A stretch of DNA of 64,000 nt from Nucisporomicrobium flavum (GTDB lineage: Bacteria; Actinomycetota; Actinomycetes; Mycobacteriales; Micromonosporaceae), in the NCBI RefSeq assembly GCF_016464385.1, contig NZ_JADMLH010000001.1, forward strand, positions 705,431 through 769,430, written 5' to 3'. The translations under genes and the position numbers were made by a program. Numbering within the stretch: the first letter of the stretch is position 1; the number at the start of each line of letters is the position of its first letter. Shown piece after piece: positions 1 to 64,000 of the stretch. The notes below the pieces were generated by a model. The model ran no database searches, was not told where the DNA came from, and saw only the letters and a program-made list of their open reading frames with translations.

Positions 1-374
1 GGGAACGCGCGGACGAACGAACCGAGGCTCTTGTACGGCTCGCGGGAGAGCACCCGCTGCGCGGTCGAGAACGGCAGCGCGGTCATCCCCTGCACGGATA
101 CGGCGTACGCCCCCTGCGCAGCGTCGTGCATGGTCCAGGACCCGCCGTGTGCCCGGATGAGCACCTCCCCGGCGTAGGCGCCGACGAGCTTCCACCACAG
201 GTCCAGGCGTTCGTCGGGGAGCGGGCCGTCGGCCAGCAGGAGCTCGCAGACCTCGTCGAGCTCATCGAGGCTCTCCGGCGACCAGTCCAGCCGGCGGCCG
301 TACTGCTGTCCGACGAGGGCGACACATTCCTCCGCGAAGCGCCGCAGGGTGGCGGCCGGGTCCGGCTCGGTCAT
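1..374 (-). CDS. Hypothetical protein, 3' part cut by window edge
   Basis: An open frame runs from an ATG at 374 (begins MTEPDPAATLRRFAEECVAL) leftward out of the window with no stop, so only about 124 N-terminal residues are visible. The visible part is soluble, acidic, rich in Leu and Trp (DLWWKLVGAYAGEVLIR), and has no signal peptide or membrane segment. It looks like a cytoplasmic actinobacterial protein of unknown function; I do not recognise the family. Codon use (GC-rich third positions) supports it as real. The gene to its right is divergent, separated by about 135 bp. Confidence 0.6.
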   Translation of the reverse strand, partial: MTEPDPAATLRRFAEECVALVGQQYGRRLDWSPESLDELDEVCELLLADGPLPDERLDLWWKLVGAYAGEVLIRAHGGSWTMHDAAQGAYAVSVQGMTALPFSTAQRVLSREPYKSLGSFVRAF

Positions 375-509
375 ACCGGCAATCTTCTCACCAGGGTGAA
401 TCCTTGCTCGCTCAGATCCCCAGGTGTACCGATCCCGCAACCGTCCGATGCTCGGCGAGCGCGTCGGAGTGCCGATGTTCTGGTCACCTTCCCGATCAAC
501 GGAGTAGCC

Positions 510-1172
510 GTGACCGATCACTGGACCGCCCCGCACCATCACCCATCGGCGCCGTTCGGCGCTGCGGCTCCGGGCTCGGTGCAGCCTTTGCCGGCGTGGC
601 AGCCGGAGACGCCCGCGTGGCCGTCGCCCGCGCTTCCGCCCGCGGCCGCCGGCACCGGTCACCGCGATGGTGTGCCCCGGTGGAACGAATCGGCAGAGCC
701 GATGGCCGGCAGCCGCCGCGCAGCTCGCACGTCACCGCCCCCGTGGCAGATCATCGCCGGGGTCGTTGCCGCCGTGGCGTTGTTCGGCTCCGGCTGGCTG
801 GGCGGTGCCGGCTCGGCCCGCGCGCGGTCCGCCACCAGCGGGCCGGCCGCTGGGGACGCACCGCAGGCTGCCGCGGCCGCCCAGCTGCAGTCGGCGCAGG
901 GCTCCTGCGACAGCATGCACCGGGGCACCACGCTCGCCGACAACGGCACCACCCTCACCATCGACGGAACCGGTGAGGAGGACTACAACGGCCTCGCCGA
1001 AACGGACCTGCAATGCGTGTTCGACGCGGTCGGGATGACAGAAGCGGTCAAAGCCCACATCGGCCAGACCCGAGCGCTGGACGGCAGGCAGGAGGACTCC
1101 TGGGGCTCGTTCAACGCCTCCTGGACGTTCCATCCCGACGCCGGTTTCGACGGCATGATCCGGCTGGCCTGA
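510..1172 (+). CDS. Hypothetical membrane-anchored protein
   Basis: GTG start at 510, preceded by GGAG; 220 aa. The first 70 or so residues are Pro/Ala/His-rich and disordered (PHHHPSAPFG), followed by one membrane segment around residues 80-101 (IIAGVVAAVALFGSGWLGG), then an Ala-rich linker and a C-terminal domain of about 90 residues with two Cys (GSCDSMHRG, DLQCVFDAVG). This is the layout of a type II membrane protein with an extracytoplasmic domain in which the Cys pair could form a disulfide. No known family recognised. The next gene has the same build, so the two may be related in role. Confidence 0.6.
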   Translation: MTDHWTAPHHHPSAPFGAAAPGSVQPLPAWQPETPAWPSPALPPAAAGTGHRDGVPRWNESAEPMAGSRRAARTSPPPWQIIAGVVAAVALFGSGWLGGAGSARARSATSGPAAGDAPQAAAAAQLQSAQGSCDSMHRGTTLADNGTTLTIDGTGEEDYNGLAETDLQCVFDAVGMTEAVKAHIGQTRALDGRQEDSWGSFNASWTFHPDAGFDGMIRLA

Positions 1173-1303
1173 CGTCGACGCCGCATACGACGGCTTCCCT
1201 GAACGCCGTAGCCGGGCGGGTCGACCGCCGGCGACCCTCAGGCCGCTCGTCGCAGGCCCGATACCCATAGCGCACGTGACGGCGACGAATTGTGAGGTAC
1301 CGA

Positions 1304-2044
1304 GTGAACAACCTCCCACCCCGTGACCCGGGTGCACCGACGAGCCGGACCGGCGGACGCCACGCCGCCCCATCGGCCCTGAAGCCTTCGCTTGCCGTCG
1401 GTGTCCTGGCAGCGGCGGTGGTCGTGGCAGGCGCAGCGGTCGTGACGGTGAGAACTGCCGACGCGAGTGAGGCCGGCACGGCAGCGTCGCCGGCCGCGTC
1501 ACTCCGCCCGGCCATGCCCCCTCGGCGCGCCGAACCGATTGTCGTCACCAGCACCGCTGCATCACCGAGCCTTTCCCCGTCCGCCGCCGCACCGTCGGCC
1601 GCCGCACTGTCGGCCGCACCGACGGTCGTCACCCGCAGCACGCGGCCCTCGACGGTGACGGTCCGGGGATCGGTGCCGATCATGTACTCGGAGTTCGACG
1701 AGATCTACGGCGGATCCGCATGCCAGGGGGGCGGGGAGGGCTACGTCGGGTTTCGCGACGACCTGCGCATGATGAGTCTGCAGACAGGCGCACCCGTGAT
1801 CGTCAAGAACGGCAAGGGCAGGAAGGCGGGTAGCGGAAAACTGGGGCGCGGTGTCCTGTCAGCCGATGGGAACGACTGCGCGATGCCGTTCGAGGTGACG
1901 GTGAAACTGGCCGGAGGCGGTCCGTACCGGTTCACTATCGGCACCCGGTGCAATGACTGCGACTACCCTTCCGTCATCACCAAGGCCTTCACCGCTGAGG
2001 AGTTGGCAGCCCCGGTCGAGGTGCCGCCGGACAATTGGCGCTGA
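1304..2044 (+). CDS. Hypothetical membrane-anchored or secreted protein
   Basis: About 246 aa. I chose the GTG at 1304 because GAGG lies about 7 bp before it; a GTG at 1292 in the same frame is possible. A short basic N-terminus is followed by a hydrophobic segment (LAVGVLAAAVVVAGAAVVTV), then a Ser/Ala/Pro/Thr-rich linker and a C-terminal domain from about residue 125 with four Cys (SACQGGG, NDCAMP, TRCNDCDYP), compatible with disulfides outside the cell. Same architecture as the gene upstream. Function not recognised; neither gene has a regulatory box of the type common further right. Confidence 0.6.
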   Translation: MNNLPPRDPGAPTSRTGGRHAAPSALKPSLAVGVLAAAVVVAGAAVVTVRTADASEAGTAASPAASLRPAMPPRRAEPIVVTSTAASPSLSPSAAAPSAAALSAAPTVVTRSTRPSTVTVRGSVPIMYSEFDEIYGGSACQGGGEGYVGFRDDLRMMSLQTGAPVIVKNGKGRKAGSGKLGRGVLSADGNDCAMPFEVTVKLAGGGPYRFTIGTRCNDCDYPSVITKAFTAEELAAPVEVPPDNWR

Positions 2045-2111
2045 CCCAACCCGTCCCTCGCTCCGGGCAGGCACCGGTCGCGGCGTAGACGGCCGCACCT
2101 ACCTTGAGTTT

Positions 2112-2708
2112 ATGAGCGATGTACGGAGAGTGCGGATCTCGGCGAGCCCGGCGAACGTGGAGTACGCGCGGCGCATGTATGACCGCGCGATCGACTGGTA
2201 CAAGGTCGCCGAGACGAAGGCGCAGCTCCTCCTGACCGTCAACGGCGCCTTCGTCACGGTCGCTTTCGGACTGCTGTCCGGGAGCATCGAGGAATTGCGG
2301 ATCTCTCTCGATGCCGCGGGCGCGTTCACCTGGCTTTTCCTGACGCTGGCGGTGGCTTCGCTGTCCGGGTCCATCGCGGTGGCCGCCGCAACGCTGCTCT
2401 CCCAGCATCGCCGGCACATCCGGGAGGACTTCGCGCAGCTCGCCATCGATCCCCAGGACCGGAGCACCTACCGGCCCGAGAGCATGTGGTACTTCGGCCA
2501 TATCGCCCAGCTGCAATGGCAGGGCGTCCAGCAGGTTCTCAGGGACGCGGACGACGACCTGGAGGTGAAGGTGCTCACCTACAACATCCACGGCCTCGCG
2601 AAGGCGGTGCTGCGCAAACACCGGCTGATCAACGTCGGCTGGCTCCTGACCACGACCACCCTGCTGTCCCTGATCGCCGCGGGAGTCTCCCTGCTCGTGG
2701 GTGGATGA
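2112..2708 (+). CDS. Membrane protein resembling the Pycsar effector (PycTM/DUF5706) type
   Basis: 198 aa with membrane segments at about 38-56, 68-96 and 173-195 and a soluble middle. The N-terminal part (IDWYKVAETKAQLLLTVNGA) resembles the D/E-x-KA-x-LL pattern of small membrane proteins in the DUF5706/PycTM group, some of which are cyclic-nucleotide-gated defence effectors. No nucleotide cyclase gene lies beside it, so a defence role is not supported and the family call is tentative. No Shine-Dalgarno; TACCTT at 2100-2105 lies 6 bp before the ATG, the layout of an actinobacterial leaderless promoter. Confidence 0.5.
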   Translation: MSDVRRVRISASPANVEYARRMYDRAIDWYKVAETKAQLLLTVNGAFVTVAFGLLSGSIEELRISLDAAGAFTWLFLTLAVASLSGSIAVAAATLLSQHRRHIREDFAQLAIDPQDRSTYRPESMWYFGHIAQLQWQGVQQVLRDADDDLEVKVLTYNIHGLAKAVLRKHRLINVGWLLTTTTLLSLIAAGVSLLVGG

Positions 2709-2731
2709 GCGGTGTTCGTACGATCGCCGGC

Positions 2732-3265
2732 ATGACGCTTTCCCCCGCACGGACCACCCTCGTCGTCGTGGATCTCATGCCTCGCATCGTCGAGCAGGAC
2801 ATGGGGCCGCATCGCGGCGCCGACGTCGTGGCCCGGGCCGTCCGGCTGGCGGACGCGTTCCGGCGGGCCGGCGGCACGGTCGTGCTGGTACGGGTCGAGC
2901 GCCCCAATGTCGCCGAGCAGCCGCCGGGCAGCGGTTTCGTTCGCGAGCTGGAGCCCCGGCCCGATGACGTCGTCATCGTCAAGCGGACGATCGGCGCCTT
3001 CTACGGGACCGGCCTGGCCGACCGGCTCCGCGACCGGGGCATCGACACCGTCGTCCTCGCCGGGCTGGCCACCACCATGGGTGTCGAGTCCACCGCCCGC
3101 GCGGCCGCCGATCACGGGTTCGACGTGGTCTTCGCCGCGGACGCGATGAGCGGCGTGACCACGGCTGAACATGATCACGCCCTCACCGTCGTGCTGCCGC
3201 GGTTCGGAGAGGTGCTCACCACCGACGCGGTTCTCGCCGGCCTTCAGCCCGCCGCGCAACCCTAG
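2732..3265 (+). CDS. Isochorismatase-family cysteine hydrolase-like protein
   Basis: 177 aa with the isochorismatase fold signature: LVVVDLMPRIV near the N-terminus (catalytic Asp region), VIVKRTIGAFYGTGLADRL in the middle (Lys), and DTVVLAGLATTMGVESTARAAADHGFDVV where the family normally has a cis-peptide and a catalytic Cys. Here the usual Cys position reads T (GLATTMGVESTA), so hydrolase chemistry is doubtful. The ATG at 2732 has TACGAT 7 bp upstream, typical of leaderless transcription. An alternative ATG at 2705 overlaps the previous stop (ATGA) and would add nine residues. Its 3' end overlaps the convergent gene by 4 bp. Confidence 0.7.
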   Translation: MTLSPARTTLVVVDLMPRIVEQDMGPHRGADVVARAVRLADAFRRAGGTVVLVRVERPNVAEQPPGSGFVRELEPRPDDVVIVKRTIGAFYGTGLADRLRDRGIDTVVLAGLATTMGVESTARAAADHGFDVVFAADAMSGVTTAEHDHALTVVLPRFGEVLTTDAVLAGLQPAAQP

Positions 3266-4242
3266 AAGTCGACGACCATCGGACGCCGGCCGATCGGGAT
3301 GGCCGCCGCGTGGTCGAGGTCGGCGCCGCCCGGATAGCACCAGGTGCGGCCGAGGCAGAGCTTCACCCGCTGGCCCGGGAGCAGGCGTACGGCGTACCGG
3401 AGGCTGTCCGGGGTGTCGCTGACCGCCATGATCTCGTGGGTGCCGGCGTGGAACGCGTACACCGGCCCGAGGACCGGCTGGCCGGGCGTGCCGCCGACGG
3501 CGCTGCCGGAGACGACCGTGCCCGCGCGCAGCCGCTGATCGGCCGTGGTGGTCTGCCCCGCGACCACGCGGATCGGGTGGGCGCGGCGGCGGTCGGTGGC
3601 GCCGCCGGACCATTGCGCGGCCACGCGGGCGGTCGGGCCCGCCGTGCCGTCGGGCATGAAGAACAGCTTCCATCCGTACGGCCCCAGCCCCGTGAACGTG
3701 TAGCGGCCCGTGCCGTAGACGTTCGGGGTGGTGTCCTGCCACAGCGGGTCCATGGACGCCACGGACACCTGGGCCGCGACCGGCGTTCCGGTGGCCGCCT
3801 CGGTCAGCGTGCCGGTGACGGTTCCGGCCGCGTCGAGCCGTACGTCGGGCAGGGTGAGCACCCCGGTGGCCGGCGCGGTCACCTCGAGCGCGGCGTCCCG
3901 GTCGCCGGTGCCCCCGTACGCGCCGAGCCACTGCATGCCGTACGCGGTGTCGCCGGGCTGGACGAAGAACGAGTAGCGGCCCGGTTCGAGCCCGTCGAAG
4001 GTGGCGACCCCGGCGGCGTCGGAGCCGGCCCGGGCGCCCCACAGGTCGGCGAAGCGATCCTCGGCGGCGATGGCGTGCACGGTCACGCCGGGCACCGGGG
4101 CGCCGGTCCGGGCGTCCCGTACGACGGTGGTGACGAGGCCGGGCTCGGACGGCTCGGCGGCGAGCGCCGGCGCCGGTCCCGGCAAAAGGCTCGTGAGCAG
4201 GACAGCGGCAGTGGCGGCGACCAGCGGCAATCTTCTTCTCAT
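3262..4242 (-). CDS. Secreted protein with carboxypeptidase-regulatory-like domains
   Basis: 326 aa, ATG at 4242 with GAGG upstream. It has a Sec signal peptide (RRR, then hydrophobic core, cleavage near ALA-AEPSE). Two or three beta-sandwich repeats of the CarboxypepD_reg type follow: TTVVRDARTGAPVPGVTVHA with FDGLEPGRYSFF, then GTVTGTLTEAATGTPVAAQV with TFTGLGPYGWKLFF. Such domains are usually structural or binding modules on exported proteins; no catalytic domain is present. Two Cys near the C-terminus (KLCLGRTWCYP) may pair. It is the promoter-distal member of a likely two-gene minus-strand unit, 8 bp after the peptidoglycan-binding gene. Confidence 0.7.
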   Translation of the reverse strand: MRRRLPLVAATAAVLLTSLLPGPAPALAAEPSEPGLVTTVVRDARTGAPVPGVTVHAIAAEDRFADLWGARAGSDAAGVATFDGLEPGRYSFFVQPGDTAYGMQWLGAYGGTGDRDAALEVTAPATGVLTLPDVRLDAAGTVTGTLTEAATGTPVAAQVSVASMDPLWQDTTPNVYGTGRYTFTGLGPYGWKLFFMPDGTAGPTARVAAQWSGGATDRRRAHPIRVVAGQTTTADQRLRAGTVVSGSAVGGTPGQPVLGPVYAFHAGTHEIMAVSDTPDSLRYAVRLLPGQRVKLCLGRTWCYPGGADLDHAAAIPIGRRPMVVDF

Positions 4243-4250
4243 GCCCGTCC

Positions 4251-4712
4251 TCAGAAAGAGAGCATGCCGCTGACGAGGGCCTGCCACGTCATCGGGCCGA
4301 CGATGCCGTCGACGGCCATGGACGGGATGTCGGCGTGCAGCGCGCTCTGGAAGCCGCGGACCGCCTGCTCGGTCTTCGGTCCGAAGATGCCGTCGACCGC
4401 GAGCCCTTTCGACGGATCGCCGGACAGGTTGCGGTACTGGAACTCCTCCTGGACGCCGCGGACGGCGTCACCCTCGGAGCCGCGGCGTACCTGGATGATC
4501 AGGGCGCTCCAGGTGTGCGGGCCGACGATGCCGTCCACCGCGAGACCCTCGTCGCGCTGGAACGACCGGACCGCGGCGTCGGTCTTCGGCCCGAAGATGC
4601 CGTCCACCACCACGCTGTGGCCGCGCGCACGCAGCAGGTACTGCAGTGTGGGTACGGGATGTTCCTTGTCGCCCTGCCTCGTCAACGGCCAGGGGCTCAG
4701 CGTTCCTGCCAT
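4251..4712 (-). CDS. Peptidoglycan-binding domain protein, two PG_binding_1 repeats
   Basis: 153 aa composed of two PG_binding_1 repeats with the hallmark DGIFGPKTxxAVRxFQ (twice) and DGIVGPxTWxAL (twice). These modules bind the cell wall and normally tether a catalytic domain; here they stand alone with no obvious signal peptide (MAGTLSPWPLTRQGD), so export is uncertain. Start at 4712 has GGAAGGA upstream. Downstream and closely spaced is the secreted CarboxypepD_reg protein, suggesting co-expression of two envelope-associated proteins. Confidence 0.85.
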   Translation of the reverse strand: MAGTLSPWPLTRQGDKEHPVPTLQYLLRARGHSVVVDGIFGPKTDAAVRSFQRDEGLAVDGIVGPHTWSALIIQVRRGSEGDAVRGVQEEFQYRNLSGDPSKGLAVDGIFGPKTEQAVRGFQSALHADIPSMAVDGIVGPMTWQALVSGMLSF

Positions 4713-4748
4713 GGTCTTGTCCTTCCGCTCGTTGTTGGTGGAGGGCGC

Positions 4749-5405
4749 TCAGCGCAGGATTGATGCACGATCCACGGCGATCGGCACGAACTCGCGGACG
4801 AGGTTCTCGTGGCCGTCGCCCGCCTCCCAGCCGATGTCGGCCAGGACCACGACGGCGTGCCCGACCCGCGCGACCGCGACGTACGTCGTCTTGACGCGGA
4901 CGCTGTCGCCGTAGTCGAAGGTCTCGGCGACGCCGATCAGCAGCGAGTCCCGTCCGGCGACCCGGGTGTCGAGCAGCCGCCAGGTGCGGCCCGCCGGGTC
5001 CGTGCAGCCGTGGCACCGCGTGACCGCACGCCGCAGCTCCCGCAGGTACTGCGCCGCGCCGCCGCCCCGGTAGACCGCCACGTACTCGAGCAGGACGGTC
5101 GGCCGGATCTCGCTCACCGGGTAGAGCGCCTGGACGGCATTGTCGGCGGTGCGCCGCGCGCTGCTGCGGAACGGCCCGCACGGCTGCGGCGGCCGCAGCC
5201 ACGGGCGCAGATCGGCCGCGGCCGTGGTGACGGGCACGCCGAGGTCCGCCGGCTGCAGCATGGCCGCGGCCGGGACAACGGTCCGCGTCGCGGCGGCGGC
5301 CGGCTGGGCGGCGGCCACCATCGCCACCGCGGCTGCCATCGCCACCACCGCCAGCAGCATTCTCCGACTTCCCGGTCGCCCGCTGCGGTGCGGACAGGTA
5401 ACCAT
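4749..5405 (-). CDS. Hypothetical exported protein
   Basis: 218 aa, ATG at 5405 behind GGGAGGTGG. Signal peptide MVTCPHRSGRPGSRRMLLAV followed by an Ala/Val core and a likely cleavage after AAQPAAA. The mature part has Cys in PPQPCGPF and RCHGCTDPAG and regular beta-rich sequence (TVLLEYVAVYRGG, VRVKTTYVAVARVGHAVVVL). It is reminiscent of the extracellular sensor domains (PknH-like) of actinobacterial exported proteins, but I cannot place it firmly. It precedes the peptidoglycan-binding gene by 36 bp on the same strand. Confidence 0.6.
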   Translation of the reverse strand: MVTCPHRSGRPGSRRMLLAVVAMAAAVAMVAAAQPAAAATRTVVPAAAMLQPADLGVPVTTAAADLRPWLRPPQPCGPFRSSARRTADNAVQALYPVSEIRPTVLLEYVAVYRGGGAAQYLRELRRAVTRCHGCTDPAGRTWRLLDTRVAGRDSLLIGVAETFDYGDSVRVKTTYVAVARVGHAVVVLADIGWEAGDGHENLVREFVPIAVDRASILR

Positions 5406-5616
5406 GACGCCACCTCCCGTGTTCGGCCGTATCGGCACAGGGTCGAGCGGCGGCGACGATGGTCAGTAGAGCCGAAGGTCCCCCGCGGCGTGCCGGATCA
5501 GGAGGCCGGAAATACTCGGCGAATCTGCCCCTGAGGGCATTGTCAAGAAACCTTCCAGCAACAAGAGTGATCACATCCGTTAATGCATCGACGGATATCG
5601 CACGGAAGGAAACACA

Positions 5617-8600
5617 ATGCGCCATGGCGCCCCCACCCGGCGGTTCCTCGCCGCGGCGGCGGTCCTGCTAGCCGGACCGGCCACCCTTCTCGTCCCGTCA
5701 TCGCCGGTGCAGGCCACCCGTCCCGGCGCCGACCGCTCCACAGTCGTCTCCGGCAAGGCCCGCTTCCAGGTGCTGTCGCCGACGCTGATCCGCACCGAGT
5801 ACGCCGGCGACTCCCACTTCGTCGACGCCGGCACCTTCAACGCGGTGCACCGCACCGGCTTCACCGCGCCCCGCTTCACGAGCCGCACCCGCGACGGCTG
5901 GCTGACCATCGACACCGGCGCCGTCACCATGCGGTACCGCGTCGGGTCCGGGTCGTTCACCGACGACAATCTCACGGTACGGCTGACGTCCGGCCGGCAG
6001 ACCGTGCAGGCCGCCCCGTGGGCCGGTCACACTCCCCCGAACTGCGCGATCGGCGCCCTGTGCGAGGCGGAGACCGCGGCCCTGCGAGGGCTGGGAGTGG
6101 CCACCGACCACGGTGGGTACACCGGCCAGGGCTTCGCCGCCGGGTTCGAGGGCGCCGACGACTCGCTGACGGTCTCGGTGACCGTCGCGGCGGCCGGGAC
6201 CTACGAGTTCGACGCGCGCTACGCCAACAGCACGGGCGGCGACGGCAAGGACGTCACGCGGACGCTCACCGTCGCGGTCGACGGCACGTCGGCGGCCCAG
6301 CTGTCCCTGCCCAGCACCGGCTCGTGGGACACGTGGAAGCAGGCCGGCACCGCCGTGACGCTGACCGCGGGACGCCACGAGCTCGCGTTGCGGCGCGACC
6401 CGGCCGACTCCGGTCACGTCAACATCGACAGCTTCGCGCTGGTCCGGCCGGGTGACGCGTACCCGCAGCCGGTTCCGCCGGCACCCCGGGAGTGCGCGTT
6501 CGGCACGGTCTGCGAGGCCGACGGCGGCGCGCTGTCCGGCGGCGCGCGCCTCGCCCGCGACCACAACGGCTACTCCGGCGAGGGCTTCGTCGCCGGGCTC
6601 GAGCGTACGGGCGCGAGCGACGCGCTGACCGTCACCGGCGTGCCGGCGGCGGGCCAGTACAAGCTGCAGCTGCGCTACGCGAACTCGCGTCCGGGCGCGC
6701 AGCCGGCCCGTACCCGCACGATGTCCGTGCAGGCCGGGTCCGGGGCGGCGAGCACGGTGGAGCTGCCGACCACCAGCGGCTGGGACTTCTGGCGTACGGT
6801 CAGCACCCCCGTCACGCTCGCGGCCGGGACCAACACCGTCACGCTGGGCTGCCCCACCGACGACAGCTGCAACGTCAACGTCGACACGGTCGCGCTGACC
6901 ACCGCGGACGCCCCGCTGCTCGCGCCGCACGCCCCCCTGGGCGGCTACCGCCGCTCGCTGGACAACGTGGACGGTGGCGCCCTCACCGCGCCCGGCCTGC
7001 TCTACACCGACGGCTGGTCGCTGCTGGACGACACCGCGTCCGCCCTATTCGACCCGGCGACCCGCAAGGTCACCCCGAAGCCGGCCCACACCGGCGGCTA
7101 CCAGGACGGCTACGTCTTCGCGTACGGCCAGGACTACGCCCGCGCGCTGCGGGAACTCGCCGTGCTGACCGGACCGACGGCGCTGCTGCCCCGGTGGACG
7201 TACGGCGTCTGGTACTCCGAGTACTACGACCGGACCGCGGCCGACTTCCAGGGCATCGTCGAGCGGTTCCGCAGCGAGAACGTGCCGCTGGACGTGTTGG
7301 TCGTGGACACCGACTTCAAGGCCGCCAACAAGTGGAACGGCTGGGAGATCGATCCCACCCGCTTCCCGGACCCGAAGGCGTTCCTCGGCTGGCTCCACAA
7401 GGAGGGCCTGCGAACCACCTGGAACGTGCACCCGAGCATCCTCGGCAACGACCCGAAGTTCGCCGCGGCGCAGGAGACCGCCAAGGGCAAGCTGCAGCGC
7501 ACCGGCTGCAACAGCGGCGCCGACTGCTACACGTTCGACTGGGGCGACCCGGACCAGCTGGCCGCGTACTTCGGCCTGCACAAGGACCTGCAGGACCTGG
7601 GCATCGACTTCTGGTGGCTGGACTGGTGCTGCGAGGACTCCAAGTCCACCCTGGCCGGCGTGACGCCGGACGCGTGGATCAACCTGAACTACGCGGCCGA
7701 GAACGGTTTCGCCTTCTCCCGGGCGTACGGTTCGCTGCAGGCCGGCGGCTACGCCAACCCGACGTCCGTGGCCACCGGGCCGTGGGCCGACAAGCGGACC
7801 ACCCTGCACTTCACCGGTGACACGGTGTCCAACTGGGAGACGCTGCGCTACGAGGTCGGCTACGCGCCGGGCGAGTCCGCCGCGACCGGGCTGGCCGCCA
7901 TCAGCCACGACATCGGCGGGCACACCCGCGGCCTGCAGGAGCCGGGCGCCGAGCCGGGCAGCACCAAGCTGCCCGACGACCTGTACGCCCGCTGGGTGCA
8001 GCTGGGCACGTTCCAGCCCATCGACCGGCTGCACTCCAACCACAGCGACCGGCTGCCGTGGCAGTACGGGCCGGCCGCCAACGCCTCCGCCGCCGAGTTC
8101 CTGCGGTTGCGGGAGCGGCTGATGCCGTACACGTACACCGCCGCCGCCCAGGCCAACCGGGACGGGCTGCCGATGGCGCGGCCGCTGTACCTGGCGTACC
8201 CGGGCGAGCAGGAGGCGTACGCCACCGCCGGCGCCGAGTACCTGTACGGCCCGGACATGCTGGTGGCGCCGGCGACCGACCCGGGGTCCAGCGCGACCAC
8301 CCGGGTGTGGTTCCCGCCGGGCAGCACGTGGACCGACTGGTTCACCGGCGTCACGTACCAGGGCGGCACCAGCCACGACATCACCACGACGCTGGACACC
8401 ATGCCGGTGTTCGTCCGCTCCGGCGGGGTCGTGGTGACCCGGACGAACGACGTCGCCACCGACGAGGGCAAGCCGCTGGACGCGGCCACCGTCACGGTCG
8501 CGACCGGCGACGACGGGCGCGGCAACCTGTACGAGGACGACGGCACGAACCACGCCCGCAGCGCCACGACGCGTTTCGCGTACGAGGAGGGGAACCGGTC

Positions 8601-8823
8601 GAAGACGCTGCTGATCAGCCCGGTCCGCGGCGGCTACCCCGGTCAGGTGGGCAAGCGGGACTGGACGGTCCGCTTCACCGGGGCCGACGCTCCGCAGACC
8701 GTACGGGTCGACGGGCGGACCCTGCCCCGTACGGCGTGGTCGTACACGGCGCAGACCCGCACCCTCACGGTGCACGCCGGCACGCAGCCGGTCCACCGGG
8801 CGGTGACCGTCAGCGTCCGATGA
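5617..8823 (+). CDS. Secreted GH31 alpha-glycosidase with two CBM-like modules
   Basis: 1068 aa, ATG behind GGAAGGA. Signal peptide at 1-34, then an N-terminal GH31 beta-sandwich part interrupted by two related carbohydrate-binding modules (about 145-290 and 292-430; each has a CEAE/CEAD start, a GYxGEGF motif and NxDSFAL/NVDTVAL near its end, as in CBM35/CBM6). The catalytic barrel starts around LLPRWTYGVWYSEYYD. The nucleophile is predicted as D669 in FWWLDWCC and the acid as D765 in ISHDIGGH. GH31 enzymes cleave alpha-glucosides or alpha-xylosides; substrate cannot be read from sequence. A hairpin follows the gene, and it is not linked to the box found from 8861 on. Confidence 0.9.
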   Translation: MRHGAPTRRFLAAAAVLLAGPATLLVPSSPVQATRPGADRSTVVSGKARFQVLSPTLIRTEYAGDSHFVDAGTFNAVHRTGFTAPRFTSRTRDGWLTIDTGAVTMRYRVGSGSFTDDNLTVRLTSGRQTVQAAPWAGHTPPNCAIGALCEAETAALRGLGVATDHGGYTGQGFAAGFEGADDSLTVSVTVAAAGTYEFDARYANSTGGDGKDVTRTLTVAVDGTSAAQLSLPSTGSWDTWKQAGTAVTLTAGRHELALRRDPADSGHVNIDSFALVRPGDAYPQPVPPAPRECAFGTVCEADGGALSGGARLARDHNGYSGEGFVAGLERTGASDALTVTGVPAAGQYKLQLRYANSRPGAQPARTRTMSVQAGSGAASTVELPTTSGWDFWRTVSTPVTLAAGTNTVTLGCPTDDSCNVNVDTVALTTADAPLLAPHAPLGGYRRSLDNVDGGALTAPGLLYTDGWSLLDDTASALFDPATRKVTPKPAHTGGYQDGYVFAYGQDYARALRELAVLTGPTALLPRWTYGVWYSEYYDRTAADFQGIVERFRSENVPLDVLVVDTDFKAANKWNGWEIDPTRFPDPKAFLGWLHKEGLRTTWNVHPSILGNDPKFAAAQETAKGKLQRTGCNSGADCYTFDWGDPDQLAAYFGLHKDLQDLGIDFWWLDWCCEDSKSTLAGVTPDAWINLNYAAENGFAFSRAYGSLQAGGYANPTSVATGPWADKRTTLHFTGDTVSNWETLRYEVGYAPGESAATGLAAISHDIGGHTRGLQEPGAEPGSTKLPDDLYARWVQLGTFQPIDRLHSNHSDRLPWQYGPAANASAAEFLRLRERLMPYTYTAAAQANRDGLPMARPLYLAYPGEQEAYATAGAEYLYGPDMLVAPATDPGSSATTRVWFPPGSTWTDWFTGVTYQGGTSHDITTTLDTMPVFVRSGGVVVTRTNDVATDEGKPLDAATVTVATGDDGRGNLYEDDGTNHARSATTRFAYEEGNRSKTLLISPVRGGYPGQVGKRDWTVRFTGADAPQTVRVDGRTLPRTAWSYTAQTRTLTVHAGTQPVHRAVTVSVR

Positions 8824-8830
8824 GCGGTAC

Positions 8831-8860
8831 GGACCGGTGGGCCGCACGGCCCACCGGTCC
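8831..8860 (+). terminator. Perfect 13-bp hairpin after the GH31 gene
   Basis: GGACCGGTGGGCC, a 4-nt loop GCAC, then the exact reverse complement. It lies 7 bp after the GH31 stop and abuts the conserved box at 8861, so it separates the two transcription units. No T-run follows, as is common in high-GC actinomycetes. Confidence 0.75.
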
Positions 8861-8879
8861 GGGACCTGCCGCCCTGCCG
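8861..8879 (+). promoter_or_regulatory. Conserved 19-bp box upstream of a USP gene
   Basis: Reads GGGACCTGCCGCCCTGCCG, oriented toward the USP gene, ending 46 bp before its ATG. Member of the recurring element described in the findings; the regulator is inferred to be DosR-like. Confidence 0.6.
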
Positions 8880-8925
8880 CCTCCGCATCGAAGCGCGTGA
8901 GGATGGGAGGAGAAGGGAGAGTCCC

Positions 8926-9795
8926 ATGACCGCCAAGAAAATCATCGTCGGTTACGACCGTTCCCCGGAGGCCCGTGCCGCTGCGGCGTGGGCTCTGGAC
9001 GAGGCGGCCCGCACCGGCGCGCTGGTGGAGTTCTTCTACGCGTACGAGTGGCCGACCTGGGCGCCGGCGGCGTCCACCGTGCCCTCCCCCGCGGTCTGGC
9101 CGGACGGCGAGACCGACCGCGCCATCAAGGGCGCGCTGCAGGAGGCCGTGACCGAGGCCCGGCAGACCCACCCGCAGGTGCGCACCGAGGTGTCCATCGT
9201 GAACGCCAGCGCCGCCCTGACGCTCATCGACCGCTCCGCCGAGGCCAGCCTCATCGTGCTCGGCAGCCAGGGCCACAGCGCGGTGACCGGCATGCTCGGC
9301 TCGGTCAGCGTCGCGGTCAGCGCCCACGCCCACTGCCCGGTCATCGTGGTCCGGGGCGACAACGGGCACGCCGGTCCCGTGGTGGTCGGCGTCGACGACT
9401 CGCCCTGCGCGCAGCTCGCCCTGGCCTTCGCCCTCGAGCAGGCGGCCGAGCGCGGCGCGCCGGTACGCATCATCCACGCGTGGCGTCCGGTCTCCGGCAT
9501 CTGGGAGGACAGCCCGCTGGTCACCCGGGAGGTCACCGACCAGGAGCGCCGCCCCTTCGACGAGCTCGTGGCGGCGTGGCAGCAGAAGTACCCGCAGGTG
9601 ACGATCACCGCGGAGGCCGTCGTGGACCACCCGGCCCACGCCCTGGCGGCCGCGAGCACCACCGCGCGGCTGCTGGTGGTCGGCACCCGGGGACGCGGCG
9701 CGTTCCGCGGGATGCTGCTCGGCTCGGTGAGCCAGCACCTGCTGCGGCACTCGGCCTGCACGGTGGCCATCGTCCGCGAGGTTGCCGGAAGCTGA
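8926..9795 (+). CDS. Universal stress protein, tandem UspA domains
   Basis: 289 aa with two UspA domains (about 1-143 and 148-287). Each ends in the ATP-binding signature G-x2-G-x9-G(S): GSQGHSAVTGMLGS in the first and GTRGRGAFRGMLLGS in the second, so both may bind ATP. In M. tuberculosis, two-domain USPs such as Rv2623 bind ATP and promote growth arrest. Start ATG follows GGGAGAGTCCC. The gene stands alone between two hairpins, with the conserved box 46 bp upstream, so it is a monocistronic member of the putative regulon. Confidence 0.9.
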   Translation: MTAKKIIVGYDRSPEARAAAAWALDEAARTGALVEFFYAYEWPTWAPAASTVPSPAVWPDGETDRAIKGALQEAVTEARQTHPQVRTEVSIVNASAALTLIDRSAEASLIVLGSQGHSAVTGMLGSVSVAVSAHAHCPVIVVRGDNGHAGPVVVGVDDSPCAQLALAFALEQAAERGAPVRIIHAWRPVSGIWEDSPLVTREVTDQERRPFDELVAAWQQKYPQVTITAEAVVDHPAHALAAASTTARLLVVGTRGRGAFRGMLLGSVSQHLLRHSACTVAIVREVAGS

Positions 9796-9803
9796 GCCCG
9801 GCA

Positions 9804-9838
9804 GCGACGCCGGGCCCGCGGTGCGGGCCCGGCGTCGC
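9804..9838. terminator. Perfect 16-bp hairpin between convergent genes
   Basis: GCGACGCCGGGCCCGC, 3-nt loop, exact reverse complement. It sits between the USP stop (9795) and the stop of the minus-strand helix-turn-helix gene (9844), so it probably terminates both. Confidence 0.8.
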
Positions 9839-9843
9839 GCTGT

Positions 9844-10140
9844 CTACGCCGCCGGCGGCGGCGGGGACTTGCCCTCCAGCACGGCCAGGATCTCGCCGAT
9901 CTGGTGCTCGCGCTCCAGGGGGTGCCGCAGCGGCAGCTCACGGTGCAGCTGGTAGCGGTTGCGCCGGCCGTCGCGGGTGCTGGTCAGATAGCCCGCCTCG
10001 ACGAGGTCGGCGACGATGCGCTGCGCCGCCCGCTCCGTGATGCCGACCTGGGCGGCCAGGTCCCGGTGCCGGAGGCCGGGGTCGCGGGCCACGCAGATCA
10101 GCACGTGGGCGTGGTTGGTGAGAAAAGTCCAGTCCGGCAC
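9844..10140 (-). CDS. Winged helix-turn-helix regulator, MarR/ArsR-like
   Basis: 98 aa. The sequence reads as a winged helix: N-terminal helix FLTNHAHVLICVARDPG, HTH LRHRDLAAQVGITERAAQRIVADLVEAGYL, wing TSTRDGRRNRYQL, then a short helix and Pro tail. No sensor domain or Cys cluster. GTG at 10140 is the only good start; TAGGAT lies about 8 bp before it, suggesting a leaderless transcript. It is divergent from the membrane-protein gene at 10331, and the shared 190-bp region holds one good box (toward 10331) and one weak box (toward this gene). It may regulate its neighbour; direct evidence is lacking. Confidence 0.75.
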   Translation of the reverse strand: MPDWTFLTNHAHVLICVARDPGLRHRDLAAQVGITERAAQRIVADLVEAGYLTSTRDGRRNRYQLHRELPLRHPLEREHQIGEILAVLEGKSPPPPAA

Positions 10141-10177
10141 GGGCTCTGATCCTACGAGTCCCCCGCCACCGCCGGGC

Positions 10178-10196
10178 GGTCAGGGCGACGCACGGC
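10178..10196 (-). promoter_or_regulatory. Weak copy of the conserved box
   Basis: On the minus strand the right part reads CGCCCTGACC, matching the core, but the left part does not match. It lies 37 bp before the GTG of the helix-turn-helix gene. Low confidence. Confidence 0.25.
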
Positions 10197-10257
10197 GCGC
10201 GTGGAGTGCAGGCTCCAGCCGATCGAGACGCCGATGGTCGGCCGCACACGGTCGGCC

Positions 10258-10276
10258 GTGACCTCCGGCCCTTACC
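10258..10276 (+). promoter_or_regulatory. Conserved 19-bp box upstream of a small membrane protein gene
   Basis: Reads GTGACCTCCGGCCCTTACC, oriented toward the gene at 10331 and ending 54 bp before its ATG. Confidence 0.55.
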
Positions 10277-10330
10277 CGCGGGGCGCGGCGGGAGCAGGCT
10301 GGACAGGGAGGCCGGAAGGGGGTGGCGACC

Positions 10331-10705
10331 ATGAGGCTCAGCCTGCGCGACGCCGTCGCCGCGCTGATGATGGGAGTGATCCTGACGCCGTACGCGACAC
10401 TGCTCGTCCGCGGGCGCGAGCCGTACGTCGGCAACGTGGCGACCATGGCGGCGCTGTCCCTGGTCGTGGCCGGCGGCGTGTTCGTGGTCGCCGGCGGGAT
10501 CACCGTCCGTACGCTGATCGGCCGGGTGGAGGTCGGCTTCGCCGTCGCCGCCCTGGCGCTCGGCGTGGTCACGGTGCTCCTCGGCGACACGCCCCTCGGG
10601 CAGCTGCTGCTCGGCGCGTTCATCACGCTGGTGCTGCTGACGTGGGGCACCCAGCTGCTCGACCACGCCGGCTACCTGCAGCCGCCGCCCCACCGGCCGT
10701 CATGA
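10331..10705 (+). CDS. Small four-helix membrane protein
   Basis: 124 aa, nearly all membrane-embedded: four hydrophobic segments ([75 protein letters not shown]). No known motif. The run GGAAGGGGG lies about 10 bp before the chosen ATG; a GTG nine bases earlier is possible. It overlaps the 3' end of the convergent P-type ATPase gene by 6 bp. With a conserved box upstream, it is one of five small membrane proteins in the putative regulon. Confidence 0.75.
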
Positions 10706-13386
10706 CGTCCGCTGTCGTGCCCGGCGCCGGTACAGCTCGTCCACTCCCCACACCAGCAGCGGGAACGGGGCCAGGAACGCCAGGTGCGCCGGGCCCAGCG
10801 CCGCGGTGCCGAACAGGGCCTGCAGCGGCGGCAGATAGATCACGGCCGCGGCGAAGACCAGCTCGAACGCGATCCCGCCGAGCAGCAGCCGGTTGGTGAA
10901 CACCCCGATCGAGCGCAGCGAGGCCCGGTCGGTGCGGGCGGCGAACGCGGTGCCGAGCTGACAGGCGACGATGCCGGCGAACGTCATCGTGGTGGCCTCG
11001 CGGTACGCGCCGTGCAGCGCGGAGCCCGGACCCGTCGCCGCGCCGGGCTGCCAGCCGGCCCGCCACAGCGACCAGAAGAACCCCGCCATGACCAGCGCCG
11101 CCGACGTCACGCCCAGCAGACCCCAGGCGCGCAGCAGCAGGCGCCGGTCGATGACCCCGCTGCGCGGTGAGCGCGGCGGGCGGCGCATCAGCCCCGGCTC
11201 CGCCGGTTCGCGCCCCAGCGCCAGGGCGGGCAAGGTCTCCGTACCCAGGTCGATGGCGAGGATCTGCAGCACGGTCAGCGGCAGCGGAATGGCCCCGCCG
11301 GAGAGCGCGAAGATCAGGAACGGCACCACCTCGGGTACGGCGTGCGCGAAGATGTACAGCACGAACTTGCGGACGTTGTCGTACACCCGCCGCCCGGCGT
11401 GCACCGCCTTGACGATGGTGGCGAAGTTGTCGTCGGTGAGCACCATCGTGGCGGCCTCCCGGGCGACGTCCGTGCCGGAGCGGCCCATGGCGACGCCGAT
11501 GTCGGCGTGCCGCAGGGCGGGAGCGTCGTTGACCCCGTCCCCGGTCATGGCCACGACCTTGCCGGCCGCGCGCAGCGCCTCGCAGATGCGCAGCTTGCCC
11601 TCCGGCGTGGAGCGGGCGAAGACGATCTCCTCGTCCCCGGCGAGCAGCCGGTCGAGCTCGGTCTCGCTCATCGCCTCCAGCTCCGTGCCGGTGACGACGC
11701 GCCCGCCGCCGATCCCCGCCTGGCGGGCGATCTCGGCCGCCGTGGGCCCGTAGTCGCCGCTGATGACGTGGATGCGGATGCCGGCCCGGTGCGCTCCGCC
11801 CACCGCCTCGGCGACGCCGTCGCGCAGCGGGTCGGCCAGGGCCAGCAGCCCGAGCAGCGTGAGGCCGGCCTCGGCGTGGTCGCGTTCCGGCGTGCGACCG
11901 GCGCCGACGAAGCCGTACGCGACCGACAGCACCCGCAGGCCGGCGGCGGCGTACCGGTCGACGGCGGCCTGCAGCTGCGCGCGCACCTCGGCGGAGAGCG
12001 CCACGCTGTGCCCGCCGGGGCCCACGACCCGGTCGCACAGCGGCAGGACGGACTCCACCGCGCCCTTGGTGTGCACCCGGGCGCCGTCCACGGTGGACAT
12101 GCGCTTGAGGCGGCTGTCGAAGGCGTACAGGAAGGTCCGCTCGGCGTCGCGCTCGGCGGCGTGCACCGGGACCGCCAGCTGGTCCGCGAAGCGCAGCAGG
12201 GCCAGCTCCATCGGGTCGCCGGTGTCGTGCGGCGCGCCGTCCCCCGCCACCCGTGCCGTGGTGCACCGGGCCGCCGCGGTGGCCAGCTCCCGTGCCCGCC
12301 CGTCGCCGCGTGCGGCCGCCGCGTCCAGCTCGGAGCCGTACAGCCAGATCCGGGACACCCGCATGCGGTTCTCGGTCAGGGTGCCCGTCTTGTCCGTACA
12401 GATGACCGCCGTGGATCCGAGGGTCTCCACCGCGGACAGCCGCTTGACGACCGCGCCGACGCGGGCCAGTTCCCGGACGCCGACGGCGAGAGCCAGGGTG
12501 ATGGTCGGCAGCAGGCCCTCGGGCACGTTCGCCACGATCAGGCCGATGGCGAAGCTGATGGCCGCGGCCCAGCCCAGCCCGGCGACCACGCCGATGGGCA
12601 GGAACGCGGCCCCGGCGGCGACCGCCACGGCCGCGATGACCCAGGTGGCCCGGCGCACCTGGCGCTCGAGCGGGCTGGGCTCCCCGCGGCCCCGCTGCGA
12701 GAGCGCGGCGATCCGGCCGATCTCGGTGTGCATACCGGTCCGGGTGACCACCGCCCGGCCCTCCCCCGCGGTGCACACCGTCCCGCTGAACACCATCTCG
12801 CGCGCCTCGAGCAGCGGCCCGGCCACGACCTCCGCGTCCGCCGACCGCGACGCCGGGACCGACTCGCCGTTGAGCGCCGACAGGTCCACCGACAGCGCCC
12901 CGTCCACCAGCCGGCCGTCGGCGCAGATCCGGTCACCCTCCTCGACCACCAGGACGTCGCCGGGCACCAGCTCCCCGCCGGTACGTCGCACAGCACCCCG
13001 TCGCGCAGCACCCGCGCCGAGACCGGCAGGTACGCCGCCAGCGCCTCCACGGCCCGTTCCGCCTGCATCTCCTGCGCGAACGCGAACGCGGCGTTGAGCA
13101 GGATCACCGCCACCACGGCGAGTGCCAGCGCCGGGGTGCCGCCGAGCCAGGCCAGCACCGCGGCCACCATGAGCAGCACGGCCAGGGGCTGGGTGAACTG
13201 GGCGAGAAGCTCGCGCGGCCAGCGCCGGCGCTCCCGGCGGGACAGTTCGTTGGGGCCGTACACGGTGAGCCGCCGGGCGGCCTCCCTCGCGCCGAGCCCG
13301 GCGGGACCGGTACGCAGGTCCCGGAAGAGTTCGACGGGGGGACGCCGTTCGTCGACCGGGCCGGGTGCCGTCGTCGTCTGCGTCAT
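10700..13386 (-). pseudogene. Cation-transporting P-type ATPase (CtpF-like), frameshifted
   Basis: A P2-type ATPase split over two frames. The first part (13386 to about 12973) starts [20 protein letters not shown] and holds the N-terminal cation-ATPase domain and TM1-2. The second part carries [20 protein letters not shown] in TM4, the phosphorylation motif [14 protein letters not shown], the hinge [10 protein letters not shown] and a six-helix C-terminal domain. The parts join if one G is added to the G-run (CCCC at 12973-12976 on the plus strand), restoring [10 protein letters not shown]. So this is either a true one-base deletion or a homopolymer sequencing error. Intact length would be about 895 aa. 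The closest well-known relative is CtpF (Rv1997), a DosR-regulon pump. Last gene of a minus-strand operon. Confidence 0.85.
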
Positions 13387-13417
13387 GACTCCAGGCTTTC
13401 CACCGCGGGCGCGGGAC

Positions 13418-13436
13418 GGACAGGGCCGGGCGGCCC
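13418..13436 (-). promoter_or_regulatory. Conserved 19-bp box upstream of the P-type ATPase
   Basis: Minus strand reads GGGCCGCCCGGCCCTGTCC, ending 31 bp before the ATPase ATG and oriented toward it. It lies between this gene and the next upstream gene, so the ATPase may have its own promoter. Confidence 0.6.
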
Positions 13437-13449
13437 GCACCCGGTGGTC

Positions 13450-14186
13450 CTACGGCAGCAGGCGCCGCACCGCCACCCCGGTGACCGCCGCCATCGTCGC
13501 GGCCATGGCCAGGCCACCGGCTGTCCCGATGGCGATGATCAGGATCAGCGCCTGTCCTGGGTGCCAGAGCGGCATGGTGACGAGCAGGAACACCGCCAGC
13601 CCGGCGAGCCAGGCAACGGCGCTGACGGTGATCCACCAGCCGGCGTGGGCGGTGAGGCGGCTGGGTGCCAGAGCGGCATGGTGACGAGCAGGAACACCGC
13701 CAGCCCGGCGAGCCAGGCAACGGCGCTGACGGTGATCCACCAGCCGGCGTGGGCGGTGAGGCGGCGCAGCACCGTCCACTGCGCGAACCCGATCGAGCAC
13801 AGCAGGGCCACGCCGAGGATCAGGGCCAGGGGTGCGGTCACCGCCACGGGCCAGCTCTGCCAGACACCGGCGAAGGTCGACGGCGACATGCCGATCAGGT
13901 ACGCGACCACGGCGGCGCCCGCCGTCACGGCGACCCAGCGGCGCCACGGGAACCGCGGCAGCGCCCAGCGCAGCACGGCCGCCTGGCCGGCGCCCAGCAC
14001 CGCGCCCTCGACGGCGCCCGCGGCGAGGATGACGGGCAGCGCCACGGCGGCGTCCGCGTCGGCCAGCAGGGCGCCGGCACAGGCCGGCACCACGAAGCCG
14101 AGGAACTCCGCCACCGTGACCGTACGGACCCAGACGCGGTACAGCGCGGCCCGGTTCAGCACCGGCACCGCCGTCGATGTGGTCAT
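13450..14186 (-). pseudogene. Membrane protein gene disrupted by a 104-bp tandem duplication
   Basis: ATG at 14186. The protein has about six hydrophobic segments ([94 protein letters not shown]). A perfect 104-bp direct repeat (13557-13660 and 13661-13764) shifts the frame near the end: the present reading frame runs through the second copy and ends in junk at 13545. Removing one copy restores continuation from MPLWHP into [20 protein letters not shown] and a stop at 13450. The family is unknown. It belongs to the ATPase operon (63 bp before the ATPase start). Confidence 0.75.
13557..13764. repeat. Perfect 104-bp tandem direct duplication
   Basis: Copy 1 is 13557-13660 and copy 2 is 13661-13764; both begin CTGGGTGCCAGAGCGGCATG and end GGTGAGGCGG. 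I saw no mismatch. 104 is not a multiple of three, so the duplication breaks the membrane-protein gene it lies in. The absence of divergence means it is very recent or an assembly artefact. Confidence 0.9.
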
Positions 14187-14204
14187 GCCGTCACCCGCCG
14201 CGGC

Positions 14205-14351
14205 TCAGTGGCGGCGGGCCGGGGCGCCTACCGGGTGGTGAGCCACCGACTCCACCGCCGCGGTGAGGACCGAGCCGACCACGGCCAGGACGAGCCCGGT
14301 CAGCGGCAGCAGGGTGGAACCGCCCAGAGCGATCATCCGGCGCTTCGTCAT
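14205..14351 (-). CDS. Small single-pass membrane protein
   Basis: 48 aa: a basic start (MTKRRM) followed by one membrane helix (IALGGSTLLPLTGLVLAVVG) and a short tail. GAGGACGTC precedes the ATG at 14351. It lies 18 bp before the next operon gene. The conserved box ends 56 bp upstream, at the most common spacing, which supports this tiny gene being real. Function unknown; small membrane proteins near ion pumps can act as accessory subunits, but that is speculation here. Confidence 0.6.
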   Translation of the reverse strand: MTKRRMIALGGSTLLPLTGLVLAVVGSVLTAAVESVAHHPVGAPARRH

Positions 14352-14407
14352 GACGTCCTCCTCTGTCCGCTTCCATCCAACGCCGCCACGGGCCGCGCCT
14401 TTCAGGG

Positions 14408-14426
14408 GCGCAGGGCCTCAGGTCAC
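14408..14426 (-). promoter_or_regulatory. Conserved 19-bp box upstream of the small membrane protein
   Basis: Minus strand reads GTGACCTGAGGCCCTGCGC, 56 bp before the ATG at 14351. It overlaps the last codons of the cNMP-binding gene at 14418, so the site sits inside the operon. Confidence 0.5.
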
Positions 14427-14915
14427 GGGCCGTTCTGCCTGCTCCGGGCCCGCCGGGTACGCGTACAGCTCGACCAGCCGCACCCGCGAGGCGGTGAGCC
14501 GGTCGGCGAGCACCCCGACGAACCGCATCGCCAGCTCGCGCCCCAGGTCGGCGTCCTCGGCCATGAGCCGGCGCACCTGTGGGGCGTCGAACTCGATGGC
14601 GTGGCACTCGTCGGCCACGACCGCACCCACCGACCACCGGTACGGCGGCAGCAGCCACGACCAGCCCACCGGCGCACCCGACTCGAGGCGCTCGATGACG
14701 ATGCTGCCGCGGCCGGGCACCTGGAAGTCCAGGGCGATCGCTCCCGAGGTGAGCAGCCAGAAGGTGTTCGCCGGCGCCCCCTCGTGGAAGAGACGGTGGC
14801 CGGGATGACGCAGCGTGGGGCGGCCGAACGAGGCGAGCTTCTGCAGCCAGTTGGTGGGCAGGTCGCCGACGAACGGGTGCAGGGCGAGACGGTCGAAGAC
14901 GGTCAGGGGCGGCAT
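14418..14915 (-). CDS. Cyclic nucleotide-binding (Crp-like) domain protein without DNA-binding domain
   Basis: 165 aa, ATG at 14915 behind GGAGGACACC. One cNMP-binding beta-roll: FVGDLPTNWLQKLASFGR, RHPGHRLFHEGAPANTFWLLTSGAIAL, then GAPVGWSWLLPPYRWSVGAVVADECHAIEFDAPQVRRLM. The usual R in the phosphate-binding cassette is absent (the segment reads GAPVGWSW), so it may bind another ligand or none. No C-terminal HTH, so it is not a transcription factor by itself. It sits in the ATPase operon and could gate the ATPase or a partner according to redox or nucleotide state. Confidence 0.75.
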   Translation of the reverse strand: MPPLTVFDRLALHPFVGDLPTNWLQKLASFGRPTLRHPGHRLFHEGAPANTFWLLTSGAIALDFQVPGRGSIVIERLESGAPVGWSWLLPPYRWSVGAVVADECHAIEFDAPQVRRLMAEDADLGRELAMRFVGVLADRLTASRVRLVELYAYPAGPEQAERPVT

Positions 14916-14931
14916 GGTGTCCTCCGATGCG

Positions 14932-15444
14932 CTAATGCGAGCTCCAGGCCTGAGCGACCCGGATCTGCCGGTGTGCGGCCAGCAGGATGTGCAGGCACAC
15001 CTGCCGCACGTCGGGGGCGGCGAGCCCGGGCCGGGCATCGTCGAGCATGCGGACGACCTCGGCGGCGGTACGGCGCACCACGTCCAGCGCCGCGGCGCGG
15101 CCGGTGCGGCCCTCCGCCAGGTACCGGTCGTAGCGGGCCTGCACGCCCGGATCGGCGAACAGCCCGGCGCCCAGCCCCGCCGACGGGTCGGCGAGCCCGT
15201 GCCGCTCGAGCAGCTGCCGCAGCGCGGTCAGCTCACGGGTCTGCGACGGCGCCGAGTGGGGGAAGGCGGCGTACCGGTCGGCGAAGACGGCGAGCAGATC
15301 GTGGCCGAGCTTCGTGCGCTGGGCCAGCTCGATCAGCAGCGCCACCTGCGCGGGCGGCACCGGGCCGCTCGGCAGAACGGCCCGGTCCGGGGCGCAGAAG
15401 CCGGCGCGGTCGCGCCAGGCCTCGCTCGGGGCGGCGGTCGGCAT
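14932..15444 (-). CDS. Hypothetical soluble helical protein
   Basis: 170 aa, ATG at 15444 with GGAGGATCC upstream; the next operon gene starts 16 bp after its stop. Mostly helical, with segments such as VALLIELAQRTKLGHDLLAVFADRYAAF and DVVRRTAAEVVRMLDDARPGL. One Cys near each end (AGFCAPD, QVCLHIL). I do not recognise the family. Position between a 2TM protein and a cNMP-fold protein in the ATPase operon suggests a role in the same stress response. Confidence 0.6.
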   Translation of the reverse strand: MPTAAPSEAWRDRAGFCAPDRAVLPSGPVPPAQVALLIELAQRTKLGHDLLAVFADRYAAFPHSAPSQTRELTALRQLLERHGLADPSAGLGAGLFADPGVQARYDRYLAEGRTGRAAALDVVRRTAAEVVRMLDDARPGLAAPDVRQVCLHILLAAHRQIRVAQAWSSH

Positions 15445-15466
15445 CGGATCCTCCGGTGGGTCGGGC

Positions 15467-15772
15467 TCAGCGACGGCTGAGGCGGTCCATCTCGCGCCGG
15501 ATGCGGTCCTCCGGCGGGTTCTCGGGGGCGAGCACGTCCCAGATGTGGAACGCGACCCCGATCCCCCAGCCGAACAGCGGGAACATCGGCCAGTAGAAGC
15601 CACCCGGCGTGGTGACCAGCCAGATGCCGTTCAGGAAGAGGTTCACCAGCACGTACGCGAGCACGTGCGCCTGCAGTTCGCGCCTCTTGCGCAACCGGGT
15701 CACGGCGAGTTCGCGCAGCTCGGCCGTGTCGTCCTCCGGGGTGATCCCGGTGGGGTGGAAGGTGGTGGTCAT
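15467..15772 (-). CDS. 2TM domain-containing protein
   Basis: 101 aa. After an acidic N-terminus comes LRKRRELQAHVLAYVLVNLFLNGIW, then FPLFGWGIGVAFHIWDVL: the paired-helix pattern of the 2TM domain found fused to kinases and regulators or alone. The C-terminus (EDRIRREMDRLSRR) is charged and helical. ATG at 15772 follows AGGAGGACGTC. Part of the minus-strand operon 15928-10700. Such proteins are usually accessory membrane anchors; no enzymatic role is expected. Confidence 0.8.
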   Translation of the reverse strand: MTTTFHPTGITPEDDTAELRELAVTRLRKRRELQAHVLAYVLVNLFLNGIWLVTTPGGFYWPMFPLFGWGIGVAFHIWDVLAPENPPEDRIRREMDRLSRR

Positions 15773-15799
15773 GACGTCCTCCTTTCGAGGGGGGTCGGC

Positions 15800-15928
15800 T
15801 CAGCGCCGGCCATGGCGGGCCGTGCGCCGATGCGGCGGCGTCAGGCGGTCGATGAGGTCCTCCAGCACCGGCCCGGCCACGATGAGCAGGGCCAGGACGG
15901 CCAGGATGACGACGACGAGCAGCGACAT
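15800..15928 (-). CDS. Small single-pass membrane protein, first gene of the ATPase operon
   Basis: 42 aa: one N-terminal membrane helix (SLLVVVILAVLALLIVAG) then an acidic stretch (PVLEDLIDRL) and a basic tail (HRRTARHGRR). ATG at 15928 with GAGGGAGTTGAGTGCG upstream; 27 bp to the next gene. It heads the seven-gene operon leading to the P-type ATPase. Short, but the frame, ribosome binding site and spacing are all good. Function unknown. Confidence 0.6.
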   Translation of the reverse strand: MSLLVVVILAVLALLIVAGPVLEDLIDRLTPPHRRTARHGRR

Positions 15929-16302
15929 CGCACTCAACTCCCTCGGCACGGGGACGACGGCGTCCCCGTGCCTTGATGGTGTCCGGTGCCCGGCCCCCGG
16001 GACAGAGTCGGGAGTCCGGGACCGCCGGGACTTCCGTCCGCCGCGGCGGCCCGCCGGCCGGGGCTCGGCGGAGGGGTCGAACGGCCCTGTCGCCGGCGAC
16101 CCGGCGGGGCGATGCTGGCCCTGACGCCACCGGAGCCCGGACGTAGCGACCGGGCCGAGGAGACAGATGCGATGGCCGGAGCGCCACCAGACCCACCGTC
16201 GTCAGGACGGGACCTGGCCCGGCCGCTGCGCCACGCGGGCCCCGGCGGCGTCTCGTCCACACCGGGCGTTCGTCCATACCGGACGGAGAGAAGGTGAACG
16301 CG
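15929..16302. other. 374-bp divergent control region with several box-like sequences
   Basis: No gene seen. It separates the minus-strand ATPase operon from the plus-strand USP gene. It holds one good box copy (16074-16092), a left-half copy GGGACTTCCGTCC at 16027-16039 and a right-half copy TGGCCCTGACGCC at 16126-16138, all reading toward the USP gene. I saw no clear minus-oriented copy for the operon. A short hairpin lies at about 15952-15970 (GGGGACG/CGTCCCC). Confidence 0.5.
16074..16092 (+). promoter_or_regulatory. Conserved box in the divergent region, distal to USP
   Basis: Reads GGGTCGAACGGCCCTGTCG. Oriented toward the USP gene but 210 bp before its ATG, farther than all other copies, implying a long leader or a remote site. 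Confidence 0.45.
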
Positions 16303-17184
16303 ATGGAGAGCGTCACCGGCGCTCCCGTGGTCGTCGGGGTGGACACCTCCCCGCGCAGCAACGACGCCGTGGAACTGGCGGCGGCCGAGGCGGCCCTGCG
16401 GCACCGGCCGTTGCGGATCGTGCACGCGTTCCTGTGGCCCCTGGCCCGCCTCGCTGTGCCGCCGGCGTCGCCGTACCCGGCCCTGGACGCCTTCCGCGAC
16501 GAGGCCCGCAGCCTGCTCACCGACGCCGAACGGCTCGCCGCCAAGACGGCGCCCGGCACCCGGATCACCACCGAGATCATCACCGACCTGCCGGTGCCGG
16601 CGCTGCTGGCCGAGAGCCGGCACGCCGACCTGCTGGTCGTGGGCGACCGCGGCTCCGGCGGCTTCCGCGGCCTGGTCGTGGGCTCGGTGGCGGTACAGAC
16701 CGCCACGCACGCCTCCTGCCCGGTGCTGATCGCCCGGCGCCGCCGCGACGCGGCCGGCCCGGTCATCGTCGGCATCGACGGTTCCGCGGCATCGCAGCGC
16801 GCGCTGGAGTTCGCCGCGCGCGAGGCCTCCCTGCAGGGCGTCGACCTCGTCGCGGTGCACGCCTGGGGACTGCCGCCCACGCTCGGGGCCGGCGAGCTCG
16901 TGCCGCTGGCGTACGAGCTGGCGGCGGCCCGGGACGAGGAGGAGCGGATCCTCGCCGAGTCCCTGGCCGGCACGGCTCAGCTCTGGCCGGACGTCCGGAT
17001 CCAGCGCGACCTGCACCGGGGAGCCCCGGCGCGGGCCCTGCTGGGCTGGTCCCGGCGGGCACGCCTGATCGTCGTCGGCAGCCGCGGCCACGGCGGCTTC
17101 CCGGGGCTCCTGCTCGGCTCGGTGGGCCAGCACCTCATCCACCACGCGGCCTGCCCCGTCGCCGTGGTCCGCGCGGCGCCGTGA
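16303..17184 (+). CDS. Universal stress protein, tandem UspA domains
   Basis: 293 aa from ATG 16303 (GAAGG 8 bp upstream); an in-frame GTG at 16294 would add three residues. Two UspA domains: the first ends GDRGSGGFRGLVVGS and the second GSRGHGGFPGLLLGS, both complete ATP-binding signatures. The first domain begins VVVGVDTSPRSNDAVELAAAEA and the second VIVGIDGSAASQRALEFAARE. It is convergent with the CBS-BON gene at 17210 (25-bp gap) and divergent from the ATPase operon. USP and CBS-BON partners occur side by side repeatedly in this window. Confidence 0.9.
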   Translation: MESVTGAPVVVGVDTSPRSNDAVELAAAEAALRHRPLRIVHAFLWPLARLAVPPASPYPALDAFRDEARSLLTDAERLAAKTAPGTRITTEIITDLPVPALLAESRHADLLVVGDRGSGGFRGLVVGSVAVQTATHASCPVLIARRRRDAAGPVIVGIDGSAASQRALEFAAREASLQGVDLVAVHAWGLPPTLGAGELVPLAYELAAARDEEERILAESLAGTAQLWPDVRIQRDLHRGAPARALLGWSRRARLIVVGSRGHGGFPGLLLGSVGQHLIHHAACPVAVVRAAP

Positions 17185-17209
17185 CCGGCACCGCGCCCCT
17201 CTCCGGCCG

Positions 17210-17899
17210 TCAGGCGATGCCGTACGCGATGCCGGTGCCCAGCACGTTGCTGTCGTCGTAGTCGTACTCGAGCTCGTCGACCACGTCCACCACCCCGGCG
17301 ATCTGACGGGTGAGCCGCTTCGCGATGTCCGCCGTGGACCAGCGGTCCACGTGACCCTTGAGCGTGACGAGACCGTCGGCCACGGTCGCCTTGACGGTCA
17401 GCACGTTCTCGGCGAGGTAGATGCGCAGGATGCCCTCCTCGACGTCCCGGCGGATGTCGTCGTCCGGGCGCAGGTGCACCTTGAGCAGGTCGCCGCGGGA
17501 CACGATGCCGACGAGCCGGCCCAGGTCGTCGATGACCGGCAGCCGCTTGACGCCCTCGCGCTCCATCAGCCGCGCGGCGGCGGGGATCGGCGTACCCTTC
17601 AGCACGGTCACCGGCGGGACGCTCATCAGGTCGGCCGCGGTACGGGCATCGGCCTTGACCCGCTCCCCGCGCCGGCGCCGCCCCTCGAACAACCGCGGCT
17701 TCTCGTCGCCGGCGTATTCGATCTTGCGCAGCAGGTCGGCCTCCGACACCACGCCGGTCACCCGCTGGAAGTCGTCCACCACCGGTACGGCACTGAGCCG
17801 GTGCCGGATGAGCAGATCGACCACCGCCCGGTACGGCGCTTCCTCGGGAACTGTGACAACCGACGTGGTCATCACGTCGTCCACATGCCAGTTCTTCAT
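17210..17899 (-). CDS. CBS pair plus BON domain protein (Hrp1-like)
   Basis: 229 aa. Two CBS motifs: WHVDDVMTTSVVTVPEEAPYRAVVDLLIRHRLSAVPVV at the start and DLMSVPPVTVLKGTPIPAAARLMEREGVKRLPVIDDLGRLVGIVSRGDLL in the middle, separated by a basic linker (EGRRRRGERVKAD). A BON domain (about 150-215: VKATVADGLVTLKGHVDRWS) follows. CBS pairs bind adenine nucleotides; BON domains bind membranes or periplasmic partners. M. tuberculosis Hrp1 (Rv2626c) is a DosR-induced CBS-pair protein without BON. ATG at 17899 has AAGGAGG. A near-consensus box ends 53 bp upstream. Two close paralogues lie at 24159 and 47304. Confidence 0.9.
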   Translation of the reverse strand: MKNWHVDDVMTTSVVTVPEEAPYRAVVDLLIRHRLSAVPVVDDFQRVTGVVSEADLLRKIEYAGDEKPRLFEGRRRRGERVKADARTAADLMSVPPVTVLKGTPIPAAARLMEREGVKRLPVIDDLGRLVGIVSRGDLLKVHLRPDDDIRRDVEEGILRIYLAENVLTVKATVADGLVTLKGHVDRWSTADIAKRLTRQIAGVVDVVDELEYDYDDSNVLGTGIAYGIA

Positions 17900-17952
17900 C
17901 AGGAGACCTCCTTGTCGCGTCACCTCCGACGCTAGGAGCCCGGCGGCAGGCC

Positions 17953-17971
17953 GGTCAGGGCCGACAGTCCC
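17953..17971 (-). promoter_or_regulatory. Near-perfect conserved box upstream of CBS-BON gene 1
   Basis: Minus strand reads GGGACTGTCGGCCCTGACC, 53 bp before the ATG. The flanks extend the match (TTT before, GG after). Confidence 0.7.
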
Positions 17972-18019
17972 AAACCCGCGGGACCTCGGCACCACGCCCG
18001 ATCCCGCCCCGGACACGAG

Positions 18020-18054
18020 GAAGGACCGGACGGCGTCCGCTCGTCCGGTCCTTC
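18020..18054 (-). terminator. 13-bp hairpin downstream of a USP gene
   Basis: GAAGGACCGGACG, 9-nt loop, exact reverse complement. It lies 12 bp beyond the stop (18067) of the minus-strand USP gene and upstream of the CBS-BON promoter region, insulating the two. Confidence 0.75.
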
Positions 18055-18066
18055 GGTGCAGTGCGG

Positions 18067-18507
18067 TCAGCGCACGATGACGACGGGGCAGCGGGCGTGC
18101 TGCGCGCAGCGCTGGCTCACCGAGCCGAGCAGCGTCCCGGCGAAGCCGCCGTGGCCGCGGCTGCCCACCACCAGCAGCGGCGCCTCGCGGGCCGCGTCGA
18201 GCAGGACCTGCGCCGGATGGCCGGCCACCACGCTGCGGTGCAGCGGAACGCCGGGGTCGTCGCCGTACGCCGCCTCGAGCGCCGTCTCCAGGATCTCCTT
18301 GGCCGTCACCTCGATGTCCGTGTACGGCACCGCCGGCGGCCCCCAGCCCCACACGGGCGGGAACTCCCAGGCGGTCACGGCGTGGATCCCCGTACCGGTC
18401 AGCCGTGCCTGCGTCAGCGCCCACCGCAACGCGGTCACCGACGCCGGCGACCCGTCCACGCCGACCACGATGTCGTGCCGCGTGCCGGGTTCGAACTCCC
18501 TGGTCAT
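18067..18507 (-). CDS. Universal stress protein, single UspA domain
   Basis: 146 aa, the only one-domain USP in the window. Starts TREFEPGTRHDIVVGVDGSPASVTALRWAL; the C-terminal nucleotide signature GSRGHGGFAGTLLGS is complete. ATG at 18507 is preceded by GGAGGTGAGCGGC; a GTG further upstream is less likely. Single-domain USPs normally dimerise to form the four-domain assembly that tandem USPs make on their own. A box copy ends 55 bp upstream; the divergent NTF2-like gene begins 118 bp away. Confidence 0.88.
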   Translation of the reverse strand: MTREFEPGTRHDIVVGVDGSPASVTALRWALTQARLTGTGIHAVTAWEFPPVWGWGPPAVPYTDIEVTAKEILETALEAAYGDDPGVPLHRSVVAGHPAQVLLDAAREAPLLVVGSRGHGGFAGTLLGSVSQRCAQHARCPVVIVR

Positions 18508-18562
18508 GCCGCTCACCTCCGTACCGGCTCTCACCTGCAGTGTGAGCCGGGCCGGGGCGGCC

Positions 18563-18581
18563 GATCAGGGCCGGACGTCCT
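18563..18581 (-). promoter_or_regulatory. Conserved box upstream of the single-domain USP
   Basis: Minus strand reads AGGACGTCCGGCCCTGATC, 55 bp before the USP ATG. Confidence 0.6.
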
Positions 18582-18625
18582 GTCGCCGGGTGACAACCGG
18601 CGTGGGCAGCGGGCAGGATCCGCTC

Positions 18626-18991
18626 GTGACCTCAGCACCCATCCAGGAACTCCAGCGCGCCTTCGACGAGGCCGAGCTCCGCGCGGACGCCGACGCGCTG
18701 AACGCGTTGCTGGCCGATGACTTCCGGTCCATCGGCGAGCAGGGGTACGTCCTCGACAAGGCCCGGTGGGTCGGCAAGTTCGCCGAGTTCGCCTATGCGA
18801 GCCTGGAGAGCAGCGATGTCGAGGTGTCCTTCTACGGGCACGCCGCCATCGTCCGATGCGTCCAGCGCAGCCGGTCGGTCTGGCGCGGGCAGGAGATGGC
18901 GCTGGCCGTGCGGGTCAGCCAGACCTGGGTCGAGCTTCCCGAGGGCTGGCGGCTGGCCGGCATCCAGTTCAGCCCGCTCGGCGGCGAGTGA
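18626..18991 (+). CDS. NTF2-like (SnoaL/DUF4440) protein
   Basis: 121 aa from GTG 18626. Typical small cone-shaped fold: helix IQELQRAFDEAELRADADALNALLADDFRSIGEQG, then strands VEVSFYGHAAIVRCVQRS and MALAVRVSQTWVELPEGWRLAGIQFSPL. DUF4440 proteins are usually small-ligand binders or isomerase-like enzymes; the substrate cannot be inferred. CAGGAT lies 6 bp before the GTG and there is no Shine-Dalgarno, which fits a leaderless transcript. No conserved box points to it, so it is probably not part of the regulon. Confidence 0.75.
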   Translation: MTSAPIQELQRAFDEAELRADADALNALLADDFRSIGEQGYVLDKARWVGKFAEFAYASLESSDVEVSFYGHAAIVRCVQRSRSVWRGQEMALAVRVSQTWVELPEGWRLAGIQFSPLGGE

Positions 18992-19003
18992 GGCCGGCCG
19001 CGA

Positions 19004-19045
19004 CGGCCGGCCGGCACGCGGCCGGCCGGCACGCGGCCGGCCGGC
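19004..19045. repeat. 15-bp tandem repeat, 2.8 copies
   Basis: Unit CGGCCGGCCGGCACG at 19004-19018 and 19019-19033, with 12 bases of a third copy. Each unit contains self-complementary CCGGCCGG. Located in the short gap between convergent genes, so it may act as a hairpin-forming terminator for both. Confidence 0.7.
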
Positions 19046-19055
19046 GCTGCGACCG

Positions 19056-21521
<2,466 letters not shown>

Positions 21522-21620
21522 AGACGATCTTCTCCCCGTTCGGAACGTCGCCACGCCGGCGACCGTCTCGAGTATCGATGGTCCCGGCCACCGACACACC
21601 GCTTTGCGGTGAAACCTTTG

Positions 21621-22487
21621 TTACCGTCCGCGCGGCGTGCTACGGGGCACGACGAGAACCGGCCGGTACGCGTGGTGCAGCGTAGCCATCGCGACGGAAC
21701 CGAGCACGATCTCCTCCACCGCCGAGCGCCCACGCGAGCCCACCACGAGGACCGCGGCGTCGCGTGAGCGGGCGTACGAGGACAGCGCCCCCGCCGTCGA
21801 CCGGCCGGTGGCGGGCAGGAGGCCGTCGCGGTGCAGCACGGTGACCGCGCGCCCGCTGACCTCGGGGCCGTGCCCCGCGCCGTCCTCCACGGTGACCGGG
21901 ATGATCTCGCGGCCCGCGAACAGGTGACCCGCGGCGACCAGCGCGGCGTGCGCGCCGGCCGACCCGTCCCACCCGATGACGACCGGGCCGGCGGCCAGCG
22001 CGGCGGACTCGGCCGCCAGCAGCGGGTGCGGCACCACCAGCACCGGCCGCCGGGCGTAGTGCACGACCATGTCGGACACGCTGCCGAGCAGCGCCTTGGT
22101 GCCGCCCAGCCCGCGCGAGCCCACCACGAGCAGGTCGGCGTCGAGCTTGTCGGCCAGCTCCGCGAACTGCACGCCGTCGCCGCCGTACGTGCGCTCGACG
22201 ACCGCCTCGGCCTCCCAGCCGGCGGCGCCGGCGAGCACGACGCCGGTGCGCGCGATGCGCTCGGCCTCCCGGACTCCCTCGCGCTCGACCGCCTCGACGA
22301 ACCGGTCCACCCCGGCGGTACCGGTCCACAGCCGCCGCCGCAGCGTGTCGCTGGCGAACGGGGGCGTCCACAGGTGGACGATGCCCGCGTGCGCGGCCGG
22401 GAACAGCACCGCTCCCACGTCGATGGCGGCCGTGGCCGCCGGGGAGCCGTCGAAGCCGAGGATCAGTCGAGCTGCGTGTCCGGTCAT
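21621..22487 (-). CDS. Universal stress protein, tandem UspA domains
   Basis: 288 aa, ATG at 22487 (TGGAACC upstream, weak). Starts TGHAARLILGFDGSPAATAA. Signatures GSRGLGGTKALLGS (one residue shorter than usual in the spacer) and GSRGRSAVEEIVLGS. Between them is a segment with VVHYARRPVLVVPHP. It is more diverged from the other USPs in the window than they are from one another. A box copy ends 31 bp before the ATG; the Acg nitroreductase at 22692 is divergent, 204 bp away. Confidence 0.85.
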   Translation of the reverse strand: MTGHAARLILGFDGSPAATAAIDVGAVLFPAAHAGIVHLWTPPFASDTLRRRLWTGTAGVDRFVEAVEREGVREAERIARTGVVLAGAAGWEAEAVVERTYGGDGVQFAELADKLDADLLVVGSRGLGGTKALLGSVSDMVVHYARRPVLVVPHPLLAAESAALAAGPVVIGWDGSAGAHAALVAAGHLFAGREIIPVTVEDGAGHGPEVSGRAVTVLHRDGLLPATGRSTAGALSSYARSRDAAVLVVGSRGRSAVEEIVLGSVAMATLHHAYRPVLVVPRSTPRGR

Positions 22488-22518
22488 GGTTCCAGCGTCG
22501 CTCGCGCGGCGCGGGCGG

Positions 22519-22537
22519 GCCCAGGGCCGAAAGTCCA
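22519..22537 (-). promoter_or_regulatory. Conserved box upstream of a tandem USP
   Basis: Minus strand reads TGGACTTTCGGCCCTGGGC, ending 31 bp before the ATG. The nitroreductase on the other side has only a degenerate GGGAC-containing sequence (22617-22635), 56 bp before its start. Confidence 0.6.
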
Positions 22538-22691
22538 TGCCGGCCGGTTCCCGCAGCCCGGTCACGGCACGCTCGCCGCAGGTCCCGCGGGAAGGGGCCG
22601 GACGACTCTGATCTCCGGGACGGCGCGGCGGCGACGCTGGCGGCAGAACGTCGCGAAACACCCGAACACCGAAAACGAGGAGGCGGCGATG

Positions 22692-23690
22692 ATGGCCACG
22701 TCCGCTACCGCTGTCCGTACCGCTCTGAGCAGGGCGGCCCGCGCCGCGCTGCTCGCGCCGTCGGTCTTCAACACCCAGCCGTGGCAGTGGCTGCTCTCCG
22801 GCGACACCCTCACGCTGCGCGCCGATCACAGCCGGCAGCTGCCCGACACCGACCCGGACGGCCGGCTGCTGCTGCTCAGCTGCGGCGCCGCGCTGCACCA
22901 CGCGCGGACCGCGCTGGCCGCCGAGGGCTGGACGCCCGTCGTGCGGCGGCTGCCCGATGCGGCCGACCCCGACCTGCTGGCCGTGGTGCAGATCGGCGAG
23001 CGCGGCGCACCGGACCCGCACGCCCGGACGCTCACCGAGGCGATGCCGCGGCGCCGTACGGACCGGCGGCCCTTCGACGACGTGCCGGTGCCGCGGCAGA
23101 CCCTGACGACGCTGCGCCGGCTGGTCTGGCTGGAGGGCGCGTACCTGCACCTCGTACGCCCGGACCAGGTGCCGCTGCTGGCCGCCTCGGAGGAGCTGGC
23201 CGCCGACGCGGAGACCTCGGACCGCGACTACCGCGCGGAGCTCGACGCGTGGACGCACCGGCCGGCGGGCAGCGGCGACGGGATCCCCGCGGAGACCTCC
23301 GTGCACCCGACCCGCCGCCCGGTGCCCGTACGCGACTTCGACCCCGACGGCGGCGCGGACCTCGACCCGGGACCGGGCACCGACCGCGGGGCCGCGTACG
23401 CGGTCCTGTTCGGCCTGGCGCACCGCCCCCTGGACCTGCTGCGCGGCGGCGAGGCGTTGTCGGCGTTGCTGCTGGAGGCCACCGCGTGCGGCCTGGCCAC
23501 CGCACCGCTGAGCGACGCGGTCGAGGTCAGCTGGCCCCGCAACCTGCTGCGCGCGATGCTCGGCGGGCCGGGCGAGCCCTTCCTCGTCATCCGGCTCGGC
23601 CACCGCGCTGCCGACTCCGAGCTGCCGCCGGTGCCGCGCCGGCCGGCAGCCGAGGTGATCTCGTCGGTCCCGCAGCTGCCGATCCGGTGA
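22692..23690 (+). CDS. Acg-family nitroreductase-like protein (copy 1)
   Basis: 332 aa from the second of two adjacent ATGs (22689 or 22692). The Acg signature APSVFNTQPWQW opens the FMN-fold domain; further hallmarks are DPDGRLLLLSCGAALHHARTALA, PRRRTDRRPF and GEALSALLLEATACGLATAPLSDAVE. Acg (Rv2032) is related to flavin nitroreductases, but its lid covers the flavin pocket and it may sequester FMN rather than reduce substrates; it is strongly DosR-induced. About 60-70 percent alike by eye to the copy at 25952 and clearly more distant from the third at 26947. Confidence 0.9.
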   Translation: MATSATAVRTALSRAARAALLAPSVFNTQPWQWLLSGDTLTLRADHSRQLPDTDPDGRLLLLSCGAALHHARTALAAEGWTPVVRRLPDAADPDLLAVVQIGERGAPDPHARTLTEAMPRRRTDRRPFDDVPVPRQTLTTLRRLVWLEGAYLHLVRPDQVPLLAASEELAADAETSDRDYRAELDAWTHRPAGSGDGIPAETSVHPTRRPVPVRDFDPDGGADLDPGPGTDRGAAYAVLFGLAHRPLDLLRGGEALSALLLEATACGLATAPLSDAVEVSWPRNLLRAMLGGPGEPFLVIRLGHRAADSELPPVPRRPAAEVISSVPQLPIR

Positions 23691-23719
23691 TCGGGCGCGG
23701 TACCGTTCGAAGGCGGTCC

Positions 23720-23773
23720 ATGCGACGAGTGAGGTTATGGACGAGTGAGGTGATGACGGTGCACCCGATCTAG
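23720..23773 (+). other. 17-codon open frame resembling a CBS domain start
   Basis: Encodes MRRVRLWTSEVMTVHPI then TAG. The segment LWTSEVMTV looks like the beginning of the window's CBS-BON proteins (LWRVDDVMT, TWTVDDVMT). There is no good ribosome binding site. It may be the remnant of a lost CBS gene, a leader peptide, or chance. Confidence 0.25.
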
Positions 23774-23817
23774 TGACCGCCCCGGCCCGGGGCGTCACGG
23801 AGCCGGAAGGTGCCCGT

Positions 23818-24111
23818 ATGAGCAGGACCGACAAGACCCGCCCCCGGTGGGTGCAGCTGGCCGACGTCCCGATGGTGACGTGCGTTCCCCGTCATGACCA
23901 TCGGTTCGGCCCGTGCACGCTGCCGGAGCGGGTCACCCCGGACGGCATGGCGCGTGACGGCCGCTGCCGCTGGGGTGCCACCGCGTGGAACTGGTTTCGT
24001 CGCTACGACAACGACGGATACCGCGAGTGGAGCCACATCAAGCGCACGGAGCGCCGCCGCAGCCGCCACCAGGCGCGCCATGAGTTGCGCGCCCATCGCT
24101 GGGTGGACTGA
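23818..24111 (+). CDS. Small hypothetical basic protein
   Basis: 97 aa, ATG behind GGAAGG. Features: CVPRHDHRFGPCTLPERV, RDGRCRWGATAWNWFRRYDNDGYREW and a very basic tail (KRTERRRSRHQARHELRAHRW). Three Cys and several His could bind a metal, and the tail could bind nucleic acid, but the family is not recognised. A bidirectional hairpin follows. No conserved box upstream. Confidence 0.55.
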   Translation: MSRTDKTRPRWVQLADVPMVTCVPRHDHRFGPCTLPERVTPDGMARDGRCRWGATAWNWFRRYDNDGYREWSHIKRTERRRSRHQARHELRAHRWVD

Positions 24112-24118
24112 TCTGAAA

Positions 24119-24142
24119 GAGGCCGGCAGAGCTGCCGGCCTC
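24119..24142. terminator. 10-bp hairpin between convergent genes
   Basis: GAGGCCGGCA, loop GAGC, TGCCGGCCTC; 7 bp after the small basic protein gene and 16 bp from the stop of the CBS-BON gene on the other strand. Confidence 0.7.
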
Positions 24143-24158
24143 CTCGTCGCGTACGGGG

Positions 24159-24851
24159 TCAGGCGACGCCGAACGGCGTACCCAGATCCGAGCCGACCAT
24201 CATGCTGTCGTCCACGTCGTACGTGAGCCCGTCGGCGACGCCCACGACGCCCGGCACCTGGCGGGCCAGCGAGGCGATCCGCTCGGCGGCCGACCGGAAG
24301 TGCACCCGTCCGCGCAGCGTCACCACGCCGTCCCGGGTCTCCACGCGGACCGTGGCGTCCGGGGCGCCGAGCGCGTGCGGCAGGATCTCGTCCACCACGT
24401 CGCGGCGGATGTCCTCGTCGATGCGCAGGTGCACCTTGAGCAGGTCGCCGCGGGAGACGATGCCGATCAACCGGCCCAGCTCGTCCTCGACCGGCAGGCG
24501 CTTGACCTGGGCCTGGTGCATCCGGCGGGCGGCAGCCGCGACGGACAGCGACGGCAGGACCGTCACCACCGGGGAGGTCATCACGTCCCCGGCCGTCCGC
24601 GCCCCGGCCTTGGCCTGCTCGGCGCGGCGCCGGCGGCCCAGGACGAGCCGTGGTTCCCCTCCGGCCGCCTCGACCTTGTGCATCAGGTCGGCCTCCGACA
24701 CGATCCCGACCACCCGCTGGAACCGGGTGACCACCGGCACGGCACTCACCCGCCGGCTGATCAGCAGATCCACCACAGCCCGGTACGGCGTGCCGGTCTG
24801 GACCGCGACGACGTCTCTGGTCATCACGTCGTCCACCCGCCACAGTCTCAT
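24159..24851 (-). CDS. CBS pair plus BON domain protein (Hrp1-like), copy 2
   Basis: 230 aa, ATG at 24851. CBS1: RLWRVDDVMTRDVVAVQTGTPYRAVVDLLISRRVSAVPVV; basic linker LGRRRRAEQAKAGART; CBS2: DVMTSPVVTVLPSLSVAAAARRMHQAQVKRLPVEDELGRLIGIVSRGDLLKVH; BON from about residue 155 (VRVETRDGVVTLRGRVHF). The order and linker match copies 1 and 3, showing local paralogy. It is divergent from the USP at 25002; the 150-bp gap has a box pointing to this gene, 51 bp upstream. Confidence 0.9.
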   Translation of the reverse strand: MRLWRVDDVMTRDVVAVQTGTPYRAVVDLLISRRVSAVPVVTRFQRVVGIVSEADLMHKVEAAGGEPRLVLGRRRRAEQAKAGARTAGDVMTSPVVTVLPSLSVAAAARRMHQAQVKRLPVEDELGRLIGIVSRGDLLKVHLRIDEDIRRDVVDEILPHALGAPDATVRVETRDGVVTLRGRVHFRSAAERIASLARQVPGVVGVADGLTYDVDDSMMVGSDLGTPFGVA

Positions 24852-24902
24852 GGCGTTCCTCCTTCTGTTCCACCTCCGACGCTACGGCGACCAGGTGTCG
24901 GA

Positions 24903-24921
24903 CGTCAGGGCCGACAGGCCC
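24903..24921 (-). promoter_or_regulatory. Conserved box upstream of CBS-BON gene 2
   Basis: Minus strand reads GGGCCTGTCGGCCCTGACG, 51 bp before the ATG. The divergent USP at 25002 has no separate clear copy, so the site may serve both. Confidence 0.65.
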
Positions 24922-25001
24922 GCCGGGGCGGGACCGGCTGCCCCTGTCCCGCGGCGGCGGGGCGGCCGACGATGAGGGGAGCCGGCGCAAAGGAGCACGC
25001 C

Positions 25002-25898
25002 ATGGCACGGAACGACATCGTCGTGGGCACCGACGGCACGATGGCCGGGGCGGCGGCGGTGCGGTGGGCGGCCGCGGAGGCCGCGCGGCGCAACGTCCTG
25101 CTGCGCATCGTGCACTGCTTCGACTGGGACTACGACTCGTCGCGGCAGGGCTGCAGCAGCGGGTCGGCCGACGCCGCCCGGCAGCTCGCCGACGCGGTCA
25201 CCTCCGCCGCCCTGCACCAGGCCCGGGCCGTCGCGCCGGGTATCTGGCTGGAGGCGGACGCGCTGATCGGCGACGCGGCGTCGCACCTCGTCGAGGTCTC
25301 CGACACCGTCGCGCTCGTGGTCGTCGGCAGCCGCAGCCGCGGCGGGCTCGCCGGGCTGCTGCTGGGATCGGTGAGCCGGCGCGTCGCCGTGCACGCCTCC
25401 TGCCCGGTCGTCGTCGTGCGGGGCCGGGAAGACCTCGGCGACGGGCCGGTCGCCGCCGGCGTCGACCTCTCGGCGCGCGGGGAGCTGGTGCTGCAGCAGG
25501 CGTACGAGACCGCCGAGGCGCTCGGCTCCGAGCTGCGCGTGGTGCACAGCTGCACCCCGGCCGTCACACCGTGGGTGGGCACCGTGCCGGCGGCGGCCCC
25601 GGCGTACTTCGACGACGACGGGGAACGGGAGCGCCTGCACACCGTGGTGGGCCCGTGGCAGGACAAGTTCCCGCAGGTCAGCACCACCCTCACCATGTCG
25701 CACCAGCCCGCCGCGGGCGCCCTCGCCGCGGCCTCCCGGCAGGCGCGCCTGCTGGTCGTGGGCAGCCACGGGCACGGCACGGTCGCGGGCACGCTGCTCG
25801 GCTCGACCAGCCTGTCCCTGCTCCACCACGCGGACTGCCCGGTGCTGGTGGTCCGTACCCGCGGCATGGGCCCGTCATCCCGGGACTTTCGGCCCTGA
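25002..25898 (+). CDS. Universal stress protein, tandem UspA domains
   Basis: 298 aa, ATG behind AAAGGAG. Starts ARNDIVVGTDGTMAGAAAVRWAA. Signatures GSRSRGGLAGLLLGS and GSHGHGTVAGTLLGS are both complete. The final codons (…RDFRP, stop) overlap the conserved box that serves the next gene, so the coding end and the regulatory site share bases. First gene of a plus-strand run USP, Acg, Acg, SHOCT, DUF4389, each new transcription unit having its own box. Confidence 0.9.
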   Translation: MARNDIVVGTDGTMAGAAAVRWAAAEAARRNVLLRIVHCFDWDYDSSRQGCSSGSADAARQLADAVTSAALHQARAVAPGIWLEADALIGDAASHLVEVSDTVALVVVGSRSRGGLAGLLLGSVSRRVAVHASCPVVVVRGREDLGDGPVAAGVDLSARGELVLQQAYETAEALGSELRVVHSCTPAVTPWVGTVPAAAPAYFDDDGERERLHTVVGPWQDKFPQVSTTLTMSHQPAAGALAAASRQARLLVVGSHGHGTVAGTLLGSTSLSLLHHADCPVLVVRTRGMGPSSRDFRP

Positions 25899-25900
25899 CC
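25882..25900 (+). promoter_or_regulatory. Best copy of the conserved box, overlapping a stop codon
   Basis: Reads GGGACTTTCGGCCCTGACC, the reference copy. It spans the last five codons and the TGA (25896-25898) of the USP gene and ends 51 bp before the Acg ATG. Confidence 0.75.
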
Positions 25901-25951
25901 TGCGGGTGACCGCCCCGGCACGGTGTGAGAAGAAGGCAGGAGGTTCCCACC

Positions 25952-26950
25952 ATGACCACACGAAACGACCGGCCGGCCCGTTCGGACGCCGCCGAGGCGC
26001 TCGAGGCCGCGGCCCGCGTGTCCCTGCATGCGCCGTCCGTCTTCAACACCCAGCCGTGGCGCTGGCGCCTCACCGGCGACACCCTCGCGCTGTACGCCGA
26101 CTCCTCCCGCGCGCTGCGCGCCACCGACCCCGACGGGCGGCTGCTGCTGCTCAGCTGCGGCGCCGCGCTGCACCACGCCCGGGTGGCCCTGGCCGCCGCC
26201 GGCTGGACCGCGCACGTCGTACGGCGGCCCGAGGGCGGCGAGCCGGACCTGCTCGCGCTGGTCACGGTCACCGGCCGGCAGGCGCCCGACCCCGAGGCCG
26301 GGCGTCTGGTCGAGGCGGTGCCCCGGCGGCGCACCGACCGGCGCGCCTACTCCGAGCGGGGCGTGCCCGAGCAGACCCTGAACGAGCTGCGCCGCACGGT
26401 CGAGGGCGAGGGGGCGTACCTGCACGTCGTGCGACGCGACCAGATGCCGATGCTGGCCACCTCGACCGCGCACGCCGCGAACGCCGAGCTGCAGGACTCC
26501 GCGTACCGGGAGGAGCTGCAGCAGTGGACGCACCGGCCGCAGGGCAGCGGCGACGGCGTTCCCGCCGCGACCGCGGTCCGGCAGGGACCCCGCCGGGTGC
26601 CGGTGCGCGACTACGCGCCCGGCGAGACCCCCGGGCTGCCGGTCGGCGACGGCTTCGACCTGGGCGCCGCCTACGTCGTGCTGTTCGGGCTCACCGAGGG
26701 GCCCGAGGACCTGCTGCGCGGCGGTGAGGCTCTGTCCGCGCTGCTGCTGGGCGCCACCGCGGAAGGGCTGGCGACCGCGCCGCTGAGCGACACCATCGAG
26801 GTGGAGTGGCCGCGCCGGCTGCTGACCGACCTGCTCGCGGGCGTCGGCGTCCCCTACGTCGTCGTGCGCCTGGGCTACGGCGACACCACCGAACCCCTGC
26901 CGCCGGCGCCGCGCCGGCGGGCCGAGGACGTCATCGAGGTCCAGCCATGA
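25952..26950 (+). CDS. Acg-family nitroreductase-like protein (copy 2)
   Basis: 332 aa, ATG with AGGAGG 8 bp upstream. Same build as copy 1: HAPSVFNTQPWRW, DPDGRLLLLSCGAALHHARVALA, PRRRTDRRAYSERGV, QWTHRPQGSGDGVPAAT and GEALSALLLGATAEGLATAPLSDTIEVEW. It overlaps copy 3 by the ATGA of its stop, so the two are translationally coupled and may form a heterodimer, the usual nitroreductase state being a dimer. Preceded by the best box in the window. Confidence 0.92.
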   Translation: MTTRNDRPARSDAAEALEAAARVSLHAPSVFNTQPWRWRLTGDTLALYADSSRALRATDPDGRLLLLSCGAALHHARVALAAAGWTAHVVRRPEGGEPDLLALVTVTGRQAPDPEAGRLVEAVPRRRTDRRAYSERGVPEQTLNELRRTVEGEGAYLHVVRRDQMPMLATSTAHAANAELQDSAYREELQQWTHRPQGSGDGVPAATAVRQGPRRVPVRDYAPGETPGLPVGDGFDLGAAYVVLFGLTEGPEDLLRGGEALSALLLGATAEGLATAPLSDTIEVEWPRRLLTDLLAGVGVPYVVVRLGYGDTTEPLPPAPRRRAEDVIEVQP

Positions 26951-27915
26951 CCACCGCATCGTACGACGCAGCAACCCTGCGGATCGCCGCCGCGGCTGCC
27001 GTCCGGGCGCCGTCGCTGCACAACAGCCAGCCCTGGCTGTTCCGGCTGCGCGACGGCGGCATCGAGGTGCTCAGCGACCCGGCACGGCAGCTGGCGATCG
27101 CCGACAGCACCGGCTGGGCGGTACGGATCGCCTGCGGGGCGGCCGCGTACAACGCCCAGCTCGCGCTGGCGGTCAACGGCACGCCGGCGCAGGGGGAGCT
27201 GCGCCCGTACCCGTCGGAGCCGGACGTGGTCGCGCGCCTGATCCCGGCCGCGCCGCGCCCGGCGACGTACGCCGAGCAGGAACTGTTCGCCGCGATCCCG
27301 CGCCGCTGCAGCAACCGGCGCCCGTTCTGGCCGGACCCGGTGCCGTCGGAGGCCCGAATCCGGATCATCGACGCCGCGCACGCCGAGGGCGGCTGGCTGG
27401 ACCTGCTCGTCGGGATGACCGCGCTCAGCGGCTTCGCGCAGATCGCCCGCAGCGCCGACCGGGTGCTGCGGCGCGACCCCGCGTACCGGTCGGAGATGGC
27501 GACCTGGACGCACGCCGACGCCGCCCGCGACGGGGTGCCGGCGACCGCCGGCGCGCCCGTCACCGAGCCGCAGGACCTGCTGCCCAAGCGGCCGTTCACC
27601 GAGCGCCGCCGCGCGCCCGGCCACGACTTCGAGGCGGAGCCGCTGATCGCGATCCTCGGCACGAACGGGAACCGGCCGGTCGACCAGATCGCCGCCGGGC
27701 AGATGCTGCAGCGGGTGCTGCTGACCGTCACGGACGCGGGGCTGGCCTGCTCGATGATCTCGCAGCCCATCGAGGTGCCGACGGCCCGCGAGCACCTGCG
27801 TCAGTCGCTGCGCCGCTCCGGCACGCCGCAGATGGCGCTGCGCATCGGGTACGGCGACCCCGGCCGCCCCACTCCGCGCCGCGACCTGGACGACCTGATC
27901 GTGGGTGAGCGCTAG
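26947..27915 (+). CDS. Acg-family nitroreductase-like protein (copy 3, divergent)
   Basis: 322 aa, start ATG inside the previous stop (ATGA). Contains RAPSLHNSQPWLFRL (the Acg signature in its N-S rather than N-T form), STGWAVRIACGAAAYNAQLALAVNG, PRRCSNRRPFWPDPV and TDAGLACSMISQPIEVP. More distant from copies 1 and 2 than they are from each other, resembling Rv3131-type members of the M. tuberculosis set. The pairing of one close and one distant paralogue in an operon supports different roles. Confidence 0.9.
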   Translation: MTTASYDAATLRIAAAAAVRAPSLHNSQPWLFRLRDGGIEVLSDPARQLAIADSTGWAVRIACGAAAYNAQLALAVNGTPAQGELRPYPSEPDVVARLIPAAPRPATYAEQELFAAIPRRCSNRRPFWPDPVPSEARIRIIDAAHAEGGWLDLLVGMTALSGFAQIARSADRVLRRDPAYRSEMATWTHADAARDGVPATAGAPVTEPQDLLPKRPFTERRRAPGHDFEAEPLIAILGTNGNRPVDQIAAGQMLQRVLLTVTDAGLACSMISQPIEVPTAREHLRQSLRRSGTPQMALRIGYGDPGRPTPRRDLDDLIVGER

Positions 27916-27930
27916 CGTCCCCGCAGGATC

Positions 27931-27949
27931 GGGTCGTTCGGCCCGTGCC
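27931..27949 (+). promoter_or_regulatory. Conserved box upstream of the SHOCT protein gene
   Basis: Reads GGGTCGTTCGGCCCGTGCC, ending 54 bp before the ATG at 28004 and 15 bp after the nitroreductase stop. Confidence 0.55.
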
Positions 27950-28003
27950 GCCGCGGGGTACGCGGATCAGCATGGACGCAGCCGCACAGAAAGGACCGGA
28001 ACC

Positions 28004-28252
28004 ATGATGTTCTACGGACACGGCATGGGCGCCGGAGGCTGGATCCTGATGCTGCTCACGGTGGCGCTGCTCGCGACGCTCGTGGTCGTCGTCATCGTGC
28101 GCCCGCTCACCGGGCACGACACCACGCTGCCGGCGCCCCGCGACCCGGCGGCGGACGCCGAGCGGGTGCTGGCCGACCGGCTGGCCCGCGGCGACATCGA
28201 CACCACCGAGTACGAGCAGCGCTTGCACGCTCTGCGAGCCGCGCGACGGTGA
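28004..28252 (+). CDS. Small membrane protein with C-terminal SHOCT domain
   Basis: 82 aa. N-terminal GHGMGAGGWILMLLTVALLATLVVVVIV is a single membrane helix preceded by a Gly/His/Met stretch; the C-terminal DAERVLADRLARGDIDTTEYEQRLHAL is a clear SHOCT (short C-terminal domain) motif. SHOCT domains are oligomerisation modules, often on small membrane proteins of stress regulons. ATG at 28004 (AAAGGACCGGAACC upstream). Its own conserved box lies at the common spacing. Confidence 0.85.
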   Translation: MMFYGHGMGAGGWILMLLTVALLATLVVVVIVRPLTGHDTTLPAPRDPAADAERVLADRLARGDIDTTEYEQRLHALRAARR

Positions 28253-28286
28253 CGGCAGGCGTCCCGGCCGGGGGTCCGGCGGAGAC

Positions 28287-28305
28287 GGGACATGCGGCTC
28301 TGCCG
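28287..28305 (+). promoter_or_regulatory. Conserved box upstream of the DUF4389 gene
   Basis: Reads GGGACATGCGGCTCTGCCG, ending 50 bp before the ATG at 28356. One core base differs (GGCTC for GGCCC). Confidence 0.5.
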
Positions 28306-28355
28306 GAGACACCGGCGGCGGCGGTCTGCTGAGGGCGACCGTTGCAGGAGGTGTC

Positions 28356-29804
28356 ATGAACCGCTATCCGTTGCGGGTCGAGGCACGCCGGGACGAGCCG
28401 TTGAGCCGGTGGCTGTGGCTCGTCAAGTGGCTGCTGCTGATCCCGCACATCCTGATCCTCGTCGTGCTCTGGGTGGGCTTCCTCGTGCTCACAGTCGTCG
28501 CGTACCTCGCGGTCCTGATCACCGGCAGGTATCCGCACGCGATCCAGGCGTACAACGTCGGCGTGCTGCGCTGGTCGTGGCGCGTCAACTACTACGGCTA
28601 CCAGGCGCTGGGCACCGACCGGTACCCGCCGTTCACACTGGCGGACGTGCCGGACCATCCGGCCCGGCTCCACCTCGACGAGCCCGCCCGGCCGCGGCGA
28701 TGGCTGCCGCTGGTCGCGTGGCTGTTCGCCATCCCGCACCTCGTGATCCTCGGGGCGCTCACCGGCGCCGCCACCTGGACGGTCGGCCGGGGCGACACCA
28801 CCGCGAACGCGCCGATCAGCGTGGTCGCCGCCGCCGTGCTCGTCGCCGGCTTCGCGCTGCTCTTCACCGGCCGCTACCCCCGGGGCCTGTACGACCTGCT
28901 CGTCGGCATCGCGCGCTGGAACCTGCGGGTCATCGCGTATCTCGCGTTGCTGACGCCGTACCCGCCGTTCCGGCTGGACCAGGGCGAGCGGGAGCCGGGC
29001 GACGGCCCGGACGACCCGCCGGACGGCCCGCCGGTGCACCGGGCGGCGCAGGACGGCTCGGTCGCGGGCCCGGTGATCGCGCTGCTGGCCGGCGTGGTCC
29101 TGCTGGTGCCGGCCATGGGCGCCGGCGTGGCGGGCGGTGGCCTGCTGGCGTTCGAGAGCGCCCGCGACAGCTCCGGGTACGTGACCGGACCGGCCCTGCA
29201 GGTCAGCACCGCGACCGCCGCGGTGACCACGGAGGACATCACCGTCGAGAACGCCGACGAGTGGACCCGTCTGCTCGCCGACGTGGGTGGCATCCGGATC
29301 ACCGCCGACAGCGCCACCGGCCGGCCGGTGTTCGTCGGTATCGGCCGTCGCGCCGACGTGGACCGCTGGCTGGCCGGCTCGGCCCGCGACCGGATCACCG
29401 ACGTGACCGGCGCGACCGTCCGGTACGAGCGGGCCGGCGGCGCGGTGCGGTCCGTGCCGGCACCGTCCGCACAGGACTTCTGGCTGGGCTCCGCCAACGG
29501 GGCCACCGGGGCACAGATGGCCTGGCGTGTCACCGACGGCGACTTCACCGTGGTGCTCGCCAACGCCGACGGCTCCCCGGGTGTCTCCGCCGACGTCCGC
29601 GGTGCCGTGCAGGTCCCGGACCTCACCGGCCTCGGCGCGGGGCTGCTGATCGGCGGGATCGTCGCCGGCATCCTCGCGGTCCTGCTGATCGTCGTCGGCG
29701 GCACCGGGCTGGGCCGCCGCCACGCCGGACCGCCACCGCCCCCACCGCCGGCGGGCACTCCGCCGCAGCCGGCGCCGCGTACCCCGGTGGCGGCCTCCAC
29801 CTGA
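28356..29804 (+). CDS. DUF4389 membrane protein
   Basis: 482 aa, ATG behind AGGAGG. Two DUF4389-type units: each has a pair of membrane helices followed by RYP and a W-R amphipathic segment (LITGRYPHAIQAYNVGVLRWSWRVNYYGYQAL, and LFTGRYPRGLYDLLVGIARWNLRVIAYLALL). A fifth helix around 240-265 (VIALLAGVVLLVPAMGAGVAGGG) leads to an extracytoplasmic domain of about 170 residues and a last helix (LLIGGIVAGILAVLLIVVGG), ending in a poly-Pro tail. The function of DUF4389 is unknown. Member of the putative regulon by its box. Confidence 0.85.
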   Translation: MNRYPLRVEARRDEPLSRWLWLVKWLLLIPHILILVVLWVGFLVLTVVAYLAVLITGRYPHAIQAYNVGVLRWSWRVNYYGYQALGTDRYPPFTLADVPDHPARLHLDEPARPRRWLPLVAWLFAIPHLVILGALTGAATWTVGRGDTTANAPISVVAAAVLVAGFALLFTGRYPRGLYDLLVGIARWNLRVIAYLALLTPYPPFRLDQGEREPGDGPDDPPDGPPVHRAAQDGSVAGPVIALLAGVVLLVPAMGAGVAGGGLLAFESARDSSGYVTGPALQVSTATAAVTTEDITVENADEWTRLLADVGGIRITADSATGRPVFVGIGRRADVDRWLAGSARDRITDVTGATVRYERAGGAVRSVPAPSAQDFWLGSANGATGAQMAWRVTDGDFTVVLANADGSPGVSADVRGAVQVPDLTGLGAGLLIGGIVAGILAVLLIVVGGTGLGRRHAGPPPPPPPAGTPPQPAPRTPVAAST

Positions 29805-29809
29805 GACAT

Positions 29810-30469
29810 TCAGACCGGTAGGACCGGGCGCGCCGGGGCGTACGCCTCGGCGCGCTCCTTGATGCCGCGCAGCATCCGGCGCTCCATGATGAGGCTGCCC
29901 GGCTCCACCACCAGCCGGCTGACGAGCCGCCCGGGCCGCGACATCGCGCGCAGGCTGATCCGGTTGCGGCTGATCAGCCGGGTGCCGAGCCAGTACTCGC
30001 GCAGGTCGAAGATCCACACCCAGGCGCCGTCCTCGGAGCGGAAGGCCAGGGTGCGGTCCACGTCGCAGATCTCGACGCGCATGCCCGGCCCGTCCGGGCC
30101 CAGCGGCAGCACGTCGCCGACGCTCAGGTGCTGGAACTCCGGCAGGATCCGGCCGGCGCTGTGCATGTCGAGCCCGAAGAGGTTCTCGATCCAGTCGTAC
30201 GTGTACGCGCCCCCGCGGCCGCTGCCCATCTGCACGAGCCACGGCCACACCGCCGCCGGCCCGGCCGTGATGGTGATCGCCCGGGTCGAGACGACGTCCG
30301 GGTCCTCGAGCAGCTCGTCGCCGGGCAGCGGGAGCAGCGCCTCCTCCGCCGTGGCCCCGTACGTGAGGCTCCACCGGCGTACCGGCGGCGAGTACAGCAT
30401 CGCCGTCGACGCGGCGACCAGCGCCGCGCTCCCGAGGTGCCTGCCCGTCGTCAGACCGTGCCTGTCCAT
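29810..30469 (-). CDS. SRPBCC-like protein with N-terminal membrane segment
   Basis: 219 aa, ATG at 30469 behind GAGGAGGG. An N-terminal hydrophobic region (LGSAALVAASTAMLY) is followed by a helix-grip sequence: VSTRAITITAGPAAVWPWLVQMGSGRGGAYTYDWIENLFGLDMHSAGRI, then VGDVLPLGPDGPGMRVEICDVDRTLAFRSEDGAWVWIFDL. This resembles actinobacterial SRPBCC proteins that bind hydrophobic ligands. It is convergent with the DUF4389 gene (5-bp gap) and divergent from PPDK. A near-perfect box ends 42 bp upstream. Confidence 0.75.
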   Translation of the reverse strand: MDRHGLTTGRHLGSAALVAASTAMLYSPPVRRWSLTYGATAEEALLPLPGDELLEDPDVVSTRAITITAGPAAVWPWLVQMGSGRGGAYTYDWIENLFGLDMHSAGRILPEFQHLSVGDVLPLGPDGPGMRVEICDVDRTLAFRSEDGAWVWIFDLREYWLGTRLISRNRISLRAMSRPGRLVSRLVVEPGSLIMERRMLRGIKERAEAYAPARPVLPV

Positions 30470-30511
30470 GATCCCTCCTCGGCTCCGAGCCTGCCCCGCC
30501 ACCCGGCCGCC

Positions 30512-30530
30512 GGGCAGGGCCGAAATGCCC
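30512..30530 (-). promoter_or_regulatory. Conserved box upstream of the SRPBCC-like gene
   Basis: Minus strand reads GGGCATTTCGGCCCTGCCC, 42 bp before the ATG at 30469. Confidence 0.65.
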
Positions 30531-30573
30531 GTGTGCGCCGGGCGTGCGGGCCGGGCCGTCAGGCGGGCGGACC

Positions 30574-30621
30574 GGGCCGGGCGGCCCCTGTCCGGGCGCT
30601 ACGGGCCGGGCGGCCCTACTG
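30574..30621 (+). promoter_or_regulatory. Two tandem box copies upstream of PPDK
   Basis: Copy A at 30574-30593 (GGGCCGGGCGGCCCCTGTCC, one extra C) and copy B at 30603-30621 (GGGCCGGGCGGCCCTACTG), both toward PPDK; B ends 65 bp before its ATG. They lie 29 bp apart, nearly three helical turns, so bound proteins would sit on about the same face. Confidence 0.5.
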
Positions 30622-30686
30622 GCCGGGACCCGCACCGCGGTACGACCGAGTCGGACCAGCCGACCGAACGAGTGAGGGTGAGCCGG

Positions 30687-33353
<2,667 letters not shown>

Positions 33354-33370
33354 GCAGCGGTAACGACGGC

Positions 33371-33395
33371 GGGCCCGGGCGACATGCCCGGGCCC
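33371..33395 (+). terminator. Perfect 10-bp hairpin after PPDK
   Basis: GGGCCCGGGC, loop GACAT, GCCCGGGCCC, 17 bp after the PPDK stop. Confidence 0.8.
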
Positions 33396-33524
33396 GTCGG
33401 CGCGCCGGGGTCCCGGATCGGACGGGTCCAAGGTCCCGCCGGTTGCGGCACGGCGGCCCTCACGGCGGCGGCGCTCCGGGCGTTTCATTGAAGTGTCAAA
33501 GAGAACCGGAAGGACGTGGACGTC

Positions 33525-34097
33525 ATGACCGCCGCCACCCACCCCACCACCCCCCGTACCGTCACCCCCGCGACCGACCCGGCCGTCACCCCGGCGCGCG
33601 AGACCACGGCCGCGAAGGCGACCCGCTACGTCCTCGCCGGACTCCGGCTGGCGCTCGGCTGGATCTTCCTCTGGGCCTTCATCGACAAGCTCTTCGGCCT
33701 CGGCATGGCCACCCCCGCGAAGGGCGCCTGGATCGACGGCGGCAGCCCCACCAAGGGCTTCCTCGGCAAGGCCGTCAGCGGCCCGTTCGAGGGCTTCTAC
33801 CACAACATCGCCGGCGCGGCCTGGGCCGACTGGATGTTCATGCTCGGCCTCGCCGCGATCGGCACCGCGCTCATCCTCGGCATCGGCCTGCGCGTCGCCG
33901 CGGTGGCGGGCAGCCTGCTCCTGGTCATGATGTGGACCGCGGTGCTCCCCCCGGAGAACAACCCCTTCATGGACGACCACCTGGTCTACGCCGGCGTGCT
34001 GATCGTCCTGGCCCTCACGGCGGCCGGCAACACCCTCGGCCTCGGCAAGCTCTGGAACAAGCTCAGCATCGTGCAGCGCCTGCCCTGGCTGAAGTAA
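33525..34097 (+). CDS. DoxX-like membrane protein
   Basis: 190 aa from ATG 33525 (AAGGA about 10 bp upstream; a GTG at 33516 would leave only two bases). After a Thr/Pro-rich cytoplasmic start come four membrane segments: YVLAGLRLALGWIFLWAFIDKLFGLG, WADWMFMLGLAAIGTALILGIG, VAAVAGSLLLVMMWTAV and HLVYAGVLIVLALTAAG. The first carries the RLALGWIF pattern of DoxX/TQO-subunit-like proteins, which associate with quinone-linked oxidases or act in thiol stress. A weak box-like core (GGCGGCCCTCACGG near 33451-33464) lies about 60 bp upstream. Confidence 0.75.
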   Translation: MTAATHPTTPRTVTPATDPAVTPARETTAAKATRYVLAGLRLALGWIFLWAFIDKLFGLGMATPAKGAWIDGGSPTKGFLGKAVSGPFEGFYHNIAGAAWADWMFMLGLAAIGTALILGIGLRVAAVAGSLLLVMMWTAVLPPENNPFMDDHLVYAGVLIVLALTAAGNTLGLGKLWNKLSIVQRLPWLK

Positions 34098-34112
34098 GCA
34101 CCTACCGCTCGA

Positions 34113-34820
34113 TCACCACGGCGGCACCCCCACCCGGGTGCCGCCGTTCCTGCTGTGTACGGGACTCAAATTCACCGTGGTCTCGTCCTCGTGAGCGGGA
34201 AACTCCAGCGTCGGCTCGAGCGGCGGGGCAGCCCAGGCGGGCGGCGAAGCGGGCTCGAGCGGCGGGGCGGGCGACGTCGCGGGCGGGGCGGTGGGTGTCA
34301 GCCGGATCAGGCCCAGCACGACAAGGCCGGCGGCCGCGCCGATCAGCGCCCCGCCGCTGTTGTAGAGCCAGTCCGCGGCCGTGGCGTCGCGGACGCCGCT
34401 GACCGCCTGCCAGCCCTCGATGCCGAACGACAGAGCCGCGCCGGCCACGGCGGTGGAGACCGCGCGCCGGGTGGCGAGGGCGCCGAAGAAGCCGAGTGGG
34501 ACGAACAGCAGGAGGTTCGCCGTGCGTTCGTCGGGCGCGGTCGGGGCGTCCAGCTCGGCGTGGAACGTCGCGGCGTGCAGGTACGAGCGCACGTACCCGC
34601 CGACCCGGTACACGGCCCCGTCCTGCCATCCCGGCGCCTCCACGGGCACCGTGAAGACCAGGATCGGCGCCAGGGACAGCAACGCGAGCAGGGTCCAGCC
34701 AGGACGCCATCCGAGCAGCCGGGCCAGGGGCAGGAACAACACCACGGCCGCCACGGCGCAGCACACCAGCAGCTGGACGGCGCCCGGCCGGCCGAGCGCC
34801 AGGTCGAGCTGTTCTCGCAT
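34113..34820 (-). CDS. VanZ-like family membrane protein
   Basis: 235 aa, ATG at 34820 behind GAGGAGGTGG. Hydrophobic segments AVQLLVCCAVAAVVLFLPLA and WTLLALLSLAPILVFTVPV, then the VanZ-like core NLLLFVPLGFFGALATRRAVSTAVAGAALSFGIEGWQAVSGVRDATAADWLYNSGGALIGAAAGLVVLGLI. VanZ domains are linked to glycopeptide resistance but mostly have unknown roles. The C-terminal 45 residues are a Pro/Ser tail. Its stop lies just inside the shared hairpin region, convergent with the DoxX-like gene. Confidence 0.8.
   Translation of the reverse strand: MREQLDLALGRPGAVQLLVCCAVAAVVLFLPLARLLGWRPGWTLLALLSLAPILVFTVPVEAPGWQDGAVYRVGGYVRSYLHAATFHAELDAPTAPDERTANLLLFVPLGFFGALATRRAVSTAVAGAALSFGIEGWQAVSGVRDATAADWLYNSGGALIGAAAGLVVLGLIRLTPTAPPATSPAPPLEPASPPAWAAPPLEPTLEFPAHEDETTVNLSPVHSRNGGTRVGVPPW
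34121..34144. terminator. Hairpin at the convergent end of DoxX-like and VanZ-like genes
   Basis: GCGGCACCC, loop CCACCC, GGGTGCCGC. It lies 23 bp after the DoxX-like stop and overlaps the last codons of the VanZ-like gene. Confidence 0.6.
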
Positions 34821-34900
34821 CGCCACCTCCTCGTGTCCGTACGGACAACGGCGGCCGATCCTTCCGGGTGGCGCGTATGGCGGGCATAAAGCGCCGGGCC

Positions 34901-35515
34901 CTACCGCGCCGCCATCCACGGCTGCAGCGCCGTCGCGGTCGCGCGCTCCACGGCAGCCTGGACGGTCGCCGGGTCCTCCGGGAGGTCCTCGTCCTCCAGC
35001 AGCACCTGCAGGGCTCCCGTGACCGCGCCGATGAACGCCCCGACGAGCGCGGCGGCCTGCACCTCGTCGAGCCGGTCGGGGAAGGCGGCGGCGAGGTGCC
35101 GGGCGATCTCGCGCTGACCGTCGGCCTGCACCTGCAGGGCCTTGCCGCGCACCGAGGGCACGTCCCGGATCAGCCGCAGGCGCAGCGCGGCGAGGCGTCC
35201 GGTCAGGTCGTCGTTGTCGTCACCGACCAGGTGCAGCGCGCGCAGCAGCACGTCGGCAGGCTCGTCGCCGGGGCGCCGCTCGGCGATGGAGGCGACAGCG
35301 GCCCGGATGCGGGCGTCGCCGTGCGGGAACAGCAGCTCCTCCTTGCTGGCGAAGTAGCTGAAGAAGGTCCGCGTGCCGATCTCCGCGGCGGCCGCGATGT
35401 CGGCCACGGTTGTCTGCTCGTACCCGTGCCGCTCGAACAGATCGGTGGCCGCTTCCACCAGGGCCTGGCGGGTGCGGGCGCGCTTGCGCTCGCGAAGGGA
35501 GGTCTCCGGTGCCAT
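34901..35515 (-). CDS. TetR-family transcriptional regulator
   Basis: 204 aa. N-terminal HTH: RKRARTRQALVEAATDLFERHGYEQTTVADIAAAAEIGTRTFFSYFASKEEL, a classic TetR DNA-binding domain; the C-terminal helical ligand domain is of the TetR_C type (EIARHLAAAFPDRLDEVQAAALVGAFIGAVTGAL). ATG at 35515 has no Shine-Dalgarno but has TACGAT 6 bp upstream on its strand, a leaderless layout. Divergent from the FAD monooxygenase, with an inverted-repeat operator between them, so it most likely represses both. The inducer is probably a substrate of the monooxygenase. Confidence 0.93.
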   Translation of the reverse strand: MAPETSLRERKRARTRQALVEAATDLFERHGYEQTTVADIAAAAEIGTRTFFSYFASKEELLFPHGDARIRAAVASIAERRPGDEPADVLLRALHLVGDDNDDLTGRLAALRLRLIRDVPSVRGKALQVQADGQREIARHLAAAFPDRLDEVQAAALVGAFIGAVTGALQVLLEDEDLPEDPATVQAAVERATATALQPWMAAR

Positions 35516-35540
35516 ACCCGCATCGTACGGCACCCACTGC

Positions 35541-35580
35541 ATATCTGCACTCATTGCAATTCTGCACTCAGTGCGGATAT
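35541..35580. promoter_or_regulatory. TetR operator, nested inverted repeats
   Basis: A 40-bp AT-richer segment flanked by ATATCTGCACT and AGTGCGGATAT (10 of 11 paired), with inner palindromes TGCACTCATTGCA and GCACTCAGTGC. It ends 9 bp before the monooxygenase ATG and covers its TATCGT -10 hexamer, so binding would block transcription. Confidence 0.8.
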
Positions 35581-35589
35581 CGTGTCGGC

Positions 35590-36747
35590 ATGACCTCACC
35601 CACCGCACTGATCTCCGGGGCCGGTGTCGCCGGTCCTGCCCTGGCGTACTGGCTGGCCCGGCACGGCTGGTCGCCCACCGTCATCGAACGCGCCGAGGGC
35701 CTGCGGTCCAGCGGGAACCCGGTCGACGTCCGCGGCCCGGCGCTGCCCGTGGTCGAGGACATGGGCCTGGTCCCCCGGCTGCGGGCGGCCGCCACCCACG
35801 CCCGGTCGATGCTCGTGCTGGACCCGGACGGCCGGCCCGGCCTCCGCGTCGGCACCCCCGCGTCCCGCAGCGCCGCCGGCACCCGGGAGATCGAGCTCCC
35901 CCGCGCCGACCTCGCCGGGATCCTGCACGACGCCGCAGCCCCGCACGCCGAGTTCCGCTTCGACGACACGATCACCACGCTGCGGCAGGACGCCGGCGGG
36001 GTCGATGTGACGTTCGAGCGGGGCCGGCCGGGCCGCTTCGACGTGGTGATCGGCGCCGACGGCCTGCACTCCACCGTGCGGCGGCTCGCCTTCGGGCCGG
36101 AATCGGCGTACGTGCGCCACCTGGGTGTCTACGTCGCCACGATCCCGTGGCGCGGCGCCCTCGAGCACCCGCACGACGTGGTCATGTACAACCTGCCGGG
36201 GCGGCTCGTGTCGGTGCACCCGTGCGCCGGCGAGGCCATGGCCGCGTTCATCTTCCGGCGCGCGGCGGTCGCGGGGCTCGACCACCGCGACACCGACCGG
36301 CAGCGGCGCATCCTGTCGGAGGCGTACGCCGGTGCCGGTTGGATCGTCCCGCAGCTGCTCGCCGGGGCCGGACGCACCACGCAGCTGTACTTCGACAGTG
36401 TCAGCCGGGTCGCGATGCCGGCCTGGTCGCGCGGCCGCATCGCGCTGCTGGGCGACGCGGCGTCCTGCGTCTCGCTGTTCGGCGACGGCTCGAGCCTGGC
36501 CATCGCCGGCGCCCGCACGCTGGCCGACGCGCTCGCCGGCGCGCACGGTGACCCGGCCGCCGCGTTCGCCCGCTACGAGCGCGAGCACCGCCGGCTGACC
36601 CGCCGCAAGCAGGTCACCATGCACGCGGCAGCCGCGCTGATCGTGCCGCGCACCCGGGCCGGCATCGCCGTGCGCAACTTCGCCGCGCGGACCCTGCTCC
36701 GCCCGGCGCCGGGCGGACCTGCCCGGACCGCAGCCGGCCGGGACTGA
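35590..36747 (+). CDS. FAD-dependent aromatic monooxygenase (PHBH/UbiH type)
   Basis: 385 aa. N-terminal Rossmann motif ALISGAGVAGPALAYWLARHGWSPTVIERA (GxGxxG), then the D-G motif FDVVIGADGLHSTVRRLAFG, and the second FAD motif GRIALLGDAASCVSLFGDGSSLAIAGARTLADAL. These place it in the flavoprotein monooxygenase family that includes TetX-like drug-modifying enzymes. TATCGT lies 6 bp before the ATG, so the transcript is probably leaderless. The TetR operator overlaps the promoter. Substrate unknown; a xenobiotic or antibiotic role is possible from the TetR pairing. Confidence 0.92.
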   Translation: MTSPTALISGAGVAGPALAYWLARHGWSPTVIERAEGLRSSGNPVDVRGPALPVVEDMGLVPRLRAAATHARSMLVLDPDGRPGLRVGTPASRSAAGTREIELPRADLAGILHDAAAPHAEFRFDDTITTLRQDAGGVDVTFERGRPGRFDVVIGADGLHSTVRRLAFGPESAYVRHLGVYVATIPWRGALEHPHDVVMYNLPGRLVSVHPCAGEAMAAFIFRRAAVAGLDHRDTDRQRRILSEAYAGAGWIVPQLLAGAGRTTQLYFDSVSRVAMPAWSRGRIALLGDAASCVSLFGDGSSLAIAGARTLADALAGAHGDPAAAFARYEREHRRLTRRKQVTMHAAAALIVPRTRAGIAVRNFAARTLLRPAPGGPARTAAGRD

Positions 36748-36873
36748 CTCCGGCGCCGCCCGAGCCGCCCGCCGGCCCGGGTGTGTCGCCCGCCATGTCC
36801 GCTACGCCCCGCCCGCCCGGCTGCCGACCAGCAAAGGTCTGATCAATTCGTCCGCGGGAGTGTGGCTCGTCAT

Positions 36874-37122
36874 GGGCAGGTCGCCGAGGCCCAGACGACC
36901 ATCGCGTCCGCCGTCGAGGAGCAGTCGGTGACCACGAGCGAGATCAGCCGCAGCGTCGCGGAGCTGGCGAGCGCTTCCCAGGGCATCGCGCAGACCCTCT
37001 CGGCGGTGTCGGACAACGCCACCGCCACCACCACCGAGGCCGCGGCGACGCAGCGCGCCTCCGCGGACCTCGCCACCATGGCCGAAGACCTCAGCGGCAT
37101 CGCCGCGTCGTTCCGGTGCTGA
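36874..37122 (+). pseudogene. C-terminal remnant of a methyl-accepting chemotaxis protein
   Basis: About 82 residues from GQVAEAQTTIASAVEEQSVT to the stop match the end of an MCP signalling domain: TIASAVEEQSVTTSEISRSVAELASASQGIAQTL and ADLATMAEDLSGIAASFRC. The sensor, membrane and HAMP regions and the hairpin tip are missing; sequence before 36874 has no MCP similarity. A frame opens at 36781, but nothing suggests a real start. This is the stump of a deleted chemoreceptor gene, at a junction between two unrelated gene blocks. Confidence 0.8.
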
Positions 37123-37140
37123 TCGGCCGGCCCGGCCCGC

Positions 37141-37512
37141 TCAGCCCTGCGCCGCGCGGGCCTGCTGGAACGGCAGCCGGTCGAAGATGAACCAGCTGTG
37201 CACGATCCGGCCGCCGCGGACGGTCACGCACTCGGCCGCCGGGCCGCTCTTCACCAGCGTGGTCTCGGTGTCGTACATGATCAGCGCGGTGGTGTCGTCG
37301 CCGAAGGCCGCGATGACGTGCGCGCCGACGAGCATGGCCACGAACGGCGCCATGAACGACCGGTACGCCGCGGCACCCTCCAGCCGTCCCGCCGGGGCGT
37401 CGCAGACGATGTCGCCGGACACGTAGGTCATGGCCGTGTCGAGGTCGCCGGCGGTCCACGCGCGGTGGTACGCGGTCGCCACCCGCAGGGCCTCGCTGTG
37501 TGGTGCGGTCAC
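37141..37512 (-). CDS. SnoaL-like nuclear transport factor 2 fold protein
   Basis: 123 aa, GTG at 37512 behind AAGGAG. SnoaL-like fold: ALRVATAYHRAWTAGDLDTAMTYVSGDIVCDAP, then YRSFMAPFVAMLVGAHVIAAFGDDTTALIMYDTETTLV and VRGGRIVHSWFIFDRLPFQQ. The same fold occurs at the C-terminus of the ECF sigma factor encoded divergently 64 bp away, and this free-standing copy may bind a similar ligand. No catalytic residue can be named. Confidence 0.8.
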   Translation of the reverse strand: MTAPHSEALRVATAYHRAWTAGDLDTAMTYVSGDIVCDAPAGRLEGAAAYRSFMAPFVAMLVGAHVIAAFGDDTTALIMYDTETTLVKSGPAAECVTVRGGRIVHSWFIFDRLPFQQARAAQG

Positions 37513-37575
37513 CGTGTTCTCCTTCTCGGATCGGGTTCTGCCTGTTGTGACACCATCGGCTCGCGGATCGGAACG

Positions 37576-38577
37576 GTGGTGGCCTCGGCGGTGACGACAC
37601 AGGACGTGCTGGAGCGGGCGCGCGCCGGGGACGGCGACGCGTTCGGTGAGCTTGTCGCGCCTTACCGGCGGGAGCTGCACCTGCACTGTTACCGGCTGAT
37701 GGGCTCGCTCGTCGACGCCGAGGACGTGCTGCAGGAGACCCTGCTGGCGGCGTGGCGGGGGCTGGGCGGGTACGAGGGCCGCTCCTCGCTGCGGGCCTGG
37801 CTGTACCGGATCGCCACGAACCGGTGCCTCAACGCGATCCGCGACCACCGGCGGCACGTACCGGCCGAGCCGATGCCGCCGTTCACGCCGCCGGAGCCCA
37901 CCCGCCGGGGCGAGGCGACGTGGCTGACGCCGTACCCGGAATCGCTGCTGGAGCGGATCCCCGACGCCGCCGCCGGCCCGGACGCGCGCTACCACCAGCG
38001 GGAAGCGGTGGAGCTGGCGTTCGTCGCGGGCCTGCAGCTGCTGCCGCCGCGGCAGGCGGCGGCGCTGGTGCTGTGCGACGTGCTGGCCTATCCGGTCGCT
38101 GAGGCCGCCGCGATGCTGGACACCTCCGCCACCGCGGTCAAGGGCACGCTGCAGCGGGCCCGCGCGACGATGGCGCGGACCGCGCCCGCCGGCGAGGCAC
38201 CGGCACCCGGCTCGGCCGCCGAGCGGGCGGTGACCCGGCGGTTCGCCGACGCCTTCGTGGGGCGCGACCTCGACGCCCTGATCGCGCTGCTGACCGACGA
38301 CGCGTGGCTGGCCATGCCGCCGGCGCCGCACGAGTACCACGGCGGGGCGGCGATCCGGGGCTTCCTCGCGGTCAGCGGCGGGTGGCGTGCCGGGCGCCGG
38401 CTGGAGCTCGTGCCGACGCGCGCGAACACCCAGCCGGCCTTCGCCTGCTTCATCGCGGGCGAGCCGGCCGGGCTGATGGTGCTCACCCTGCGCGGCGACC
38501 GGATCCGCGGCATGACCCGCTTCCACGACAACGACATGCTGCTGCGGTACGGCCTGCTGACCCCCTGGACGGGGTAA
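37576..38577 (+). CDS. ECF sigma factor with C-terminal SnoaL-like domain
   Basis: About 333 aa. Sigma-70 region 2: GDAFGELVAPYRRELHLHCYRLMGSLVDAEDVLQETLLAAWRGL with SSLRAWLYRIATNRCLNAIRDHRR; region 4: LQLLPPRQAAALVLCDVLAYPVAEAAAMLDTSATAVKGTLQRARATM. A SnoaL-like domain (about 220-333) follows, as in the SigG/SigJ type ECF groups that have no anti-sigma factor and are thought to be controlled by this domain. The start is uncertain: GTG at 37576 or 37591, neither with a good ribosome binding site. The TAA stop lies in the PadR operator palindrome. Confidence 0.92.
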   Translation: MVASAVTTQDVLERARAGDGDAFGELVAPYRRELHLHCYRLMGSLVDAEDVLQETLLAAWRGLGGYEGRSSLRAWLYRIATNRCLNAIRDHRRHVPAEPMPPFTPPEPTRRGEATWLTPYPESLLERIPDAAAGPDARYHQREAVELAFVAGLQLLPPRQAAALVLCDVLAYPVAEAAAMLDTSATAVKGTLQRARATMARTAPAGEAPAPGSAAERAVTRRFADAFVGRDLDALIALLTDDAWLAMPPAPHEYHGGAAIRGFLAVSGGWRAGRRLELVPTRANTQPAFACFIAGEPAGLMVLTLRGDRIRGMTRFHDNDMLLRYGLLTPWTG

Positions 38578-38594
38578 GTCGACTTATGTAGAGT
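38575..38594. promoter_or_regulatory. PadR palindromic operator with leaderless -10
   Basis: TAAGTCGACTTA at 38575-38586 is a perfect 12-bp palindrome; TAGAGT at 38589-38594 lies 7 bp before the PadR ATG and looks like its -10. A repressor on the palindrome would block this promoter, fitting autoregulation by PadR. The palindrome includes the stop codon of the sigma gene. Confidence 0.65.
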
Positions 38595-38601
38595 TTCGGC
38601 C

Positions 38602-38940
38602 ATGCCGAGACCGCCCCATGCCTCACCCCAGACGCTGCGCCTGTTCGAGGCGCTGCTCGCCGACCCCGCCCGCTGGCGCTACGGGTACGAGCTGAGCAAG
38701 CAGACCGCGCTCGCGTCGGGCACGCTGTACCCGATCCTCATGCGGCTGAGCGAGCAGCGGCTGCTGGAGACCGGCTGGGAGCCCTCCGAGGAGCCCGGCC
38801 GCCCGCCGCGGCACATCTACCGGCTCACCGCCGACGGCGTCACGCTGGCCGAGCAGCGGCTGGCCGCCAAGCGACCGGCGGAGTCACCGAGGCGCGCCGG
38901 TCCGGTGCCGCAGACGCGTACCGCCGGGGGTGCCGCATGA
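38602..38940 (+). CDS. PadR-family transcriptional regulator
   Basis: 112 aa. Winged helix typical of PadR: TLRLFEALLADPARWRYGYELSKQTALASGTLYPILMRLSEQRLLETGWE, then PRHIYRLTADGVTLAEQRLAA. Short form with only a brief C-terminal helix. The stop overlaps the start of the signal peptidase gene (ATGA), so the two are coupled. PadR regulators are often coupled to a membrane-protein gene that they repress. Confidence 0.93.
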   Translation: MPRPPHASPQTLRLFEALLADPARWRYGYELSKQTALASGTLYPILMRLSEQRLLETGWEPSEEPGRPPRHIYRLTADGVTLAEQRLAAKRPAESPRRAGPVPQTRTAGGAA

Positions 38941-39671
38941 CCGCGCCCACGCAGGTCCGCGACTCCGTGCTGCGCCGGGTCGCGCACGCCGTGCTGACCC
39001 GGGCCGTCCGGGGCCGCAAAGAGCGCGGCGGCGAGTGGGGCGAGGCGGTGCTCGCGGAGTTCGGCGAGACCCGCGGCGACTGGGAAGCCGTCCGCTGGGC
39101 CGCCGGCGGGCTGCGGACGGTGTGGCGTGAGCGCCGCAGCCGGGCCCGGCAACTGCCCCGGCCGCTCCGGGTCGCCCGCGGCACGGCGCTGGTGCTCGTG
39201 GCCGGCCTGCTCGCCGGGTTCGTCGTCAGCCGGTACGTGATGAGCGTCGGCTACATCCCCACCGGCTCGATGGAACCGACGCTGCAGATCTCCGACCGGG
39301 TCCTGCTCGACCGGATCACGTACCGGGCCACCGGACTGCGCCGCGGCGACCTCGTCACGTTCACCAAGGCGGCCGACCCGGGTTCGGCCCCGCACACCCT
39401 GCTCAAGCGGATCATCGGCCTGCCCGGCGACACCATCGAGTGCCGTGACGGCCGGGTGTGGCGCGACGGCAGCCCGCTCGACGAGCCGTACCTGACGCTC
39501 GGGCCCGAGGAGGACCGCACCGACTGCTCCCCCGTCACCGTGCCGGAGCACCAGCTCTACCTGCTGGGCGACCACCGGATCGTGTCCATCGACTCCCGCG
39601 AGTACGGCACCGTCGACGAGGACACCGTGGAGGCACGCGTGGTGGGCCGGATCTGGCCGATGCGGGACTGA
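38937..39671 (+). CDS. Type I signal peptidase with a PadR-partner-like N-terminal extension
   Basis: 244 aa. The C-terminal two thirds is an S26 signal peptidase: one membrane helix (VARGTALVLVAGLLAGFVVS), nucleophile S111 in YIPTGSMEPTL, general base K157 in TLLKRIIGLPGD, and YLLGDHRIVSIDSREYG. The first 65 residues (RGRKERGGEWGEAVLAEFGETRGDWEAVRWAAGGLRTVWR) are unlike LepB and resemble the cytosolic segment of PadR-coupled membrane proteins in actinomycetes. So a peptidase seems to have replaced the usual permease-like domain. Expected to cleave specific exported proteins under PadR control. Confidence 0.88.
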   Translation: MTAPTQVRDSVLRRVAHAVLTRAVRGRKERGGEWGEAVLAEFGETRGDWEAVRWAAGGLRTVWRERRSRARQLPRPLRVARGTALVLVAGLLAGFVVSRYVMSVGYIPTGSMEPTLQISDRVLLDRITYRATGLRRGDLVTFTKAADPGSAPHTLLKRIIGLPGDTIECRDGRVWRDGSPLDEPYLTLGPEEDRTDCSPVTVPEHQLYLLGDHRIVSIDSREYGTVDEDTVEARVVGRIWPMRD

Positions 39672-39680
39672 AGTGGATCA

Positions 39681-39704
39681 ATTCCCGGAATCCTGGTATA
39701 CCAG
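39681..39704. promoter_or_regulatory. Palindromic site upstream of the Ser/Thr kinase
   Basis: CTGGTATACCAG at 39693-39704 is a perfect 12-bp palindrome directly after the near-palindrome ATTCCCGGAAT (39681-39691). It lies about 54 bp before the kinase start and contains TATACC, which could serve as -10. Possible operator; the regulator is unknown. Confidence 0.45.
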
Positions 39705-39757
39705 TTCCCGTCCCGCCGCCGTGCCTTCCTGGAGTTGAACTGGACACCGCGTACCGC

Positions 39758-41236
<1,479 letters not shown>

Positions 41237-41270
41237 GGACCCGTTGATCCGTACCCCTACAGTGCCCGCC

Positions 41271-42191
41271 ATGGTCCTCCGGAAGCTCGCACCGACAGCG
41301 GCGGCCGCCGTCACCGCCGCCCTGGCGCTGGCCGCCTGCGCCAACGGCACCACGCCCGCACCGGCCGGCGCCACGGCCGACGGCAAGCCCGTCCTGCAGC
41401 AGTCCCTGCAGGGGCTCAAGGGCGGCAACTACACGTTCACCCGCTCCCAGGAGGGCACCGTCAGCGGGTCCGTGCACCTGCCGGACGGCTCGCTGATGGA
41501 GCAGCCGTACGGCCCCACGGTGCTGCGCTCGGGCAAGGCGTTCTACATGCGCTACCGCATCCACGCCGACGGCTACGAGCAGTATCAGAAGCTCTTCGAG
41601 AAGTACAAGCGCAAGGCGACGCCCGCCGAGGCAGCCGAGATCGCCAAGGCCGAGAAGATCATGGCGATCCTCGACGGCAAGCACTGGGTCCGCGCGGACG
41701 AGAAGCGCCTCCGGGCGGCCGCCGCCGAGGAGGACCAGAGCGGCATGGAGTCCCTGCCGCCGGTGCCCACCGCCGGGCAGCCCGACGTCACCGGGGCCGG
41801 CGCGCTGGTCAGTGCCGTCGTCCGCGCCGAGAGCACCGGCACCGCCGTCACCGGCACGCTGGACGGCACCAAGGTGGACCCCGAGCTCAACCTGTTCGCC
41901 AACGATCCGTACTACTTCTACGGTCCGCGGGCGAGCGCGATGCCGTTCGAGGCCACCCTGGACGCGCAGGGCCGGCTCACGAAGATCACCGTGCACGTGC
42001 CCGGCATGCTGCAGGCGCCCGCCTCGGCGCCGCCGTCGGCCATCCCGTCGGACGCCCCCACGGAGGCCCCCGGCGCGCCGCTGGTCATCGCGATCTCCGG
42101 GTACGGCACGACCGCCGCACCCACCGTCCCCGCGGACGCGACGGACCTGGACCCGGCCGCGTACGAGCTGCTCACCAACGATGTCGACTGA
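41271..42191 (+). CDS. Hypothetical lipoprotein
   Basis: 306 aa. Signal peptide with lipobox ALALAAC, so the mature protein would be lipid-anchored at Cys 23. The mature sequence is acidic with a charged helical part (YEQYQKLFEKYKRKATPAEAAEIAKAEKIMAIL) and beta-rich ends (PFEATLDAQGRLTKITVHVPGM), similar in layout to actinobacterial LppX/LprG-like lipoproteins, though not assigned. TACAGT lies 7 bp before the ATG, indicating a leaderless transcript. It follows the kinase by 34 bp. Confidence 0.75.
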   Translation: MVLRKLAPTAAAAVTAALALAACANGTTPAPAGATADGKPVLQQSLQGLKGGNYTFTRSQEGTVSGSVHLPDGSLMEQPYGPTVLRSGKAFYMRYRIHADGYEQYQKLFEKYKRKATPAEAAEIAKAEKIMAILDGKHWVRADEKRLRAAAAEEDQSGMESLPPVPTAGQPDVTGAGALVSAVVRAESTGTAVTGTLDGTKVDPELNLFANDPYYFYGPRASAMPFEATLDAQGRLTKITVHVPGMLQAPASAPPSAIPSDAPTEAPGAPLVIAISGYGTTAAPTVPADATDLDPAAYELLTNDVD

Positions 42192-42197
42192 CCCGCC

Positions 42198-44138
42198 TCA
42201 GGCCGGCTGCCGGGACACCTCGGTACGCAGCAGCCGGGTCAGCGCCTCGGCGTCCATCGGCCGGGCGAAGTGGTAACCCTGCGCGAGATCACAGCCCACC
42301 TCGCGCAGGGCGTCGGCGGTGGCGGCGTCCTCCACGCCCTCGGCGACCACGGTCAGACCCAGGTTGTGACCGAGCTCGACGGCGGAGCACACCAGCGCGT
42401 GGCTGCTCGCGTCGGTCGCCATGTCGCAGACGAACGAGCGGTCGATCTTCAGCTCGTTCACCGGGAGCAGCTTGAGGTAGCTCATCGAGGAGTAGCCGGT
42501 GCCGTAGTCGTCGATCGAGGCGCGTACGCCCAGGTTGCGGATGCGTCGCAGCGCCTCGATGGCGACCGCCGGGTCGCGCATCACCGAGCTCTCGGTGATC
42601 TCGATGCACAGCATCTCCCCGGGTACGCCGGCCTCCTCCAGCAGCGTGGCGACGCGGTCGCAGAAGCGCGCGTCGAGCAGGCTGTGCGCCGAGATGTTGA
42701 CCGCGACCGTGAGCCGGTAGCCGCTGTCGTGCCAGATCCGGGCCTGGGCGAGCGCCTGGGACAGGACGAGGTCGGTGAAGCGGTGGATCAGGCTGGTGTT
42801 CTCCACGACCGGGATGAAGTCGCCGGGGCTCACCATGCCCTTGACCGGGTGCTGCCAGCGCGCCAGCGCCTCCACGCCGGTGATCGCACCGTCGGCGGGG
42901 TCGATCTGGGGCTGGTAGTGCAGGATCAGCTGGCCGGTGTCGTCGAGGGCGCGGCGCAGGTCGCCGAGCAGGCTCAGGCGGGCCGCCGCGGTGTCGTCCG
43001 CGGCCGAGGTGTACCGGTGGAAGCCGGTGTGGTCGAGCTTGGCGGTGTGCAGCGCGATGTCGGCGTGCTGCAGCAGCGTGGTCACCTGTTCGCCGGGCTG
43101 CGCCGTGGCCGCGCCGATGCTGATCTCCAGGTCGACGGTGAAGTCGTCGAGCGCGAACGGCTCGTCGAAGGCGGTCGTGAGCCGGGCCGCCAGCGCCTCG
43201 TCGGAGTCCGAGCGGCCGCGCAGCAGGACGGCGAACTCGTCGGCGCCGAGCCGGGCCACCAGGTCGTCGTCACGCACCACGCCGGCCAGGCGGCGGCCGG
43301 ACTCGATCAGCAGCCGGTCCCCGATGCCGTGGCCGAGCTGGTCGTTGACCGCCCGGAAGCCGTCAAGGTTGACCAGCAGCACCGTCGGCGGCGCCGCGTC
43401 GGCCCGGTCGGCGTCCCCGCGCGGCGTCTCCGTCAGTGCCATCCCGGCCGCCGCGAGGAACGCCACCCGGTTGGGCAGGCCGGTCAGCGCGTCGATGGCG
43501 GCGAGCGCGGTCATCTGGCGGCGGTGCGCGCGTACGGACCATCCGAACAGGTTCAGCACGGCCAGCCCGAGCGCGAAGACGACGATGCTGCCGTAGAGCA
43601 GCCGCCGGGAGAAGTCGCGGGCGGCGGCCTGGTTGCGGGTGGCCTCGGCGAGCCGCTCGGTCTGCACCTCGATGAGCCGGGCGGTGATGCGCGAGTACGA
43701 CGGCTCGATGACGGTCTTCAGCGTGCGTCGCGCCCCCGCCTGGTCGTGCCGGTCGATCTGCTGCAGGTAGTACGCGATGTCCGGGCCGAGGTTGAGGTGC
43801 TGCTGCTTGAGCACGCGGGACCGCTGCCGGTCCGGGCTGTCGTCGACCGCGACCATCCGGGCCATCGCGTCGTCCACCTGCTTGTTGACCTCCGGTATCC
43901 GCCGTCGGGCCGCGCCGTCGGGGTCCCAGAAGGAGGCCTGCAGCAGCGCCATCTCGGCGGCGGCGAGGTAGGCCGCCTGCTGGTACGCGTCCGTCTCGGC
44001 GCTGGAGGCCACCACGTCGGCGACGGTGTCGGTCTGCCGCCAGCTGGCCCAGACGGCGGCGCCGGAGAGGACGGCCAGCAGGGTGCCGAGCAGCCCGGTC
44101 ACCCAGCGGGAGCCGCGCCAGGCACGGGTCGACGACAT
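42198..44138 (-). CDS. Membrane GGDEF-EAL protein for c-di-GMP metabolism
   Basis: About 646 aa from ATG 44138 (AAGGGG upstream); an ATG at 44219 with AGGGG also fits and adds 27 residues. Two membrane helices (WVTGLLGTLLAVLSGAAVW and LLYGSIVVFALGLAVLNLFGW) flank an extracytoplasmic helical sensor. The GGDEF domain has GADEF instead of GGDEF, so cyclase activity may be weak or lost. The EAL domain has EALARW, EITESS, IDDYGTGYSS, KIDRSF and AEGVE, all the metal and catalytic positions, so it is a likely phosphodiesterase. Divergent from a second EAL protein. Confidence 0.93.
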   Translation of the reverse strand: MSSTRAWRGSRWVTGLLGTLLAVLSGAAVWASWRQTDTVADVVASSAETDAYQQAAYLAAAEMALLQASFWDPDGAARRRIPEVNKQVDDAMARMVAVDDSPDRQRSRVLKQQHLNLGPDIAYYLQQIDRHDQAGARRTLKTVIEPSYSRITARLIEVQTERLAEATRNQAAARDFSRRLLYGSIVVFALGLAVLNLFGWSVRAHRRQMTALAAIDALTGLPNRVAFLAAAGMALTETPRGDADRADAAPPTVLLVNLDGFRAVNDQLGHGIGDRLLIESGRRLAGVVRDDDLVARLGADEFAVLLRGRSDSDEALAARLTTAFDEPFALDDFTVDLEISIGAATAQPGEQVTTLLQHADIALHTAKLDHTGFHRYTSAADDTAAARLSLLGDLRRALDDTGQLILHYQPQIDPADGAITGVEALARWQHPVKGMVSPGDFIPVVENTSLIHRFTDLVLSQALAQARIWHDSGYRLTVAVNISAHSLLDARFCDRVATLLEEAGVPGEMLCIEITESSVMRDPAVAIEALRRIRNLGVRASIDDYGTGYSSMSYLKLLPVNELKIDRSFVCDMATDASSHALVCSAVELGHNLGLTVVAEGVEDAATADALREVGCDLAQGYHFARPMDAEALTRLLRTEVSRQPA

Positions 44139-44287
44139 GATCGGCCCCTTCCGCTCGTCCGGCCGGCTCGGCAGTGCCGGTAGCGACGCACCCCGCCCCA
44201 AAAGACCGTTTCGCGCCATATGATATCCCCTACTCAGATGCCCGGGGCCGCGGTCGATGAGAGGTGACCGGCCGCGAAGGAGGCACC

Positions 44288-45478
44288 GTGCGCAGCAACC
44301 GCACCGAGACGGCGGAGCAGATCGCTCAGCTGCTGCAGACCGCGCGGCAGTCGCTGGGCCTGAGCCTGGCGTTCATGACCCGCATGGACGGCACCACGCA
44401 GCACCTCGAGGTGGTCGAGTCGGCCGTACCGCTGGTCTTCCGCGACGGGAACACGCAGCCGCAGGCCACCACCTTCTGCCAGGCGATCATGGACGGGAAG
44501 CTGCCGCCGGTGATGCCGAACGTCAAGGACTTCCCGGCCGCCATGAAGCTCCCCTCGGCGCGGATGCCCCGGATCCGCAGCTTCGTCTCCGTGCCGGTCG
44601 TGCTCAGCGACGGCACCGTGTACGGCACCTTCTGCGCCGCCGGCTTCCTGGCCGACAAGCAGCTCACCAAGCGCGACAAGGCGCTGATGGACGTCCTGTC
44701 GCACGCCGCCTCCCTGCTCATCGAGCCGGACGTGCGCCGCCGCGCCCGGGCCGAGGAGATCGCGGGCCGGCTCGCCCCGGTGTTCGAGGCGGGCGGCCCC
44801 GCCGTGCTGCTCCAGCCGATCGTCGACCTGGCCACCGGCGACCGGGTGGGCGCGGAGGCGCTCAGCCGCTTCCCCGCCGCGTGGGGCCTGCCGCCGGACC
44901 GTTGCTTCGCCGACGCGCACCTCATCGGCGAGGGACACCGCCTCGAGCTGCTCGCGCTGCGCCGGGCCGCCGGCCACATCGCCGGGGTCAGCGGGTACGT
45001 GGCCATGAACGTGTCCCCGGCGACGCTGCTCACCGCCGAATGCGCGGACCTGCTCGGCCGGCTGCCGCTGCACCGCGTCGTCCTCGAGCTCTCGGAACAC
45101 GACCCGGTGGAGGACTACGACGAGCTGAAGGCGGCGCTCAAGCCCCTGCGCGGGGCCGGGATGCGGCTCGCCATCGACGACGTCGGCGCCGGCTTCTCGT
45201 CGCTGCGCCACATCGTCATCACCGCGCCGGACGTCATCAAGCTCGACCGGAGCATCGTCACCGGCATCGCCGCCGACGCCGTGCTCACCGTCGTGACCCG
45301 CGCGCTCGTCGACCTGGCCCGAGCCACCGGCGCCAAGGTGGTGGCCGAGGGCGTGGAGACCGCCGAGGACGCCGCCGCGCTGCGCGACACCGGCGTGGAC
45401 CTCGGTCAGGGATGGCACTTCGGCAAGGCGGTCACCGCCGGGGAGCTGCGCGACACGTACGCGGTCTGCCAGGTCTGA
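44288..45478 (+). CDS. GAF-EAL protein (c-di-GMP phosphodiesterase-like)
   Basis: 396 aa, GTG at 44288 with GAAGGAGG. N-terminal GAF domain (about 10-145: SLAFMTRMDGTTQHLEVVES, IRSFVSVPVVLSDGTVYGTFCAAG) then an EAL domain: LLQPIVDLATGDRVGAEALSRF, YVAMNVSPATLL, LAIDDVGAGFSSLRHI, VIKLDRSIV, AKVVAEGVET. The ELSEHD segment replaces the usual EITES, so one metal ligand is conserved and its context altered. Cytosolic. It shares a 149-bp divergent region with the GGDEF-EAL gene; together they suggest locally tuned c-di-GMP breakdown. Confidence 0.9.
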   Translation: MRSNRTETAEQIAQLLQTARQSLGLSLAFMTRMDGTTQHLEVVESAVPLVFRDGNTQPQATTFCQAIMDGKLPPVMPNVKDFPAAMKLPSARMPRIRSFVSVPVVLSDGTVYGTFCAAGFLADKQLTKRDKALMDVLSHAASLLIEPDVRRRARAEEIAGRLAPVFEAGGPAVLLQPIVDLATGDRVGAEALSRFPAAWGLPPDRCFADAHLIGEGHRLELLALRRAAGHIAGVSGYVAMNVSPATLLTAECADLLGRLPLHRVVLELSEHDPVEDYDELKAALKPLRGAGMRLAIDDVGAGFSSLRHIVITAPDVIKLDRSIVTGIAADAVLTVVTRALVDLARATGAKVVAEGVETAEDAAALRDTGVDLGQGWHFGKAVTAGELRDTYAVCQV

Positions 45479-45487
45479 GCGGCCGGC

Positions 45488-46180
45488 TCACCGCACCCGG
45501 GCGCCGACCGGCACCTGGCCCGTCTCCACGACGTCGGCGGCCACCTCCCGCACCTTGCGACCCTGCCGCTGCGAGGCCCGGCGGAGCAGGTCGAACGCCT
45601 GCTCCGGCGTCAGCCGGCGCTGCGCCATGACGACTCCCAGCGCCATGCCGATCACCCGGCTCGACTGCAGGGCCTCGGCCAGCTCGGCGCCGCGCCGGCG
45701 GGCGGCAGCACCCGCCAGTGCCACGGCGGCGTGCGAGGCGAGGATCCGGGCCGTCGTGACGGCCCGCGCGTCGAAGGCGTACGGCGTCCCGCACGACAGC
45801 GTGAGCGCGCCCAGCAGGTCCGTACCGGCGACGAGCGGCACCCCCAGCATGCACCGGATGCCGGTGGCCTCCGCGATCGGCCCGCCGTCGTTCCCGAGCA
45901 GGTCCGGGGCCGTACGCGCGACGCCCCGGATCGCGGTGAGGCACAGCCCCTCGCCGGCCTCGTGCTGGAGGCGGTCGGCCAGCGCGGCCCGCTCGCTCGT
46001 GGCGGCGGCCGGCACGACCCCGCCGTGCCGGTCGAGCAGGCACATAGCCGCGTCCTCGCAACCCGGCACGAGCCCTGGCGCTACGGCCATCACCCGCCGC
46101 GCGACGCCGTCGGCGCCGAGGGTGCAGAGGTCGCGGGCAAGGTCCGCGAAGACCTCCGCCGGTTCCTCGTCTGCGCCCAC
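45488..46180 (-). CDS. GAF and ANTAR domain antitermination regulator
   Basis: 230 aa, GTG at 46180 behind GGGAGGG. GAF domain at about 20-160 (AAMCLLDRHGGVVPAAATSERAALADRL, GIRCMLGVPLVAGTDLLGALTL); C-terminal ANTAR: ALQSSRVIGMALGVVMAQRRLTPEQAFDLLRRASQRQGRKVREVAADVV. ANTAR domains bind paired RNA hairpins and prevent termination, so this protein should act on nascent transcripts in response to a GAF ligand. Its target is not evident. It ends 9 bp from the convergent EAL gene. Confidence 0.92.
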   Translation of the reverse strand: MGADEEPAEVFADLARDLCTLGADGVARRVMAVAPGLVPGCEDAAMCLLDRHGGVVPAAATSERAALADRLQHEAGEGLCLTAIRGVARTAPDLLGNDGGPIAEATGIRCMLGVPLVAGTDLLGALTLSCGTPYAFDARAVTTARILASHAAVALAGAAARRRGAELAEALQSSRVIGMALGVVMAQRRLTPEQAFDLLRRASQRQGRKVREVAADVVETGQVPVGARVR

Positions 46181-46256
46181 GGTCGTACCCTCCCGTGGAC
46201 CACGGTCCCGCGGGTCGGCCGTACGCCGGTAGAGGCGGAGGCCTCGCCGGTTCCGG

Positions 46257-47150
46257 TCACTCGTCCGGTCCGGGCGGGGCCGGGAACAGCGGCATCAGCA
46301 TGGTGGGCGGCTCGAACGGCCGCCAGCCGCTCTCCGGCTGGGCCAGCCGGTCCGCCACCGCCCACAGCACGGCCGGGTGGTGCCCCAGACCGAAATGGCT
46401 GCTCACGGTGGCGATGTTCTCGTGCCGCTCGTACGGCGGGTGCATCGAGGCCCGGTACGAGACGATGCCGTCCCACCGGGAGAAGATCGACGTCGCCGGC
46501 ATCGTCAGGGGCGGCTGGACCACCTCCGAGGGAGGCAGGAGATGCTCCGGCACGTGCCGGTGAGCGTGCAGCTTGTAGTAGACCATCGCGTGCGTCTGCG
46601 CCGGGTGCGTCATCCGGATGGGGCTGCCCAGCGTGATCACCTGACGGACCCGGTCCGGATGGGCGCGGGCGGCGGCGTGGGCGTAGATGCCGCCGAGGCT
46701 CCAGCCGACGATGCTGACCCGCCGGCCGTACCGGTTCGCCAGCTCCGCCACCAGGCCCGGCACATGCCTGATCACGTCCGCGGTCGGCCCGTTGTTGCGC
46801 CCCAGGTTCCAGCCGTGGACCGCGTACCCGAGCCGCCGCAGGGTCCGCCGCAGCACGAACGTCGAGGCGTCCCCGCCGCCCAGGCCCGGCAGCACCACGA
46901 CCGGATGACCGTCCCCGCGCGGCGCGGCCCGCAGGATGGCCCGGCCCACGGCGCTCAGGGCGGCCTCGCCGATCGCCCGGCCGGGGTCGGTGCTGAGCAG
47001 CAACCAGTGCGGCGGCGCCTCATGGGGTTCCGGCGGGCGCTCGGGCGGGGCGGCACCGGGGGTCCACACCCGGCGGGGCGGCTCGGCGGGGGTCCACGCC
47101 AGGCTGGGCGGATCCGCGGGCCGGGGGCGGTGCTGCGGAAAGGTCGTCAT
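46257..47150 (-). CDS. Alpha/beta hydrolase, esterase/lipase-like
   Basis: 297 aa, ATG at 47150 with AAAGGCGG. A Pro-rich N-terminus (about 45 residues) precedes a hydrolase core: GHPVVVLPGLGGGDASTFVLRRTLRRLGYAVHGWNLGRN, the nucleophile elbow VGWSLGGIYAHAAA, and the late His in FGLGHHPAVLWAVADRL. It resembles PGAP1/lipase-type hydrolases. The substrate may be a lipid ester. A plausible box copy lies 85 bp upstream, oriented to the gene. Confidence 0.85.
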   Translation of the reverse strand: MTTFPQHRPRPADPPSLAWTPAEPPRRVWTPGAAPPERPPEPHEAPPHWLLLSTDPGRAIGEAALSAVGRAILRAAPRGDGHPVVVLPGLGGGDASTFVLRRTLRRLGYAVHGWNLGRNNGPTADVIRHVPGLVAELANRYGRRVSIVGWSLGGIYAHAAARAHPDRVRQVITLGSPIRMTHPAQTHAMVYYKLHAHRHVPEHLLPPSEVVQPPLTMPATSIFSRWDGIVSYRASMHPPYERHENIATVSSHFGLGHHPAVLWAVADRLAQPESGWRPFEPPTMLMPLFPAPPGPDE

Positions 47151-47235
47151 CACGCTGCCGCCTTTCGCGGCGCGCCGGCTTGCGCAGTCTGCTCTGGCGT
47201 ACCGGATCTTCCGAGAGTAGCTCACGATCCGGCGC

Positions 47236-47254
47236 CGCAAGGGCCCAGCGGCCC
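47236..47254 (-). promoter_or_regulatory. Probable conserved box upstream of the alpha/beta hydrolase
   Basis: Minus strand reads GGGCCGCTGGGCCCTTGCG, 85 bp before the ATG at 47150. An overlapping plus-strand sequence TGTCGGCCCTGCGACC also matches the right half but points away from any gene. Confidence 0.4.
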
Positions 47255-47303
47255 CTCCTGTCGGCCCTGCGACCCGGATCGCCGGGTCACCGGGGCGCGC
47301 CGG

Positions 47304-47963
47304 TCAGCCGGGTGAGTCGTCGAACTCGTACCCCAGCTCGTCGGCGACGTCCGCGACGCCCGGGATCCGCTCCACCAGGGACACCGCGGTCACGGTGGCG
47401 GACCGGCGCTCGAGGCGGCCGCTGAGCTTCACCACACCGTCGCGGACGGTGACGTCCACGGCGCTCTCGTCCATCCCCGGGACCCGCCGGAGCATCTCGC
47501 GCACGTCCGCGCCGAGGTCGGCGTCCGGCCGGAGGTGAACCTTGAGCAGGTCGCCCCGCGACACGATCCCGGCCAGGCGGCCCTGCCCGTCGATCACCGG
47601 CAGGTGCTCGACACCCTCGGCCACCATCAGCCGGGCCGCCGCAGCGATCGGCGTGCCCGCGGCCACGGTGACCGCGGGGCTGGTCATCAGGCTCCCGGCG
47701 GTGTGCGCGGCGGCCTTCGCACGCTGCTCGCGGTGCCACCGGCTCTCGAACAGCCGGGGCCGGTCCGCCGCCCCGGACCGCTCGATCTTGTGCAGCAGGT
47801 CGGCCTCGGACACGACGCCGAGGACGTGGTCCTGCTCGTCGACCACCGGCAGCGCGTCCACGTGACGGCCCATGACCAGGTCGACCGCTTCCCGGTACGG
47901 GGTGTCCGCCCGCGCGCAGACCACCTTCACGGTCATGACGTCGTCGACTGTCCACGTCTTCAT
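47304..47963 (-). CDS. CBS pair plus BON domain protein (Hrp1-like), copy 3
   Basis: 219 aa from ATG 47963 (GGAGG 6 bp upstream; an adjacent GTG at 47966 would add one residue). CBS1: KTWTVDDVMTVKVVCARADTPYREAVDLVMGRHVDALPVV; linker FESRWHREQRAKAAAHT; CBS2: SLMTSPAVTVAAGTPIAAAARLMVAEGVEHLPVIDGQGRLAGIVSRGDLLKVH; BON: VDVTVRDGVVKLSGRLERRSATVTAVSLVERIPGVADV. Same architecture as copies 1 and 2, about 23-30 kb away. Box 51 bp upstream. Confidence 0.9.
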   Translation of the reverse strand: MKTWTVDDVMTVKVVCARADTPYREAVDLVMGRHVDALPVVDEQDHVLGVVSEADLLHKIERSGAADRPRLFESRWHREQRAKAAAHTAGSLMTSPAVTVAAGTPIAAAARLMVAEGVEHLPVIDGQGRLAGIVSRGDLLKVHLRPDADLGADVREMLRRVPGMDESAVDVTVRDGVVKLSGRLERRSATVTAVSLVERIPGVADVADELGYEFDDSPG

Positions 47964-48014
47964 CACGGACCTCCGCAGTCCTCGGGACCGAGGCTAGGCG
48001 GCACACCCGGTCCC

Positions 48015-48033
48015 GGCCAGGGCCGGTCGGCCC
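48015..48033 (-). promoter_or_regulatory. Conserved box upstream of CBS-BON gene 3
   Basis: Minus strand reads GGGCCGACCGGCCCTGGCC, 51 bp before the ATG at 47963. Confidence 0.6.
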
Positions 48034-48119
48034 CAGGTTCGTCCGGGACGGCCGTCGACGGCAGCGTCGCCGCCGGCCCCGGTGCCGGGCGCGCCCGGAT
48101 CGGACCTGGGGTCGGCTCG

Positions 48120-48959
48120 TCAGGAGGCGACCGGGGCGGAACCGTTGACGAGCGGGACGGGGGCCGGAGCCGGCGGCGGCGCGGTGGCGGCCTGCGCCTC
48201 GCGGGCCAGGAACGTGCCCAGTTCGCCGATGGTGCTCATCAGCGGGGCCGGGAACACCACAGTGGAGTTCTTGTCGACGGCGATCTCCACCAGCGACTGC
48301 AGGTTGCGCAGCTGCAGGGCCAGGGGGTGCGCCATCATCGTGTCGGACGCGTCGCCGAGCGCGGCCGCCGCGAGGGACTCGCCCTCCGCGTTGATGATCT
48401 TCGCCCGCTTCTCGCGCTCCGCCTCCGCCTGCCGGGCCATCGCCCGCTTCATGGCGTCCGGCAGCTGGATGTCCTTGAGCTCGACCAGCGTGACCTCGAC
48501 GCCCCACTCGACGGTGGTGACGTCCAGGATCTCCCGGATGTCGGCGTTGATCCGGTCCGTCTCGGACAGCGTCTCGTCCAGCGTGTGCCGGCCGACCACC
48601 TTGCGCAGTGTGGTCTGGGCGATCTGGTTGATGGCCGCGTGGACGTTCTCGATCGCGACGACCGACTTGACGGCGTCGACCACCCGGAAGTACGCGACCG
48701 CGGAGACGTCGACGCTGACGTTGTCCCGGGTGATGATGCCCTGCGACTGGATCGGCATCGTGACGATCCGCAGCGAGACCCGGTGCAGCACGTCGATGAT
48801 GGGGATGATCAGTCGCAGGCCGGGGTCGCGGACGCCGACGACCCGGCCCAGCCGGAACAGCACGCCGCGTTCGTACTGCTTGACGATGCGTACGGCGAGC
48901 AGGAGCACGAGCAGCACGACGGCTGCGATGACGATCAGGGTGACGGTGAGTGTGTTCAT
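48120..48959 (-). CDS. Slipin/stomatin-like SPFH protein
   Basis: 279 aa. N-terminal membrane helix ([23 protein letters not shown]) followed by an SPFH/band-7 domain: [66 protein letters not shown], and a coiled region [23 protein letters not shown]. Slipins form membrane ring scaffolds in lipid microdomains. ATG at 48959 (GGTGGAGGT immediately upstream) overlaps the end of the truncated ABC ATPase gene by 4 bp. The usual slipin partner, an NfeD/ClpP-like protease, is absent. Confidence 0.93.
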
Positions 48960-49204
48960 ACCTCCACCGTGCGACTCGCACCGACGCCGCAGGCAGAGCC
49001 TAACGTCCCGTCCGTCCGGCAGCTGATCCGGCCGCCGTCACGACGCAGCAGCCCGAGCAGGATCCGCAGTGTGGTGGTCTTGCCCGCGCCGTTGGGTCCG
49101 AGGATGCCGTGCACCCCCGCGGCGACGGTCAGGTCCAGCCCGTCCAGCGCCCGTACGGTCCCGAAGGTCTTCGTCAGACCGGCCGCCGTGATCGCCGGGA
49201 TCAT
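48956..49204 (-). pseudogene. Truncated ABC transporter ATPase
   Basis: 82 residues: [59 protein letters not shown] match the first quarter of an ABC exporter ATPase with Walker [10 protein letters not shown]; then the similarity stops and unrelated residues lead to a stop. No Q-loop, signature or Walker B. No permease is nearby. The ATG and GAGGTGAACG are intact, so it may still be translated and couple to the slipin gene via the 4-bp overlap. Confidence 0.8.
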
Positions 49205-49224
49205 CGTCGTTCACCTCGTCCCGT

Positions 49225-50235
49225 TCACCGGTAGACGGCGGCGTGGTACCCGCCGTCGCCGAAGGGCATGGAGCCGCCCAGCCACCCGTGGCTGATGGCG
49301 CGTACCCCGCCCCGGACGCCGTGGGTCCGGAGATCCGTCATGCGCCCGCGCTGCCAGAGGAAGGCGATGGGGTCGGAGAAGTTGTTCAGCCCGGTGACGC
49401 CGATGATGCGTCCCCGGTCGTCGACGTCGGCGGCGGCCGAGTCGCCGATGCCGATCCGGCCGAGGTCGGTGACCGTCCCGGCGCGCCACAGGTACGCGGA
49501 CTCCACCCCTTCGCTGTCCGCCTCGGACGTCCCATGCCCCACGATCCAGCCACTGTCGTTCACGGCGGCCGCGCCGCCCGCCGTCGCGGGTCCCAGCGGA
49601 AGGTCGGTGACGCGTCCCCGGTACCAGACGCACGGCACGTACCTGCCCTGCCTGCCCGGCCGGGCGCCGACGATCCGGCCCCGGTTGTTGATGTCCGTGG
49701 CGTTGCCGCGGCCGAGGTCGGTGACGACGCCGTGCCGCCACAGGAAGGCGTGGCCCACACCCTGCACGGTGTACGTGCCCACGATCTCCCCACGGTCGTT
49801 GATGGCGTCGGCCTGCGCGTCGGTCCCGGGCAGGTCGAGGGCCGTCATCCTGCCGTTCTGCCAGAGGAACGCACGCCGGTCCACCGGCGGGGACTTCTGG
49901 CCGATGGTGCTGTAGCCGACGACCTGGCCGCGGTTGTTCACGTCCGTCGCGGCCCCGCTGCCCTCGTAGGTCGGTGTCAGCTCGCCGAGATCGCGCACCT
50001 GGCCACGCCGCCACAGGAACGGGTGCGAGCGGCCGGGCGTGAACTCACCGCGGCCGGCCGCGTATCCGGCGTCGGCGAGGCTGAGGACCTCGCCCGTGAA
50101 GCCCAGGTCGATCACCCGGTACTGCCGGACCGGGCATGCCGCCGCCGGTCCCGCCGGCGCGGCCACCACCAGCGATCCGGCGGCCACCACCGCGGTCAGC
50201 CTCCCGGCCCAGGATGACGTCGTCAGCGCTGACAT
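49225..50235 (-). CDS. Secreted HAF-repeat beta-propeller-like protein
   Basis: 336 aa, ATG at 50235 with GGGAG. Signal peptide (RLTAVVAAGSLVVAAPAGPAAA-C). The mature part consists of about six repeats of 45-50 residues, each containing HAFLW/AFLWQxGRMTDLG and INDRGxIVG (for example HAFLWRHGVVTDLGRGNATDINNRGRIVGA). These HAF repeats form a beta-propeller-like extracellular structure of unknown function. Possible lipobox-like AAAC at the cleavage site is not convincing. Confidence 0.85.
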   Translation of the reverse strand: MSALTTSSWAGRLTAVVAAGSLVVAAPAGPAAACPVRQYRVIDLGFTGEVLSLADAGYAAGRGEFTPGRSHPFLWRRGQVRDLGELTPTYEGSGAATDVNNRGQVVGYSTIGQKSPPVDRRAFLWQNGRMTALDLPGTDAQADAINDRGEIVGTYTVQGVGHAFLWRHGVVTDLGRGNATDINNRGRIVGARPGRQGRYVPCVWYRGRVTDLPLGPATAGGAAAVNDSGWIVGHGTSEADSEGVESAYLWRAGTVTDLGRIGIGDSAAADVDDRGRIIGVTGLNNFSDPIAFLWQRGRMTDLRTHGVRGGVRAISHGWLGGSMPFGDGGYHAAVYR

Positions 50236-50279
50236 GTCTCGCTCCCTTCGCCGCCGGTCCCGGTGGGCCGCACGCGGGC

Positions 50280-51782
50280 TCAGGCGAGGTCCTTCTTCGC
50301 GACCTTGCCCGCGCCGGTCAGCGGGAGCGTGTCCCGCAACTCCACGATGCGCGGGTACTTGTAGGCGGCCAGCCGCTCGCGGCAGTACTCGATGATCTCC
50401 TCGGCCGCCGGCTGACTGCCCGGGTGCGGCACGACGAAGGCCTTGACCTCCTGCCCGAGCCGCCCGTCGGGCGTACCGACCACCGCGGCCTGCGCGACCG
50501 CCGGGTGGCCGTACAGGACCTCCTCGATCTCGCGCGGGTACACGTTGTAGCCACCGCGGATGATCAGTTCCTTCTTGCGGTCCACGATGAACAGGTAGCC
50601 GTCCTCGTCGGCGTAGCCCAGGTCGCCGGTGTGGAACCAGCCGTGCCGGAACGCCTCGGCCGTCGCCGCCGGGTGGCCGTGGTAGCCGCGCATCGTGTGG
50701 TAGCCACGGGTGACGAGCTCGCCGACGTGCTCGCGCCCGCGCGGCAGGGCCTGACCGTCCTCGTCCCACACCTGCACCTCGACACCCCAGACGGGTTTGC
50801 CGACGCTGTAGACGCGCCGGGCGTCGGGGCCCTCGTTGAAGGTGATCGTGGAGGCGGTCTCGGTCATGCCGTACCCCTCCAGGATCGGCACGCCGAAGCG
50901 GGCCTCGAAGGCGTCCAGCACGCGGGCCGGGATCGAGTCGCCGCCGGAGACGCACACCCGCAGCGTCGACGTGTCGTAGCGGTCCAGCTCCGGGTGCGCC
51001 AGCAGCGCACCGAACATCGTGGGTACGCCGTCGAAGATGGTCGCGCCGTCGCGTTCGATCGCGGCGAGCACGCGGCCCGCCTCGAACCGGGGCACCAGCG
51101 ACAGGCAGGCGCCGAAACGGATGCCGAGGTTCATGGCGCTGGACATGCCGTACACGTGGAACAGCGGCAGCACGGTGAGGATCACGTCGTCGGGGTTGAG
51201 CTGGAACAGCCGGCCCGGGATGTCGGCGTTCATGTACAGCTGGAAGTGGGTCAGCTCGGCGCCCTTGGGCCGCCCGGTGGTCCCCGAGGTGTAGACGATC
51301 GCGGCGGTGTCCCCCGGCTCGGTCCCGTGCAGCGGCAGCGGGGCGCTCACCGGCTTCTGCAGCGCCGCGAACGAGCGGGCCGGGTCGCCGGCGAGGCCGG
51401 CGACGTGCACCGCGGTGAGGCCGCAGTCGGCGGCCGCCTTGGCCGCCTCCTCCGCCGCGCCGGCCCAGGTGATGAGCAGGCGGGTCCCCGAGTCGGCGAT
51501 CTGGTACGCCACCTCCCGCGCCTTGAGCAGCACGTTGAGGGGTACGACCACGGCACCGGCCTTGAGGATGCCGTAGTACGCGACGGGGAACTCCGGGATG
51601 TTCGGGAGTTGCAGCGCCACCCGGTCGCCGGGGCGGATCCCCCGCTCCCGCAGCGCCGCGGCCACGGCGTCGGAGCGGCGGTCCAGCTCGGCGTAGGTGA
51701 CGGTGGCACCCTCGTACGTCAGCGCGGGCGCCGTGGGACGTCTCGTCGCCGACTCGCGCAGAATGACAGCCAGGTTCAGCAT
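50280..51782 (-). CDS. Long-chain fatty acid-CoA ligase (AMP-binding)
   Basis: 500 aa, ATG at 51782 with GGAAGGAG. ANL-superfamily motifs: IVYTSGTTGRPKGAELTH (P-loop, about 163-180), GYGMTETAS, YRTGD equivalent FHTGDLGYADEDGYLFIVDRKKELI, and the C-terminal catalytic Lys in PLTGAGKVAKKDL. It activates a carboxylic acid to acyl-CoA via acyl-AMP. The 26-bp gap to the upstream WS/DGAT gene on the same strand indicates an operon in which the ligase supplies acyl-CoA for neutral-lipid synthesis. Confidence 0.93.
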   Translation of the reverse strand: MLNLAVILRESATRRPTAPALTYEGATVTYAELDRRSDAVAAALRERGIRPGDRVALQLPNIPEFPVAYYGILKAGAVVVPLNVLLKAREVAYQIADSGTRLLITWAGAAEEAAKAAADCGLTAVHVAGLAGDPARSFAALQKPVSAPLPLHGTEPGDTAAIVYTSGTTGRPKGAELTHFQLYMNADIPGRLFQLNPDDVILTVLPLFHVYGMSSAMNLGIRFGACLSLVPRFEAGRVLAAIERDGATIFDGVPTMFGALLAHPELDRYDTSTLRVCVSGGDSIPARVLDAFEARFGVPILEGYGMTETASTITFNEGPDARRVYSVGKPVWGVEVQVWDEDGQALPRGREHVGELVTRGYHTMRGYHGHPAATAEAFRHGWFHTGDLGYADEDGYLFIVDRKKELIIRGGYNVYPREIEEVLYGHPAVAQAAVVGTPDGRLGQEVKAFVVPHPGSQPAAEEIIEYCRERLAAYKYPRIVELRDTLPLTGAGKVAKKDLA

Positions 51783-51808
51783 CGCCGGCTCCTTCCGGCT
51801 CGGGTTGA

Positions 51809-53251
51809 TCAGGAGGCTGGGGCGCCTGCGGGTGCGGCGACGCGCCGCCGGGCGGGCCGGGGTCCGGCGGGGCGGCAGGCGTCGCGCAGGATCCGGACCT
51901 CGTCGGTCACGAACCCGGCGAACTCGTCCGCCTCCGGCACCGAGGCGAAGTCGGTGGTGATGCCGAAGGCCGCCTGGCCGCCGTACGTGAAGACGGCCAC
52001 CCCGATGCGCAGCCGCTCGGCGATCGGGACGTACGGCAGGATCTCGCGGATCGGGCGGCCCAGCACGGACAGCGGCCGGCCGGGACCCGGCACGTTGGTG
52101 GTGACCGTGGTGATCGCCGACTGCGGCACCCGCAGGGCGGTCCGGATGATCATGGATACCGGCGGGAACGGCTCGCTGCCCGCCAGGGCCACCATGGCCG
52201 CGGCCGCCTCCACCTCGCCGCTGGCGCGCAGCTCGGCGATGCGCTCGTGCACGGCGCGCAGCCGCTGCATCGGCTCGTCGATCTCGACGGGCAGGAGCAG
52301 CAGCATCGAGGAGAGCCGGTTGTCCAGCAGCCCTTCCTGGTCGCGGGCGCGCACGTTGACGGGCACGAGGGTGCGTACGGCGTCGGCCGCGGGCTCCTCG
52401 CCCCGCTGCAGCATGAGCCGGCGGAACGCGCCCGCCACGGCGGCGAGGTACACGTCGTTGATGGTCACCGAGCAGGCGTCGGAGACCGAGGCGATGTCCG
52501 CCAGCGCGGTACGCGCGACCGCGTACCGTCGGGCCCTGCCGATCGGACCGGCGAGCGAGGTCGGCGCGGTGGGCACGAATCCCGCCGCGAGGGCGCCCAG
52601 CCCGCGCGTGGTGTCGAGCAGCCACCGGGCCACGTCGCCGGGCGAGCGTATGGCGCCGGCCACCACGCGCGCCTGGTCGAACGGGGTACGGGCCAGCTGC
52701 CCCAGCGCGTCCAGCGTGAGGTCGAGCGTGCTCACGTCCCGCCGCGGCTCCCAGTGGTCCTCCACCGGACGCGGCGTACGGGATCCGCCGTCACAGATCA
52801 GCTTGTACAGCTGGTTGCCCGAGACGCCGTCGATCAGGCAGTGGTGCACTTTGGACAGCAGCGCCCAGCGGCCCTCCGGCAGGCCCTCGATCAGCCAGTC
52901 CTCCCACAACGGCCGTTCCCGGTCGAGGCGCTGGCTCATCACCCGGGCCACGACCTGTTCGAGCGCCGCGTCGCCGCCGGGCTCGGCCAGCGCGGTTCGC
53001 CGCAGGTGGAAATCGAGGTCGAAAGCCGGGTCGTCGACCCACACCGGCCGGCCCAGGTTGAACGGGACCCGGCGGACCTTCTGCCGGTACCGGGGTACCA
53101 GCGGCAGCCGGCCGCGGATCAGCGCGGCGAACTCGGCCTGGCTCGGAGCCGGGCCGTCGAGGACGGCGATCGAGGCGATCGCGAGGGAGGCGTGTGGATC
53201 CCCGTCCTCGGCGTCGAGGAAGGACGCGTCCAACGGGCTCAGATATTCCAC
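51809..53251 (-). CDS. Wax ester synthase/diacylglycerol acyltransferase (Tgs-like)
   Basis: 480 aa, standard for the family. Active-site motif HHCLIDG at residues 136-142; other hallmarks PLWEDWLIEGL, NDVYLAAVAGAFRRLM (ND motif), VPVNVRARDQEG and TTVTTNVPGPGRPLSVLG. It transfers acyl-CoA to diacylglycerol or alcohol to form TAG or wax ester. In M. tuberculosis the main TAG synthase in hypoxia, Tgs1 (Rv3130c), is DosR-induced. A box copy 69 bp upstream here fits the same logic. First gene of the lipid operon. Confidence 0.95.
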   Translation of the reverse strand: MEYLSPLDASFLDAEDGDPHASLAIASIAVLDGPAPSQAEFAALIRGRLPLVPRYRQKVRRVPFNLGRPVWVDDPAFDLDFHLRRTALAEPGGDAALEQVVARVMSQRLDRERPLWEDWLIEGLPEGRWALLSKVHHCLIDGVSGNQLYKLICDGGSRTPRPVEDHWEPRRDVSTLDLTLDALGQLARTPFDQARVVAGAIRSPGDVARWLLDTTRGLGALAAGFVPTAPTSLAGPIGRARRYAVARTALADIASVSDACSVTINDVYLAAVAGAFRRLMLQRGEEPAADAVRTLVPVNVRARDQEGLLDNRLSSMLLLLPVEIDEPMQRLRAVHERIAELRASGEVEAAAAMVALAGSEPFPPVSMIIRTALRVPQSAITTVTTNVPGPGRPLSVLGRPIREILPYVPIAERLRIGVAVFTYGGQAAFGITTDFASVPEADEFAGFVTDEVRILRDACRPAGPRPARRRVAAPAGAPAS

Positions 53252-53320
53252 GGCTTCCTCCTGGAGTCGACGGCGGTCGGTGGTCGCCTCAGGTCACCAT
53301 CCGATGACAGCTCGTTCGCT

Positions 53321-53339
53321 CGCCAGGGTCGGACGGCCC
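53321..53339 (-). promoter_or_regulatory. Conserved box upstream of the WS/DGAT operon
   Basis: Minus strand reads GGGCCGTCCGACCCTGGCG, 69 bp before the ATG at 53251. One core mismatch (GACCC). Confidence 0.5.
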
Positions 53340-53347
53340 GCGCCCGG

Positions 53348-53366
53348 GACGCGTCCGGCCCTGCGT
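53348..53366 (+). promoter_or_regulatory. Conserved box upstream of the alpha/beta hydrolase at 53398
   Basis: Reads GACGCGTCCGGCCCTGCGT, ending 31 bp before the ATG. It lies back-to-back with the box serving the WS/DGAT operon, giving a divergent pair. Confidence 0.5.
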
Positions 53367-53397
53367 GCCACGGCGGCCGGCGGGGCACGCTGGAGGC

Positions 53398-54285
53398 ATG
53401 GTGAGGATCGCCCGGCACGGTGCGGTGGAGGTCGCGTACGAGGTGGAGGGCCCGTCCGACGGCGAGCCGCTGCTGCTCGTCATGGGGCTCGGCCTGCAGA
53501 TGCTGTTCTGGCCGGACGGCTTCCGGGCGGAGCTGACCGGGCGGGGCTTCCGGGTGGCCCGGTTCGACAACCGGGACGTCGGGCTGTCCACTCACCTCGG
53601 TGCGCTGGGTGCGCCCTCACCACTGGATCTGGCGGTGCGCCGGGGGCCCGGGTACGCGCTCGCCGACATGGCCGGGGACGCCGTGGCGGTGCTGGACGCC
53701 CTGGGCTGGGAGAGCGCCCACGTGGTGGGGGTGTCGCTGGGCGGGATGATCGCGCAGACCGTGGCGACCGCCCATCCCCGCCGGGTACGGTCGCTCACCT
53801 CGATCTCCTCCACGCCGTCGCCGCGCGTCGGGCGTCCCCGTCCGCGGGCGATGGTGTCCCTGCTCCGGCGCCCGGCCGCCGACCGGGAGGCCGCGGCGCA
53901 GCAGGTCGTGGAGGTGTTCCGGGTCATCGGCTCGCCCGCGTACCCGCACGACGAGGACTGGCTGCGCGAGGTGGCGCGGCAGAGCTACGACAGGGCCCAC
54001 GACCCGGCCGGCGTACGGCGCCAGCTCGCCGCGATCGTCTCCGCGGCGGACCGGCGCCCGGCGTTGCGCGGCCTGCGCGTCCCGGCCCTCGTCGTCCACG
54101 GGACCGCCGATCCGCTCGTACGCCTGCGTGGCGGGCTGGAAACGGCCCGCGCGATCCCCGACGCCCGCCTGGTCGTGCATCCCGGCATGGGCCACGACCT
54201 GCCGGCGGCGCTGCAGCCGGCGATCGCGGGTGAGATCGGGGCGCTGGCGGCCCGGTGGCGCGACGGCGTGGCGGGGCGGAGTTAG
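53398..54285 (+). CDS. Alpha/beta hydrolase
   Basis: 295 aa, ATG with GGAGG. Core: VAYEVEGPSDGEPLLLVMGLGLQMLFWPDGF, RVARFDNRDVGLST, nucleophile elbow VGVSLGGMIAQTVA, Asp in LVVHGTADPLVRL and His in VVHPGMGHDLP: a full catalytic triad. Related to esterases/haloperoxidase-like hydrolases. It is divergent from WS/DGAT and shares its control region, so lipid-ester turnover is a reasonable guess. Confidence 0.9.
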   Translation: MVRIARHGAVEVAYEVEGPSDGEPLLLVMGLGLQMLFWPDGFRAELTGRGFRVARFDNRDVGLSTHLGALGAPSPLDLAVRRGPGYALADMAGDAVAVLDALGWESAHVVGVSLGGMIAQTVATAHPRRVRSLTSISSTPSPRVGRPRPRAMVSLLRRPAADREAAAQQVVEVFRVIGSPAYPHDEDWLREVARQSYDRAHDPAGVRRQLAAIVSAADRRPALRGLRVPALVVHGTADPLVRLRGGLETARAIPDARLVVHPGMGHDLPAALQPAIAGEIGALAARWRDGVAGRS

Positions 54286-54294
54286 GCTGCGGCC

Positions 54295-54681
54295 GTGACG
54301 GGGAACGGGCGTCCGCCGCTGAACCTCGGCGAGATCATCCGCCGCCGGCGGGAGCTGGCCGAGCTGCCGATGCGCCAGCTGGCGAAGATGGTGGGCATCT
54401 CGGGGCCGTACCTGTCCCAGATCGAGCGGGGCCTGCGCGCGCCGTCGGAGCGGGTGCTGCACGCGATCGCGGACGCGTTGCGCACCACGGCGGACGCGCT
54501 GGTGGAGCAGGCCACCCCGGAGGCACCGCCGGCGGTGCTCACCGCGATCGCCGAGGACCCGAACCTGACCGCACGGCAGCGGCAGGCCCTGGTGGAGGTC
54601 TACTCCGCGCTGACCGAGACGACGATCGCCCGCCGGCGTCGCGGCGACCGGCGGGCGGACGGGGACCGGCCCGGGGGCTGA
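54295..54681 (+). CDS. XRE-family helix-turn-helix regulator
   Basis: 128 aa, GTG at 54295 with TAGGCT 6 bp upstream (leaderless layout). HTH at about 12-68: LGEIIRRRRELAELPMRQLAKMVGISGPYLSQIERGLRAPSERVLHAIADAL. The rest is a short helical tail ending in Arg/Asp repeats. It is convergent with the phasin-like gene (24-bp gap), a layout seen for regulators of granule proteins. A TTAGC-repeat operator lies in front of the phasin-like gene and may be its target. Confidence 0.85.
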   Translation: MTGNGRPPLNLGEIIRRRRELAELPMRQLAKMVGISGPYLSQIERGLRAPSERVLHAIADALRTTADALVEQATPEAPPAVLTAIAEDPNLTARQRQALVEVYSALTETTIARRRRGDRRADGDRPGG

Positions 54682-54705
54682 GGGTCCCCGGGCCGGCCGT
54701 ATCGG

Positions 54706-54990
54706 TCACCGAAGCGCGTGCCGTGCCGTCTTGACGTACGCGGCACCGACGTCCTCGATGAGCTCGGCGCTCAGCGTGAGCATCGACTTCGCCCACGGGT
54801 AGGGCGTGATCTTCGCGGCGTCCTTCTCGAACGCGACGATGTCCGCGATGCCGCGCTCGTACGCGTTGACCGCGAGCGTCCCGACCTCGCGGCCGATGCG
54901 CCGGGTGCTTTCCCGGCCTGCTGGCGGACTGGCGACCTGCTTGGCCGCCGCGGGCTCGCGGACCGGCTTGGCGTTGGTGGTGGTGGTCAT
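54706..54990 (-). CDS. Phasin-like small protein
   Basis: 94 aa, ATG at 54990 behind GAGGGGAGG. A disordered Lys/Pro/Ala N-terminus (TTTTNAKPVREPAAAKQVASP) precedes two amphipathic helices (IGREVGTLAVNAYERGIADIVAFEKDAAKI and WAKSMLTLSAELIEDVGAAYVKTARHAL), the pattern of phasins that coat polyester or lipid inclusions. Family assignment is by pattern only. Next to TAG synthesis genes, it could coat neutral-lipid bodies. Confidence 0.6.
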   Translation of the reverse strand: MTTTTNAKPVREPAAAKQVASPPAGRESTRRIGREVGTLAVNAYERGIADIVAFEKDAAKITPYPWAKSMLTLSAELIEDVGAAYVKTARHALR

Positions 54991-55017
54991 GGCAACCTCC
55001 CCTCGACCCCTTGTCCT

Positions 55018-55045
55018 ATTAGCACGTTAGCCCGCGACTGCTAAC
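55018..55045. promoter_or_regulatory. TTAGC-repeat operator before the phasin-like gene
   Basis: TTAGC at 55019-55023 and 55027-55031 as direct repeats and GCTAA at 55040-55044 inverted. The site starts 28 bp before the phasin-like ATG. AT content is locally higher. Candidate target of the XRE regulator next door. Confidence 0.5.
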
Positions 55046-55049
55046 GCCC

Positions 55050-55068
55050 GGCAGGGCCGGCCGCCTCC
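55050..55068 (-). promoter_or_regulatory. Weak box copy before the phasin-like gene
   Basis: Minus strand reads GAGGCGGCCGGCCCTGCCG; the right half is good, the left half poor. 59 bp before the ATG. Confidence 0.35.
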
Positions 55069-55118
55069 TGCCGCGGGTGTCCTCGTCCCCGGGCCGGCGG
55101 GACGGTCTCCGCGCGGAC

Positions 55119-55137
55119 GCGACCATCGGCCCTGTCC
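55119..55137 (+). promoter_or_regulatory. Conserved box upstream of the two-component system
   Basis: Reads GCGACCATCGGCCCTGTCC, ending 31 bp before the response regulator ATG. Confidence 0.55.
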
Positions 55138-55168
55138 GTCCGCCGGGCACGGGGGCAACCTGGAGGTC

Positions 55169-55861
55169 ATGGCGGGCACCGTGCTGGTCGTCGAGGACGA
55201 CCGCGAGCTGCGCGACCTGCTGCGCCGCTACCTCGAACGCGCCGGGTACGCCGTGCACACCACCGGTTCCGGCGCCGAGGCCATCGGCCTGCTCACCCGG
55301 GACCTGGTGGAGCTCATGGTGCTGGACCTGGGCCTGCCGGACGTCGACGGGCTGGACGTGCTGGCCGCCGCCCGGGACAGCCGCACGGTGCCGGTGGTCG
55401 TCCTGACCGCGCGCAGCGCCGTCGAGGACCGCATCGAGGGGCTGCGCCGCGGCGCCGACGACTACGTGACCAAGCCGTTCTCCCCCACCGAGCTGGTGCT
55501 GCGGGTGGAGGCGGTGCTGCACCGTACCCGTGGCGAGGGTGCGGTGGCCGGGCCGGACTCCTTCGGCGGCGGCCGGCTGCGCCTCGACGAGCCCCGGCAC
55601 ACCGCCGAGCTGGACGGCGCGCGGCTCGAGCTGACGCCGACCGAGTGGGGCGTGCTCACCGCGCTGGCGGCCGCGCCCGGGCGGGTCTTCTCCCGCTACG
55701 AGCTGATCAACCGGATCCGCGGGTACGAGTTCCCCGGGTACGAGCGGACCGTCGACTCGCACGTCAAGAACCTGCGCCGCAAGCTCGGACCGGACGCGGC
55801 GGGGCTGGTGGAGACGGTGCTCGGGGTCGGCTACCGGATGGGGTGGTCGCGTGACCGGTGA
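55169..55861 (+). CDS. OmpR-family response regulator
   Basis: 230 aa, ATG with GGAGG. Receiver domain: acidic pair E9/D10-D11, phospho-acceptor D53 in MVLDLGLPD, Thr in LTARSAVEDR, Lys in VTKPFSPTEL. C-terminal winged helix: LELTPTEWGVLTALAAAPGRVFSRYELINRI, RTVDSHVKNLRRKLG and VGYRMGW. Overlaps the kinase gene by 11 bp. It has the conserved box upstream, so the two-component system may be a downstream branch of the putative regulon. It is OmpR-type, not the NarL-type DosR. Confidence 0.96.
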   Translation: MAGTVLVVEDDRELRDLLRRYLERAGYAVHTTGSGAEAIGLLTRDLVELMVLDLGLPDVDGLDVLAAARDSRTVPVVVLTARSAVEDRIEGLRRGADDYVTKPFSPTELVLRVEAVLHRTRGEGAVAGPDSFGGGRLRLDEPRHTAELDGARLELTPTEWGVLTALAAAPGRVFSRYELINRIRGYEFPGYERTVDSHVKNLRRKLGPDAAGLVETVLGVGYRMGWSRDR

Positions 55862-57188
55862 CCGGCCGTACCTGTCGAGCCCGCTGAGCCGGCGGTTGCT
55901 CGCCGCGTTCCTGCTCGTCGCGCTGTCGTCGGTGGCGGCGCTGACCGTCGCGGCGCTGGTGGCCACCGACCGCGGCCTGGCCAGCGCCCAGCAGCAGCAG
56001 CGGCGGCAGGTCGCGGACCGGGTGGCCGCGGCGGCCGGCGCGGCGTACGCCCGGGCCGGCGGGTGGCCGGGCGCGGACCTGTCCGAGGCCTCCCGCCTGG
56101 CCGACGCCGCCGGGGCGCAGCTGGCGGTCCGGGACGCGGCGGGCGTCCCCGTCCGGCCCGGGCACGGCATGGGCCCCGGGATGATGGGCACGCGCGGCGG
56201 CGGCACGGTGCTGGAGTCGCCCGTAGCCGACGCGGGGCGCCGGGTCGGCGCTGTCCGGCTCACGTTCACCGCCACGGACGGCTCGGGCCGCAGCGTGGCA
56301 TGGTCGTGGGTGGCGGGCGCCGCAGTGGTCGCGCTGCTCGCCGCCCTGGCCGTGAGCTGGTACGTCGCCCGCCGGCTCACCCGGCCGCTGATCACCGTGG
56401 CCGGCGTCGCGCGGCGCTTCGCGGGCGGCGACCGGACGGCCCGGGCCCGGCTCACCGCCCCGGGCGAGCTGGGCGAGGTCGCGCACGCCTTCGACGCCAT
56501 GGCGGACGAGGTGGTCCGTACCGACGCGATCCGCCGCCGGCTCGCCGCCGATGTGGCGCACGAGCTGCGGACGCCCCTGGCCGGGTTGCAGGCCGGGCTG
56601 GAGGAGCTGCGCGACGGCCTGCGCCCGGCCGATCCGGAGCGGCTGGCGGCGCTGCACGACCAGAGCCTGCGGCTGGGCCGGATCGTCCGGGACCTCGCCG
56701 ACCTGTCCGCCGCGGAAGCCGCCACCGTGTCGCTGGAACCGGTCGGCACGGACCTGACCGGCCTCGCCCGCGCCGCGCTGGCCGCGCAGGAGCCCCTGCT
56801 CACGGCGGCCGGGTTGCGGGTCACCAGCGACCTGCACGTGCCGGCGCCGGTGCGGGCCGACCCCGACCGGCTGCACCAGGCCGTGACGAACGTGCTCGCC
56901 AACGCCGCCCGCTACGGCCGGCCCGGCGACCGGGTGCACCTCGCCACGTCCGTACGGGACGGCGAGGCGGTGCTGCGGATCGCCGACACCGGCCCCGGCA
57001 TCCCGCCCGACGAGTTGCCGTACGCGTTCGACCGCATGTGGCGCGGCCGCGACGCCCAGGCCATCCCCGGCACCGGGATCGGGCTGACCGTCGTCCGCGA
57101 GCTCGTCGCCGCCCACGGCGGCAGCACCGACATCGCCTCCCCGCCCGGCGAGGGGGTCACCGTCACCATCCGGCTGCCGTTGAGCTAG
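55851..57188 (+). CDS. Sensor histidine kinase
   Basis: 445 aa, GTG at 55851. Two membrane helices (17-39 and 150-171) enclose an extracytoplasmic loop with a Gly/His/Met stretch (GHGMGPGMMG, about 104-113) that could bind copper. HAMP follows (RRLTRPLITVAGVARRFAGGD), then HisKA with H237 in DVAHELRTPLAG, and HATPase with N box NVLANAARYG, DTGPGIPP and GTGIGLTVV. It partners the response regulator. Its 3' end overlaps the convergent DsrE gene by 4 bp; the adjoining sulfur operon has a copper/persulfide-type operator, so metal or sulfur sensing is plausible. Confidence 0.95.
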   Translation: MTGDRPYLSSPLSRRLLAAFLLVALSSVAALTVAALVATDRGLASAQQQQRRQVADRVAAAAGAAYARAGGWPGADLSEASRLADAAGAQLAVRDAAGVPVRPGHGMGPGMMGTRGGGTVLESPVADAGRRVGAVRLTFTATDGSGRSVAWSWVAGAAVVALLAALAVSWYVARRLTRPLITVAGVARRFAGGDRTARARLTAPGELGEVAHAFDAMADEVVRTDAIRRRLAADVAHELRTPLAGLQAGLEELRDGLRPADPERLAALHDQSLRLGRIVRDLADLSAAEAATVSLEPVGTDLTGLARAALAAQEPLLTAAGLRVTSDLHVPAPVRADPDRLHQAVTNVLANAARYGRPGDRVHLATSVRDGEAVLRIADTGPGIPPDELPYAFDRMWRGRDAQAIPGTGIGLTVVRELVAAHGGSTDIASPPGEGVTVTIRLPLS

Positions 57189-57694
57189 ATGAAGAGCAGC
57201 TGAGCTTCGGTGGTCTTCTCGATGAAGTCGGCGGCGTTGATGATGTCCTCGACGCCGTCGTAGAGCTCCTCGCGGGTCAGGTGCATCATGTCCGCGGACA
57301 TCCGGCACGCCCACAGGTGACCGCCCGAGGCGACGATCTGGTCGAGGAACTCGGGCACCTCCGGCACGCCGAGATCGGCGATCTGCTTCTTCATCCGGTG
57401 CGTGGCCATCGCCGTCATGCCGGGCAGGCCGCCCAGCCCTTGGGGCAGGTGCGTCGCGGTGTTGCCCAGCATCGTGAACTTCAGGTCGCCCATCCGGGCC
57501 TTGATGATCATGTCGAAGCCCCAGAAGGTGAAGAACAGGTGCGTCTCCACGCCCTCCCCGAGCGCGGCGTTGGCGAGCACCAGCGCCGGGTACGCCATGT
57601 CGAGGTTCCCCTTGGAGCAGATGATGGCGAGCTTGCGCCCGGCGGCCTCGTCGTCGAAGTCCGGTACGAGGGCGGGCGTGGTTCCGGTGGTCAT
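57185..57694 (-). CDS. DsrE/DsrE2-family sulfur carrier
   Basis: 169 aa. DsrE2-like: KLAIICSKGNLDMAYPALVLANAALGEGVETHLFFTFWGFDMI with C26, and ASGGHLWACRMSADMMHL with C130. These two Cys are the persulfide-carrying positions of DsrE2A proteins. It would accept sulfane sulfur and pass it along the chain. Third gene of a minus-strand sulfur operon, 13 bp after the DsrC/TusE-like gene. Confidence 0.9.
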   Translation of the reverse strand: MTTGTTPALVPDFDDEAAGRKLAIICSKGNLDMAYPALVLANAALGEGVETHLFFTFWGFDMIIKARMGDLKFTMLGNTATHLPQGLGGLPGMTAMATHRMKKQIADLGVPEVPEFLDQIVASGGHLWACRMSADMMHLTREELYDGVEDIINAADFIEKTTEAQLLFI

Positions 57695-57707
57695 GGCGAG
57701 CTCCGTT

Positions 57708-58022
57708 TCAGACGCAGCCGTGCGGCTTGGGCAGGCCGGCGATGTAGGCCAGCTTCTTCGCCGGCTTCTTCGGGAACAGGGCGAACAGCTCCTTGGTGGG
57801 GATGCCGCCGACGGTGGAGACCCGGCGCAGCGTGGCGGTCTCGCCCTGCACGGCGTAGTCCGCGCGCAGGAAGTCGATCGCCCGGCGGTGCGCGTCGGTG
57901 AGGCCGATGCCGATCGCGGCGGCGAGCTCCTCGGCGAGGTCCGGGTCCCACTCCTCGTAGACGGTCAGGAATCCCTCGTCGTCGACGTGCACGGTGCGGC
58001 CAGCGATGGTGGTGACAGGCAT
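57708..58022 (-). CDS. TusE/DsrC-like sulfur relay protein
   Basis: 104 aa from ATG 58022 (GAGG five bases upstream). Full-length DsrC/TusE fold: TIAGRTVHVDDEGFLTVYEEWDPDLAEELAAAIGIGLTDAHRRAIDFLRADY, and the C-terminal tail AGLPKPHGCV with the conserved penultimate Cys, C103. The second Cys of true DsrC, about ten residues earlier, is absent (LAYIAGLP), so this is the one-Cys form closer to TusE. Overlap with the SQR-like operon indicates sulfur transfer during sulfide oxidation or tRNA thiolation. Confidence 0.9.
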   Translation of the reverse strand: MPVTTIAGRTVHVDDEGFLTVYEEWDPDLAEELAAAIGIGLTDAHRRAIDFLRADYAVQGETATLRRVSTVGGIPTKELFALFPKKPAKKLAYIAGLPKPHGCV

Positions 58023-58029
58023 GGCTGCC

Positions 58030-59271
58030 TCATTTCTCATCGGTGGGTGCCTGCTTGCCGGCCATGGACATGTGCGCCGGCAACGGGAGGGGGCGGCCGG
58101 GCAGCAGCACGTTCCAGTACATCCACCGGAACGCGAGCTTGCCCCAGTGGTTCACGGCGGCGTCGGTCAGCAGCCGGAACGGGCCGACGCCGGGCAGCGG
58201 ATAGCGGCCCGGCAGCGGCTCGGTGTCGTAGTTGAAGTCGATGAGAAGCGCCTTGCCGTCGCCGGACTCCACGAAGCAGTTGGCGTGGCCGTCGAACCGG
58301 CCGGTCATCGGCCGCCCGGCGGCGTACGCGACGAAGTTGTCCGCGAACACGTCGACGGCGAAGTGCGCGACCGAACCGGCCTTCGAGGTCGGGATGTCGT
58401 TGGCGTCGCCGAGGGCGAAAACGTTGTCGTGGGCCCGCGAGAGCAGCGTGTGCCGGTCCACCGGAACCAGGTTCAGCTCGTCGCCCAGGCCGGAACGGGC
58501 GACGAAGTCGGCGCCCATGTTCAGCGGTACGGTCACCAGCAGGTCGAACGGGATCTCCCGCTCGTCGTAGGAGACCAGCTTGGTGCCGTCGACCCGCTCG
58601 ACCAGGAAGTCCGGCTCGACCACGATCTTCCGGTCGTCCAGCATCGAGCCGAGCCGCGCGGAGGCGATCGGCTTGGTGAACGCCCCGGACAGCGGGGTGG
58701 CGTACACGAGGTCGGTCCGGTCCCGCAGGCCGCGCCGGCGGAGGTGGGCGTCGGCGAGGAAGGCGAACTCGAGCGGCGCGACCGGGCACTTGATCGGCAG
58801 GTCGGTGATGTGCACGACGAGCCGGCCACCCTCGAACCGGTCGAGGGCCTTCGCGAGCGCGAGGGCGCCGTCGTAGGTGTAGAAGTCGAAGATCTCCTTC
58901 CGCCAGTGGCCGCCGTCGAGCATTCCGGGGGTCTGGTCCGGCCGCGGGGTCACCCCGGTGGCGATCACCAGGTAGTCGTACGGCAGGTTCCGGCCGTCGG
59001 ACAACGACACCCGGTTCTCGTCGGCCATCACGCGGCCGACCTCCCCGCGTACGAGCTCCACGCCGTCGGCGATCAGCGGCGCGGTGGGTCTGACCACCTG
59101 CTCCGGGCGGTACCCGCCGAACGGGAGCAGCAGGTAGCCGGGCTGGTAGTGGTGCGTGTCGCTGGGCTCCACCACGGTGATCCGCCAGTCCGTACGGGCC
59201 AGCCGGCGACGCAGCTTGTTGACCACCATCGTCCCCGCGGTGCCGGCGCCGAGTACGAGCAGCCGTCGCAT
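58030..59271 (-). CDS. Sulfide:quinone oxidoreductase-like flavoprotein
   Basis: 413 aa, ATG at 59271 behind GGAGGTGG. FAD-binding N-terminus LLVLGAGTAGTMVVNKL; YDYLVIATG; second dinucleotide region; FALGDANDIPTSKAGSVAHF near the flavin ribityl. Two Cys suited to the catalytic pair: C162 (PIKCPVAP) and C332 (GHANCFVE). The C-terminal membrane-facing helices (LAFRWMYWNVLLPGRPLPLP) match SQR-type enzymes. It should oxidise sulfide to sulfane sulfur with electrons to quinone. A CsoR/CstR-type operator lies 26 bp upstream. First gene of the SQR-DsrC-DsrE2 operon. Confidence 0.9.
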   Translation of the reverse strand: MRRLLVLGAGTAGTMVVNKLRRRLARTDWRITVVEPSDTHHYQPGYLLLPFGGYRPEQVVRPTAPLIADGVELVRGEVGRVMADENRVSLSDGRNLPYDYLVIATGVTPRPDQTPGMLDGGHWRKEIFDFYTYDGALALAKALDRFEGGRLVVHITDLPIKCPVAPLEFAFLADAHLRRRGLRDRTDLVYATPLSGAFTKPIASARLGSMLDDRKIVVEPDFLVERVDGTKLVSYDEREIPFDLLVTVPLNMGADFVARSGLGDELNLVPVDRHTLLSRAHDNVFALGDANDIPTSKAGSVAHFAVDVFADNFVAYAAGRPMTGRFDGHANCFVESGDGKALLIDFNYDTEPLPGRYPLPGVGPFRLLTDAAVNHWGKLAFRWMYWNVLLPGRPLPLPAHMSMAGKQAPTDEK

Positions 59272-59297
59272 CGCAGCCACCTCCATCCTGCCTCCAG

Positions 59298-59313
59298 ATA
59301 CCCCCTAGGGTAT
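59298..59313. promoter_or_regulatory. CsoR/CstR-type operator before the sulfur operon
   Basis: ATACCCCCTAGGGTAT, an imperfect palindrome (ATACCC...GGGTAT) of the form bound by CsoR-family repressors, including the copper sensor CsoR and the persulfide sensor CstR. In front of SQR and DsrE genes, the CstR reading is the natural one. No CsoR/CstR gene lies in the window. Confidence 0.75.
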
Positions 59314-59389
59314 TGACGCGGCGGCCGGCGTCCCAGGGAACGAGGTCCTCGTGGCACCGGGCCCTTCGTCCGGCCCCCGGCGGAACGGC

Positions 59390-59408
59390 GGGACTTAAGG
59401 CCCTGTCA
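59390..59408 (+). promoter_or_regulatory. Conserved box upstream of the USP at 59503
   Basis: Reads GGGACTTAAGGCCCTGTCA, followed by TCCC. It ends 94 bp before the ATG and points toward it. Confidence 0.6.
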
Positions 59409-59502
59409 TCCCGGCGACGGCCGGAGAAGGCTGGAGTGGATACCCACGGCCCGGCGACGGCGCCGCGGGGAGAAGGTGAGCTGATCACCGGAGGTGAGGG
59501 TC

Positions 59503-60384
59503 ATGACGGACCTGCCGATCGTCGTCGGGATCAGCGGCTCGGCCGCCAGCCGCAACGCCGTCGGAGCCGCCGCGTGGGAGGCGGCCATGCACGGGTGCCC
59601 CCTGCACCTGGTGCACTGCTTCAACTGGGTGCCCACGCTGACCGGGCCGCCGGCCGATCAGCCCCGCCCGGCGCCCCGGGACCTCATGCGCCGATCGGTC
59701 GCCGAGGCCACCCGGCTCGTGCCCGCCTCGGCGATCACCTCGCACTTCCTCGAGGGGTCGGCCGTGACGGCACTGCTGCGCAAGGCGCGGACGGCCGCCA
59801 TGCTCGTCATCGGCGACGGCGGCCTCTGCTCCGGGGTGTGCCTGACCCGTGAGGCGCCGGCCGTCCAGCTCGCGGCCCGGGCGCCGTGCACCGTCGTCGT
59901 CACCCGCCCGGCCCCGCCGCCGGCCGGCCCGGTCCTGGCCGGCGTCAACGGCTCGGCCCGCTCCGGGCAGGCGCTGGACTTCGCGTTCGACGCCGCCGCC
60001 TCCCGGGGCGCGGACCTGGTCGTCGTCCACGCGTGGACACCGCCGGACGGCGACGACGGCGCCGGCCCGGCCGCGGAGGAGGCGGACCTGATGAAGGCGG
60101 TCGACGCCCGGGCGCACCGGTACGGCGTCCGGGTCCGCGTCCGCATGGTCCGCGGCGATCCGACCACCGTGCTGCGCGCCGAGTCCCGCGACGCCGGCCT
60201 GGTCGTCGTGGGCGCCCGCGGGCAGCAGCCGTACCGGGGGCTGCTCGGATCGGTCACGCAGACCCTGCTGCACCACGCGCCGTCGCCGGTGGCCGTGGTC
60301 CGCAACCTGCTGCCGGGGTCCTGCCCCGACGAGGCGGCCGGCCGCGGAACCCTGCCGGTCAGCTCGTCAGCTTCACGCCACTGA
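59503..60384 (+). CDS. Universal stress protein, first UspA domain degenerate
   Basis: 293 aa, ATG with GGAGG. Second domain has GARGQQPYRGLLGS. The first domain ends GDGGLCSGVCLTREAPAVQLAARAPCTVVV, lacking the G-x9-G(S/T) signature that binds ATP phosphates, so it may bind only one nucleotide. An extra Cys cluster (GLCSGVC) is present exactly there and could provide redox control. Its 3' end overlaps the SDR gene on the other strand by 26 bp. Sixth USP of the window. Confidence 0.85.
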   Translation: MTDLPIVVGISGSAASRNAVGAAAWEAAMHGCPLHLVHCFNWVPTLTGPPADQPRPAPRDLMRRSVAEATRLVPASAITSHFLEGSAVTALLRKARTAAMLVIGDGGLCSGVCLTREAPAVQLAARAPCTVVVTRPAPPPAGPVLAGVNGSARSGQALDFAFDAAASRGADLVVVHAWTPPDGDDGAGPAAEEADLMKAVDARAHRYGVRVRVRMVRGDPTTVLRAESRDAGLVVVGARGQQPYRGLLGSVTQTLLHHAPSPVAVVRNLLPGSCPDEAAGRGTLPVSSSASRH

Positions 60385-61132
60385 GTTCGGCGCAGGAGGC
60401 CAGCAGCTCCTCCTGCAGGGACTCGTCGTACGCCTGCGGATTGGCCCGCAGCTCGCGCCGGCGCTTGAAGTAGCGGCCGGTGACCGTGGCGGCGGGCTCG
60501 TCCGAGGTGGCCAGCCACACCTGCGTCTCCGCGCCCTCGGGCAGGTCGTCGGTGGCGCCGGGCCCGCCCATCCGGGTGCGGATCCAGCCCGGGTCGACCG
60601 CGTTGCTCAGCGTGCCGGGCCGGCGCCGGGCCACCGCGAACGCGAGCATGACGTCGTACAGCTTGGAGTCGCTGTACGCCTGCATGCCGTCCCAGTCGCG
60701 GTCCTGCCACTGCAGGTCGCCCAGGCGTACGCGGCCGGCGGACTCCAGGCCCGAGGTCAGGTAGATCAGCCGGGCGGGCGCCGGGAGCAGGGCCGTCAAC
60801 ACGTACGGCGCCAGCGTGTTCACCTGGAAGATCCGCTCGAGGCCGTCCGCGGTGCGTACCGGCGCGGCCTGTCCCCCGCCGATGCCGGCGTTGTGCACGA
60901 CCACGTCGAAAGGCCCGAGCTCGCTCGCCTGCCGGGCGACATCCCGGGTCTGCTCGAGCGATGCCAGGTCGCCGACGACCACCCCGGCCGCCGCGGGTAC
61001 GCCGTCGCGCGCGTCCGCGGCCCGGCGCTCGTTGCGGCCGTGCAGCACCACCTCGTGTCCCTGAGCGGCCAGCGTCGCCGCCGTGTGCCGCCCGATGCCG
61101 TCGCTGGAGCCGGTGATCAGAATCTTCGCCAT
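60359..61132 (-). CDS. Short-chain dehydrogenase/reductase
   Basis: 257 aa. Rossmann glycine motif ILITGSSDGIGRHTAATLAAQG (TGxxxGIG), NAG in VVHNAGIGGG, catalytic Ser in IYLTSGLES and YSDSK in MQAYSDSKLYDVM (Y-x3-K). NADP(H) use is suggested by HGRNERR. Substrate unknown. ATG at 61132 has no ribosome binding site; CATCGT lies 6 bp upstream, leaderless style. It is divergent from the ABC exporter. Confidence 0.93.
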   Translation of the reverse strand: MAKILITGSSDGIGRHTAATLAAQGHEVVLHGRNERRAADARDGVPAAAGVVVGDLASLEQTRDVARQASELGPFDVVVHNAGIGGGQAAPVRTADGLERIFQVNTLAPYVLTALLPAPARLIYLTSGLESAGRVRLGDLQWQDRDWDGMQAYSDSKLYDVMLAFAVARRRPGTLSNAVDPGWIRTRMGGPGATDDLPEGAETQVWLATSDEPAATVTGRYFKRRRELRANPQAYDESLQEELLASCAELSGVKLTS

Positions 61133-61151
61133 GCCCCCACGATGCCAGGGC

Positions 61152-61183
61152 TTGACCCTGACGCAGCGTCAACCCTCCATGCT
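61152..61183 (+). promoter_or_regulatory. MerR-type promoter of the ABC exporter
   Basis: TTGACC (-35, 61152-61157), a 20-bp spacer with the dyad CTGACGCAGCGTCA, and CATGCT (-10, 61178-61183), 7 bp before the ATG. The overlong spacer with a central dyad is the layout MerR activators work on; a MerR gene is the third gene of the unit. Confidence 0.75.
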
Positions 61184-61190
61184 CGCTGCC

Positions 61191-61958
61191 ATGAGTACCG
61201 CGATCCGCATACAAGGCCTCCAGAAATCGTTCAAGGACACAAAGGTCCTCCGGGGCGTGGACCTCGAGGTGTCGCGGGGCAGCATCTTCGCCCTCCTCGG
61301 CTCCAACGGCGCCGGCAAGACCACCGTGGTGCGCATCCTGTCCACGCTGCTGCGCGCCGACGGCGGCACGGCCCACGTCAACGGCTTCGACGTGGCGACG
61401 CAGGGCGCCGACGTCCGTCAGTCCATCAGCCTCACCGGGCAGTTCGCCGCCGTCGACGAGGTCCTCACCGGGCGGGAGAACCTGATCCTGGTCGCCCGGC
61501 TGAGGCACCTGAAGGACGCCGGCACGATCGCGGACGACCTGCTCGAACGCTTCTCGCTGACCGAGGCGGGCGGGCGGCGCGCGGGGACGTACTCGGGTGG
61601 CATGCGCCGCCGGCTGGACATCGCGATGAGCCTGATCGGGAACCCGCCGGTCGTCTTCCTCGACGAGCCGACGACCGGGCTCGACCCCGAGGCCCGCCTC
61701 GAGGTGTGGCAGGCCGTCAGGGAGCTGGCCGCGGGCGGCACCACGGTGCTGCTGACCACCCAGTACCTGGACGAGGCGGAGCAGCTCGCCGACCGGATCG
61801 CGATCCTGCACGAGGGCCGGATCATCGTGAACGGCACGCTCGGCGAGCTCAAGCAGCTGCTGCCACCCGCGAAGGTCGAGTACGTCGAGAAGCAGCCGAG
61901 CCTGGAGGACGTCTTCCTGACCCTGGTCGGCGCCCGTACCGAAGGAGGACACCGATGA
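61191..61958 (+). CDS. ABC exporter ATPase (drug-resistance type)
   Basis: 255 aa. Walker A GSNGAGKTT, Q-loop SLTGQFAAVDEVLTGRENL, signature YSGGMRRRLDIA, Walker B VVFLDEPTTGLDPEAR and H-loop TTQYLDEAEQLADR. A DrrA-type ATPase that energises export of a hydrophobic compound. It overlaps the permease gene by ATGA. A leaderless MerR promoter precedes the ATG at 61191. Confidence 0.96.
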   Translation: MSTAIRIQGLQKSFKDTKVLRGVDLEVSRGSIFALLGSNGAGKTTVVRILSTLLRADGGTAHVNGFDVATQGADVRQSISLTGQFAAVDEVLTGRENLILVARLRHLKDAGTIADDLLERFSLTEAGGRRAGTYSGGMRRRLDIAMSLIGNPPVVFLDEPTTGLDPEARLEVWQAVRELAAGGTTVLLTTQYLDEAEQLADRIAILHEGRIIVNGTLGELKQLLPPAKVEYVEKQPSLEDVFLTLVGARTEGGHR

Positions 61959-62716
61959 ACCGGCATTTCCTCGGCGACACCGCCGTCCTGCTGGGCCGTT
62001 CGCTGCGGCACATCGCGCGCAGCCCGGACACCATCATCACCACCGCGGTCACCCCGATCGCAATGATGCTGCTGTTCGTGTACGTGCTCGGCGGCGCCAT
62101 CCAGACCGGCTCCGGCAGGTACGTGAACTACCTGCTGCCCGGCATCCTGATCATCACGATCGCCTCGGGCATCTCGTACACGGCGTACCGGCTCTTCCTG
62201 GATCTGCAGGGCGGCATCTTCGAACGGTTCCAGTCCATGCCGATCGCCCGCGCGGCGGTGCTCTGGGCGCACGTGCTGACCTCCATGGTCGCCAACCTGA
62301 TCTCGGTCGCGGTGGTCGTCCTGGTCGGTGTCGCGATGGGCTTCCGTACGGGGGCGAGCGTGCTGGACTGGCTGGCGGTGGCGGGCATCCTGGTCCTGTT
62401 CACGCTGGCGCTGACCTGGCTCGCGGTGATCCCCGGCCTGACCGCCACGTCGGTGGACGGCGCCAGCGCGTTCGCGTATCCGCTGATCTTCCTGCCGTTC
62501 ATCAGCTCGGCGTTCGTGCCCACCGCGTCGATGCCCGGCCCCGTGCGGGCCTTCGCCGACAACCAGCCGGTTACCTCCATCGTCAACACGATCCGCAACC
62601 TGTTCGCCGGGCAGCCGGTGGGCACCGGCATCTGGACGGCGCTGGCCTGGTGCGCCGGGATCCTCGTCCTGGCTTTGCTGTTCTCCGCCCGCACCTACCG
62701 CCGCCGGACCGCCTGA
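61955..62716 (+). CDS. ABC exporter permease (DrrB-type, ABC2)
   Basis: 253 aa with six membrane segments (TIITTAVTPIAMMLLFVYVLGGAI, YLLPGILIITIASGISYTAYRLF, ILVLFTLALTWLAVIPGL, FAYPLIFLPFISSAFVPTASMP among them). Carries the ABC2 motif PGPVRAFADNQPVTSIVNTIRNL. It forms the membrane channel for the ATPase encoded just upstream, with which it is translationally coupled. Probable substrates are drugs or self-made metabolites. 17 bp before the MerR gene. Confidence 0.95.
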   Translation: MNRHFLGDTAVLLGRSLRHIARSPDTIITTAVTPIAMMLLFVYVLGGAIQTGSGRYVNYLLPGILIITIASGISYTAYRLFLDLQGGIFERFQSMPIARAAVLWAHVLTSMVANLISVAVVVLVGVAMGFRTGASVLDWLAVAGILVLFTLALTWLAVIPGLTATSVDGASAFAYPLIFLPFISSAFVPTASMPGPVRAFADNQPVTSIVNTIRNLFAGQPVGTGIWTALAWCAGILVLALLFSARTYRRRTA

Positions 62717-62733
62717 ACGGGCAGGATCAGAGC

Positions 62734-63528
62734 ATGCTGACGATCGGTCAACTGGCGTCGTACGCCGGTGTCACGGTGCGCGCGGTGCGCCACTACCACC
62801 AGATCGGCCTGCTGCCGGAGCCCGAGCGCGACGCCTCGGGCTACCGGCGGTACGGCGCCACGGCCGTGGTGTCGCTCATCAAGATCCGTACGCTGGCGGA
62901 GGCGGGGGTGCCGCTCTCCCGGATCGGCACGATGCTGGCGGCCGACGCGTCGTCCTTCGCCGCGGCGATCGACCGGATCGACCGGCACCTGTCCGAGGAG
63001 ATCCAGCGGCTGGAGGCCAGCCGCAAGCAGATCGCCCAGCTCGCCGCCGGCGACAGCGCCTCCCTCCCGCCGGAGGTGATCTCCTATCTCGGCCGGCTCC
63101 GCGACATCGGGGCGTCCGAACGGATGGTGCAGGCGGAGCGGGACGGATGGATCCTGATCGCGGCCCGCTGGCCTGACCACATCCGCACCTGGATACCGGT
63201 GAAAGTGGCCCAGCTCCGCGACGAACGGATCGTGCGCCTCTACCGCGTGCTGTCCGAGGCCCTCGACAGCGACCGCGTGGACGACCGGCTCCTGGAGGAG
63301 GCGGCCGACATCATGGTCGCCCTGGCCGAGGAGGCGGAGGCGGCCGGCGAGGTCGAGGGGCCGCCCGAGGGCGAGGACGACGAGCTGCCGTTCGACCTCC
63401 TCGACGCGCTGGCCGACGAGGCCGACCCGCGGGCGCAGCGGTTGCGTGACCTGATGCGCAAGCGCGGCTGGTCGGGGTGGAACCGGACGGAACGGGTCAC
63501 CGAAAGGGGTCTATTCTCGCGCGGATGA
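62734..63528 (+). CDS. MerR-family transcriptional regulator
   Basis: 264 aa. N-terminal winged HTH: LTIGQLASYAGVTVRAVRHYHQIGLLPEPERDASGYRRYGATAVVSLIKIRTLAEAGVPLSRIGTML, then a dimerisation helix (IDRIDRHLSEEIQRLEASRKQIAQL) and a C-terminal ligand domain of about 140 residues. No Cys for metal binding, so it is a drug-type sensor. It likely acts on the 20-bp-spacer promoter in front of the ABC operon that it closes. Confidence 0.93.
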   Translation: MLTIGQLASYAGVTVRAVRHYHQIGLLPEPERDASGYRRYGATAVVSLIKIRTLAEAGVPLSRIGTMLAADASSFAAAIDRIDRHLSEEIQRLEASRKQIAQLAAGDSASLPPEVISYLGRLRDIGASERMVQAERDGWILIAARWPDHIRTWIPVKVAQLRDERIVRLYRVLSEALDSDRVDDRLLEEAADIMVALAEEAEAAGEVEGPPEGEDDELPFDLLDALADEADPRAQRLRDLMRKRGWSGWNRTERVTERGLFSRG

Positions 63529-63965
63529 GAACGCCGATCTGGCACGGCAACCCGGACGTGTCCCTTGTGATCCGCACCGATTTCGACCACGAGCCGCAGT
63601 GGGCGCGGATCCGGTCGGCCATCGAGGAACCGCAGACCGAGGACGGGTTCACCGCCCTCGTCAGCTTCGTCGACGACCGGGCGTACGAGGGGTTCACCGC
63701 GGCGCGGCTGCTCGAGATCGCGCCCGCCGACGCGAGTCACTCCTTCGCCTTCCTCGTCGACACGGTCGCCCTCACCACCCCTGACCAGCCGATTCTCGTG
63801 GTCAAGCTCGGGAACGAGGGCCAAGGCTCGCTCGACGGCGACACGTTCCGGGTGGTGCCCAGCGAGATGTGGTCGGTGCAGAACAACCTGTCGCTGGCCA
63901 ACATGGACTGGGCGGAATTCGCGGCGGAAGTGGATCGTGACGGCGTCTTTCGCGGCTTTCCGTAA
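63525..63965 (+). CDS. DUF6924-like hypothetical protein
   Basis: 146 aa, ATG overlapping the MerR stop (ATGA). Sequence: VSLVIRTDFDHEPQWARIRSAIEEPQTEDGFTALVSFVDDRAYEGFTAARLLEI, FLVDTVALTTPDQPILVVKLG and FRVVPSEMWSVQNNLSLANMDWAEFA. Resembles the small actinobacterial family DUF6924, with no known function. TATTCT lies 7 bp before the ATG, so it may also have its own leaderless promoter. The remaining 35 bp of the window contain no further gene. Confidence 0.75.
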   Translation: MRTPIWHGNPDVSLVIRTDFDHEPQWARIRSAIEEPQTEDGFTALVSFVDDRAYEGFTAARLLEIAPADASHSFAFLVDTVALTTPDQPILVVKLGNEGQGSLDGDTFRVVPSEMWSVQNNLSLANMDWAEFAAEVDRDGVFRGFP

Positions 63966-64000
63966 ACGGTATTTCGACGTTTATGTATTCACCGGCATCT

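What the first reader, a model, noticed from the sequence alone, without database searches (positions are those of the whole stretch)
8861..59408. A 19-bp directional box repeated about 20 times defines a putative regulon
The sequence GGGACNTNCGGCCCTGNCC recurs in intergenic DNA (for example 17953-17971, 25882-25900, 30512-30530, 59390-59408). Every good copy is oriented with GGCCCTG toward the gene it precedes, on either strand. The gap from box end to start codon is 50-56 bp in nine cases (10331, 14351, 17899, 18507, 24851, 25952, 28004, 28356, 47963) and exactly 31 bp in four (13386, 22487, 53398, 55169). Such phase and polarity point to a promoter-bound activator rather than chance GC-richness.
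Basis: seen in the sequence. Interest (0 to 1): 0.8.

Follow-up and report, generated by a model that had tools for sequence, protein, structure and literature searches.

The report
DosR-type hypoxia regulon promoter box
The repeated 19-base box is real, points at the genes it precedes, and usually has a promoter-like -10 sequence at a fixed distance behind it; it is most likely the binding site of the DosR/OsdR-type oxygen-sensing regulator fused to a promoter, predicted to switch on stress and fermentation genes together in an Actinoplanes-like soil bacterium.

Summary
The box is confirmed and is best read as a DosR/OsdR operator fused to a promoter. In the window 23 copies occur within 3 mismatches against 4.5 expected. 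The 19 bp split into a near-palindrome resembling the published OsdR site and a -35-like tail, cTGnCc. A -10-like hexamer, nAnnnT, follows 18-19 bp later in 16 of 18 window boxes, 18 of 30 hold-out boxes and 23 of 28 boxes of same-genus genomes, with at most 3, 4 and 5 at other offset pairs. The two box-to-start distances follow: genes at 30-31 bp lack a strong Shine-Dalgarno sequence (0 of 12; predicted leaderless), genes at 40-60 bp have one (28 of 34). The genome encodes a DevR orthologue (E 2e-74) beside a DevS/DosT-like kinase; in 19 of 22 Micromonosporaceae osdR genes, own included, the best upstream box also lies at 30-31 bp. Boxed genes are DosR-type stress genes plus pyruvate formate-lyase and pyruvate:ferredoxin oxidoreductase. 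The system is known; seven library searches showed no description of it in this family. OsdR binding, transcription starts and sigma factor are untested.

The parts
8861..8879 (+). box; -10-like GAGGAT at 8899-8904; precedes Usp gene 8926-9795 (gap 46)
10258..10276 (+). box; -10-like CAGGCT 10295-10300; precedes 10322/10331-10705 (no Pfam match)
13418..13436 (-). box; -10-like AAGCCT 13393-13398; P-type cation ATPase 10700-13386 (start inferred), gap 31, no SD (predicted leaderless)
14408..14426 (-). box; no ANNNT at the fixed offset; start 14351 (short ORF), gap 56 with SD
16074..16092 (+). box; -10-like GATGCT 16111-16116; Usp gene 16294-17184 (gap 201)
17953..17971 (-). box; -10-like TAGCGT 17929-17934; CBS-BON gene 17210-17899 (gap 53, SD)
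18563..18581 (-). box; -10-like CACACT 18539-18544; Usp gene 18067-18507 (gap 55, SD)
22519..22537 (-). box; -10-like GACGCT 22494-22499; Usp gene 21621-22487, gap 31, no SD (predicted leaderless)
24903..24921 (-). box; -10-like TAGCGT 24879-24884; CBS-BON gene 24159-24851 (gap 51, SD)
25882..25900 (+). perfect box; -10-like CACGGT 25919-25924; 25952-26950 (no Pfam match) and nitroreductase-like 26947-27915 (gap 51, SD)
27931..27949 (+). box; -10-like CAGCAT 27968-27973; 28004-28252 (gap 54, SD)
28287..28305 (+). box; DUF4389 gene 28356-29804 (gap 50, SD); no ANNNT at the fixed offset, and most orthologues lack it too
30512..30530 (-). box; -10-like CAGGCT 30488-30493; 29810-30469 (gap 42, SD); divergent from PPDK-like 30687-33353
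48015..48033 (-). box; -10-like TAGCCT 47991-47996; CBS-BON gene 47304-47963 (gap 51, SD)
48991..49009 (-). box; -10-like CACGGT 48966-48971; Band 7 gene 48120-48959, gap 31, no SD (relatives mostly have the box at 81-91 bp)
53321..53339 (-). box; -10-like GATGGT 53296-53301; wax ester synthase/DGAT gene 51809-53251 (gap 69, SD)
53348..53366 (+). degenerate box (right half only); -10-like CACGCT 53386-53391; alpha/beta hydrolase gene, ATG 53398, gap 31
55119..55137 (+). box; -10-like CAACCT 55156-55161; OmpR-type response regulator 55169-55861, gap 31, no SD (predicted leaderless), then histidine kinase 55851-57188
59390..59408 (+). box; -10-like AAGGCT 59427-59432; Usp gene 59503-60384 (gap 94, SD)

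Best explanation
The 19-bp box is a directional module, a DosR/OsdR-type near-palindrome joined to a -35-like tail and in most cases followed 18-19 bp further on by a -10-like hexamer, and it most likely is where the phosphorylated OsdR (DevR) orthologue of this genome would bind and recruit RNA polymerase when oxygen falls. Shown: the box, its orientation, the fixed -10-like hexamer, the absence or presence of a strong Shine-Dalgarno sequence in the two distance classes, the OsdR/OsdK-like gene pair, and the make-up of the downstream genes. Inferred: that OsdR binds here; that the tail acts as -35; that transcription starts about 31-32 bp after the box (operator centred near -42.5/-43.5, the class II position as I recall it), so that 30-31 bp genes are leaderless and 40-60 bp genes carry a short leader; that the signal is hypoxia or a related redox cue; that osdR activates itself through a leaderless promoter of the same design.
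For: Box excess. Fixed hexamer: 16/18 window, 18/30 hold-out, 23/28 same-genus exact boxes, against background means of 0.45, 1.11 and 0.68 per offset pair. In 80 named osdR-bearing loci of other actinomycetes 39 loci hold 78 boxes (score 14 or more) against 8 hits for the reversed matrix; ANNNT is present 34 and 14 times at the two offsets, at most 5 times at any other. Tail TGNC present 13/18 and 19/30 on the promoter side against 1 and 1 in mirror position (the matrix favours the tail, so the hold-out figure is not free of selection). Strong SD 0/12 versus 28/34, Fisher p 5e-7. DevR orthologue at G000:C1:110735-111376, E 2.3e-74 to DevR 3c3w over residues 1-212, with FLAEKTVKNYVS shared in the DNA-binding domain and Asp54 kept; another response regulator of the genome matches VraR and NarL better than DevR. 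The adjacent kinase matches DevS GAF chains and 2vzw (DosT as I recall; named only probable histidine kinase) and, with its end part, DosT and DevS ATPase domains. Published OsdR site AGGGCCGATCGGCCCT, AGGGACCTTCGGCCCC before SCO0167 and narG2, gel shifts (PMC5069765, passages); overlap of the proximal Dev box with -35 in M. tuberculosis (PMC3029386, passages). Across species: 21 of 21 pyruvate formate-lyase orthologues of 80% identity or more with a readable start keep box (score 12.2 or more) and hexamer. osdR itself: best box at gap 30-31 in 19 of 22.
Against: No expression, binding or transcription-start data. The hexamer rarely has T in its first place (3/16, 1/18, 0/23), so it is a poor consensus -10. 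12 of 30 hold-out boxes lack it, as do most DUF4389 promoters (2 of the 16 boxes of score 13 or more have ANNNT). 13 of the 30 hold-out boxes come from stretches picked because one search had found a match there, so their number is not evidence of excess. In-gene hits have the hexamer in 3 of 15. The own osdR box is weak (score 11.0), five of the 19 osdR boxes at gap 30-31 score under 10, and the osdR hexamer is TAGAAA or the like, ending in A. Genome-wide at 2 mismatches the box barely exceeds its control. The Band 7 gene has a box in 10 of 24 loci (own included), eight of them at 81-91 bp, not 31. Among 7 pyruvate formate-lyase orthologues of 74-76% identity only 1 has a box of score 13 or more.
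Confidence: 0.87

Rival explanations
1. The same promoters are driven by another NarL/LuxR-family regulator or by an alternative sigma factor whose -35/-10 recognition accounts for the tail and the nAnnnT hexamer, and OsdR is not the regulator.
For: The genome has 82 GerE-domain matches; the -10-like hexamer is atypical.
Against: The core resembles the published OsdR and DevR site; the gene content is that of DosR regulons; an orthologue with the shared recognition segment exists and a strong box lies between its kinase gene and a nitroreductase-like gene; 39 of 80 osdR-bearing loci of other actinomycetes hold a box of score 14 or more.
Confidence: 0.08
2. The box is a near-palindromic operator used as an upstream (class I) or repressor site, and the fixed hexamer is a binding site of a second protein rather than a -10.
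For: The operator is nearly symmetric; no start sites are mapped.
Against: In the SD-less 30-31 bp class the start codon lies 6-7 nt after the hexamer in the 11 of 12 cases that have it, as expected of a -10 before a leaderless start; the hexamer keeps its place in loci of several actinomycete orders.
Confidence: 0.04
3. GC-rich chance resemblance enriched by the reader's eye.
For: At 2 mismatches genome-wide 55 hits against 46 in the control.
Against: Shuffles, hold-out matrix test on 340 kb, 41 exact boxes in 40 genomes, own included, against 2 for the backward pattern, the independent -10 phase.
Confidence: 0.01

Closest known systems
OsdKR (SCO0203/SCO0204) regulon of Streptomyces coelicolor, PMC5069765
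   Same: Operator sequence (AGGGCCGATCGGCCCT; AGGGACCTTCGGCCCC among listed sites), Usp, nitroreductase and PPDK genes among the predicted targets, clustering of sites in one chromosomal region (passages).
   Different: The paper gives distances to starts, but the terms '35 element', 'transcription start' and 'leaderless' do not occur in its text, nor 'formate' or 'hydrogenase' as word starts. Here pyruvate formate-lyase and PFOR genes carry the box.
DevR/DosR regulon of Mycobacterium tuberculosis, PMC3029386
   Same: Orthologous response regulator, related GAF sensor kinases, start-proximal site overlapping -35 (passages).
   Different: There, cooperative binding to two or more closely packed sites is described; here second sites are no more frequent than the intergenic rate would give (13 candidates in 77 upstream regions; about 16 by a rate that includes the primary boxes; the best three are partner boxes of divergent promoters).

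Membership tests
DosR/OsdR regulon | NarL-family response regulator orthologous to DevR | tested here: met
   E 2.3e-74 over 212 residues; next best 1.1e-42 (VraR)
DosR/OsdR regulon | DevS/DosT-type GAF sensor kinase beside it | tested here: met
   by sequence; that the aligned HPPM histidine binds haem is recalled, not tested
DosR/OsdR regulon | Near-palindromic operator GGGAC/GGGCC...GGCCC upstream of target genes | tested here: met
DosR/OsdR regulon | Proximal operator overlaps -35 of the target promoter | tested here: met
   sequence level only: tail TGNC and fixed -10-like hexamer; function untested
DosR/OsdR regulon | Typical targets (Usp, nitroreductase, WS/DGAT, CBS) | tested here: met
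   that these are typical of DosR regulons is partly recalled
M. tuberculosis-type DosR promoters | Two or more closely packed operators per promoter | tested here: inconclusive
   no excess, but the background rate includes the primary boxes
DosR/OsdR regulon | Induction by hypoxia/NO through OsdR phosphorylation | not testable with these tools
   no expression data

The most novel reading that the evidence does not exclude
In Actinoplanes-like actinomycetes, commonly regarded as aerobes (recalled), DosR/OsdR is a fermentation switch: one rigid single-operator promoter module turns on pyruvate formate-lyase, pyruvate:ferredoxin oxidoreductase, GAPDH and stress genes, uses a -10 that is deliberately poor (SAnnnTGG) so that it is silent without OsdR, and sorts its targets, osdR itself included, into leaderless and leadered mRNAs.
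Probability: 0.5. Interest if true: 0.62.

Novelty: new member of a known kind. Interest (0 to 1): 0.42.

Why it matters
It turns a loose sequence box into a readable promoter grammar (operator, -35-like tail, 18-19 bp, -10-like hexamer, start) that predicts start sites, leaderless genes and DosR targets in genomes without expression data, in several actinomycete orders. If right, it shows that the dormancy regulator best known from M. tuberculosis controls fermentation genes in soil actinomycetes, a setting in which it can be studied harmlessly.

Tried and rejected
Streptomyces as host: my first guess from size and G+C; dropped because the OsdR protein is 98% identical to that of Couchioplanes caeruleus, 89-96% to those of Winogradskya, Actinoplanes and Micromonospora relatives, and 66-71% to the three loci titled Streptomyces. 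Two binding phases for the 31 and 50-56 bp classes: rejected, the hexamer is at the same place in both. Tandem operators: no excess. The OmpR-type regulator at 55169 as the regulator of the boxes: not pursued, it is itself a boxed gene and the operator is of the OsdR kind. Literature: (7 searches, listings). None of the 15 papers shown of 255 holds Actinoplanes or Micromonospora; no held paper has both 'pyruvate formate-lyase' and 'Actinoplanes'. PMC5069765 was seen as outline and passages, PMC3029386 and PMC12919924 as passages only (the last not used).

Rows left out: 5 of 23 window hits from the training set; 10 of 40 hold-out hits of score 13 or more that lie in called genes; 16 of 77 boxes in the start/SD table for want of a clear frame, and its start rule prefers ATG, so three GTG starts at gap 31 (L082, L088, L097) were counted at 94. 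Of one search's 39 hits outside the own genome 28 were read (loci cap), and five of these (L072, L077, L087, L090, L092) are PFL promoters also counted. Of one search's 31 rows 28 were used (own, and two partial matches, left out),'s 25 rows 24. One search looked at 28 of the 80 osdR loci (all 21 of Micromonosporaceae, and 7 of the other 59) plus the own one. The hold-out stretches off the 404-kb block were chosen from hits.
Full report
Observation. The consensus GGGACNTNCGGCCCTGNCC matches 23 places in the window with up to 3 mismatches; 100 dinucleotide shuffles gave 4.54 on average and never more than 11. Eighteen lie before a gene start and point at it; five, set aside by eye, do not look like promoters. 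A fifth 31-bp case (48959) was added.

Test outside the window. A matrix built from the 18 window boxes was run on 340 kb of neighbouring chromosome: 19 hits at score 13 or more against 5, 7 and 3 in simulated sequence; 17 of 19 are intergenic though only 14% of that DNA is, and 14 of the 17 have a same-strand start 22-108 bp on. With at most one mismatch the consensus occurs 14 times in the 9.02-Mb genome against 3 for the backward pattern, 9 of the 14 on contig 1. At two mismatches the counts are 55 and 46, so loose matches elsewhere mean little. In 40 genomes of the same genus, own included, the exact consensus occurs 41 times, in 22 genomes, against 2 for the backward pattern.

Anatomy. 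Aligning the DNA behind the boxes showed a hexamer nAnnnT 18 or 19 bp after the box end. It was not part of the matrix, so on boxes outside the window it is an independent check: 16 of 18 window boxes, 18 of 30 hold-out intergenic boxes (17 of the 30 from the 340 kb, 13 from stretches chosen for their hits) and 23 of 28 same-genus boxes have it at these two offsets, against means of 0.45, 1.11 and 0.68 and maxima of 3, 4 and 5 for other offset pairs. Hold-out boxes inside genes (score 12 or more) have it in 3 of 15. In 80 named osdR-bearing loci, 39 loci hold 78 boxes of score 14 or more (8 for the reversed matrix); ANNNT occurs 34 and 14 times at the two offsets, at most 5 times at any other, and the excess is seen in Micromonosporaceae, in the Nocardioides-like group and in the rest. 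The last letters of the box, TGNC, are found 13/18 and 19/30 times on the promoter side but once each in the mirror position on the other side of the near-palindrome (the matrix itself favours the tail, so the hold-out count is not free of selection). I therefore read the 19-bp box as operator plus -35-like element, followed by a -10-like element. The first letter of the hexamer is rarely T (3/16, 1/18, 0/23), and GG often follows it; this is a weak -10, in line with dependence on an activator (inference).

Two distances. By a start rule that ignores Shine-Dalgarno sequences, 61 of 77 boxes could be given a start: 12 at 30-31 bp, 34 at 40-60 bp, 12 at 61-110 bp, 3 elsewhere. Strong SD motifs are present in 0 of 12, 28 of 34 and 5 of 12; counting weak motifs too, 1, 31 and 5 (p 5e-7 for the first two classes, strong motifs). 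In the 30-31 bp class the start codon comes 6-7 nt after the hexamer in the 11 of 12 cases that have the hexamer, where transcription would be expected to begin; these are predicted leaderless mRNAs. The operator centre would lie near -42.5/-43.5.

Regulator. The genome encodes a DevR orthologue at G000:C1:110735-111376, divergent from a Usp gene and a kinase gene. The kinase's GAF part best matches 2vzw (DosT as I recall) and DevS chains, its end part DosT and DevS ATPase domains. A box of score 22.9 lies between the kinase gene and a nitroreductase-like gene (the latter judged by eye, Acg-like as I recall that family). Among 21 Micromonosporaceae osdR loci and the own one, the best box in the 90 bp upstream lies at gap 30-31 in 19 of 22, with score 10 or more in 14 of these 19 (own 11.0); the hexamer is TAGAAA or TAGGAA in 15 of the 19, so it mostly ends in A and is outside the nAnnnT counts. 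In seven more distant loci, whose start codons I did not settle, 1 of 7 has it there. Thus osdR is likely self-activated from a leaderless promoter in this family.

Targets. In the window: six Usp genes, five of them with a box, three CBS-BON genes, a nitroreductase-like gene, P-type ATPase, WS/DGAT, Band 7, DUF4389 and an OmpR-type two-component pair. Elsewhere on contig 1: pyruvate formate-lyase with its activase (box gap 47), an NAD(P)-binding/glutamate-synthase-like protein with PFOR (gap 52), GAPDH followed by a CBS-like protein judged by eye (gap 53), and Usp genes; a hydrogenase cluster lies beside a boxed Usp gene, and no box of score 12 or more was found before its reverse-strand genes. 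Pyruvate formate-lyase is found in 26 of 40 same-genus genomes, own included; in all 21 orthologues of at least 80% identity with a readable start the promoter keeps box (score 12.2-25.7) and hexamer, while among 7 orthologues of 74-76% identity only 1 has a box of score 13 or more. Over all 28, 19 have a box of score 13 or more, each with the hexamer, and none has one on the opposite strand. Band 7: 10 of 24 with box, 9 with hexamer, eight at 81-91 bp; DUF4389: 16 of 23 with box, only 2 of these with the strict hexamer, and 6 with a box-like score on the other strand.

Comparison. The published OsdR site of S. coelicolor is AGGGCCGATCGGCCCT, and its table lists AGGGACCTTCGGCCCC, which shares GGGACCTTCGGCCC with boxes here such as C1:674839 (PMC5069765, passages). 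In M. tuberculosis the start-proximal Dev box overlaps -35 and two or more sites act together (PMC3029386, passages). So the kind is known. What I did not find in the searches made is this regulon in Micromonosporaceae, the explanation of the two distances, or the link with pyruvate formate-lyase. The library lacks most subscription papers and I saw only the top of each listing, so this is not proof of absence in print.

Noticed in passing
whole window; L048: The window belongs to an Actinoplanes/Couchioplanes-like Micromonosporaceae genome of 9.02 Mb rather than a Streptomyces, judged by OsdR identity (98% to Couchioplanes caeruleus).
   Followed up: partly
   Followed up: no
window 37576-38577 and 37141-37482: A sigma-70-family gene (regions 2 and 4) with a C-terminal SnoaL-like domain beside a separate SnoaL-like gene; looks like the ECF41 type (recalled).
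   Followed up: no
window 42198-45478: A GGDEF-EAL gene and a divergent GAF-EAL gene side by side, i.e. cyclic-di-GMP turnover beside the hypoxia-type regulon; no box of score 9 or more upstream of them.
   Followed up: no
window 57185-59286: DsrE-like, DsrC-like and pyridine nucleotide-disulphide oxidoreductase genes in a row, divergent from a boxed Usp gene; no box of score 9 or more of its own.
   Followed up: no
L038-L039, C1:577455-588415: Hydrogenase-like cluster (sulfhydrogenase-like large subunit, below the curated cut-offs; hyp-like neighbours judged by eye) beside a boxed Usp gene.
   Followed up: partly
L064 (G000:C6:70001-90000): My gene caller found no complete gene in 20 kb; perhaps one giant reading frame running off both ends.
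   Followed up: no
L234-L253 promoters: DUF4389 promoters mostly keep the box but have TCTGCT- or TGTCCT-like letters in place of the strict hexamer; a recurring variant that I cannot explain.
   Followed up: no
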